The position numbers and the translations under genes were made by a program. Below are positions 1 through 64,000 of a DNA stretch of 64,000 bases, piece by piece. Position 1 is the first letter of the stretch. The number at the start of each line of letters is the position of its first letter. This DNA comes from Labia minor (taxonomy: Eukaryota; Arthropoda; Insecta; Dermaptera; Spongiphoridae), in assembly GCA_963082975.1 (NCBI GenBank), contig OY720348.1, positions 20,389,146 to 20,453,145 of the forward strand. Direction: 5' to 3'. The notes below the pieces were generated by a model. That model was given only the letters and a program-made list of their open reading frames with translations. It ran no database searches and was not told where the DNA came from.

Positions 1-110
1 AAATTAAAAAATTAAATTTTTAAAAATAAATAATAAATTCGTTCATTTTACATCATAAAAATATTAAAAAAATATATTATTCATATTTCTTACTAAAAAT
101 TATTTTTTTA

Positions 111-271
111 TGCCGAAAACCTAGGGTCATCCTACGATGACCTTTCATAAATTTTACGGGAAAATTAAAAAATGAAATTTTTAAAAATAAATAATAAATT
201 CGTTCATTTTACATCATAAAAATATTAAAAAAATATATTATTCATATTTCTTACTAAAAATTATTTTTTTA
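111..271 (+). repeat. Representative 161-bp satellite monomer
   Basis: One full monomer, with phase set arbitrarily at TGCCGAAAAC. My count is about 31 G or C in 161 bases (about 19% GC). About two thirds of these lie in the first 50 bases, between TGCCG and ACGGG. The rest is A/T runs: an A-rich stretch, AAATTTTTAAAAATAAATAA, the mark TTCGTTCATTTTACATC, then runs of A and T. Only about four CpG sites occur per monomer. The layout is a short GC island in an AT-rich spacer. Confidence 0.95.
120..142. other. Palindrome plus inverted repeat in each monomer (first example)
   Basis: CCTAGG (120-125) is a perfect 6-bp palindrome. It overlaps a dyad, GGTCATC (125-131), loop CTAC (132-135), GATGACC (136-142). 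The stem can extend by a G-T wobble and an A-T pair. This block is present in nearly every monomer of the window. Some monomers carry GATTACC or CTTAGGG instead, which breaks the stem or the palindrome. It could be a protein-binding dyad or a cruciform-prone site; I recognise no known factor. Confidence 0.85.
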
Positions 272-982
272 TGCCGAAAACCTAGGGTCATCCTACGATG
301 ACCTTTCATAAATTTTACGGGAAAATTAAAAAATTAAATTTTTAAAAATAAATAATAAATTCGTTCATTTTACATCATAAAAATATTAAAAAAATATATT
401 ATTCATATTTCTTACTAAAAATTATTTTTTTATGCCGAAAACCTAGGGTCATCCTACGATGACCTTTCATAAATTTTACGGGAAAATTAAAAAATGAAAT
501 TTTTAAAAATAAATAATAAATTCGTATTTTACATCATAAAAATATTAAAAAAATATATTATTGATATTTCTTACTAAAAATTATTTTTTTATGCCGAAAA
601 CCTAGGGTCATCCTACGATGACTTTTCATAAATTTTACGGGAAAATTAAAAAATTAAATTTTTAAAAATAAATAATAAATTCGTTCGTTTTACATCATAT
701 AAATAATAAAAAAATATATTATTGATATTTCTGATGAATAATTATTTTTTTATGCCGAAAACCTAGGGTCATCCTACGATTACCTTTCATAATTTTTACG
801 GGAAAATTAAAAAATGAAATTTTTAAAAATAAATAATAAATTCGTTCATTTTACATCATAAAAATATTAAAAAAATATATTATTGATATTTCTTACTAAA
901 AAGTATTTTTTTATGCCGAAAACCTAGGGTCATCCTACGATGACCTTTCATAATTTTTACGGTAAAATTAAAAAATGAAATT

Positions 983-2730
983 TTTAAAAATAAATAATAA
1001 ATTCGTTCATTTTACATCATAAAAATATTAAAAAAATATATTATTCATATTTCTTACTAAAAATTATTTTTTTATGCCGAAAACCTAGGGTCATCCTACG
1101 ATGACCTTTCATAAATTTTACGGGAAAATTAAAAATGAAATTTTTAAAAATAAATAATAAATTCGTTCATTTTACATCATAAAAATATTAAAAAAATATA
1201 TTATTCATATTTCTTACTAAAAATTATTTTTTTATGCCGAAAACCTAGGGTCATCCTACGATGACCTTTCATAAATTTTACGGGAATATTAAAAAATGAA
1301 ATTTTTAAAAATAAATAATAAATTCGTATTTTACATCATAAAAATATTAAAAAAATATATTATTCATATTTCTTACTAAAAATTATTTTTTTATGCCGAA
1401 AACCTAGGGTCATCCTACGATGACCTTTCATAAATTTTACGGGAAAATTAAAAAATGAAATTTTTAAAAATAAATAATAAATTCGTATTTTACATAATAA
1501 AAATATTAAAAAAATATATTATTCATATTTCTTACTAAAAATTATTTTTTTATGCCGAAAACCTAGGGTCATCCTACGATGACCTTTCATAAATTTTACG
1601 GGAAAATTAAAAAATGAAATTTTTAAAAATAAATAATAAATTCGTTCATTTTACATCATAAAAAAATTAAAAAAATATATTATTGATATTTCTGATGAAT
1701 AATTATTTTTTTATGCCGAAAACCTAGGGTCATCCTACGATTACCTTTCATAATTTTTACGGGAAAATTAAAAAATTAAATTTTTAAAAATAAATAATAA
1801 ATTCGTTCATTTTACATCATAAAAATATTAAAAAAATATATTATTCATATTTCTTACTAAAAATTATTTTTTTATGCCGAAAACCTAGGGTCATCCTACG
1901 ATGACCTTTCATAAATTTTACGGGAAAATTAAAAATGAAATTTTTAAAAATAAATAATAAATTCGTTCATTTTACATCATAAAAATATTAAAAAAATATA
2001 TTATTCATATTTCTTACTAAAAATTATTTTTTTATGCCGAAAACCTAGGGTCATCCTACGATGACCTTTCATAAATTTTACGGGAATATTAAAAAATGAA
2101 ATTTTTAAAAATAAATAATAAATTCGTATTTTACATCATAAAAATATTAAAAAAATATATTATTCATATTTCTTACTAAAAATTATTTTTTTATGCCGAA
2201 AACCTAGGGTCATCCTACGATGACCTTTCATAAATTTTACGGGAAAATTAAAAAATGAAATTTTTAAAAATAAATAATAAATTCGTATTTTACATAATAA
2301 AAATATTAAAAAAATATATTATTCATATTTCTTACTAAAAATTATTTTTTTATGCCGAAAACCTAGGGTCATCCTACGATGACCTTTCATAAATTTTACG
2401 GGAAAATTAAAAAATGAAATTTTTAAAAATAAATAATAAATTCGTTCATTTTACATCATAAAAAAATTAAAAAAATATATTATTGATATTTCTGATGAAT
2501 AATTATTTTTTTATGCCGAAAACCTAGGGTCATCCTACGATTACCTTTCATAATTTTTACGGGAAAATTAAAAAATTAAATTTTTAAAAATAAATAATAA
2601 ATTCGTTCATTTTACATCATAAAAATATTAAAAAAATATATTATTCATATTTCTTACTAAAAATTATTTTTTTATGCCGAAAACCTAGGGTCATCCTACG
2701 ATGACCTTTCATAAATTTTACGGGAAAATT
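983..2730 (+). repeat. Tandem duplication of an 800-bp (5-monomer) block
   Basis: Rare variants recur exactly 800 bp apart: AAAATTAAAAATGAAA with one A missing (about 1125 and 1925), CGGGAATATT (1281 and 2081), TACATAATAA (1491 and 2291), and CATCATAAAAAAATT (about 1655 and 2455). The first copy is roughly 983-1782 and the second 1783-2582, with matching sequence to about 2730. The copies look nearly identical, so the duplication is recent. The length equals five monomers less five bases of small deletions. Confidence 0.88.
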
Positions 2731-5700
2731 AAAAAATTAAATTTTTAAAAATAAATAATAAATTCGTTCATTTTACATCATAAAAATATTAAAAAAATAT
2801 ATTATTGATATTTCTTACTAAAAAGTATTTTTTTATGCCGAAAACCTAGGGTCATCCTACGATGACCTTTCATAATTTTTACGGTAAAATTAAAAAATGA
2901 AATTTTTAAAAATAAATAATAAATTCGTTCATTTTACATCATAAAAATATTAAAAAAATATATTATTCATATTTCTTACTAAAAATTATTTTTTTATGCC
3001 GAAAACCTAGGGTCATCCTACGATGACTTTTCATAAATTTTACGGGAAAATTAAAAAATGAAATTTTTAAAAATAAATAATAAATTCGTTCATTTTACAT
3101 CATAAAAATATTAAAAAAATATATTATTCATATTTCTTACTAAAAAGTATTTTTTTATGCCGAAAACCTAGGGTCATCCTACGATGACCTTTCATAATTT
3201 TTACGGTAAAATTAAAAAATGAAATTTTTAAAAATAAATAATAAATTCGTTCATTTTACATCATAAAAATATTAAAAAAATATATTATTCATATTTCTTA
3301 CTAAAAATTATTTTTTTATGCCGAAAACCTAGGGTCATCCTACGATGACCTTTCATAAATTTTACGGGAAAATTAAAAAATGAAATTTTTAAAAATAAAT
3401 AATAAATTCGTTCATTTTACATCATAAAAATATTAAAAAAATATATTATTCATATTTCTTACTAAAAATTATTTTTTTATGCCGAAAACCTAGGGTCATC
3501 CTACGATGACCTTTCATAAATTTTACGGGAAAATTAAAAAATGAAATTTTTAAAAATAAATAATAAATTCGTTCATTTTACATCATAAAAATATTAAAAA
3601 AATATATTATTGATATTTCTGATGAATAATTATTTTTTTATGCCGAAAACCTAGGGTCATCCTACGATGACCTTTCATAATTTTTACGGGAAAATTAAAA
3701 AATGAAATTTTTAAAAATAAATAATAAATTCGTTCATTTTACATCATAAAAATATTAAAAAAATATATTATTCATATTTCTTACTAAAAATTATTTTTTT
3801 ATGCCGAAAACCTAGGGTCATCCTACGATGACCTTTCATAAATTTTACGGGAAAATTAAAAAATGAAATTTTTAAAAATAAATAATAAATTCGTTCATTT
3901 TACATCATAAAAATATTAAAAAAATATATTATTGATATTTCTGATGAATAATTATTTTTTTATGCCGAAAACCTAGGGTCATCCTACGATGACCTTTCAT
4001 AATTTTTACGGGAAAATTAAAAAATGAAATTTTTAAAAATAAATAATAAATTCGTTCATTTTACATCATAAAAATATTAAAAAAATATATTATTCATATT
4101 TCTTACTAAAAATTATTTTTTTATGCCGAAAACCTAGGGTCATCCTACGATGACCTTTCATAAATTTTACGGGAAAATTAAAAAATTAAATTTTTAAAAA
4201 TAAATAATAAATTCGTTCATTTTACATCATAAAAATATTAAAAAAATATATTATTCATATTTCTTACTAAAAATTATTTTTTTAAGCCGAAAACCTAGGG
4301 TCATCCTACGATGACCTTTCATAAATTTTACGGGAAAATTAAAAAATGAAATTTTTAAAAATAAATAATAAATTCGTATTTTACATCATAAAAATATTAA
4401 AAAAATATATTATTCATATTTCTTACTAAAAATTATTTTTTTATGCCGAAAACCTAGGGTCATCCTACGATGACCTTTCATAAATTTTACGGGAAAATTA
4501 AAAAATGAAATTTTTAAAAATAAATAATAAATTCGTTCATTTTACATCATAAAAATATTAAAAAAATATATTATTGATATTTCTGATGAATAATTATTTT
4601 TTTATGCCGAAAACCTAGGGTCATCCTACGATGACCTTTCATAATTTTTACGGGAAAATTAAAAAATGAAATTTTTAAAAATAAATAATAAATTCGTTCA
4701 TTTTACATCATAAAAATATTAAAAAAATATATTATTCATATTTCTTACTAAAAATTATTTTTTTATGCCGAAAACCTAGGGTCATCCTACGATGACCTTT
4801 CATAAATTTTACGGGAAAATTAAAAAATTAAATTTTTAAAAATAAATAATAAATTCGTTCATTTTACATCGTAAAAATATTAAAAAAATATATTATTCAT
4901 ATTTCTTACTAAAAATTATTTTTTTATGCCGAAAACCTAGGGTCATCCTACGATGACCTTTCATAAATTTTACGGGAAAATTAAAAAATGAAATTTTTAA
5001 AAATAAATAATAAATTCGTTCATTTTACATCATAAAAATATTAAAAAAATATATTATTCATATTTATTACTAAAAATTATTTTTTTATGCCGAAAACCTA
5101 GGGTCATCCTACGATGACCTTTCATAAATTTTACGGGAAAATTAAAAAATGAAATTTTTAAAAATAAATAATAAATTCGTTCCTTTTACATCATATAAAT
5201 AATAAAAAAATATATTATTGATATTTCTGATGAATAATTATTTTTTTATGCCGAAAACCTAGGGTCATCCTACGATTACCTTTCATAATTTTTACGGGAA
5301 AATTAAAAAATGAAATTTTTAAAAATAAATAATAAATTCGTTCATTTTACATCATAAAAATATTAAAAAAATATATTATTGATATTTCTTACTAAAAATT
5401 ATTTTTTTATGCCGAAAACCTAGGGTCATCCTACGATGACCTTTCATAAATTTTACGGGAAAATTAAAAAATGAAATTTTTAAAAATAAATAATAAATTC
5501 GTTCATTTTACATCATAAAAATATTAAAAAAATATATTATTCATATTTCTTACTAAAAATTATTTTTTTATGCCGAAAACCTAGGGTCATCCTACGATGA
5601 CCTTTCATAAATTTTACGGGAAAATTAAAAAATGAAATTTTTAAAAATAAATAATAAATTCGATCATTTTACATCATAAAAATATTAAAAAAATATATTA

Positions 5701-8437
5701 TTCATATTTCTTACTAAAAATTATTTTTTTATGCCGAAAACCTAGGGTCATCCTACGATGACTTTTCATAAATTTTACTGGAAAATTAAAAAATTAAATT
5801 TTTAAAAATAAATAATAAATTCGTTCATTTTACATCATAAAAATATTAAAAAAATATATTATTCATATTTCTTACTAAAAATTATTTTTTTATGCCGAAA
5901 ACCTAGGGTCATCCTACGATGACCTTTCATAAATTTTACGGGAAAATTAAAAAATGAAATTTTTAAAAATAAATAATAAATTCGTATTTTACATCATAAA
6001 AATATTAAAAAAATATATTATTCATATTTCTTACTAAAAATTATTTTTTTATGCCGAAAACCTAGGGTCATCCTACGATGACCTTTCATAAATTTTACGG
6101 GAAAATTAAAAAATTAAATTTTTAAAAATAAATAATAAATTCGTTCATTTTACATCATAAAAATATTAAAAAAATATATTATTCTTATTTCTTACTAAAA
6201 ATTATTTTTTTATGCCGAAAACCTAGGGTCATCCTACGATGACCTTTCATAAATTTTACGGGAAAATTAAAAAATGAAATTTTTAAAAATAAATAATAAA
6301 TTCGTATTTTACATCATAAAAATATTAAAAAAATATATTATTCATATTTCTTACTAAAAATTATTTTTTTATGCCGAAAACCTAGGGTCATCCTACGATG
6401 ACCTTTCATAAATTTTACGGGAAAATTAAAAAATGAAATTTTTAAAAATAAATAATAAATTCGTTCATTTTACATCATAAAAATATTAAAAAAATATATT
6501 ATTGATATTTCTGATGAATAATTATTTTTTTATGCCGAAAACCTAGGGTCATCCTTCGATGACCTTTCATAATTTTTACGGGAAAATTAAAAAATGAAAT
6601 TTTTAAAAATAAATAATAAATTCGTTCATTTTACATCATAAAAATATTAAAAAAATATATTATTCATATTTCTTACTAAAAATTATTTTTTTATGCCGAA
6701 AACCTAGGGTCATCCTACGATGACCTTTCATAAATTTTACGGGAAAATTAAAAAATGAAATTTTTAAAAATAAATAATAAATTCGTTCATTTTACATCAT
6801 AAAAATATTAAAAAAATATATTATTGATATTTCTGATGAATAATTATTTTTTTATGCCGAAAACCTAGGGTCATCCTACGATGACCTTTCATAATTTTTA
6901 CGGGAAAATTAAAAAATGAAATTTTTAAAAATAAATAATAAATTCGTTCATTTTACATCATAAAAATATTAAAAAAATATATTATTCATATTTCTTACTA
7001 AAAATTATTTTTTTATGCCGAAAACCTAGGGTCATCCTACGATGACCTTTCATAAATTTTACGGGAAAATTAAAAAATTAAATTTTTAAAAATAAATAAT
7101 AAATTCGTTCATTTTACATCATAAAAATATTAAAAAAATATATTATTCATATTTCTTACTAAAAATTATTTTTTTATGCCGAAAACCTAGGGTCATCCTA
7201 CGATGACCTTTCATAAATTTTACGGGAAAATTAAAAAATGAAATTTTTAAAAATAAATAATAAATTCGTATTTTACATCATAAAAATATTAAAAAAATAT
7301 ATTATTCATATTTCTTACTAAAAATTATTTTTTTATGCCGAAAACCTAGGGTCATCCTACGATGACCTTTCATAAATTTTACGGGAAAATTAAAAAATGA
7401 AATTTTTAAAAATAAATAATAAATTCGTTCATTTTACATCATAAAAATATTAAAAAAATATATTATTGATATTTCTGATGAATAATTATTTTTTTATGCC
7501 GAAAACCTAGGGTCATCCTACGATGACCTTTCATAATTTTTACGGGAAAATTAAAAAATGAAATTTTTAAAAATAAATAATAAATTCGTTCATTTTACAT
7601 CATAAAAATATTAAAAAAATATATTATTCATATTTCTTACTAAAAATTATTTTTTTATGCCGAAAACCTAGGGTCATCCTACGATGACCTTTCATAAATT
7701 TTACGGGAAAATTAAAAAATGAAATTTTTAAAAATAAATAATAAATTCGTTCATTTTACATCATAAAAATATTAAAAAAATATATTATTCATATTTCTTA
7801 CTAAAAATTATTTTTTTATGCCGAAAACCTAGGGTCATCCTACGATGACCTTTCATAATTTTTACGGGAAAATTAAAAAATGAAATTTTTAAAAATAAAT
7901 AATAAATTCGTTCATTTTACATCATAAAAATATTAAAAAAATATATTATTCATATTTCTTACTAAAAATTATTTTTTTATGCCGAAAACCTAGGGTCATC
8001 CTACGATGACCTTTCATAAATTTTACGGGAAAATTAAAAAATGAAATTTTTAAAAATAAATAATAAATTCGTTCATTTTACATCATAAAAATATTAAAAA
8101 AATATATTATTGATATTTCTGATGAATAATTATTTTTTTATGCCGAAAACCTAGGGTCATCCTACGATGACCTTTCATAATTTTTACGGGAAAATTAAAA
8201 AATTATAAATTTTTAAAAATAAATAATAAATTCGTTCGTTTTACATCATATAAATAATAAAAAAATATATTATTGATATTTCTGATGAATAATTATTTTT
8301 TTATGCCGAAAACCTAGGGTCATCCTACGATTACCTTTCATAATTTTTACGGGAAAATTAAAAAATGAAATTTTTAAAAATAAATAATAAATTCGTTCAT
8401 TTTACATCATAAAAATATTAAAAAAATATATTATTGA

Positions 8438-8442
8438 TATTT
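8438..8442 (+). repeat. Target-site duplication, left copy (TATTT)
   Basis: The five bases before the LTR are TATTT. The same five follow the right LTR at 13014-13018. Removing the element and one copy restores a normal monomer reading GATATTTCTTACTAAAA. Five bp is the usual size for Ty1/copia integrases. Confidence 0.95.
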
Positions 8443-8591
8443 TGTTAAAGTATATTAAAGTTGGTAACCCTGCACCTTCTTACCTGTATATATATTTATA
8501 GTATGACCTTAGAGTAAATGTTCACCTTGTATTAAAAACACATTCAAACTCGAACAGTGCATTTTCATTAAACACATTTAAAACTCCAACA
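8443..8591 (+). repeat. 5' LTR of Copia element 1
   Basis: 149 bp beginning TGTT and ending AACA, the standard TG...CA ends. It is identical to the copy at 12865-13013. A TATA-rich run lies at 8487-8500. ATTAAA, a weak polyadenylation signal, occurs at 8531 and 8567. The U3/R/U5 borders cannot be placed from sequence alone. At 149 bp it is short for copia. Confidence 0.97.
8487..8500 (+). promoter_or_regulatory. Probable TATA box of element 1 LTR promoter
   Basis: An uninterrupted alternating T/A run (TATATATATTTATA) lies in a less AT-rich part of the LTR, 44 bp from its start and about 186 bp before the gag-pol ATG. The position suits an RNA polymerase II promoter at the U3/R border, but low-complexity A/T sequence makes this tentative. 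Confidence 0.5.
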
Positions 8592-8606
8592 GGTTATGGG
8601 CCCAGG
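8592..8606 (+). other. Primer-binding site, internal initiator tRNA-Met type
   Basis: GGTTATGGGCCCAGG directly follows the LTR. It is complementary to the anticodon stem-loop region of animal initiator tRNA-Met (CTGGGCCCATAACC as DNA), not to the tRNA 3' end. Drosophila copia is known to be primed this way by a cleaved half tRNA. The untranslated leader runs on from here to 8672 and shows no other feature. Confidence 0.9.
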
Positions 8607-8672
8607 TAAACACTGCGGGTAATTGGGTGATAATTGGAAATATTTTTTAATCTTAAAAGGATTTTATAAAAA

Positions 8673-11600
8673 ATGGAATTTCTTAAAATTGAACCACTAC
8701 ACCGACACAACTATGATACCTGGAAGATTCAGATGGAAGCCATCCTAGTAAAAAATGGATATTGGAACATAGTCTCCGGAAACCAAAAAAGGTCAAATAT
8801 TGATGAAAAAGATACGAAAGGGATTGAAAAATGGGATCTCCTGGACCAAAAAGCTAAGTCTGATCTAATTTTATCAATAACACCTAGAGAATTAAGGATA
8901 GTTAAAAATTTAAATAGCTCAAGTGAAATATGGAATAAATTAAAGGAAACCTTTGAAAGTAAAGGTCCAGCCAAAAAGGCTTATTTGTTAAAGAAACTAA
9001 TTTTAAGTAAAATGAATATAAGTGATAATATGGATGACTATTTAAATACATTTTGTGAAATTATAGAAAAATTAAATGATATTGAATTTATAATAAATGA
9101 TGAACTATTATGTATAATATTATTATATAGTCTACCAGACGAATATGAAAATTTTAGATGTGCTATAGAAACAAGGGACACTTTGCCATCTTTAGATAAA
9201 TTAAAAATAAAATTATTGGAAGAGTTTGAATGTCGGGGAAGTCAAGGCGATTCCTCAAATCAAAGTAACTTTATTAAAAATAGAAATAAAAATAGACCTA
9301 TTAATAAAAATTATAATTTTAAAAATAATCCTTACAAAAATAATTCTTTAAATAAATATAATGAAAATAATAATAATAAATATAATACGAATAAAAAACA
9401 TAATTTTTTCAACAGGGATAAAAGGTCAACTGATTATAATAAATTTAGTATATCAAATAATGAAATTAAAAATAAAATTATATGTTTCCGTTGTAAGGGA
9501 GAAGGCCATAAAATTTCTCAATGTCCATCTAAGTCGACTCATATGTTAGCCCTAAAAGTCACTGATGATAAAAATGATTGGATTTTAGATTCTGGCTGTA
9601 CAAATCACATGATAAATAATAAAGAATTACTGGAAAATATAAGACATCCAAAACTAAATTGTTTAACACTAGCCGATAACAGTAAAATAAATATTGATTG
9701 TATTGGTGATATGATTATTAACATAAATAATAGACAAATTGAATTAACAGATGTACTATATGTTCCCAAATTAAAAACGAATTTATTATCTGTCGGGTCA
9801 TTTACTGATAAGAATTTTGAAGTTTTATTTAAAAATCATAATGCATTTATAACGAATAATGACGAACTAATGTTTACAGCTAAGAAAAAGGAGAACGGAT
9901 TATATTATTTAAATGAAAATATTAAAAATAAAGATAAAAATGATTTTTCATATTATTTAAATAAAAATAAATTATCAAAATTAGACATATGGCATAAAAG
10001 ATACGGACATTTAAATGAAAGAGATTTAAAACTAATAACCAAATCAGATCAGTTTTTCGGTTTAGACCAAAGTATATTAAATGAAAATTTAAATAATTGT
10101 GAAATATGCATTAAAGGAAAATTATCTCAAACACCTTTTAAAAATTCAAATTCACAGAAAAATTTAGAAATATTGGAAATAATCCATACAGATATTTGTG
10201 GACCATTTAGAACCACGTCTATCGGTGGAAATAAATATTTCATTACTTTTATAGACGAAGCAAGCAGATATTGCGAAGTTAAATTTCTAAAATACAAAAG
10301 TCAAGCTTTTGAAGCATTTATTGAATATAAAAATTATATTGAAAACATGACAGATAAAAGGATTAAATATTTGCAATCAGATAATGGAAAAGAATACATT
10401 AATAATAGATTTAATAATTTTTTAAAAAAATCAGGAATTAAGCGAAGATTAACAGTTCCTTATACGCCCCAACAAAATGGATTATCTGAACGTATGAACA
10501 AGACCCTATTGGAGATGACGAGATGTATGTTAATACAAGCAAATCTAGAACATTCCTTTTGGGCAGAAGCAGTAATAACTGCATGTTATTTGAGGAACAG
10601 AAGCCCAACATCATCTTTAAAAGGACAAATACCTTATAACATCCTTACAAACAAAAAATTTAATGTCTCACATTTAAGAACTTTTGGTATGAGAGTACAT
10701 TTTTTAAATAAAAATAATAAAAATAAATTAAATTCAAGAACAATTGAAGGAATTTTTATAGGTTATTGCGAGGAAAGCAAAGCTTATAGAGTATATGATC
10801 CCATGACCAGAAGGGTACATATTACTCGAGATATTAAATTTATAAACGAATTTCATAATAAAAATGGAGATAATTTAAAATATAATGATTTATTAGAAGA
10901 AAATTCAAAATACAACAGCTTGGACATAATGATTGATAAACATAATGATGATGCATCTTTAGAAAGTGATATAGACGAAAATAACATTGGCCAACAGAGA
11001 GGAAGAGGACGTCCTAAAATGATTAAAAGTGGAAATAGGGGAAGACCCAGAAAAGTCTATCAATACAAAAAATCCGAAAGTGAAAATGATGAAGAAACAA
11101 TTCCCAGCTCTAGAGACAGTGATGTCTTAAGTTCAGAAGATGAACTCTCGATAGAAACGACCGAAGGAGAGGTCCAAGGACTTAATGTAGAACTGAAAAT
11201 TAAAGATGCACTATTGCAAGAAGACTCGAACTTATGGAAAACAGCCATGAGGAAAGAAATGATTACATTAATTAAAAACGATACTTGGACAATGGTCAGG
11301 AAACACGAAAATCAAAATATAGTGGGTAGTCGTTTTGTCTTAACGACCAAAAATGATAATACTAAAAAGGCCAGGTTAGTCGCCAAGGGATATAGCCAAA
11401 CTTATTCTATAGATTATTTTGATACTTATTCACCTGTCGCCAGAATGAGCAGCGTGAGGACACTAATGGCTAAGTCTATAGAAGAAAAGTGGTACATTGA
11501 ACAAATGGACGTGGAGGCAGCGTATTTAAATGGTGAACTGGAAGAGAACATTTACATGGAATGTCCTGAAGGGTTTAACGACATATTGAAAGATTTAGTC

Positions 11601-12791
11601 GAAAATGAAAATGAAAATATAAAAAAGATTGCATTACAAATGATAAAAGACTTAAAAAAGGGGAAAAATATATTAAAATTAAAAAAGGCTATATACGGAT
11701 TGAAACAATCCGGACGCCAATGGTACAAAAAATTAGACATAAAATTAAAAAATTTAGGAATGTCTCCATTGGAGAGTGATCCATGCATATATATTAAAAA
11801 TAATAATAATAATAATAAAAACGTATTAATATTAATCATTTACGTGGATGATATAATCATAATAGGATCAAATAAAAAGGATATTAATGAATTTAAAAAG
11901 AATTTGTCTAATGTTTTTAACATGAAAGACATGGGAGAAATAAATCAATTTTTAGGCATAAAGTTTGAATACGATAGAGATAAAAACGTCTTAAGTATGA
12001 ATCAAACCAAATATATTGATGAATTGTTAAAAAGGTTTAACATGGAAGATTGCAAAACAATTTCAACTCCGATTGAGAAAAATTTGAAATTGCATAAATC
12101 CGAAAATAAAGAAAACTTAAATAAATATCCTTATCAATCATTAATAGGATCATTGAATTATATATCAATCAGCACAAGACCAGATATAACGTATGCGGTG
12201 AACTTTTTAAGTCAATTTAACAACTGTTACGATAAGGAACATTTCATAGCGGCAAAAAGAGTTTTAAGGTACTTAAAAGGATCCAAAAATATTGGTTTAA
12301 AATTTGACGGGTCGAGTACTCCATTATGTGGATATGTTGATTCTGATTGGGGGAACTCAATAATAGATCGAAAATCCATAACAGGTTACGCTTTTACGTT
12401 TAAAGGGGGTGTGATCCAATGGAACTCCAAAAAGCAGAACACAGTCGCACTCTCAAGCACGGAGGCAGAGTACATGGCTATGGGCGAAGCAGCCAAAGAA
12501 GCCATATATTTGCAAAATTTTCTAAAAGAAATAAATATCGAGAAAAATAATAAATGCACGACAATATATTGTGATAACCAAGGTGCTAAGTTCATTGCAG
12601 AAAACAATGCTTATAAAAATAGAACTAAACATATTGACATTAAACATCATTTTATAAAAAATCTAATAAAAGAAAATAGAATAAAATTAAAGTATTTAAG
12701 CACTGAAAATATGCCTGCTGATTTTCTCACGAAAACCGTCTCAAAGGTCAAGCAAGAAGATTGTATGAGAAGACTCAAGCAAATGAATTAA
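8673..12791 (+). CDS. Copia gag-pol polyprotein, intact (element 1)
   Basis: A single 1372-residue frame encoding all proteins for retrotransposition. Residues 1-195 are a copia-type Gag region starting MEFLKIEPL; 196-268 is an Asn/Lys-rich linker; a zinc knuckle is C271-C274-H279-C284. Aspartic protease has D306-S-G. The integrase N-terminal zinc site is H441, H446, C476, C479, and its catalytic triad is D507, D570, E606 (35 residues between the last two). Two AT-hook-like GRP motifs follow at 779-781 and 790-792. Reverse transcriptase starts near W855, with D946 and YVDD at 1057-1060. RNase H has D1223/D1225, E1264 and D1301, ending near the MPADFLTK motif. All catalytic residues are present. 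The ATG at 8673 is the first in frame after the leader and gives the usual Gag start. The length is close to Drosophila copia. Codon use is strongly A/T-biased. The single frame implies no gag-pol frameshift; known copia makes extra Gag by splicing, which I could not see here. Confidence 0.97.
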   Translation: MEFLKIEPLHRHNYDTWKIQMEAILVKNGYWNIVSGNQKRSNIDEKDTKGIEKWDLLDQKAKSDLILSITPRELRIVKNLNSSSEIWNKLKETFESKGPAKKAYLLKKLILSKMNISDNMDDYLNTFCEIIEKLNDIEFIINDELLCIILLYSLPDEYENFRCAIETRDTLPSLDKLKIKLLEEFECRGSQGDSSNQSNFIKNRNKNRPINKNYNFKNNPYKNNSLNKYNENNNNKYNTNKKHNFFNRDKRSTDYNKFSISNNEIKNKIICFRCKGEGHKISQCPSKSTHMLALKVTDDKNDWILDSGCTNHMINNKELLENIRHPKLNCLTLADNSKINIDCIGDMIININNRQIELTDVLYVPKLKTNLLSVGSFTDKNFEVLFKNHNAFITNNDELMFTAKKKENGLYYLNENIKNKDKNDFSYYLNKNKLSKLDIWHKRYGHLNERDLKLITKSDQFFGLDQSILNENLNNCEICIKGKLSQTPFKNSNSQKNLEILEIIHTDICGPFRTTSIGGNKYFITFIDEASRYCEVKFLKYKSQAFEAFIEYKNYIENMTDKRIKYLQSDNGKEYINNRFNNFLKKSGIKRRLTVPYTPQQNGLSERMNKTLLEMTRCMLIQANLEHSFWAEAVITACYLRNRSPTSSLKGQIPYNILTNKKFNVSHLRTFGMRVHFLNKNNKNKLNSRTIEGIFIGYCEESKAYRVYDPMTRRVHITRDIKFINEFHNKNGDNLKYNDLLEENSKYNSLDIMIDKHNDDASLESDIDENNIGQQRGRGRPKMIKSGNRGRPRKVYQYKKSESENDEETIPSSRDSDVLSSEDELSIETTEGEVQGLNVELKIKDALLQEDSNLWKTAMRKEMITLIKNDTWTMVRKHENQNIVGSRFVLTTKNDNTKKARLVAKGYSQTYSIDYFDTYSPVARMSSVRTLMAKSIEEKWYIEQMDVEAAYLNGELEENIYMECPEGFNDILKDLVENENENIKKIALQMIKDLKKGKNILKLKKAIYGLKQSGRQWYKKLDIKLKNLGMSPLESDPCIYIKNNNNNNKNVLILIIYVDDIIIIGSNKKDINEFKKNLSNVFNMKDMGEINQFLGIKFEYDRDKNVLSMNQTKYIDELLKRFNMEDCKTISTPIEKNLKLHKSENKENLNKYPYQSLIGSLNYISISTRPDITYAVNFLSQFNNCYDKEHFIAAKRVLRYLKGSKNIGLKFDGSSTPLCGYVDSDWGNSIIDRKSITGYAFTFKGGVIQWNSKKQNTVALSSTEAEYMAMGEAAKEAIYLQNFLKEINIEKNNKCTTIYCDNQGAKFIAENNAYKNRTKHIDIKHHFIKNLIKENRIKLKYLSTENMPADFLTKTVSKVKQEDCMRRLKQMN

Positions 12792-12850
12792 TTAAAAAAA
12801 AAAAAATGTTTATATTGTAAAATTGTATTTATTTATATTTTTAATTATTC

Positions 12851-12864
12851 ACTTGAAGGGGGTG
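12851..12864 (+). other. Polypurine tract region before the 3' LTR
   Basis: GAAGGGGG at 12855-12862 followed by TG abuts the 3' LTR. This is the expected plus-strand primer and resembles the G-rich tract of copia. The 3' untranslated stretch before it (12792-12850) is A/T-rich, with a run of A soon after the stop codon and nothing else recognisable. Confidence 0.85.
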
Positions 12865-13013
12865 TGTTAAAGTATATTAAAGTTGGTAACCCTGCACCTT
12901 CTTACCTGTATATATATTTATAGTATGACCTTAGAGTAAATGTTCACCTTGTATTAAAAACACATTCAAACTCGAACAGTGCATTTTCATTAAACACATT
13001 TAAAACTCCAACA
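12865..13013 (+). repeat. 3' LTR of Copia element 1
   Basis: 149 bp, TGTT...AACA, with no difference from the 5' LTR that I could find. It is followed at once by the second TATTT and normal satellite. Confidence 0.97.
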
Positions 13014-13018
13014 TATTT
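13014..13018 (+). repeat. Target-site duplication, right copy (TATTT)
   Basis: It matches 8438-8442. The satellite monomer resumes in register with CTTACTAAAAATT, as in an uninterrupted repeat. Confidence 0.95.
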
Positions 13019-16000
13019 CTTACTAAAAATTATTTTTTTATGCCGAAAACCTAGGGTCATCCTACGATGACCTTTCATAAATTTTACGGGAAAATTAAAA
13101 AATGAAATTTTTAAAAATAAATAATAAATTCGTTCATTTTACATCATAAAAATATTAAAAAAATATATTATTCATATTTCTTACTAAAAATTATTTTTTT
13201 ATGCCGAAAACCTAGGGTCATCCTACGATGACCTTTCATAAATTTTACGGGAAAATTAAAAAATGAAATTTTTAAAAATAAATAATAAATTCGTTCATTT
13301 TACATCATAAAAATATTAAAAAAATATATTATTGATATTTCTGATGAATAATTATTTTTTTATGCCGAAAACCTAGGGTCATCCTACGATTACCTTTCAT
13401 AATTTTTACGGGAAAATTAAAAAATGAAATTTTTAAAAATAAATAATAAATTCGTTCATTTTACATCATAAAAATATTAAAAAAATATATTATTCATATT
13501 TCTTACTAAAAATTATTTTTTTATGCCGAAAACCTAGGGTCATCCTACGATGACCTTTCATAAATTTTACGGGAAAATTAAAAAATTAAATTTTTAAAAA
13601 TAAATAATAAATTCGTTCATTTTACATCATAAAAATATTAAAAAAATATATTATTCATATTTCTTACTAAAAATTATTTTTTTATGCCGAAAACCTAGGG
13701 TCATCCTACGATGACCTTTCATAAATTTTACGGGAAAATTAAAAAATGAAATTTTTAAAAATAAATAATAAATTCGTATTTTACATCATAAAAATATTAA
13801 AAAAATATATTATTCATATTTCTTACTAAAAATTATTTTTTTATGCCGAAAACCTAGGGTCATCCTACGATGACCTTTCATAAATTTTACGGGAAAATTA
13901 AAAAATGAAATTTTTAAAAATAAATAATAAATTCGTTCATTTTACATCATAAAAATATTAAAAAAATATATTATTGATATTTCTGATGAATAATTATTTT
14001 TTTATGCCGAAAACCTAGGGTCATCCTACGATGACCTTTAATAATTTTTACGGGAAAATTAAAAAATGAAATTTTTAAAAATAAATAATAAATTCGTTCA
14101 TTTTACATCATAAAAATATTAAAAAAATATATTATTCATATTTCTTACTAAAAATTATTTTTTTATGCCGAAAACCTAGGGTCATCCTACGATGACCTTT
14201 CATAAATTTTACGGGAAAATTAAAAAATGAAATTTTTAAAAATAAATAATAAATTCGTTCATTTTACATCATAAAAATATTAAAAAAATATATTATTCAT
14301 ATTTCTTACTAAAAATTATTTTTTTATGCCGAATACCTAGGGTCATCCTACGATGACCTTTCATAAATTTTACGGGAAAATTAAAAAATTAAATTTTTAA
14401 AAATAAATAATAAATTCGTTCATTTTACATCATAAAAATATTAAAAAAATATATTATTCATATTTCTTACTAAAAATTATTTTTTTATGCCGAAAACCTA
14501 GGGTCATCCTACGATGACCTTTCATAAATTTTACGGGAAAATTAAAAAATGAAATTTTTAAAAATAAATAATAAATTCGTATTTTACATCATAAAAATAT
14601 TAAAAAAATATATTATTCATATTTCTTACTAAAAATTATTTTTTTATGCCGAAAACTTAGGGTCATCCTACGATGAGCTTTCATAATTTTTACGGGAAAA
14701 TTAAAAAATGAAATTTTTAAAAATAAATAATAAATTCGTTCGTTTTACATCATATAAATAATAAAAAAATATATTATTGATATTTCTTATGAATAATTAT
14801 TTTTTTATGCCGAAAACCTAGGGTCATCCTACGATTACCTTTCATAATTTTTACGGGAAAATTAAAAAATGAAATTTTTAAAAATAAATAATAAATTCGT
14901 TCATTTTACATCATAAAAATATTAAAAAAATATATTATTGATATTTCTTACTAAAAATTATTTTTTTATGCCGAAAACCTAGGGTCATCCTACGATGACC
15001 TTTCATAAATTTTACGGGAAAATTAAAAAATGAAATTTTTAAAAATAAATAATAAATTCGTTCATTTTACATCATAAAAATATTAAAAAAATATATTATT
15101 CATATTTCTTACTAAAAATTATTTTTTTATGCCGAAAACCTAGGGTCATCCTACGATGACCTTTCATAAATTTTACGGGAAAATTAAAAAATTAAATTTT
15201 TAAAAATAAATAATAAATTCGTTCATTTTACATCATAAAAATATTAAAAAAATATATTATTCATATTTCTTACTAAAAATTATTTTTTTATGCCGAAAAC
15301 CTAGGGTCATCCTACGATGACCTTTCATAAATTTTACGGGAAAATTAAAAAATGAAATTTTTAAAAATAAATAATAAATTCGTATTTTACATCATAAAAA
15401 TATTAAAAAAATATATTATTCATATTTCTTACTAAAAATTATTTTTTTATGCCGAAAACCTAGGGTCATCCTACGATGACCTTTCATAAATTTTACGGGA
15501 AAATTAAAAAATGAAATTTTTAAAAATAAATAATAAATTCGTTCATTTTACATCATAAAAATATTAAAAAAATATATTATTCATATTTCTTACTAAAAAT
15601 TATTTTTTTATGCCGAAAACCTAGGGTCATCCTACGATGACCTTTCATAAATTTTACGGGAAAATTAAAAAATGAAATTTTTAAAAATAAATAATGAATT
15701 CGTATTTTACATCATAAAAATATTAAAAAAATATATTATTCATATTTCTTACTAAAAATTATTTTTTTATGCCGAAAACCTAGGGTCATCCTACGATGAC
15801 CTTTCATAAATTTTACGGGAAAATTAAAAAATGAAATTTTTAAAAATAAATAATAAATTCGTTCATTTTACATCATAAAAATATTAAAAAAATATATTAT
15901 TGATATTTCTGATGAATAATTATTTTTTTATGCCGAAAACCTAGGGTCATCCTACGATGACCTTTCATAATTTTTACGGGAAAATTAAAAAATGAAATTT

Positions 16001-19000
16001 TTAAAAATAAATAATAAATTCGTTCATTTTACATCATAAAAATATTAAAAAAATATATTATTCATATTTCTTACTAAAAATTATTTTTTTATGCCGAAAA
16101 CCTAGGGTCATCCTACGATGACCTTTCATAAATTTTACGGGAAAATTAAAAAATGAAATTTTTAAAAATAAATAATAAATTCGTTCATTTTACATCATAA
16201 AAATATTAAAAAAATATATTATTCATATTTCTTACTAAAAATTATTTTTTTATGCCGAAAACCTAGGGTCATCCTACGATGACCTTTCATAAATTTTACG
16301 GGAAAATTAAAAAATGAAATTTTTAAAAATAAATAATAAATTCGTTCATTTTACATCATAAAAATTTTAAAAAAATATATTATTGATATTTCTTACTAAA
16401 AATTATTTTTTTATGCCGAAAACCTAGGGTCATCCTACGATGACCTTTCATAATTTTTACGGTAAAATTAAAAAATGAAATTTTTAAAAATAAATAATAA
16501 ATTCGTTCATTTTACATCATAAAAATATTAAAAAAATATATTATTGATATTTCTGATGAATAATTATTTTTTTATGCCGAAAACCTAGGGTCATCCTACG
16601 ATGACCTTTCATAATTTTTACGGGAAAATTAAAAAATGAAATTTTTAAAAATAAATAATAAATTCGTTCGTTTTACATCATATAAATAATAAAAAAATAT
16701 ATTATTGATATTTCTGATGAATAATTATTTTTTTATGCCGAAAACCTAGGGTCATCCTACGATTACCTTTCATAATTTTTACGGGAAAATTAAAAAATTA
16801 AATTTTTAAAAATAAATAATAAATTCGTTCGTTTTACATCATATAAATAATAAAAAAATATATTATTGATATTTCTGATGAATAATTATTTTTTTATGCC
16901 GAAAACCTAGGGTCATCCTACGATGACCTTTCATAAATTTTACGGGAAAATTAAAAAATGAAATTTTTAAAAATAAATAATAAATTCGTTCATTTTACAT
17001 CATAAAAATATTAAAAAAATATATTATTCATATTTCTTACTAAAAATTATTTTTTTATGCCGAAAACCTAGGGTCATCCTACGATGACCTTTCATAAATT
17101 TTACGGGAAAATTAAAAAATGAAATTTTTAAAAATAAATAATAAATTCGTTCATTTTACATCATAAAAATGTTAAAAAAATATATTATTCATATTTCTTA
17201 CTAAAAATTATTTTTTTATGCCGAAAACCTAGGGTCATCCTACGATGACCTTTCATAAATTTTACGGGAAAATTAAAAAATTAAATTTTTAAAAATAAAT
17301 AATAAATTCGTTCATTTTACATCATAAAAATATTAAAAAAATATATTATTCATATTTCTTACTAAAAATTATTTTTTTATGCCGAAAACCTAGGGTCATC
17401 CTACGATGACCTTTCATAAATTTTACGGGAAAATTAAAAAATGAAATTTTTAAAAATAAATAATAAATTCGTTCATTTTACATCATAAAAATATTAAAAA
17501 AATATATTATTGATATTTCTTACTAAAAATTATTTTTTTATGCCGAAAACCTAGGGTCATCCTACGATGACCTTTCATAAATTTTACGGGAAAATTAAAA
17601 AATTAAATTTTTAAAAATAAATAATAAATTCGTTCATTTTACATCATAAAAATATTAAAAAAATATATTATTGATATTTCTTACTAAAAATTATTTTTTT
17701 ATGCCGAAAACCTAGGGTCATCCTACGATGACCTTTCATAAATTTTACGGGAAAATTAAAAAATGAAATTTTTAAAAATAAATAATAAATTCGTTCATTT
17801 TACATCATAAAAATATTAAAAAAATATATTATTCATATTTCTTACTAAAAATTATTTTTTTATGCCGAAAACCTAGGGTCATCCTACGATGACCTTTCAT
17901 AAATTTTACGGGAAAATTAAAAAATGAAATTTTTAAAAATAAATAATAAATTCGTATTTTACATCATAAAAATATTAAAAAAATATATTATTCATATTTC
18001 TTACTAAAAATTATTTTTTTATGCCGAAAACCTAGGGTCATCCTACGATGACCTTTCATAAATTTTACGGGAAAATTAAAAAATGAAATTTTTAAAAATA
18101 AATAATAAATTCGTATTTTACATCATAAAAATATTAAAAAAATATATTATTCATATTTCTTACTAAAAATTATTTTTTTATGCCGAAAACCTAGGGTCAT
18201 CCTACGATGACCTTTCATAAATTTTACGGGAAAATTAAAAAATGAAATTTTTAAAAATAAATAATAAATTCGTTCATTTTACATCATAAAAATATTAAAA
18301 AAATATATTATTGATATTTCTGATGAATAATTATTTTTTTATGCCGAAAACCTAGGGTCATCCTACGATGACCTTTCATAATTTTTACGGGAAAATTAAA
18401 AAATGAAATTTTTAAAAATAAATATTAAATTCGTTCATTTTACATCATAAAATTATTAAAAAAATATATTATTCATATTTCTTACTAAAAATTATTTTTT
18501 TATGCCGAAAACCTAGGGTCATCCTACGATGACCTTTCATAATTTTTACGCGAAAATTAAAAAATGAAATTTTTAAAAATAAATAATAAATTCGTTCGTT
18601 TTACATCATATAAATAATAAAAAAATATATTATTGATATTTCTGATGAATAATTATTTTTTTATGCCGAAAACCTAGGGTCATCCTACGATGACCTTTCA
18701 TAAATTTTACGGGAAAATTAAAAAATGAAATTTTTAAAAATAAATAATAAATTCGTTCATTTTACATCATAAAAATATTAAAAAAATATATTATTCATAT
18801 TTCTTACTAAAAATTATTTTTTTATGCCGAAAACCTAGGGTCATCCTACGATGACCTTTCATAAATTTTACGGGAAAATTAAAAAATGAAATTTTTAAAA
18901 ATAAATAATAAATTCGTTCATTTTACATCATAAAAATGTTAAAAAAATATATTATTCATATTTCTTACTAAAAATTATTTTTTTATGCCGAAAACCTAGG

Positions 19001-22000
19001 GTCATCCTACGATGACCTTTCATAAATTTTACGGGAAAATTAAAAAATGAAATTTTTAAAAATAAATAATAAATTCGTTCATTTTACATCATAAAAATAT
19101 TAAATAAATATATTATTCATATTTCTTACTAAAAATTATTTTTTTATGCCGAAAACCTAGGGTCATCCTACGATGACCTTTCATAAATTTTACGGGAAAA
19201 TTAAAAAATGAAATTTTTAAAAATAAATAATAAATTCGTATTTTACATCATAAAAATATTCAAAAAATATATTATTCATATTTCTTACTAAAAATTATTT
19301 TTTTATGCCGAAAACCTAGGGTCATCCTACGATGACCTTTCATAAATTTTACGGGAAAATTAAAAAATGAAATTTTTAAAAATAAATAATAAATTCGTTC
19401 ATTTTACATCATAAAAATATTAAAAAAATATATTATTGATATTTCTGATGAATAATTATTTTTTTATGCCGAAAACCTAGGGTCATCCTACGATTACCTT
19501 TCATAATTTTTACGGGAAAATTAAAAAATGAAATTTTTAAAAATAAATAATAAATTCGTTCATTTTACATCATAAAAATATTAAAAAAATATATTATTCA
19601 TATATCTTACTAAAAATTATTTTTTTATGCCGAAAACCTAGGGTCATCCTACGATGACCTTTCATAAATTTTACGGGAAAATTAAAAAATGAAATTTTTA
19701 AAAATAAATAATAAATTCGTTCATTTTACATCATAAAAATATTAAAAAAATATATTATTGATATTTCTGATGAATAATAATTTTTTTATGCCGAAAACCT
19801 AGGGTCATCCTACGATGACCTTTCATAAATTTTACGGGAAAATTAAAAAATGAAATTTTTAAAAATAAATAATAAATTCGTTCATTTTACATCATAAAAA
19901 TATTAAAAAAATATATTATTGATATTTCTGATGAATAATTATTTTTTTATGCCGAAAAACTAGGGTCATCCTACGATGACCTTTCATAAATTTTACGGGA
20001 AAATTAAAAAATGAAATTTTTAAAAATAAATAATAAATTCGTATTTTACATCATAAAAATATTAAAAAAATATATTATTCATATTTCTTACTAAAAATTA
20101 TTTTTTTATGCCGAAAACCTAGGGTCATCCTACGATGACCTTTCATAAATTTTACGGGAAAATTAAAAAATGAAATTTTTAAAAATAAATAATAAATTCG
20201 TTCATTTTACATCATAAAAATATTAAAAAAATATATTATTGATATTTCTGATGAATAATTATTTTTTTATGCCGAAAACCTAGGGTCATCCTACGATTAC
20301 CTTTCATAATTTTTACGGGAAAATTAAAAAATGAAATTTTTAAAAATAAATAATAAATTCGTTCATTTTACATCATAAAAATATTAAAAAAATATATTAT
20401 TCATATTTCTTACTAAAAATTATTTTTATATGCCGAAAACCTAGGGTCATCCTACGATGACCTTTCATAAATTTTACGGGAAAATTAAAAAATGAAATTT
20501 TTAAAAATAAATAATAAATTCGTTCATTTTACATCATAAAAATATTAAAAAAATATATTATTGATATTTCTGATGAATAATAATTTTTTTATGCCGAAAA
20601 CCTAGGGTCATCCTACGATGACCTTTCATAAATTTTACGGGAAAATTAAAAAACGAAATTTTTAAAAATAAATAATAAATTCGTTCATTTTACATCATAA
20701 AAATATTAAAAAAATATATTATTGATATTTCTGATGAATAATTATTTTTTTATGCCGAAAACCTAGGGTCATCCTACGATGACCTTTCATAAATTTTACG
20801 GGAAAATTAAAAAATGAAATTTTTAAAAATAAATAATAAATTCGTTCATTTTACATCATAAAAATATTAAAAAAATATATTATTGATATTTCTTACTAAA
20901 AAGTATTTTTTTATGCCGAAAACCTAGGGTCATCCTACGATGACCTTTCATAATTTTTACGGTAAAATTAAAAAATGAAATTTTTAAAAATAAATAATAA
21001 ATTCGTTCATTTTACATCATAAAAATATTAAAAAAATATATTATTCATATTTCTTACTAAAAATTATTTTTTTATGCCGAAAACCTAGGGTCATCCTACG
21101 ATGACCTTTCATAAATTTTACGGGAAAATTAAAAAATGAAATTTTTAAAAATAAATAATAAATTCGTATTTTACATCATAAAAATATTAAAAAAATATAT
21201 TATTCATATTTCTTACTAAAAATTATTTTTTTATGCCGAAAACCTAGGGTCATCCTACGATGACCTTTCATAAATTTTACGGGAAAATTAAAAAATGAAA
21301 TTTTTAAAAATAAATAATAAATTCGTTCATTTTACATCATAAAAATATTAAAAAAATATATTATTGATATTTCTGATGAATAATTATTTTTTTATGCCGA
21401 AAACCTAGGGTCATCCTACGATGACCTTTCATAATTTTTACGGGAAAATTAAAAAATGAAATTTTTAAAAATAAATAATAAATTCGTTCATTTTACATCA
21501 TAAAAATATTAAAAAAATATATTATTTATATTTCTGATGAATAATAATTTTTTTATGCCGAAAACCTAGGGTCATCCTACGATGACCTTTCATAAATTTT
21601 ACGGGAAAATTAAAAAATGAAATTTTTAAAAATAAATAATAAATTCGTTCATTTTACATCATAAAAATATTAAAAAAATATATTATTGATATTTCTTACT
21701 AAAAAGTATTTTTTTATGCCGAAAACCTAGGGTCATCCTACGATGACCTTTCATAATTTTTACGGTAAAATTAAAAAATGAAATTTTTAAAAATAAATAA
21801 TAAATTCGTTCATTTTACATCATAAAAATATTAAAAAAATATATTATTCATATTTCTTACTAAAAATTATTTTTTTATGCCGAAAACCTAGGGTCATCCT
21901 ACGATGACCTTTCATAAATTTTACGGGAAAATTAAAAAATGAAATTTTTAAAAATAAATAATGAATTCGTATTTTACATCATAAAAATATTAAAAAAATA

Positions 22001-25000
22001 TATTATTCATATTTCTTACTAAAAATTATTTTTTTATGCCGAAAACCTAGGGTCATCCTACGATGACCTTTCATAAATTTTACGGGAAAATTAAAAAATG
22101 AAATTTTTAAAAATAAATAATAAATTCGTTCATTTTACATCATAAAAATATTAAAAAAATATATTATTGATATTTCTGATGAATAATTATTTTTTTATGC
22201 CGAAAACCTAGGGTCATCCTACGATGACCTTTCATAATTTTTACGGGAAAATTAAAAAATGAAATTTTTAAAAATAAATAATAAATTCGTTCATTTTACA
22301 TCATAAAAATATTAAAAAAATATATTATTCATATTTCTTACTAAAAATTATTTTTTTATGCCGAAAACCTAGGGTCATCCTACGATGACCTTTCATAAAT
22401 TTTACGGGAAAATTAAAAAATGAAATTTTTAAAAATAAATAATAAATTCGTTCATTTTACATCATAAAAATATTAAAAAAATATATTATTCATATTTCTT
22501 ACTAAAAATTATTTTTTTATGCCGAAAACCTAGGGTCATCCTACGATGACCTTTCATAAATTTTACGGGAAAATTAAAAAATGAAATTTTTAAAAATAAA
22601 TAATAAATTCGTTCATTTTACATCATAAAAATATTAAAAAAATATATTATTCATATTTCTTACTAAAAATTATTTTTTTATGCCGAAAACCTAGGGTCAT
22701 CCTACGATTACCTTTCATAATTTTTACGGGAAAATTAAAAAATGAAATTTTTAAAAATAAATAATAAATTCGTTCATTTTACATCATAAAAATATTAAAA
22801 AAATATATTATTCATATTTCTTACTAAAAATTATTTTTTTATGCCGAAAACCTAGGGTCATCCTACGATGACCTTTCATAAATTTTACGGGAAAATTAAA
22901 AAATTAAATTTTTAAAAATAAATAATAAATTCGTTCATTTTACATCATAAAAATATTAAAAAAATATATTATTGATATTTCTTACTAAAAAGTATTTTTT
23001 TATGCCGAAAACCTAGGGTCATCCTACGATGACCTTTCATAATTTTTACGGTAAAATTAAAAAATGAAATTTTTAAAAATAAATAATAAATTCGTTCATT
23101 TTACATCATAAAAATATTAAAAAAATATATTATTCATATTTCTTACTAAAAATTATTTTTTTATGCCGAAAACCTAGGGTCATCCTACGATGACCTTTCA
23201 TAATTTTTACGGGAAAAAAAAAAATGAAATTTTTAAAAATAAATAATAAATTCGTTCATTTTACATCATAAAAATATTAAAAAAATATATTATTCATATT
23301 TCTTACTAAAAATTATTTTTTTATGCCGAAAACTTAGGGTCATCCTACGATGACCTTTCATAATTTTTACGGGAAAATTAAAAAATTAAATTTTTAAAAA
23401 TAAATAATAAATTCGTTCGTTTTACATCATATAAATAATAAAAAAATATATTATTGATATTTCTGATGAATAATTATTTTTTTATGCCGAAAACCTAGGG
23501 TCATCCTACGATTACCTTTCATAATTTTTACGGGAAAATTAAAAAATGAAATTTTTAAAAATAAATAATAAATTCGTTCATTTTACATCATAAAAATATT
23601 AAAAAAATATATTATTGATATTTCTTACTAAAAAGTATTTTTTTATGCCGAAAACCTAGGGTCATCCTACGATGACCTTTCATAATTTTTACGGTAAAAT
23701 TAAAAAATGAAATTTTTAAAAATAAATAATAAATTCGTTCATTTTACATCATAAAAATATTAAAAAAATATATTATTCATATTTCTTACTAAAAATTATT
23801 TTTTTATGTCGAAAACCTAGGGTCATCCTACGATGACCTTTCATAAATTTTACGGGAAAATTAAAAAATGAAATTTTTAAAAATAAATAATAAATTCGTA
23901 TTTTACATCATAAAAATATTAAAAAAATATATTATTCATATTTCTTACTAAAAATTATTTTTTTATGCCGAAAACCTAGGGTCATCCTACGATGACCTTT
24001 CATAAATTTTACGGGAAAATTAAAAAATGAAATTTTTAAAAATAAATAATAAATTCGTATTTTACATCATAAAAATATTAAAAAAATATATTATTCATAT
24101 TTCTTACTAAAAATTATTTTTTTATGCCGAAAACCTAGGGTCATCCTACGATGACCTTTCATAAATTTTACGGGAAAATTAAAAAATGAAATTTTTAAAA
24201 ATAAATAATAAATTCGTTCATTTTACATCATAAAAATATTAAAAAAATATATTATTGATATTTCTGATGAATAATTATTTTTTTATGCCGAAAACCTAGG
24301 GTCATCCTACGATGACCTTTCATAATTTTTACGGGAAAATTAAAAAATGAAATTTTTAAAAATAAATAATAAATTCGTTCATTTTACATCATAAAAATAT
24401 TAAAAAAATATATTATTCATATTTCTTACTAAAAATTATTTTTTTATGCCGAAAACTTAGGGTCATCCTACGATGACATTTCATAATTTTTACGGGAAAA
24501 TTAAAAAATGAAATTTTTAAAAATAAATAATAAATTCGTTCGTTTTACATCATATAAATAATAAAAAAATTTATTATTGATATTTCTGATGAATAATTAT
24601 TTTTTTATGCCGAAAACCTAGGGTCATCCTACGATTACCTTTCATAATTTTTACGGGAAAATTAAAAAATGAAATTTTTAAAAATAAATAATAAATTCGT
24701 TCATTTTACATCATAAAAATATTAAAAAAATATATTATTGATATTTCTGATGAATAATTATTTTTTTATGCCGAAAACCTAGGGTCATCCTACGATGACC
24801 TTTCATAATTTTTACGGGAAAATTAAAAAATGAAATTTTTAAAAATAAATAATAAATTCGTTCATTTTACATCATAAAAATATTAAAAAAATATATTATT
24901 CATATTTCTTACTAAAAATTATTTTTTTATGCCGAAAACCTAGGGTCATCCTACGATGACCTTTCATAAATTTTACGGGAAAATTAAAAAATTAAATTTT

Positions 25001-26914
25001 TAAAAATAAATAATAAATTCGTTCATTTTACATCATAAAAATATTAAAAAAATATATTATTCATATTTCTTACTAAAAATTATTTTTTTATGCCGAAAAC
25101 CTAGGGTCATCCTACGATGACCTTTCATAAATTTTACGGGAAAATTAAAAAATGAAATTTTTAAAAATAAATAATAAATTCGTTCATTTTACATCATAAA
25201 AATTTTAAAAAAATATATTATTGATATTCCTGATGAATAATTATTTTTTTATGCCGAAAACCTAGGGTCATCCTACGATGACCTTTGATAAATTTTACGG
25301 GAAAATTAAAAAATGAAATTTTTAAAAATAAATAATAAATTCGTTCATTTTACATCATAAAAATATTAAAAAAATATATTATTGATATTTCTTACTAAAA
25401 ATTATTTTTTTATGCCGAAAACCTAGGGTCATCCTACGATGACCTTTCATAATTTTTACGGGAAAATTAAAAAATGAAATTTTTAAAAATAAATAATAAA
25501 TTCGTTCATTTTACATCATAAAAATATTAAAAAAATATATTATTCATATTTCTTACTAAAAATTATTTTTTTATGCCGAAAACTTAGGGTCATCCTACGA
25601 TGACCTTTCATAATTTTTACGGGAAAATTAAAAAATGAAATTTTTAAAAATAAATAATAAATTCGTTCGTTTTACATCATATAAATAATAAAAAAATATA
25701 TTATTGATATTTCTGATGAATAATTATTTTTTTATGCCGAAAACCTAGGGTCATCCTACGATGACCTTTCATAATTTTTACGGGAAAATTAAAAAATGAA
25801 ATTTTTAAAAATAAATAATAAATTCGTTCATTTTACATCATAAAAATATTAAAAAAATATATTATTCATATTTCTTACTAAAAATTATTTTTTTATGCCG
25901 AAAACCTAGGGTCATCCTACGATGACCTTTCATAAATTTTACGGGAAAATTAAAAAATGAAATTTTTAAAAATAAATAATAAATTCGTTCATTTTACATC
26001 ATAAAAATTTTAAAAAAATATATTATTGATATTTCTTACTAAAAATTATTTTTTTATGCCGAAAACCTAGGGTCATCCTACGATGACCTTTCATAATTTT
26101 TACGGTAAAATTAAAAAATGAAATTTTTAAAAATAAATAATAAATTCGTTCATTTTACATCATAAAAATATTAAAAAAATATATTATTGATATTTCTGAT
26201 GAATAATTATTTTTTTATGCCGAAAACCTAGGGTCATCCTACGATGACCTTTCATAATTTTTACGGGAAAATTAAAAAATGAAATTTTTAAAAATAAATA
26301 ATAAATTCGTTCATTTTACATCATAAAAATATTAAAAAAATATATTATTCATATTTCTTACTAAAAATTATTTTTTTATGCCGAAAACTTAGGGTCATCC
26401 TACGATGACCTTTCATAATTTTTACGGGAAAATTAAAAAATGAAATTTTTAAAAATAAATAATAAATTCGTTCGTTTTACATCATATAAATAATAAAAAA
26501 ATATATTATTGATATTTCTGATGAATAATTATTTTTTTATGCCGAAAACCTAGGGTCATCCTACGATGACCTTTCATAATTTTTACGGGAAAATTAAAAA
26601 ATGAAATTTTTAAAAATAAATAATAAATTCGTTCATTTTACATCATAAAAATATTAAAAAAATATATTATTCATATTTCTTACTAAAAATTATTTTTTTA
26701 TGCCGAAAACCTAGGGTCATCCTACGATGACCTTTCATAAATTTTACGGGAAAATTAAAAAATGAAATTTTTAAAAATAAATAATAAATTCGTTCATTTT
26801 ACATCATAAAAATATTAAAAAAATATATTATTGATATTTCTGATGAATAATTATTTTTTTATGCCGAAAACCTAGGGTCATCCTACGATGACCTTTCATA
26901 ATTTTTACGGGAAA

Positions 26915-29900
26915 ATTAAAAAATGAAATTTTTAAAAATAAATAATAAATTCGTTCATTTTACATCATAAAAATATTAAAAAAATATATTATTCATATTT
27001 CTTACTAAAAATTATTTTTTTATGCCGAAAACTTAGGGTCATCCTACGATGACATTTCATAATTTTTACGGGAAAATTAAAAAATGAAATTTTTAAAAAT
27101 AAATAATAAATTCGTTCGTTTTACATCATATAAATAATAAAAAAATATATTATTGATAATTCTGATGAATAATTATTTTTTTATGCCGAAAACCTAGGGT
27201 CATCCTACGATTACCTTTCATAATTTTTACGGGAAAATTAAAAAATGAAATTTTTAAAAATAAATAATAAATTCGTTCATTTTACATCATAAAAATATTA
27301 AAAAAATATATTATTGATATTTCTGATGAATAATTATTTTTTTATGCCGAAAACCTAGGGTCATCCTACGATGACCTTTCATAATTTTTACGGGAAAATT
27401 AAAAAATGAAATTTTTAAAAATAAATAATAAATTCGTTCATTTTACATCATAAAAATATTAAAAAAATATATTATTCATATTTCTTACTAAAAATTATTT
27501 TTTTATGCCGAAAACCTAGGGTCATCCTACGATGACCTTTCATAAATTTTACGGGAAAATTAAAAAATGAAATTTTTAAAAATAAATAATAAATTCGTTC
27601 ATTTTACATCATAAAAATATTAAAAAAATATATTATTCATATTTCTTACTAAAAATTATTTTTTTATGCCGAAATCCTAGGGTCATCCTACGATGACCTT
27701 TCATAAATTTTACGGGAAAATTAAAAAATGAAATTTTTAAAAATAAATAATAAATTCGTATTTTACATCATAAAAATATTAAAAAAATATATTATTCATA
27801 TTTCTTACTAAAAATTATTTTTTTATGCCGAAAACCTAGGGTCATCCTACGATGACCTTTCATAAATTTTACGGGAAAATTAAAAAATTAAATTTTTAAA
27901 AATAAATAATAAATTCGTTCATTTTACATCATAAAAATATTAAAAAAATATATTATTCATATTTCTTACTAAAAATTATTTTTTTATGCCGAAAACCTAG
28001 GGTCATCCTACGATGACCTTTGATAAATTTTACGGGAAAATTAAAAAATGAAATTTTTAAAAATAAATAATAAATTCGTTCATTTTACATCATAAAAATA
28101 TTAAAAAAATATATTATTCATATTTCTTACTAAAAATTATTTTTTTATGCCGAAAACCTAGGGTCATCCTACGATGACCTTTCATAAATTTTACGGGAAA
28201 ATTAAAAAATGAAATTTTTAAAAATAAATAATAAATTCGTATTTTACATCATAAAAATATTAAAAAAATATATTATTCATATTTCTTACTAAAAATTATT
28301 TTTTTATGCCGAAAACCTAGGGTCATCCTACGATGACCTTTCATAAATTTTACGGGAAAATTAAAAAATGAAATTTTTAAAAATAAATAATAAATTCGTT
28401 CATTTTACATCATAAAAATATTAAAAAAATATATTATTGATATTTCTGATGAATAATTATTTTTTTATGCCGAAAACCTAGGGTCATCCTACGATGACCT
28501 TTCATAATTTTTACGGGAAAATTAAAAAATGAAATTTTTAAAAATAAATAATAAATTCGTTCATTTTACATCATAAAAATATTAAAAAAATATATTATTC
28601 ATATTTCTTACTAAAAATTATTTTTTTATGCCGAAAACTTAGGGTCATCCTACGATGACCTTTCATAATTTTTACGGGAAAATTAAAAAATTAAATTTTT
28701 AAAAATAAATAATAAATTCGTTCGTTTTACATCATATAAATAATAAAAAAATATATTATTGATATTTCTGATGAATAATTATTTTTTTATGCCGAAAACC
28801 TAGGGTCATCCTACGATTACCTTTCATAATTTTTACGGGAAAATTAAAAAATGAAATTTTTAAAAATAAATAATAAATTCGTTCATTTTACATCATAAAA
28901 ATATTAAAAAAATATATTATTCATATTTCTTACTAAAAATTATTTTTTTATGCCGAAAACCTAGGGTCATCCTACGATGACCTTTCATAAATTTTACGGG
29001 AAAATTAAAAAATGAAATTTTTAAAAATAAATAATAAATTCGTTCATTTTACATCATAAAAATTTTAAAAAAATATATTATTGATATTTCTTACTAAAAA
29101 TTATTTTTTTATGCCGAAAACCTAGGGTCATCCTACGATGACCTTTCATAATTTTTACGGTAAAATTAAAAAATGAAATTTTTAAAAATAAATAATAAAT
29201 TCGTTCATTTTACATCATAAAAATATTAAAAAAATATATTATTGATATTTCTGATGAATAATTATTTTTTTATGCCGAAAACCTAGGGTCATCCTACGAT
29301 GACCTTTCATAATTTTTACGGGAAAATTAAAAAATGAAATTTTTAAAAATAAATAATAAATTCGTTCATTTTACATCATAAAAATATTAAAAAAATATAT
29401 TATTCATATTTCTTACTAAAAATTATTTTTTTATGCCGAAAACTTAGGGTCATCCTACGATGACCTTTCATAATTTTTACGGGAAAATTAAAAAATGAAA
29501 TTTTTAAAAATAAATAATAAATTCGTTCGTTTTACATCATAAAAATTTTAAAAAAATATATTATTGATATTTCTTACTAAAAATTATTTTTTTATGCCGA
29601 AAACCTAGGGTCATTCTACGATGACCTTTCATAAATTTTACGGGAAAATTAAAAAATGAAATTTTTAAAAATAAATAATAAATTCGTTCATTTTACATCA
29701 TAAAAATATTAAAAAAATATATTATTGATATTTCTGATGAATAATTATTTTTTTATGCCGAAAACCTAGGGTCATCCTACGATGACCTTTCATAAATTTT
29801 ACGGGAAAATTAAAAAATGAAATTTTTAAAAATAAATAATAAATTCGTTCATTTTACATCATAAAAATATTAAAAAAATATATTATTGATATTTCTTACT

Positions 29901-30945
29901 AAAAATTATTTTTTTATGCCGAAAACCTAGGGTCATCCTACGATGACCTTTCATAATTTTTACGGGAAAATTAAAAAATTAAATTTTTAAAAATAAATAA
30001 TAAATTCGTTCATTTTACATCATAAAAATATTAAAAAAATATATTATTCATATTTCTTACTAAAAATTATTTTTTTATGCCGAAAACCTAGGGTCATCCT
30101 ACGATGACCTTTGATAAATTTTACGGAAAAATTAAAAAATGAAATTTTTAAAAATAAATAATAAATTCGTTCATTTTACATCATAAAAATATTAAAAATT
30201 ATATTATTGATATTTCTGATGAATAATTATTTTTTTATGCCGAAAACCTAGGGTCATCCTACGATGACCTTTCATAATTTTTACGGTAAAATTAAAAAAT
30301 GAAATTTTTAAAAATAAATAATAAATTCGTTCATTTTACATCATAAAAATATTAAAAAAATATATTATTCATATTTCTTACTAAAAATTATTTTTTTATG
30401 CCGAAAACCTAGGGTCATCCTACGATGACCTTTGATAAATTTTACGGGAAAATTAAAAAATGAAATTTTTAAAAATAAATAATAAATTCGTTCATTTTAC
30501 ATCATAAAAATATTAAAAAATATATTATTCATATTTCTTACTAAAAATTATTTTTTTATGCCGAAAACCTAGGGTCATCCTACGATGACCATTCATAAAT
30601 TTTACGGGAAAATTAAAAAATGAAATTTTTAAAAATAAATAATAAATTCGTTCATTTTACATCATAAAAATATTAAAAAAATATATTATTGATATTTCTG
30701 ATGAATAATTATTTTTTTATGCCGAAAACCTAGGGTCATCCTACGATGACCTTTCATAAATTTTACGGGAAAATTAAAAAATGAAATTTTTAAAAATAAA
30801 TAATAAATTCGTTCATTTTACATCATAAAAATATTAAAAAAATATATTATTCATATTTCTTACTAAAAATTATTTTTTTATGCCGAAAACCTAGGGTCAT
30901 CCTACGATGACCTTTCATAAATTATACGGGAAAATTAAAAAATTA
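26915..30945 (+). repeat. About 4-kb satellite block, copy A (offset 4985 bp)
   Basis: A run of about 25 monomers whose rare variants all recur 4985 bp downstream: CGAAAACTTAGGG with GACATTTC (27026 and 32011), CGAAATCC (27670 and 32655), TCATTCTACG (29611 and 34596), and ATTATACGGG (30921 and 35906). The offset is about 31 monomers. The borders are approximate, placed where diagnostic variants stop matching. Confidence 0.88.
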
Positions 30946-32570
30946 AATTTTTAAAAATAAATAATAAATTCGTTCATTTTACATCATAAAAATATTAAAA
31001 AAATATATTATTCATATTTCTTACTAAAAATTATTTTTTTATGCCGAAAACTTAGGGTCATCCTACGATGACATTTCATAATTTTTACGGGAAAATTAAA
31101 AAATGAAATTTTTAAAAATAAATAATAAATTCGTTCGTTTTACATCATATAAATAATAAAAAAATATATTATTGATAATTCTGATGAATAATTATTTTTT
31201 TATGCCGAAAACCTAGGGTCATCCTACGATTACCTTTCATAATTTTTACGGGAAAATTAAAAAATGAAATTTTTAAAAATAAATAATAAATTCGTTCATT
31301 TTACATCATAAAAATATTAAAAAAATATATTATTGATATTTCTGATGAATAATTATTTTTTTATGCCGAAAACCTAGGGTCATCCTACGATGACCTTTCA
31401 TAATTTTTACGGGAAAATTAAAAAATGAAATTTTTAAAAATAAATAATAAATTCGTTCATTTTACATCATAAAAATATTAAAAAAATATATTATTCATAT
31501 TTCTTACTAAAAATTATTTTTTTATGCCGAAAACCTAGGGTCATCCTACGATGACCTTTCATAAATTTTACGGGAAAATTAAAAAATGAAATTTTTAAAA
31601 ATAAATAATAAATTCGTTCATTTTACATCATAAAAATATTAAAAAAATATATTATTGATATTTCTGATGAATAATTATTTTTTTATGCCGAAAACCTAGG
31701 GTCATCCTACGATGACCTTTCATAAATTTTACGGGAAAATTAAAAAATGAAATTTTTAAAAATAAATAATAAATTCGTTCATTTTACATCATAAAAATAT
31801 TAAAAAAATATATTATTCATATTTCTTACTAAAAATTATTTTTTTATGCCGAAAACCTAGGGTCATCCTACGATGACCTTTCATAAATTATACGGGAAAA
31901 TTAAAAAATGAAATTTTTAAAAATAAATAATAAATTCGTTCATTTTACATCATAAAAATATTAAAAAAATATATTATTCATATTTCTTACTAAAAATTAT
32001 TTTTTTATGCCGAAAACTTAGGGTCATCCTACGATGACATTTCATAATTTTTACGGGAAAATTAAAAAATGAAATTTTTAAAAATAAATAATAAATTCGT
32101 TCGTTTTACATCATATAAATAATAAAAAAATATATTATTGATAATTCTGATGAATAATTATTTTTTTATGCCGAAAACCTAGGGTCATCCTACGATTACC
32201 TTTCATAATTTTTACGGGAAAATTAAAAAATGAAATTTTTAAAAATAAATAATAAATTCGTTCATTTTACATCATAAAAATATTAAAAAAATATATTATT
32301 GATATTTCTGATGAATAATTATTTTTTTATGCCGAAAACCTAGGGTCATCCTACGATGACCTTTCATAATTTTTACGGGAAAATTAAAAAATGAAATTTT
32401 TAAAAATAAATAATAAATTCGTTCATTTTACATCATAAAAATATTAAAAAAATATATTATTCATATTTCTTACTAAAAATTATTTTTTTATGCCGAAAAC
32501 CTAGGGTCATCCTACGATGACCTTTCATAAATTTTACGGGAAAATTAAAAAATGAAATTTTTAAAAATAA
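30600..32570 (+). repeat. 966-bp (6-monomer) tandem duplication at the block junction
   Basis: The markers ATTATACGGG (30921 and 31887), CGAAAACTTAGGG with GACATTTC (31045 and 32011) and ATTGATAATTCTGATG (31171 and 32137) recur 966 bp apart, exactly six monomers. The matching stretch is about 1 kb, roughly 30600-31600 against 31566-32570. It sits between the two 4-kb blocks and probably records the exchange that made them. Confidence 0.82.
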
Positions 32571-35500
32571 ATAATAAATTCGTTCATTTTACATCATAAA
32601 AATATTAAAAAAATATATTATTCATATTTCTTACTAAAAATTATTTTTTTATGCCGAAATCCTAGGGTCATCCTACGATGACCTTTCATAAATTTTACGG
32701 GAAAATTAAAAAATGAAATTTTTAAAAATAAATAATAAATTCGTATTTTACATCATAAAAATATTAAAAAAATATATTATTCATATTTCTTACTAAAAAT
32801 TATTTTTTTATGCCGAAAACCTAGGGTCATCCTACGATGACCTTTCATAAATTTTACGGGAAAATTAAAAAATTAAATTTTTAAAAATAAATAATAAATT
32901 CGTTCATTTTACATCATAAAAATATTAAAAAAATATATTATTCATATTTCTTACTAAAAATTATTTTTTTATGCCGAAAACCTAGGGTCATCCTACGATG
33001 ACCTTTGATAAATTTTACGGGAAAATTAAAAAATGAAATTTTTAAAAATAAATAATAAATTCGTTCATTTTACATCATAAAAATATTAAAAAAATATATT
33101 ATTCATATTTCTTACTAAAAATTATTTTTTTATGCCGAAAACCTAGGGTCATCCTACGATGACCTTTCATAAATTTTACGGGAAAATTAAAAAATGAAAT
33201 TTTTAAAAATAAATAATAAATTCGTATTTTACATCATAAAAATATTAAAAAAATATATTATTCATATTTCTTACTAAAAATTATTTTTTTATGCCGAAAA
33301 CCTAGGGTCATCCTACGATGACCTTTCATAAATTTTACGGGAAAATTAAAAAATGAAATTTTTAAAAATAAATAATAAATTCGTTCATTTTACATCATAA
33401 AAATATTAAAAAAATATATTATTGATATTTCTGATGAATAATTATTTTTTTATGCCGAAAACCTAGGGTCATCCTACGATGACCTTTCATAATTTTTACG
33501 GGAAAATTAAAAAATGAAATTTTTAAAAATAAATAATAAATTCGTTCATTTTACATCATAAAAATATTAAAAAAATATATTATTCATATTTCTTACTAAA
33601 AATTATTTTTTTATGCCGAAAACTTAGGGTCATCCTACGATGACCTTTCATAATTTTTACGGGAAAATTAAAAAATTAAATTTTTAAAAATAAATAATAA
33701 ATTCGTTCGTTTTACATCATATAAATAATAAAAAAATATATTATTGATATTTCTGATGAATAATTATTTTTTTATGCCGAAAACCTAGGGTCATCCTACG
33801 ATTACCTTTCATAATTTTTACGGGAAAATTAAAAAATGAAATTTTTAAAAATAAATAATAAATTCGTTCATTTTACATCATAAAAATATTAAAAAAATAT
33901 ATTATTCATATTTCTTACTAAAAATTATTTTTTTATGCCGAAAACCTAGGGTCATCCTACGATGACCTTTCATAAATTTTACGGGAAAATTAAAAAATGA
34001 AATTTTTAAAAATAAATAATAAATTCGTTCATTTTACATCATAAAAATTTTAAAAAAATATATTATTGATATTTCTTACTAAAAATTATTTTTTTATGCC
34101 GAAAACCTAGGGTCATCCTACGATGACCTTTCATAATTTTTACGGTAAAATTAAAAAATGAAATTTTTAAAAATAAATAATAAATTCGTTCATTTTACAT
34201 CATAAAAATATTAAAAAAATATATTATTGATATTTCTGATGAATAATTATTTTTTTATGCCGAAAACCTAGGGTCATCCTACGATGACCTTTCATAATTT
34301 TTACGGGAAAATTAAAAAATGAAATTTTTAAAAATAAATAATAAATTCGTTCATTTTACATCATAAAAATATTAAAAAAATATATTATTCATATTTCTTA
34401 CTAAAAATTATTTTTTTATGCCGAAAACTTAGGGTCATCCTACGATGACCTTTCATAATTTTTACGGGAAAATTAAAAAATGAAATTTTTAAAAATAAAT
34501 AATAAATTCGTTCGTTTTACATCATAAAAATTTTAAAAAAATATATTATTGATATTTCTTACTAAAAATTATTTTTTTATGCCGAAAACCTAGGGTCATT
34601 CTACGATGACCTTTCATAAATTTTACGGGAAAATTAAAAAATGAAATTTTTAAAAATAAATAATAAATTCGTTCATTTTACATCATAAAAATATTAAAAA
34701 AATATATTATTGATATTTCTGATGAATAATTATTTTTTTATGCCGAAAACCTAGGGTCATCCTACGATGACCTTTCATAAATTTTACGGGAAAATTAAAA
34801 AATGAAATTTTTAAAAATAAATAATAAATTCGTTCATTTTACATCATAAAAATATTAAAAAAATATATTATTGATATTTCTTACTAAAAATTATTTTTTT
34901 ATGCCGAAAACCTAGGGTCATCCTACGATGACCTTTCATAATTTTTACGGGAAAATTAAAAAATTAAATTTTTAAAAATAAATAATAAATTCGTTCATTT
35001 TACATCATAAAAATATTAAAAAAATATATTATTCATATTTCTTACTAAAAATTATTTTTTTATGCCGAAAACCTAGGGTCATCCTACGATGACCTTTGAT
35101 AAATTTTACGGAAAAATTAAAAAATGAAATTTTTAAAAATAAATAATAAATTCGTTCATTTTACATCATAAAAATATTAAAAATTATATTATTGATATTT
35201 CTGATGAATAATTATTTTTTTATGCCGAAAACCTAGGGTCATCCTACGATGACCTTTCATAATTTTTACGGTAAAATTAAAAAATGAAATTTTTAAAAAT
35301 AAATAATAAATTCGTTCATTTTACATCATAAAAATATTAAAAAAATATATTATTCATATTTCTTACTAAAAATTATTTTTTTATGCCGAAAACCTAGGGT
35401 CATCCTACGATGACCTTTGATAAATTTTACGGGAAAATTAAAAAATGAAATTTTTAAAAATAAATAATAAATTCGTTCATTTTACATCATAAAAATATTA

Positions 35501-35930
35501 AAAAATATATTATTCATATTTCTTACTAAAAATTATTTTTTTATGCCGAAAACCTAGGGTCATCCTACGATGACCATTCATAAATTTTACGGGAAAATTA
35601 AAAAATGAAATTTTTAAAAATAAATAATAAATTCGTTCATTTTACATCATAAAAATATTAAAAAAATATATTATTGATATTTCTGATGAATAATTATTTT
35701 TTTATGCCGAAAACCTAGGGTCATCCTACGATGACCTTTCATAAATTTTACGGGAAAATTAAAAAATGAAATTTTTAAAAATAAATAATAAATTCGTTCA
35801 TTTTACATCATAAAAATATTAAAAAAATATATTATTCATATTTCTTACTAAAAATTATTTTTTTATGCCGAAAACCTAGGGTCATCCTACGATGACCTTT
35901 CATAAATTATACGGGAAAATTAAAAAATTA
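31900..35930 (+). repeat. About 4-kb satellite block, copy B (offset 4985 bp)
   Basis: Second copy of the block at 26915-30945, sharing the same series of rare variants in the same order. Upstream (31806 against 26821) and downstream (after about 35930) the variant types no longer agree, which sets the ends. The near-identity over 4 kb indicates a recent exchange. Confidence 0.88.
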
Positions 35931-38900
35931 AATTTTTAAAAATAAATAATAAATTCGTTCATTTTACATCATAAAAATATTAAAAAAATATATTATTGAT
36001 ATTTCTTACTAAAAAGTATTTTTTTATGCCGAAAACCTAGGGTCATCCTACGATGACCTTTCATAATTTTTACGGTACAATTAAAAAATGAAATTTTTAA
36101 AAATAAATAATAAATTCGTTCATTTTACATCATAAAAATATTAAAAAAATATATTATTCATATTTCTTACTAAAAATTATTTTTTTATGCCGAAAACCTA
36201 GGGTCATCCTACGATGACCTTTCATAAATTTTACGGGAAAATTAAAAAATGAAATTTTTAAAAATAAATAATAAATTCGTTCATTTTACATCATAAAAAT
36301 ATTAAAAATTATATTATTGATATTTCTGATGAATAATTATTTTTTTATGCCGAAAACCTAGGGTCATCCTACGATGACCTTTCATAATTTTTACGGTAAA
36401 ATTAAAAAATGAAATTTTTAAAAATAAATAATAAATTCGTTCATTTTACATCATAAAAATATTAAAAAAATATATTATTCATATTTCTTACTAAAAATTA
36501 TTTTTTTATGCCGAAAACCTAGGGTCATCCTACGATGACCTTTGATAAATTTTACGGGAAAATTAAAAAATGAAATTTTTAAAAATAAATAATAAATTCG
36601 TTCATTTTACATCATAAAAATATTAAAAAAATATATTATTGATATTCCTGATGAATAATTATTTTTTTATGCCGAAAACCTAGGGTCATCCTACGATGAC
36701 CTTTGATAAATTTTACGGGAAAATTAAAAAATGAAATTTTTAAAAATAAATAATAAATTCGTTCATTTTACATCATAAAAATATTAAAAAAATATATTAT
36801 TGATATTTCTTACTAAAAATTATTTTTTTATGCCGAAAACCTAGGGTCATCCTACGATGACCTTTCATAATTTTTACGGGAAAATTAAAAAATTAAATTT
36901 TTAAAAATAAATAATAAATTCGTTCATTTTACATCATAAAAATATTAAAAAAATATATTATTCATATTTCTTATTAAAAATTATTTTTTTATGCCGAAAA
37001 CCTAGGGTCATCCTACGATGACCTTTGATAAATTTTACGGAAAAATTAAAAAATGAAATTTTTAAAAATAAATAATAAATTCGTTCATTTTACATCATAA
37101 AAATATTAAAAATTATATTATTGATATTTCTGATGAATAATTATTTTTTTATGCCGAAAACCTAGGGTCATCCTACGATGACCTTTCATAATTTTTACGG
37201 TAAAATTAAAAAATGAAATTTTTAAAAATAAATAATAAATTCGTTCATTTTACATCATAAAAATATTAAAAAAATATATTATTCATATTTCTTACTAAAA
37301 ATTATTTTTTTATGCCGAAAACCTAGGGTCATCCTACGATGACCTTTGATAAATTTTACGGGAAAATTAAAAAATGAAATTTTTAAAAATAAATAATAAA
37401 TTCGTTCATTTTACATCATAAAAATATTAAAAAAATATATTATTCATATTTCTTACTAAAAATTATTTTTTTATGCCGAAAACCTAGGGTCATCCTACGA
37501 TGACCATTCATAAATTTTACGGGAAAATTAAAAAATGAAATTTTTAAAAATAAATAATAAATTCGTTCATTTTACATCATAAAAATATTAAAAAAATATA
37601 TTATTGATATTTCTGATGAATAATTATTTTTTTATGCCGAAAACCTAGGGTCATTCTACGATGACCTTTCATAAATTTTACGGGAAAATTAAAAAATGAA
37701 ATTTTTAAAAATAAATAATAAATTCCTTCATTTTACATCATAAAAATATTAAAAAAATATATTATTCATATTTCTTACTAAAAATTATTTTTTTATGCCG
37801 AAAACCTAGGGTCATCCTACGATGACCTTTCATAAATTTTACGGGAAAATTAAAAAATGAAATTTTTAAAAATAAATAATAAATTCGTTCATTTTACATC
37901 ATAAAAATATTAAAAAAATATATTATTGATATTTCTTACTAAAAAGTATTTTTTTATGCCGAAAACCTAGGGTCATCCTACGATGACCTTTCATAATTTT
38001 TACGGTACAATTAAAAAATGAAATTTTTAAAAATAAATAATAAATTCGTTCATTTTACATCATAAAAATATTAAAAAAATATATTATTCATATTTCTTAC
38101 TAAAAATTATTTTTTTATGCCGAAAACCTAGGGTCATCCTACGATGACCTTTCATAAATTTTACGGGAAAATTAAAAAATGAAATTTTTAAAAATAAATA
38201 ATAAATTCGTTCATTTTACATCATAAAAATATTAAAAATTATATTATTGATATTTCTGATGAATAATTATTTTTTTATGCCGAAAACCTAGGGTCATCCT
38301 ACGATGACCTTTCATAATTTTTACGGTAAAATTAAAAAATGAAATTTTTAAAAATAAATAATAAATTCGTTCATTTTACATCATAAAAATATTAAAAAAT
38401 TATATTATTCATATTTCTTACTAAAAATTATTTTTTTATGCCGAAAACCTAGGGTCATCCTACGATGACCTTTGATAAATTTTACGGGAAAATTAAAAAA
38501 TGAAATTTTTAAAAATAAATAATAAATTCGTTCATTTTACATCATAAAAATATTAAAAAAATATATTATTGATATTCCTGATGAATAATTATTTTTTTAT
38601 GCCGAAAACCTAGGGTCATCCTACGATGACCTTTCATAATTTTTACGGGAAAATTAAAAAATGAAATTTTTAAAAATAAATAATAAATTCGTTCATTTTA
38701 CATCATAAAAATATTAAAAAAATATATTATTCATATTTCTTACTAAAAATTATTTTTTTATGCCGAAAACCTAGGGTCATCCTACGATGACCTTTCATAA
38801 ATTTTACGGGAAAATTAAAAAATTAAATTTTTAAAAATAAATAATAAATTCGTTCATTTTACATCATAAAAATATTAAAAAAATATATTATTCATATTTC

Positions 38901-39474
38901 TTACTAAAAATTATTTTTTTATGCCGAAAACCTAGGGTCATCCTACGATGACCTTTCATAAATTTTACGGGAAAATTAAAAAATTAAATTTTTAAAAATA
39001 AATAATAAATTCGTTCATTTTACATCATAAAAATATTAAAAAAATATATTATTGATATTTCTTACTAAAAAGTATTTTTTTATGCCGAAAACCTAGGGTC
39101 ATCCTACGATGACCTTTCATAATTTTTACGGTACAATTAAAAAATGAAATTTTTAAAAATAAATAATAAATTCGTTCATTTTACATCATAAAAATATTAA
39201 AAAAATATATTATTGATATTCTTGATGAATAATTATTTTTTTATGCCGAAAACCTAGGGTCATCCTACGATGACCTTTCATAAATTTTACGGGAAAATTA
39301 AAAAATGAAATTTTTAAAAATAAATAATAAATTCGTTCATTTTACATCATAAAAATATTAAAAAAATATATTATTCATATTTCTTACTAAAAATTATTTT
39401 TTTATGCCGAAAACCTAGGGTCATCCTACGATGACCTTTCATAAATTTTACGGGAAAATTAAAAAATTAAATTT
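35775..39474 (+). repeat. 3700-bp (23-monomer) higher-order block, copy 1
   Basis: Diagnostic variants recur 3700 bp later: ATTATACGGG (35906 and 39606), GGTACAATT (36071 and 39771), AATTCCTTCA (37721 and 41421) and GATATTCTTGATG (39221 and 42921). 3700 is 23 monomers less three bases. I noticed only isolated single-base differences between the copies, for example near 36973, 40557 and 41222, so they are almost identical. Confidence 0.9.
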
Positions 39475-42400
39475 TTAAAAATAAATAATAAATTCGTTCA
39501 TTTTACATCATAAAAATATTAAAAAAATATATTATTCATATTTCTTACTAAAAATTATTTTTTTATGCCGAAAACCTAGGGTCATCCTACGATGACCTTT
39601 CATAAATTATACGGGAAAATTAAAAAATTAAATTTTTAAAAATAAATAATAAATTCGTTCATTTTACATCATAAAAATATTAAAAAAATATATTATTGAT
39701 ATTTCTTACTAAAAAGTATTTTTTTATGCCGAAAACCTAGGGTCATCCTACGATGACCTTTCATAATTTTTACGGTACAATTAAAAAATGAAATTTTTAA
39801 AAATAAATAATAAATTCGTTCATTTTACATCATAAAAATATTAAAAAAATATATTATTCATATTTCTTACTAAAAATTATTTTTTTATGCCGAAAACCTA
39901 GGGTCATCCTACGATGACCTTTCATAAATTTTACGGGAAAATTAAAAAATGAAATTTTTAAAAATAAATAATAAATTCGTTCATTTTACATCATAAAAAT
40001 ATTAAAAATTATATTATTGATATTTCTGATGAATAATTATTTTTTTATGCCGAAAACCTAGGGTCATCCTACGATGACCTTTCATAATTTTTACGGTAAA
40101 ATTAAAAAATGAAATTTTTAAAAATAAATAATAAATTCGTTCATTTTACATCATAAAAATATTAAAAAAATATATTATTCATATTTCTTACTAAAAATTA
40201 TTTTTTTATGCCGAAAACCTAGGGTCATCCTACGATGACCTTTGATAAATTTTACGGGAAAATTAAAAAATGAAATTTTTAAAAATAAATAATAAATTCG
40301 TTCATTTTACATCATAAAAATATTAAAAAAATATATTATTGATATTCCTGATGAATAATTATTTTTTTATGCCGAAAACCTAGGGTCATCCTACGATGAC
40401 CTTTGATAAATTTTACGGGAAAATTAAAAAATGAAATTTTTAAAAATAAATAATAAATTCGTTCATTTTACATCATAAAAATATTAAAAAAATATATTAT
40501 TGATATTTCTTACTAAAAATTATTTTTTTATGCCGAAAACCTAGGGTCATCCTACGAGGACCTTTCATAATTTTTACGGGAAAATTAAAAAATTAAATTT
40601 TTAAAAATAAATAATAAATTCGTTCATTTTACATCATAAAAATATTAAAAAAATATATTATTCATATTTCTTACTAAAAATTATTTTTTTATGCCGAAAA
40701 CCTAGGGTCATCCTACGATGACCTTTGATAAATTTTACGGAAAAATTAAAAAATGAAATTTTTAAAAATAAATAATAAATTCGTTCATTTTACATCATAA
40801 AAATATTAAAAATTATATTATTGATATTTCTGATGAATAATTATTTTTTTATGCCGAAAACCTAGGGTCATCCTACGATGACCTTTCATAATTTTTACGG
40901 TAAAATTAAAAAATGAAATTTTTAAAAATAAATAATAAATTCGTTCATTTTACATCATAAAAATATTAAAAAAATATATTATTCATATTTCTTACTAAAA
41001 ATTATTTTTTTATGCCGAAAACCTAGGGTCATCCTACGATGACCTTTGATAAATTTTACGGGAAAATTAAAAAATGAAATTTTTAAAAATAAATAATAAA
41101 TTCGTTCATTTTACATCATAAAAATATTAAAAAAATATATTATTCATATTTCTTACTAAAAATTATTTTTTTATGCCGAAAACCTAGGGTCATCCTACGA
41201 TGACCATTCATAAATTTTACGGTAAAATTAAAAAATGAAATTTTTAAAAATAAATAATAAATTCGTTCATTTTACATCATAAAAATATTAAAAAAATATA
41301 TTATTGATATTTCTGATGAATAATTATTTTTTTATGCCGAAAACCTAGGGTCATTCTACGATGACCTTTCATAAATTTTACGGGAAAATTAAAAAATGAA
41401 ATTTTTAAAAATAAATAATAAATTCCTTCATTTTACATCATAAAAATATTAAAAAAATATATTATTCATATTTCTTACTAAAAATTATTTTTTTATGCCG
41501 AAAACCTAGGGTCATCCTACGATGACCTTTCATAAATTTTACGGGAAAATTAAAAAATGAAATTTTTAAAAATAAATAATAAATTCGTTCATTTTACATC
41601 ATAAAAATATTAAAAAAATATATTATTGATATTTCTTACTAAAAAGTATTTTTTTATGCCGAAAACCTAGGGTCATCCTACGATGACCTTTCATAATTTT
41701 TACGGTACAATTAAAAAATGAAATTTTTAAAAATAAATAATAAATTCGTTCATTTTACATCATAAAAATATTAAAAAAATATATTATTCATATTTCTTAC
41801 TAAAAATTATTTTTTTATGCCGAAAACCTAGGGTCATCCTACGATGACCTTTCATAAATTTTACGGGAAAATTAAAAAATGAAATTTTTAAAAATAAATA
41901 ATAAATTCGTTCATTTTACATCATAAAAATATTAAAAATTATATTATTGATATTTCTGATGAATAATTATTTTTTTATGCCGAAAACCTAGGGTCATCCT
42001 ACGATGACCTTTCATAATTTTTACGGTAAAATTAAAAAATGAAATTTTTAAAAATAAATAATAAATTCGTTCATTTTACATCATAAAAATATTAAAAAAT
42101 TATATTATTCATATTTCTTACTAAAAATTATTTTTTTATGCCGAAAACCTAGGGTCATCCTACGATGACCTTTGATAAATTTTACGGGAAAATTAAAAAA
42201 TGAAATTTTTAAAAATAAATAATAAATTCGTTCATTTTACATCATAAAAATATTAAAAAAATATATTATTGATATTCCTGATGAATAATTATTTTTTTAT
42301 GCCGAAAACCTAGGGTCATCCTACGATGACCTTTCATAATTTTTACGGGAAAATTAAAAAATGAAATTTTTAAAAATAAATAATAAATTCGTTCATTTTA

Positions 42401-43290
42401 CATCATAAAAATATTAAAAAAATATATTATTCATATTTCTTACTAAAAATTATTTTTTTATGCCGAAAACCTAGGGTCATCCTACGATGACCTTTCATAA
42501 ATTTTACGGGAAAATTAAAAAATTAAATTTTTAAAAATAAATAATAAATTCGTTCATTTTACATCATAAAAATATTAAAAAAATATATTATTCATATTTC
42601 TTACTAAAAATTATTTTTTTATGCCGAAAACCTAGGGTCATCCTACGATGACCTTTCATAAATTTTACGGGAAAATTAAAAAATTAAATTTTTAAAAATA
42701 AATAATAAATTCGTTCATTTTACATCATAAAAATATTAAAAAAATATATTATTGATATTTCTTACTAAAAAGTATTTTTTTATGCCGAAAACCTAGGGTC
42801 ATCCTACGATGACCTTTCATAATTTTTACGGTACAATTAAAAAATGAAATTTTTAAAAATAAATAATAAATTCGTTCATTTTACATCATAAAAATATTAA
42901 AAAAATATATTATTGATATTCTTGATGAATAATTATTTTTTTATGCCGAAAACCTAGGGTCATCCTACGATGACCTTTCATAAATTTTACGGGAAAATTA
43001 AAAAATGAAATTTTTAAAAATAAATAATAAATTCGTTCATTTTACATCATAAAAATATTAAAAAAATATATTATTCATATTTCTTACTAAAAATTATTTT
43101 TTTATGCCGAAAACCTAGGGTCATCCTACGATGACCTTTCATAAATTTTACGGGAAAATTAAAAAATTAAATTTTTAAAAATAAATAATAAATTCGTTCA
43201 TTTTACATCATAAAAATATTAAAAAAATATATTATTCATATTTCTTACTAAAAATTATTTTTTTATGCCGAAAACCTAGGGTCATCCTAC
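39475..43290 (+). repeat. 3700-bp higher-order block, copy 2
   Basis: Direct tandem copy of 35775-39474, continuing about 115 bp further before the register changes near 43290. There CCTACGATGACC reads CCTACGATACC, a one-base loss that marks the junction with the next, shorter copy. Confidence 0.9.
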
Positions 43291-45785
43291 GATACCTTTG
43301 ATAAATTTTACGGGAAAATTAAAAAATGAAATTTTTAAAAATAAATAATAAATTCGTTCATTTTACATCATAAAAATATTAAAAAAATATATTATTGATA
43401 TTCCTGATGAATAATTATTTTTTTATGCCGAAAACCTAGGGTCATCCTACGATGACCTTTGATAAATTTTACGGGAAAATTAAAAAATGAAATTTTTAAA
43501 AATAAATAATAAATTCGTTCATTTTACATCATAAAAATATTAAAAAAATATATTATTGATATTTCTTACTAAAAATTATTTTTTTATGCCGAAAACCTAG
43601 GGTCATCCTACGATGACCTTTCATAATTTTTACGGGAAAATTAAAAAATGAAATTTTTAAAAATAAATAATAAATTCGTTCATTTTACATCATAAAAATA
43701 TTAAAAAAATATATTATTGATATTTCTTACTAAAAATTATTTTTTTATGCCGAAAACCTAGGGTCATCCTACGATGACCTTTGATAAATTTTACGGAAAA
43801 ATTAAAAAATGAAATTTTTAAAAATAAATAATAAATTCGTTCATTTTACATCATAAAAATATTAAAAATTATATTATTGATATTTCTGATGAATAATTAT
43901 TTTTTTATGCCGAAAACCTAGGGTCATCCTACGATGACCTTTCATAATTTTTACGGTAAAATTAAAAAATGAAATTTTTAAAAATAAATAATAAATTCGT
44001 TCATTTTACATCATAAAAATATTAAAAAAATATATTATTCATATTTCTTACTAAAAATTATTTTTTTATGCCGAAAACCTAGGGTCATCCTACGATGACC
44101 TTTGATAAATTTTACGGGAAAATTAAAAAATGAAATTTTTAAAAATAAATAATAAATTCGTTCATTTTACATCATAAAAATATTAAAAAAATATATTATT
44201 CATATTTCTTACTAAAAATTATTTTTTTATGCCGAAAACCTAGGGTCATCCTACGATGACCATTCATAAATTTTACGGGAAAATTAAAAAATGAAATTTT
44301 TAAAAATAAATAATAAATTCGTTCATTTTACATCATAAAAATATTAAAAAAATATATTATTGATATTTCTGATGAATAATTATTTTTTTATGCCGAAAAC
44401 CTAGGGTCATTCTACGATGACCTTTCATAAATTTTACGGGAAAATTAAAAAATGAAATTTTTAAAAATAAATAATAAATTCGTTCATTTTACATCATAAA
44501 AATATTAAAAAAATATATTATTCATATTTCTTACTAAAAATTATTTTTTTATGCCGAAAACCTAGGGTCATCCTACGATGACCTTTCATAAATTTTACGG
44601 GAAAATTAAAAAATGAAATTTTTAAAAATAAATAATAAATTCGTTCATTTTACATCATAAAAATATTAAAAAAATATATTATTGATATTTCTTACTAAAA
44701 AGTATTTTTTTATGCCGAAAACCTAGGGTCATCCTACGATGACCTTTCATAATTTTTACGGTACAATTAAAAAATGAAATTTTTAAAAATAAATAATAAA
44801 TTCGTTCATTTTACATCATAAAAATATTAAAAAAATATATTATTCATATTTCTTACTAAAAATTATTTTTTTATGCCGAAAACCTAGGGTCATCCTACGA
44901 TGACCTTTCATAAATTTTACGGGAAAATTAAAAAATGAAATTTTTAAAAATAAATAATAAATTCGTTCATTTTACATCATAAAAATATTAAAAATTATAT
45001 TATTGATATTTCTGATGAATAATTATTTTTTTATGCCGAAAACCTAGGGTCATCCTACGATGACCTTTCATAATTTTTACGGTAAAATTAAAAAATGAAA
45101 TTTTTAAAAATAAATAATAAATTCGTTCATTTTACATCATAAAAATATTAAAAAATTATATTATTCATATTTCTTACTAAAAATTATTTTTTTATGCCGA
45201 AAACCTAGGGTCATCCTACGATGACCTTTGATAAATTTTACGGGAAAATTAAAAAATGAAATTTTTAAAAATAAATAATAAATTCGTTCATTTTACATCA
45301 TAAAAATATTAAAAAAATATATTATTGATATTCCTGATGAATAATTATTTTTTTATGCCGAAAACCTAGGGTCATCCTACGATGACCTTTCATAATTTTT
45401 ACGGGAAAATTAAAAAATGAAATTTTTAAAAATAAATAATAAATTCGTTCATTTTACATCATAAAAATATTAAAAAAATATATTATTCATATTTCTTACT
45501 AAAAATTATTTTTTTATGCCGAAAACCTAGGGTCATCCTACGATGACCTTTCATAAATTTTACGGGAAAATTAAAAAATGAAATTTTTAAAAATAAATAA
45601 TAAATTCGTTCATTTTACATCATAAAAATATTAAAAAAATATATTATTCATATTTCTTACTAAAAATTATTTTTTTATGCCGAAAACCTAGGGTCATCCT
45701 ACGATGACCTTTCATAAATTTTACGGGAAAATTAAAAAATTAAATTTTTAAAAATAAATAATAAATTCGTTCATTTTACATCATA
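43290..45785 (+). repeat. Third, partial copy of the higher-order block (offset 3056 bp)
   Basis: From about 43290 the sequence follows 40234-42730 with an offset of 3056 bp, 19 monomers less three bases. For example, TCATTCTACG at 41351 recurs at 44407. This copy has therefore lost four monomers relative to the 3700-bp unit. It shows more variant differences than the first two copies, such as AATGAAA against AATTAAA. Confidence 0.78.
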
Positions 45786-46369
45786 AAAATATTAAAAATT
45801 ATATTATTGATATTTCTGATGAATAATTATTTTTTTATGCCGAAAACCTAGGGTCATCCTACGATGACCTTTCATAATTTTTACGGTACAATTAAAAAAT
45901 GAAATTTTTAAAAATAAATAATAAATTCGTTCATTTTACATCATAAAAATATTAAAAAAATATATTATTCATATTTCTTACTAATAATTATTTTTTTATG
46001 CCGAAAACCTAGGGTCATCCTACGATGACCTTTCATAATTTTTACGGTACAATTAAAAAATGAAATTTTTAAAAATAAATAATAAATTCGTTCATTTTAC
46101 ATCATAAAAATATTAAAAAAATATATTATTCATATTTCTTACTAATAATTATTTTTTTATGCCGAAAACCTAGGGTCATCCTACGATGACCTTTCATAAT
46201 TTTTACGGGAAAATTAAAAAATGAAATTTTTAAAAATAAATAATAAATTCGTTCATTTTACATCATAAAAATATTAAAAAAATATATTATTCATATTTCT
46301 TACTAAAAATTATTTTTTTATGCCGAAAACCTAGGGTCATCCTACGATGACCTTTGATAAATTTTACGG

Positions 46370-49300
46370 GAAAATTAAAAAATGAAATTTTTAAAAATAA
46401 ATAATAAATTCGTTCATTTTACATCATAAAAATATTAAAAATTATATTATTGATATTTCTGATGAATAATTATTTTTTTATGCCGAAAACCTAGGGTCAT
46501 CCTACGATGACCTTTCATAATTTTTACGGTACAATTAAAAAATGAAATTTTTAAAAATAAATAATAAATTCGTTCATTTTACATCATAAAAATATTAAAA
46601 AAATATATTATTCATATTTCTTACTAAAAATTATTTTTTTATGCCGAAAACCTAGGGTCATCCTACGATGACCTTTCATAAATTTTACGGGAAAATTAAA
46701 AAATGAAATTTTTAAAAATAAATAATAAATTCGTTCATTTTACATCATAAAAATATTAAAAATTATATTATTGATATTTCTGATGAATAATTATTTTTTT
46801 ATGCCGAAAACCTAGGGTCATCCTACGATGACCTTTCATAATTTTTACGGTAAAATTAAAAAATGAAATTTTTAAAAATAAATAATAAATTCGTTCATTT
46901 TACATCATAAAAATATTAAAAAAATATATTATTCATATTTCTTACTAAAAATTATTTTTTTATGCCGAAAACCTAGGGTCATCCTACGATGACCTTTGAT
47001 AAATTTTACGGGAAAATTAAAAAATGAAATTTTTAAAAATAAATAATAAATTCGTTCATTTTACATCATAAAAATATTAAAAAAATATATTATTGATATT
47101 CCTGATGAATAATTATTTTTTTATGCCGAAAACCTAGGGTCATCCTACGATGACCTTTGATAAATTTTACGGGAAAATTAAAAAATGAAATTTTTAAAAA
47201 TAAATAATAAATTCGTTCATTTTACATCATAAAAATATTAAAAAAATATATTATTCATATTTCTTACTAAAAATTATTTTTTTATGCCGAACACCTAGGG
47301 TCATCCTACGATGACCATTCATAAATTTTACGGGAAAATTAAAAAATGAAATTTTTAAAAATAAATAATAAATTCGTTCATTTTACATCATAAAAATATT
47401 AAAAAAATATATTATTGATATTTCTGATGAATAATTATTTTTTTATGCCGAAAACCTAGGGTCATTCTACGATGACCTTTCATAAATTTTACGGGAAAAT
47501 TAAAAAATGAAATTTTTAAAAATAAATAATAAATTCGTTCATTTTACATCATAAAAATATTAAAAAAATATATTATTCATATTTCTTACTAAAAATTATT
47601 TTTTTATGCCGAAAACCTAGGGTCATCCTACGATGACCTTTCATAAATTTTACGGGAAAATTAAAAAATTAAATTTTTAAAAATAAATAATAAATTCGTT
47701 CATTTTACATCATAAAAATATTAAAAAAATATATTATTGATATTTCTTACTAAAAAGTATTTTTTTATGCCGAAAACCTAGGGTCATCCTACGATGACCT
47801 TTCATAATTTTTACGGTACAATTAAAAAATGAAATTTTTAAAAATAAATAATAAATTCGTTCATTTTACATCATAAAAATATTAAAAAAATATATTATTC
47901 ATATTTCTTACTAAAAATTATTTTTTTATGCCGAAAACCTAGGGTCATCCTACGATGACCTTTCATAAATTTTACGGGAAAATTAAAAAATGAAATTTTT
48001 AAAAATAAATAATAAATTCGTTCATTTTACATCATAAAAATATTAAAAATTATATTATTGATATTTCTGATGAATAATTATTTTTTTATGCCGAAAACCT
48101 AGGGTCATCCTACGATGACCTTTCATAATTTTTACGGTACAATTAAAAAATGAAATTTTTAAAAATAAATAATAAATTCGTTCATTTTACATCATAAAAA
48201 TATTAAAAAAATATATTATTCATATTTCTTACTAAAAATTATTTTTTTATGCCGAAAACCTAGGGTCATCCTACGATGACCTTTCATAAATTTTACGGGA
48301 AAATTAAAAAATGAAATTTTTAAAAATAAATAATAAATTCGTTCATTTTACATCATAAAAATATTAAAAATTATATTATTGATATTTCTGATGAATAATT
48401 ATTTTTTTATGCCGAAAACCTAGGGTCATCCTACGATGACCTTTCATAATTTTTACGGTAAAATTAAAAAATGAAATTTTTAAAAATAAATAATAAATTC
48501 GTTCATTTTACATCATAAAAATATTAAAAAAATATATTATTCATATTTCTTACTAAAAATTATTTTTTTATGCCGAAAACCTAGGGTCATCCTACGATGA
48601 CCTTTGATAAATTTTACGGGAAAATTAAAAAATGAAATTTTTAAAAATAAATAATAAATTCGTTCATTTTACATCATAAAAATATTAAAAAAATATATTA
48701 TTGATATTCCTGATGAATAATTATTTTTTTATGCCGAAAACCTAGGGTCATCCTACGATGACCTTTGATAAATTTTACGGGAAAATTAAAAAATGAAATT
48801 TTTAAAAATAAATAATAAATTCGTTCATTTTACATCATAAAAATATTAAAAAAATATATTATTCATATTTCTTACTAAAAATTATTTTTTTATGCCGAAC
48901 ACCTAGGGTCATCCTACGATGACCATTCATAAATTTTACGGGAAAATTAAAAAATGAAATTTTTAAAAATAAATAATAAATTCGTTCATTTTACATCATA
49001 AAAATATTAAAAAAATATATTATTGATATTTCTGATGAATAATTATTTTTTTATGCCGAAAACCTAGGGTCATTCTACGATGACCTTTCATAAATTTTAC
49101 GGGAAAATTAAAAAATGAAATTTTTAAAAATAAATAATAAATTCGTTCATTTTACATCATAAAAATATTAAAAAAATATATTATTCATATTTCTTACTAA
49201 AAATTATTTTTTTATGCCGAAAACCTAGGGTCATCCTACGATGACCTTTCATAAATTTTACGGGAAAATTAAAAAATTAAATTTTTAAAAATAAATAATA

Positions 49301-49740
49301 AATTCGTTCATTTTACATCATAAAAATATTAAAAAAATATATTATTGATATTTCTTACTAAAAAGTATTTTTTTATGCCGAAAACCTAGGGTCATCCTAC
49401 GATGACCTTTCATAATTTTTACGGTACAATTAAAAAATGAAATTTTTAAAAATAAATAATAAATTCGTTCATTTTACATCATAAAAATATTAAAAAAATA
49501 TATTATTCATATTTCTTACTAAAAATTATTTTTTTATGCCGAAAACCTAGGGTCATCCTACGATGACCTTTCATAAATTTTACGGGAAAATTAAAAAATG
49601 AAATTTTTAAAAATAAATAATAAATTCGTTCATTTTACATCATAAAAATATTAAAAATTATATTATTGATATTTCTGATGAATAATTATTTTTTTATGCC
49701 GAAAACCTATGGTCATCCTACGATGACCTTTCATAATTTT
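46370..49740 (+). repeat. 1608-bp (10-monomer) tandem duplication
   Basis: The private variant CGAACACCTAGGG occurs at 47288 and 48896, and GGTACAATT at 46529 and 48137, both 1608 bp apart (ten monomers less two bases). Copy 1 is about 46370-47977 and copy 2 about 47978-49740. Outside these limits the flanking variants differ (GATAAA against CATAAA upstream; GGTACA against GGTAAA downstream). Confidence 0.87.
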
Positions 49741-52374
49741 TACGGTAAAATTAAAAAATGAAATTTTTAAAAATAAATAATAAATTCGTTCATTTTACAT
49801 CATAAAAATATTAAAAAATTATATTATTCATATTTCTTACTAAAAATTATTTTTTTATGCCGAAAACCTAGGGTCATCCTACGATGACCTTTGATAAATT
49901 TTACGGGAAAATTAAAAAATGAAATTTTTAAATATAAATAATAAATTCGTTCATTTTACATCATAAAAATATTAAAAAAATATATTATTGATATTCCTGA
50001 TGAATAATTATTTTTTTATGCCGAAAACCTAGGGTCATCCTACGATGACCTTTCATAATTTTTACGGGAAAATTAAAAAATGAAATTTTTAAAAATAAAT
50101 AATAAATTCGTTCATTTTACATCATAAAAATATTAAAAAAATATATTATTCATATTTCTTACTAAAAATTATTTTTTTATGCCGAAAACCTAGGGTCATC
50201 CTACGATGACCTTTCATAAATTTTACGGGAAAATTAAAAAATGAAATTTTTAAAAATAAATAATAAATTCGTTCATTTTACATCATAAAAATATTAAAAA
50301 AATATATTATTGATATTTCTTACTAAAAATTATTTTTTTATGCCGAAAACCTAGGGTCATCCTACGATGAACTTTCATAATTTTTACGGGAAAATTAAAA
50401 AATTAAATTTTTAAAAATAAATAATAAATTCGTTCATTTTACATCATAAAAATATTAAAAAAATATATTATTCATATTTCTTACTAAAAATTATTTTTTT
50501 ATGCCGAAAACCTAGGGTCATCCTACGATGACCTTTGATAAATTTTACGGGAAAATTAAAAAATGAAATTTTTAAAAATAAATAATAAATTCGTTCATTT
50601 TACATCATAAAAATATTAAAAAAATATATTATTCATATTTCTTACTAAAAATTATTTTTTTATGCCGAAAACCTAGGGTCATCCTACGATGACCTTTCAT
50701 AATTTTTACGGGAAAATTAAAAAATGAAATTTTTAAAAATAAATAATAAATTCGTTCATTTTACATCATAAAAATATTAAAAATTATATTATTGATATTT
50801 CTGATGAATAATTATTTTTTTATGCCGAAAACCTAGGGTCATCCTACGATGACCTTTCATAATTTTTACGGTAAAATTAAAAAATGAAATTTTTAAAAAT
50901 AAATAATAAATTCGTTCATTTTACATCATAAAAATATTAAAAAAATATATTATTCATATTTCTTACTAAAAATTATTTTTTTATGCCGAAAACCTAGGGT
51001 CATCCTACGATGACCTTTGATAAATTTTACGGGAAAATTAAAAAATGAAATTTTTAAAAATAAATAATAAATTCGTTCATTTTACATCATAAAAATATTA
51101 AAAAAATATATTATTCATATTTCTTACTAAAAATTATTTTTTTATGCCGAAAACCTAGGGTCATCCTACGATGACCTTTCATAATTTTTACGGGAAAATT
51201 AAAAAATGAAATTTTTAAAAATAAATAATAAATTCGTTCATTTTACATCATAAAAATATTAAAAAAATATATTATTCATATTTCTTACTAAAAATTATTT
51301 TTTTATGCCGAAAACCTAGGGTCATCCTACGATGACCTTTCATAAATTTTACGGGAAAATTAAAAAATGAAATTTTTAAAAATAAATAATAAATTCGTTC
51401 ATTTTACATCATAAAAATATTAAAAAAATATATTATTGATATTTCTTACTAAAAATTATTTTTTTATGCCGAAAACCTAGGGTCATCCTACGATGACCTT
51501 TCATAATTTTTACGGGAAAATTAAAAAATTAAATTTTTAAAAATAAATAATAAATTCGTTCATTTTACATCATAAAAATATTAAAAAAATATATTATTCA
51601 TATTTCTTACTAAAAATTATTTTTTTATGCCGAAAACCTAGGGTCATCCTACGATGACCTTTGATAAATTTTACGGAAAAATTAAAAAATGAAATTTTTA
51701 AAAATAAATAATAAATTCGTTCATTTTACATCATAAAAATATTAAAAATTATATTATTGATATTTCTGATGAATAATTATTTTTTTATGCCGAAAACCTA
51801 GGGTCATCCTACGATGACCTTTCATAATTTTTACGGTAAAATTAAAAAATGAAATTTTTAAAAATAAATAATAAATTCGTTCATTTTACATCATAAAAAT
51901 ATTAAAAAAATATATTATTGATATTCCTGATGAATAATTATTTTTTTATGCCGAAAACCTAGGGTCATCCTACGATTACCTTTCATAATTTTTACGGGAA
52001 AATTAAAAAATGAAATTTTTAAAAATAAATAATAATTCGTTCATTTTACATCATAAAAATATTAAAAAAATATATTATTCATATTTCTTACTAAAAATTA
52101 TTTTTTTATGCCGAAAACCTAGGGTCATCCTACGATGACCATTCATAAATTTTACGGGAAAATTAAAAAATGAAATTTTTAAAAATAAATAATAAATTCG
52201 TTCATTTTACATCATAAAAATATTAAAAAAATATATTATTGATATTTCTGATGAATAATTATTTTTTTATGCCGAAAACCTAGGGTCATCCTACGATGAC
52301 CTTTCATAAATTTTACGGGAAAATTAAAAAATGAAATTTTTAAAAATAAATAATAAATTCGTTCATTTACAATC

Positions 52375-55300
52375 ATAAAAATATTAAAAAAATATATTAT
52401 TCATATTTCTTACTAAAAATTATTTTTTTATGCCGAAAACCTAGGGTCATCCTACGATGACCTTTCATAAATTTTACGGGAAAATTAAAAAATTAAATTT
52501 TTAAAAATAAATAATAAATTCGTTCATTTTACATCATAAAAATATTAAAAAAATATATTATTGATATTTCTTACTAAAAAGTATTTTTTTATGCCGAAAA
52601 CCTAGGGTCATCCTACGATGACCTTTCATAAATTTTACTGGAAAATTAAAAAATTAAATTTTTAAAAATAAATAATAAATTCGTTCATTTTACATCATAA
52701 AAATATTAAAAATTATATTATTGATATTTCTGATGAATAATTATTTTTTTATGCCGAAAACCTAGGGTCATCCTACGATGACCTTTCATAATTTTTACGG
52801 TAAAATTAAAAAATGAAATTTTTAAAAATAAATAATAAATTCGTTCATTTTACATCATAAAAATATTAAAAAAATATATTATTCATATTTCTTACTAAAA
52901 ATTATTTTTTTATGCCGAAAACCTAGGGTCATCCTACGATGACCTTTGATAAATTTTACGGGAAAATTAAAAAATGAAATTTTTAAAAATAAATAATAAA
53001 TTCGTTCATTTTACATCATAAAAATATTAAAAAAATATATTATTGATATTCCTGATGAATAATTATTTTTTTATGCCGAAAACCTAGGGTCATCCTACGA
53101 TGACCTTTCATAATTTTTACGGGAAAATTAAAAAATGAAATTTTTAAAAATATATAATAAATTCGTTCATTTTACATCATAAAATTATTAAAAAAATATA
53201 TTATTCATATTTCTTACTAAAAATTATTTTTTTATGCCGAAAACTTAGGGTCATCCTACGATGACCTTTCATAATTTTTACGGGAAAATTAAAAAATGAA
53301 ATTTTTAAAAATAAATAATAAATTCGTTCATTTTACATCATATAAATATTAAAATATTATTCATATTTCTTACTAAAAATTATTTTTTTATGCCGAAAAC
53401 CTAGGGTCATCCTACGATGACCTTTCATAAATTTTACGGGAAAATTAAAAAATGAAATTTTTAAAAATAAATAATAAATTTGTTCATTTTACATCATAAA
53501 AATATTAAAAAAATATATTATTCATATTTCTTACTAAAAATTATTTTTTTATGCCGAAAACCTAGTGTCATCCTACGATGACCTTTCATAAATTTTACGG
53601 GAAAATTAAAAAATTAAATTTTTAAAAATAAATAATAAATTCGTTCATTTTACATCATAAAAATATTAAAAAAATATATTATTGATATTTCTTACTAAAA
53701 AGTATTTTTTTATGCCGAAAACCTAGGGTCATCCTACGATGACCTTTCATAATTTTTACGGTACAATTAAAAAATGAAATTTTTAAAAATAAATAATAAA
53801 TTCGTTCATTTTACATCATAAAAATATTAAAAAAATATATTATTCATATTTCTTACTAAAAATTATTTTTTTATGCCGAAAACCTAGGGTCATCCTACGA
53901 TGACCTTTCATAAATTTTACGGGAAAATTAAAAAATGAAATTTTTAAAAATAAATAATAAATTCGTTCATTTTACATCATAAAAATATTAAAAAAATATA
54001 TTATTCATATTTCTTACTAAAAAGTATTTTTTTATGCCGAAAACCTAGGGTCATCCTACGATGACCTTTCATAATTTTTACGGTACAATTAAAAAATGAA
54101 ATTTTTAAAAATAAATAATAAATTCGTTCATTTTACATCATAAAAATATTAAAAAAATATATTATTCATATTTCTTACTAAAAATTATTTTTTTATGCCG
54201 AAAACCTAGGGTCATCCTACGATGACCTTTCATAAATTTTACGGGAAAATTAAAAAATGAAATTTTTTAAAATAAATAATAAATTCGTTCATTTTACATC
54301 ATAAAAATATTAAAAATTATATTATTGATATTTCTGATGAATAATTATTTTTTTATGCCGAAAACCTAGGGTCATCCTACGATGACCTTTCATAATTTTT
54401 ACGGTAAAATTAAAAAATGAAATTTTTAAAAATAAATAATAAATTCGTTCATTTTACATCATAAAAATATTAAAAAAATATATTATTCATATTTCTTACT
54501 AAAAATTATTTTTTTATGCCGAAAACCTAGGGTCATCCTACGATGACCTTTCATAAATTTTACGGGAAAATTAAAAAATTAAATTTTTAAAAATAAATAA
54601 TAAATTCGTTCATTTTACATCATAAAAATATTAAAAAAATATATTATTGATATTTCTTACTAAAAAGTATTTTTTTATGCCGAAAACCTAGGGTCATCCT
54701 ACGATGACCTTTCATAAATTTTACTGGAAAATTAAAAAATTAAATTTTTAAAAATAAATAATAAATTCGTTCATTTTACATCATAAAAATATTAAAAATT
54801 ATATTATTGATATTTCTGATGAATAATTATTTTTTTATGCCGAAAACCTAGGGTCATCCTACGATGACCTTTCATAATTTTTACGGTAAAATTAAAAAAT
54901 GAAATTTTTAAAAATAAATAATAAATTCGTTCATTTTACATCATAAAAATATTAAAAAAATATATTATTCATATTTCTTACTAAAAATTATTTTTTTATG
55001 CCGAAAACCTAGGGTCATCCTACGATGACCTTTGATAAATTTTACGGGAAAATTAAAAAATGAAATTTTTAAAAATAAATAATAAATTCGTTCATTTTAC
55101 ATCATAAAAATATTAAAAAAATATATTATTGATATTCCTGATGAATAATTATTTTTTTATGCCGAAAACCTAGGGTCATCCTACGATGACCTTTCATAAT
55201 TTTTACGGGAAAATTAAAAAATGAAATTTTTAAAAATATATAATAAATTCGTTCATTTTACATCATAAAATTATTAAAAAAATATATTATTCATATTTCT

Positions 55301-56655
55301 TACTAAAAATTATTTTTTTATGCCGAAAACTTAGGGTCATCCTACGATGACCTTTCATAATTTTTACGGGAAAATTAAAAAATGAAATTTTTAAAAATAA
55401 ATAATAAATTCGTTCATTTTACATCATATAAATATTAAAATATTATTCATATTTCTTACTAAAAATTATTTTTTTATGCCGAAAACCTAGGGTCATCCTA
55501 CGATGACCTTTCATAAATTTTACGGGAAAATTAAAAAATGAAATTTTTAAAAATAAATAATAAATTTGTTCATTTTACATCATAAAAATATTAAAAAAAT
55601 ATATTATTCATATTTCTTACTAAAAATTATTTTTTTATGCCGAAAACCTAGGGTCATCCTACGATGACCTTTCATAAATTTTACGGGAAAATTAAAAAAT
55701 TAAATTTTTAAAAATAAATAATAAATTCGTTCATTTTACATCATAAAAATATTAAAAAAATATATTATTGATATTTCTTACTAAAAAGTATTTTTTTATG
55801 CCGAAAACCTAGGGTCATCCTACGATGACCTTTCATAATTTTTACGGTACAATTAAAAAATGAAATTTTTAAAAATAAATAATAAATTCGTTCATTTTAC
55901 ATCATAAAAATATTAAAAAAATATATTATTCATATTTCTTACTAAAAATTATTTTTTTATGCCGAAAACCTAGGGTCATCCTACGATGACCTTTCATAAA
56001 TTTTACGGGAAAATTAAAAAATGAAATTTTTAAAAATAAATAATAAATTCGTTCATTTTACATCATAAAAATATTAAAAAAATATATTATTCATATTTCT
56101 TACTAAAAAGTATTTTTTTATGCCGAAAACCTAGGGTCATCCTACGATGACCTTTCATAATTTTTACGGTACAATTAAAAAATGAAATTTTTAAAAATAA
56201 ATAATAAATTCGTTCATTTTACATCATAAAAATATTAAAAAAATATATTATTCATATTTCTTACTAAAAATTATTTTTTTATGCCGAAAACCTAGGGTCA
56301 TCCTACGATGACCTTTCATAAATTTTACGGGAAAATTAAAAAATGAAATTTTTTAAAATAAATAATAAATTCGTTCATTTTACATCATAAAAATATTAAA
56401 AATTATATTATTGATATTTCTGATGAATAATTATTTTTTTATGCCGAAAACCTAGGGTCATCCTACGATGACCTTTCATAATTTTTACGGTAAAATTAAA
56501 AAATGAAATTTTTAAAAATAAATAATAAATTCGTTCATTTTACATCATAAAAATATTAAAAAAATATATTATTCATATTTCTTACTAAAAATTATTTTTT
56601 TATGCCGAAAACCTAGGGTCATCCTACGATGACCTTTCATAAATTTTACGGGAAA
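52375..56655 (+). repeat. 2086-bp (13-monomer) tandem duplication
   Basis: TTACTGGAAAATT (52635 and 54721) and a monomer with a 5-bp deletion, CATCATATAAATATTAAAATATT (CATATAAAT at 53338 and 55424), recur 2086 bp apart. Copy 1 is about 52375-54460 and copy 2 about 54461-56655. A point change, CCTAGTGTC near 53565, is private to copy 1. A related deleted monomer occurs again near 57836. Confidence 0.87.
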
Positions 56656-59600
56656 ATTAAAAAATGAAATTTTTAAAAATAAATAATAAATTCGTTCATT
56701 TTACATCATAAAAATATTAAAAAAATATATTATTGATATTCCTGATGAATAATTATTTTTTTATGCCGAAAACCTAGGGTCATCCTACGATGACCTTTCA
56801 TAATTTTTACGGGAAAATTAAAAAATGAAATTTTTAAAAATATATAATAAATTCGTTGATTTTACATCATAAAATTATTAAAAAAATATATTATTCATAT
56901 TTCTTACTAAAAATTATTTTTTTATGCCGAAAACCTAGGGTCATCCTACGATGACCTTTCATAAATTTTACGGGAAAATTAAAAAATGAAATTTTTAAAA
57001 ATTAATAATAAATTCGTTCATTTTACATCATAAAAATATTAAAAAAATATATTATTGATATTTCTTAATAAAAAGTATTTTTTTATGCCGAAAACCTAGG
57101 GTCATCCTACGATGACCTTTCATAATTTTTACGGTAAAATTAAAAAATGAAATTTTTAAAAATAAATAATAAATTCGTTCATTTTACATCATAAAAATAT
57201 TAAAAAAATATATTATTCATATTTCTTACTAAAAATTATTTTTTTATGCCGAAAACCTAGGGTCATCCTACGATGACCTTTCATAAATTTTACGGGAAAA
57301 TTAAAAAATGAAATTTTTAAAAATAAATAATAAATTCGTTCATTTTACATCATAAAAATATTAAAAAAATATTATATTGATATTCCTGATGAATAATTAT
57401 TTTTTTATGCCGAAAACCTAGGGTCATCCTACGATGACCTTTCATAATTTTTACGGGAAAATTAAAAAATGAAATTTTTAAAAATATATAATAAATTCGT
57501 TCATTTTACATCATAAAATTATTAAAAAAATATATTATTCATATTTCTTACTAAAAATTATTTTTTTATGCCGAAAACTTAGGGTCATCCTACGATGACC
57601 TTTCATAATTTTTACAGGAAAATTAAAAAATTTAATTTTTAAAAATAAATAATAAATTCGTTCGTTTTACATCATATAAATAATAAAAAAATATATTATT
57701 GATATTTCTGATGAATAATTATTTTTTTATGCCGAAAACCTAGGGTCATCCTACGATTACCTTTCATAATTTTTACGGGAAAATTAAAAAATGAAATTTT
57801 TAAAAATAAATAATAAATTCGTTCATTTTACATCATATAAATATTAAAATATTATTCATATTTCTTACTAAAAATTATTTTTTTATGCCGAAAACCTAGG
57901 GTCATCCTACGATGACCTTTCATAAATTTTACGGGAAAATTAAAAAATGAAATTTTTAAAAATAAATAATAAATTTGTTCATTTTACATCATAAAAATAT
58001 TAAAAAAATATATTATTCATATTTCTTACTAAAAATTATTTTTTTATGCCGAAAACCTAGGGTCATCCTACGATGACCTTTCATAAATTTTACGGGAAAA
58101 TTAAAAAATGAAATTTTTTAAAATAAATAATAAATTCGTTCATTTTACATCATAAAAATATTAAAAATTATATTATTGATATTTCTGATGAATAATTATT
58201 TTTTTATGCCGAAAACCTAGGGTCATCCTACGATGACCTTTCATAATTTTTACGGTAAAATTAAAAAATGAAATTTTTAAAAATAAATAATAAATTCGTT
58301 CATTTTACATCATAAAAATATTAAAAAAATATATTATTCATATTTCTTACTAAAAATTATTTTTTTATGCCGAAAACCTAGGGTCATCCTACGATGACCT
58401 TTCATAATTTTTACGGGAAAATTAAAAAATGAAATTTTTAAAAATAAATAATAAATTCGTTCATTTTACATCATAAAAATATTAAAAAAATATATTATTC
58501 ATATTTCTTACTAAAAATTATTTTTTTATGCCGAAAACCTAGGGTCATCCTACGATGACCTTTGATAAATTTTACGGGAAAATTAAAAAATGAAATTTTT
58601 AAAAATATATAATAAATTCGTTGATTTTACATCATAAAATTATTAAAAAAATATATTATTCATATTTCTTACTAAAAATTATTTTTTTATGCCGAAAACC
58701 TAGGGTCATCCTACGATGACCTTTCATAAATTTTACGGGAAAATTAAAAAATGAAATTTTTAAAAATTAATAATAAATTCGTTCATTTTACATCATAAAA
58801 ATATTAAAAAAATATATTATTCATATTTCTTACTAAAAATTATTTTTTTATGCCGAAAACCTAGGGTCATCCTACGATGACCTTTCATAAATTTTACGGG
58901 AAAATTAAAAAATGAAATTTTTTAAAATAAATAATAAATTCGTTCATTTTACATCATAAAAATATTAAAAAAATATATTATTGATATTTCTGATGAATAA
59001 TTATTTTTTTATGCCGAAAACCTAGGGTCATCCTACGATGACCTTTCATAATTTTTACGGGAAAATTAAAAAATGAAATTTTTAAAAATATATAATAAAT
59101 TCGTTCATTTTACATCATAAAATTATTAAAAAAATATATTATTCATATTTCTTACTAAAAATTATTTTTTTATGCCGAAAACCTAGGGTCATCCTACGAT
59201 GACCTTTCATAAATTTTACGGGAAAATTAAAAAATTAAATTTTTAAAAATAAATAATAAATTCGTTCATTTTACATCATAAAAATATTAAAAAAATATAT
59301 TATTGATATTTCTTAATAAAAAGTATTTTTTTATGCCGAAAACCTAGGGTCATCCTACGATGACCTTTCATAATTTTTACGGTAAAATTAAAAAATGAAA
59401 TTTTTAAAAATAAATAATAAATTCGTTCATTTTACATCATAAAAATATTAAAAAAATATATTATTCATATTTCTTACTAAAAATTATTTTTTTATGCCGA
59501 AAACCTAGGGTCATCCTACGATGACCTTTCATAAATTTTACGGGAAAATTAAAAAATGAAATTTTTAAAAATAAATAATAAATTCGTTCATTTTACATCA

Positions 59601-61299
59601 TAAAAATATTAAAAAAATATATTATTCATATTTCTTACTAAAAATTATTTTTTTATGCCGAAAACCTAGGGTCATCCTACGGTGACCTTTCATAAATTTT
59701 ACGGGAAAATTAAAAAATGAAATTTTTAAAAATAAATAATAAATTCGTATTTTACATCATAAAAATATTAAAAAAATATATTATTCATATTTCTTACTAA
59801 AAATTATTTTTTTATGCCGAAAACCTAGGGTCATCCTACGATTTCCTTTCATAAATTTTACGGGAAAATTAAAAAATGAAATTTTTAAAAATAAATAATA
59901 AATTCGTTCATTTTACATCATAAAAATATTAAAAAAATATATTATTGATATTTCTGATGAATAATTATTTTTTTATGCCGAAAACCTAGGGTCATCCTAC
60001 GATGACCTTTCATAAATTTTACGGGAAAATTAAAAAATGAAATTTTTAAAAATAAATAATAAATTCGTTCATTTTACATCATAAAAATATTAAAAAAATA
60101 TATTATTCATATTTCTTACTAAAAATTATTTTTTTATGCCGAAAACCTAGGGTCATCCTACGATGACCTTTCATAAATTTTACGGGAAAATTAAAAAATT
60201 AAATTTTTAAAAATAAATAATAAATTCGTTCATTTTACATCATAAAAATATTAAAAAAATATATTATTGATATTTCTTACTAAAAAGTATTTTTTATGCC
60301 GAAAACCTAGGGTCATCCTACGATGACCTTTCATAATTTTTACGGTAAAATTAAAAAATGAAATTTTTAAAAATAAATAATAAATTCGTTCATTTTACAT
60401 CATAAAAATATTAAAAAAATATATTATTCATATTTCTTACTAAAAATTATTTTTTTATGCCGAAAACCTAGGGTCATCCTACGATGACCTTTCATAAATT
60501 TTACGGGAAAATTAAAAAATGAAATTTTTAAAAATAAATAATAAATTCGTTCATTTTACATCATAAAAATATTAAAAAAATATATTATTGATATTCCTGA
60601 TGAATAATTATTTTTTTATGCCGAAAACCTAGGGTCATCCTACGATGACCTTTCATAAATTTTACGGGAAAATTAAAAAATGAAATTTTTTAAAATAAAT
60701 AATAAATTCGTTCATTTTACATCATAAAAATATTAAAAAAATATATTATTGATATTTCTGATGAATAATTATTTTTTTATGCCGAAAACCTAGGGTCATC
60801 CTACGATGACCTTTCATAATTTTTACGGGAAAATTAAAAAATGAAATTTTTAAAAATATATGATAAATTCGTTCATTTTACATCATAAAATTATTAAAAA
60901 AATATATTATTCATATTTCTTACTAAAAATTATTTTTTTATGCCGAAAACCTAGGGTCATCCTACGATGACCTTTCATAAATTTTACGGGAAAATTAAAA
61001 AATTAAATTTTTAAAAATAAATAATAAATTCGTTCATTTTACATCATAAAAATATTAAAAAAATATATTATTGATATTTCTGATGAATAATTATTTTTTT
61101 ATGCCGAAAACCTAGGGTCATCCTACGATGACCTTTCATAATTTTTACGGTAAAATTAAAAAATGAAATTTTTAAAAATAAATAATAAATTCGTTCATTT
61201 TACATCATAAAAATATTAAAAAAATATATTATTCATATTTTGTTAGAAATACATTTCGTATATTTCCGCCACCCATAAGACGCCATCTATCGCTCAAGC

Positions 61300-61305
61300 T
61301 ATAAA
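61300..61305 (+). promoter_or_regulatory. Probable TATA box of element 2 LTR
   Basis: TATAAA in the context CTATAAAGC, 59 bp into the LTR and upstream of the AATAAA sites, the order expected for U3 then R. The assignment is by position and sequence only. Confidence 0.55.
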
Positions 61306-61441
61306 GCATATATTCATATAGTTTGACAGCCATTACATGTGTTCGATTTATATTATACATTTTGTTTCTTTGTTCTATAAATTTTAACTAATTAATAATT
61401 GTAATCTATTAATAATAATAAATAATCTTGTTTTTTGATTG

Positions 61442-61447
61442 AATAAA
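61442..61447 (+). promoter_or_regulatory. Candidate polyadenylation signal in element 2 LTR
   Basis: AATAAA lies about 70 bp before the LTR end; another copy lies at 61417-61422. Either could end LTR-driven transcripts. The A/T-rich setting makes chance matches likely. Confidence 0.4.
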
Positions 61448-61516
61448 TATATATATAAACTTTAAACTGTGATTTGTTCTTTCAACGGACTTCCTCGATC
61501 TAACCGACCTCTAACA

Positions 61517-61530
61517 GGTTATGAGCCCAG
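61517..61530 (+). other. Primer-binding site of element 2 (tRNA-Met type)
   Basis: GGTTATGAGCCCAG directly follows the LTR. It matches the element 1 site except for A in place of G at one position. That position faces tRNA base 33: G pairs with the C33 of animal initiator tRNA-Met, A with a U33. So this is again internal, half-tRNA priming, either with one mismatch or using an initiator variant. The leader from here to 61649 shows no other feature. Confidence 0.82.
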
Positions 61531-61649
61531 ATTTGTGCGTATGAAAAAAAACGAACAAAGTGAATCAGTTTAAATATAAACTAATAAAAATTATTAACTT
61601 TAAAATAAAATTATATAAATAATATTTAATATATTTATATACTATAAAG

Positions 61650-64000
61650 ATGAATTTTTGTAAAATCGAAACTCTTAACAAAGACAATTATGATACATGG
61701 AAGATGCAAATGCAGGCCCTACTTATCAAAAATGATGAATGGTCATACGTGATTGCTGAAATTAAAAAACCCGTTGCGACTGCCTCCGATGCCGCTTCTA
61801 CGTCTGCAGTTACAGAATGGATTAAAAACGACAGAAAGGCAAGATCAGACATTATTTTATGCATTAGCCCCTCCGAACTTAAACAAATAAAAAATTGCGA
61901 ATCCTCTTACGAAGTTTGGCAAAAATTAGAATCAATTTATCAATCAATAGGTCCCGCAAGAAAAGCAACACTTTTGAAACAATTGACTCTTACTAAAATG
62001 GAACAGGGCGAAGATATTAAGAATCATCTCAACAGATTTTTCGATGCAGTTGATAAGTTGAAAGATATGGAAGTAGAAATCAACTCAGATTTATTATCTA
62101 TTATGCTTCTATATAGTCTACCTGCAAGTTATGAAAACTTTCGATGCGCGATTGAATCACGTGACAATCTTCCAACCTCCGAAACATTAAAAATTAAAAT
62201 TTTAGAAGAAAGTGAAGCACGCAAGAATGAAGAACGAATTTCAAATTCCAATGCAATGTTTGTTAAAAGAAAATTCTTCAAGAGATATCAAGCTTCAGAA
62301 AATTCTTCGAATGAGAAACAAAGAAAAGGTACATTTAAATTTCGTTGTAATTCATGTAAAGAAATTGGCCATAAAGCTGCACAGTGTAAAAATAAATATA
62401 AAAATAAAAATCAACAGGATGCTAAATCTTCTGAACAAGTTGGTCTTATTGCTAATGAAGCTTTCACCTCCGATTCAACTAATATAAAACAGAAATGGTG
62501 TTTAGATAGTGGTGCTTCTTCACACTTATGTAAGAATATAAATGAATTTGTTGAAATTGATAATACCAAGCATGGTACACTCAAGTTAGCTAACAATTCA
62601 TCGACTAGTATATTAGCTGAAGGAAAAGCTGAATTCAAGACAGAAGTTTCAGGTAATTTAAAACATGTAATTTTGGATAAGGCTCTTCACGTGCCCGACC
62701 TACGGACGAATCTTTTATCAGTGAGCAAGATAACTCAAAAAGGATTCGAAGTTACATTTAAAAAGGATTCCGCATTCATTATTGGTCCTGATAAGCAAAC
62801 GAAGATAATTGCTAAAAAGGAAGGTGATTTATATTTTGTTCAAGAAACTGAAGAATCATGCAAAGTAGCAACTAAGATTAAAAATTCTTTTAATGATATT
62901 ATGTTATGGCATCAACGCCTAGGACATTTAAATTCTAAGGATCTCTACAATTTAAGAAGCAGAGGAATCATTAAAAACCTGAATATGGAAATTAATGATG
63001 AAATAAACTGCGACGTCTGCTTTCAGGGGAAGATGACACGATCTTCATTTCCGAAGATATCTGAAAGAAAAACAAATATTTTGGAGCTCATTCACTCTGA
63101 CGTATGTGGTCCGATGAGAACTGAATCTTTGAACAAATCCAAATATTTTATTGAATTTATTGACGATAATTCAAGATGGTGCGAAGTTAGATTTCTGAGG
63201 TCTAAAGATCAAGTCCTCGAAGCTACTAAAGAGTTCATCGCTCTTGCCGAAAAGCAGCTTGGGAAGAAAATTAAATGTCTTCAGACAGACAATGGAACGG
63301 AATATTTAAACCAAGACTTCGATAAATTCCTTAAAGAAAATGGAATTACCAGGCGATTGACGGTCCCGTACAACCCAGAACAAAATGGAGTTTCTGAAAG
63401 GAAGAACAGAACTTTGCTGAATACCGCAAGATGTCTTCTGATGCAATCAGGTCTACCTCCAAAATTTTGGGCTGAAGCTGTGAATACCGCCAACTATATC
63501 AGAAATCGTTGTCCTACGAAAAGCTTAAATGGAAAAACTCCTTACGAATTGTGGAATAAGAAAATTCCCAACATCGAGAATTTTAAAGTTTTTGGCTGCA
63601 AAGTATTATTTTTGAATCGAAATCCCGGAAGAGGAAAATTTGACTCTAGATGCAAGGAAGGTATTTTTCTCGGATATTCTGAAGAGTCCAAAGGCTATCG
63701 TATTTGGATACCTAAAGAAATGAAAGTCGAAATATCCAGAGACGTGAAATTTATAGAAAATTTTAAAAGAAATTTTAATCAATTTTCAAATTTAGAAATT
63801 GAAGTAGCTGAAAAAGAAGAAATAGATTCAAGCCAACAACTTATTCATTTAGAAAATAATGAAGAATTCCTCGAAGATGCTTCCGAAAATGAAGAGGTTT
63901 CCGCAGACAAACCCGAAAGTTCATCCAGAAGAAGGGGAAGACCTAGATTATTAAGAACCGGTTTTCCTGGTCGTCCTAAAAAGCAATTTTCCCAAGAATC
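61650..64000 (+). CDS. Copia gag-pol polyprotein, 5' 783 codons (element 2, runs off window)
   Basis: Reading from the ATG at 61650 I found no stop to the window end; the frame is partial only because the window ends. It starts MNFCKIETL, parallel to the Gag start of element 1. The zinc knuckle is C233-C236-H241-C246. Protease has D286-S-G. The integrase zinc site is H421, H426, C454, C457, and the catalytic triad is D484, D547, E583, with the same 62- and 35-residue spacings as element 1. An acidic stretch follows, then two GRP motifs at 763-765 and 774-776 within a basic Arg/Lys context, resembling paired AT-hooks. Reverse transcriptase and RNase H should lie beyond 64000. Unlike element 1, the linker before the zinc knuckle is short and lacks the long Asn/Lys-rich tract. 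All visible catalytic residues are intact, so this element may also be young. Confidence 0.94.
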   Translation, partial: MNFCKIETLNKDNYDTWKMQMQALLIKNDEWSYVIAEIKKPVATASDAASTSAVTEWIKNDRKARSDIILCISPSELKQIKNCESSYEVWQKLESIYQSIGPARKATLLKQLTLTKMEQGEDIKNHLNRFFDAVDKLKDMEVEINSDLLSIMLLYSLPASYENFRCAIESRDNLPTSETLKIKILEESEARKNEERISNSNAMFVKRKFFKRYQASENSSNEKQRKGTFKFRCNSCKEIGHKAAQCKNKYKNKNQQDAKSSEQVGLIANEAFTSDSTNIKQKWCLDSGASSHLCKNINEFVEIDNTKHGTLKLANNSSTSILAEGKAEFKTEVSGNLKHVILDKALHVPDLRTNLLSVSKITQKGFEVTFKKDSAFIIGPDKQTKIIAKKEGDLYFVQETEESCKVATKIKNSFNDIMLWHQRLGHLNSKDLYNLRSRGIIKNLNMEINDEINCDVCFQGKMTRSSFPKISERKTNILELIHSDVCGPMRTESLNKSKYFIEFIDDNSRWCEVRFLRSKDQVLEATKEFIALAEKQLGKKIKCLQTDNGTEYLNQDFDKFLKENGITRRLTVPYNPEQNGVSERKNRTLLNTARCLLMQSGLPPKFWAEAVNTANYIRNRCPTKSLNGKTPYELWNKKIPNIENFKVFGCKVLFLNRNPGRGKFDSRCKEGIFLGYSEESKGYRIWIPKEMKVEISRDVKFIENFKRNFNQFSNLEIEVAEKEEIDSSQQLIHLENNEEFLEDASENEEVSADKPESSSRRRGRPRLLRTGFPGRPKKQFSQE

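Follow-up and report, generated by a model that had tools for sequence, protein, structure and literature searches.

Targeting rules have been established for only a small number of LTR retrotransposons, and their preference for satellites has mostly been described by region. Tal1 is a centromere-seeking plant Copia family, and to our knowledge a single monomer base is not a hallmark of the centromere-seeking plant elements. Insertion at a fixed base and in a fixed orientation within a tandem repeat is typical of the R1 and R2 non-LTR elements in rDNA, which are target-primed by an endonuclease with near-absolute specificity. In yeast, a 16-residue segment in the C-terminus of the Ty1 integrase contacts Pol III, as described in PMC10050235, and the swapping of targeting domains in Ty1 and Ty5 redirects insertion, as outlined in part of PMC11054761. 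Passages of PMC3185499 further describe that LEDGF ties the lentiviral integrase to chromatin via an AT-hook pair (residues 178 to 197), among other parts. Here, we describe two Copia elements that begin at the same base and on the same strand of a satellite monomer in a stretch of 64,000 nucleotides from Labia minor (the window), and that both carry AT-hook-like motifs in the integrase tail.

Structure of the Satellite Array and the Two Elements

The satellite was reported by TRF as a single row with a period of 161, spanning positions 1 to 61240 of the window, and 352 monomer anchors were located on the forward strand (≤5 mismatches), with none on the opposite strand in the window (≤4 mismatches). 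The anchor spacings are 161, 160, 159, 156 or 163 bp, except for one gap that contains element 1, and because all the other spacings lie between 156 and 163 bp, there is no solo LTR between the anchors of the 352-anchor array. The array is 81% AT when element 1 is excluded, versus 72% AT for element 1, and the mean monomer identity is 96 to 97% at lags 1 to 20. A search of the viral contig collection with the satellite core 25-mer gave no matches. Numbering the monomer from CCTAGGG (0-based), five of the eight positions whose major base falls below 90% in the 161-bp monomers lie at 123 to 138, around the insertion point, and form two partly linked variants, C..TTACT..A and G..GATG..T. The most GC-rich stretch of the consensus carries a dyad at monomer positions 5 to 22 (0-based), GGTCATC-CTAC-GATGACC, which lies some 47 bp away from the insertion point and is a possible candidate for protein binding. 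The coordinates of all the features are shown in Table 1.

Table 1. Features of the satellite array and the two Copia elements, in window coordinates.
Feature	Position	Strand	Details
Satellite array left of element 1	1..8442	+	161-bp monomer; TRF period 161, monomer anchors
Satellite array between the elements	13019..61240	+	161-bp monomer; TRF period 161, monomer anchors
Element 1	8443..13013	+	Ty1/Copia LTR retrotransposon with both LTRs, 4571 bp
Element 1, left TSD copy	8438..8442	+	TATTT
Element 1, 5' LTR	8443..8591	+	149 bp, TGTTA...CAACA
Element 1, primer-binding site	8592..8605	+	GGTTATGGGCCCAG
Element 1, gag-pol ORF	8673..12791	+	Single open frame, 1372 aa
Element 1, AT-hook-like pair	10998..11054	+	RGRGRPK ... 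NRGRPRK, residues 776-794
Element 1, 3' LTR	12865..13013	+	149 bp
Element 1, right TSD copy	13014..13018	+	TATTT
Element 2	61241..64000	+	Ty1/Copia, cut by the window end
Element 2, left flank	61236..61240	+	TATTT, presumed TSD
Element 2, 5' LTR	61241..61516	+	276 bp; TG...CA ends and primer site
Element 2, gag-pol ORF	61650..63998	+	First 783 aa, open at the window end
Element 2, AT-hook-like pair	63927..63983	+	RRRGRPR ... PGRPKK, residues 760-778

Element 1 has direct LTRs of the Copia type with TG...CA ends and a short TSD, which is a perfect 5 bp repeat with TATTT on either side, the right flank continuing as CTTACTAAAA. Its primer-binding site, GGTTATGGGCCCAG, is presumably of the initiator Met tRNA anticodon-region type. 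The Pfam domains detected were Retrotran_gag_2 (21-188), rve (502-599), SH3_retrovirus (659-726) and RVT_2 (869-1136), plus a zinc knuckle, while the protease is represented by a DSG motif found by eye only, so that the Ty1/Copia order of gag, (protease), integrase and RT is present. Residues 441 to 768 match the structure chain 7z0h_W, named Integrase (E 2.5e-22), which, in view of PMC10050235, we take to be the Ty1 integrase chain. The two LTRs are 100% identical and the frame is open, suggesting that the insertion of element 1 is recent.

Element 2 is visible in part, with a 5' LTR that reads TGTTAG...CTCTAACA, followed by GGTTATGAGCCCAG, and with a domain order that can be followed through SH3 (637-704, Pfam), its RT lying beyond the window. 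No direct repeat of at least 30 bp was found in positions 61200 to 64000, and since the 3' LTR and the right flank are outside the window, the TSD of element 2 is presumed from the left flank alone.

Insertion Position in the Satellite Monomer

The first-pass annotation placed the start of element 1 at 8443, after ...GATATTT, and that of element 2 at 61241, after ...CATATTT, at the same base of the monomer and in the same orientation, and the sequence bears this out. Both elements start on the same strand, 130 bases into the monomer when it is numbered from CCTAGGG, immediately behind a TATTT at consensus positions 125 to 129 (0-based). Thus, both of the two insertions of these elements in the window are at one monomer base, though the window is nearly all satellite, so insertions elsewhere would hardly be visible in it. 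ATATTT is preceded by a G at element 1 and by a C at element 2, both of which are common in the array.

The two elements had also been described as carrying distinct LTRs of 149 and 276 bp and diverged proteins, neither being a duplicate of the other, which agrees with our comparison. Aligned by BLASTP, the proteins share 312 of 758 columns (41% identity), and blastn between the LTRs gave short matches only, the best by E-value being 13 bp on opposite strands, so the LTRs have no real similarity. Elements 1 and 2 are therefore confirmed as two separate insertions that share a monomer position and an orientation, and they probably belong to related but long-separated Copia families. In addition, neither 1-kb left flank is among the eight matches listed for the other. 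A single insertion that was copied by array expansion or conversion and later diverged would also give the same position and strand, but this is almost certainly wrong, considering that the proteins share 41% identity and the LTRs no homology while the monomers are still 96 to 97% identical (lags 1 to 20), and that the LTRs of element 1 are identical to each other. A recombinant origin of the element 1 flanks was considered and rejected, as the hybrid monomer is common: the hybrid empty site (GATATTT + CTTACTAAAA) occurs elsewhere in the array, with 20 further copies as a 40-mer and 13 as a 90-mer, and recombination is therefore unneeded.

How surprising the match is depends on the sites that are taken to be available. 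The chance of about 1 in 320 given by the first-pass annotation stands for uniform insertion, for which arithmetic gives 1/322, but not if certain 5-mers are favored, as the consensus holds 78 all-AT 5-mers, over which the chance becomes 1/156, and six TATTT/AAATA sites, over which it becomes 1/12 in two orientations; the TATTT/AAATA counts in the real array give 0.080. Overall, the positional coincidence of the two elements is suggestive, not strong, and two insertions cannot decide the matter.

These numbers bear on the reading in which the match is a coincidence helped by an ordinary preference for AT-rich 5-mers such as TATTT, with the integrase tail serving as a nuclear localisation signal or in another role. 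We regard this as a serious contender, albeit one about which we are rather doubtful. A favored TATTT/AAATA would bring the match to about 1 in 12 (0.080 from the array counts), while an all-AT preference alone leaves it at 1 in 156. Passages of PMC3276498 describe the target motifs of Drosophila LTR elements as AT-rich and palindromic, with Copia seemingly outside the analyzed set, and against this palindromic rule the insertion site has little palindromic character at close range, ranking 144 of 161 at a half-width of 5 and 126 of 161 at a half-width of 10. This counts only weakly against the 5-mer reading, since plant LTR elements show only a slight palindrome preference according to part of PMC6911290.

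The close-range palindrome was likewise rejected as an insertion cue by the same two ranks, and because the site is no close-range palindrome, the exact base is not readily accounted for by the palindromic motifs reported for many LTR elements. Over a wider range, the dyad symmetry of the site ranks 9 of 161 (half-width 20) and 6 of 161 (half-width 25), and the TSD center (127) is near the midpoint (128.5) of an A7 tract (107-113) and a T7 tract (144-150). Such a setting is consistent with phased chromatin or DNA shape, by which the 161-bp monomer would hold a nucleosome or satellite-binding protein in register and expose the same point to any integrase, and passages of PMC6911290 report that plant LTR insertions track the predicted nucleosome occupancy. 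However, the symmetry was picked out in hindsight from ten half-widths, the remaining eight of which rank from 17 to 144 of 161, and we consider this explanation on its own unlikely.

AT-Hook-like Motifs in the Integrase Tail

Both proteins carry a tail with RGRP[KR] followed 11 residues on by a second GRP with basic residues, located after the integrase SH3-like domain and before the RT. The GRP cores are at residues 779 and 790 in element 1 and at residues 763 and 774 in element 2, which gives a spacing of 11 in both, and the second motif of element 2 has no arginine before its GRP. Between the two proteins, the main BLASTP alignment ends at residues 727 and 705, respectively, and the remaining tail aligns poorly. 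When the tails were shuffled, two GRP-plus-basic motifs appeared in 0 of 200,000 cases for element 1 and in 2 of 200,000 for element 2. Pfam AT_hook (PF02178) was the top match of each tail scanned alone, with 14.7 and 13.8 bits (E 0.028 and 0.055), both below the Pfam cut-off of 17.4 bits, and it was absent from the whole-protein Pfam scan of both elements (E up to 1); we therefore call the tails AT-hook-like only. An AT-hook in a Copia integrase was not found among the open-access matches listed in a literature search of titles and abstract openings.

AT-hooks bind short AT runs, and basic tails of such a kind can be nuclear localisation signals. The motif pair may be an inherited sublineage feature that selection has preserved, a tether of the AT-hook type, a nuclear localisation signal, or several of these. 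Judged by its motifs, the tail lends some support to a regional targeting to AT-rich DNA, independently of the position match. However, AT-hooks alone cannot pick one base, since the monomer contains 78 all-AT 5-mers.

To see the motif against other Copia-like loci, a degenerate integrase pattern was searched for, which gave 66 stretches in the genome contig collection and 0 in the viral contig collection, while none of the results of protein-based searches of these two collections was confirmed by tblastn. With element 2 as the tblastn query, there was no match in the phage collection, and eight records were obtained from the plasmid collection, three of them Copia-like. Together, the 66 contig stretches and the three plasmid loci made 69; 24 of them matched one or the other element by tblastn (E up to 1e-6), and 18 spanned the tail. 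The control scan read the tail region in three frames and asked for one GRP-plus-basic motif, the pair not being required, and this loose pattern occurred in only one of the 18 distant loci (L004), in a string with stops, whilst L024, L049 and L062 have a GRP without the basic residue. These controls are distant, with best-scoring element 1 pieces that are 23 to 38% identical, and none is known to be an insect sequence. One bin contributes seven of them (two on a single contig), L001 and L002 are nearly identical, and another bin supplies both L024 and L063, which leaves far fewer than 18 independent controls. Being distant and non-independent, they show only that the GRP motif is not general in Copia.

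Locus L003 (NC_015657.1, Frankia plasmid record pFSYMDG02) is an unannotated 5.4-kb record that is largely a Copia element, presumably Ty-like, with frames at 187 and 3891, and it is likely a eukaryotic contamination of a bacterial record. L001 (NZ_CP115302.1) and L002 (NZ_CP115454.1), small linear 'plasmids' of Streptomyces and Kitasatospora, respectively, encode nearly identical Copia polyproteins of what we take to be a plant-like kind and are likely contamination as well. Loci L004, L014, L019, L036, L047, L057 and L062 belong to one uncultured Trichormus bin, whose contigs encode several Copia relatives, suggesting that this bin carries eukaryotic contamination.

Discussion

The first-pass annotation took the shared position as a sign of site-specific targeting of the satellite or of a strong local preference. 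Two independent insertions at the same site speak for this, and the AT-hook-like tail, which that annotation did not bring up, gives some support for targeting by region, but a site-specific targeting goes beyond two insertions, one of which has its presumed TSD partly outside the window, with a chance of about 1 in 12 under a TATTT preference. The explanation that we tentatively put first, while granting it somewhat less than an even chance, combines a tether with a local preference. Two related, long-separated Copia families would have inserted independently at one satellite base, with the tandem AT-hook-like integrase tail tethering the integration complex to the very AT-rich satellite DNA. 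Such a tail would raise integration into the satellite without choosing the base. As a tether of this kind cannot select a base, the choice would need a further local structural preference, e.g., for DNA shape, which would then set the same base for both elements. Three things are inferred here: an affinity of the tail for AT-rich DNA, a role of the tail in directing integration, and a true preference for the exact position in place of chance. If true, a base-level rule in a satellite together with a candidate DNA-binding integrase tail would bear on satellites as safe harbors of transposons, and base-level targeting would also bear on how arrays get interrupted and evolve.

LTR elements in or near satellite arrays are also described in plants, including CRM, Athila and Copia families such as Ale, in passages of PMC12477314. 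The motif pair resembles that of LEDGF/p75, in which two AT-hooks within about 20 residues serve chromatin tethering, as described in part of PMC3185499. LEDGF/p75 differs in being a host cofactor with a PWWP domain, its AT-hooks lying outside the integrase. The fixed base and orientation in a tandem repeat recall R1 and R2, which use another enzyme, are target-primed and have near-absolute specificity. That a Copia lineage encodes its own AT-hook targeting module in the integrase tail and colonizes an AT-rich satellite with it, always at the same base and in the same orientation, as an LTR counterpart of R1/R2 in rDNA, would be the most far-reaching reading, and we think it improbable. The yeast elements Ty1 and Ty5 are of the Copia superfamily and have a short motif in the tail after the integrase core, where their targeting segments lie and where both elements here have theirs, with the difference that the Ty1 tail binds Pol III whereas the motif of elements 1 and 2 resembles a DNA-binding AT-hook.
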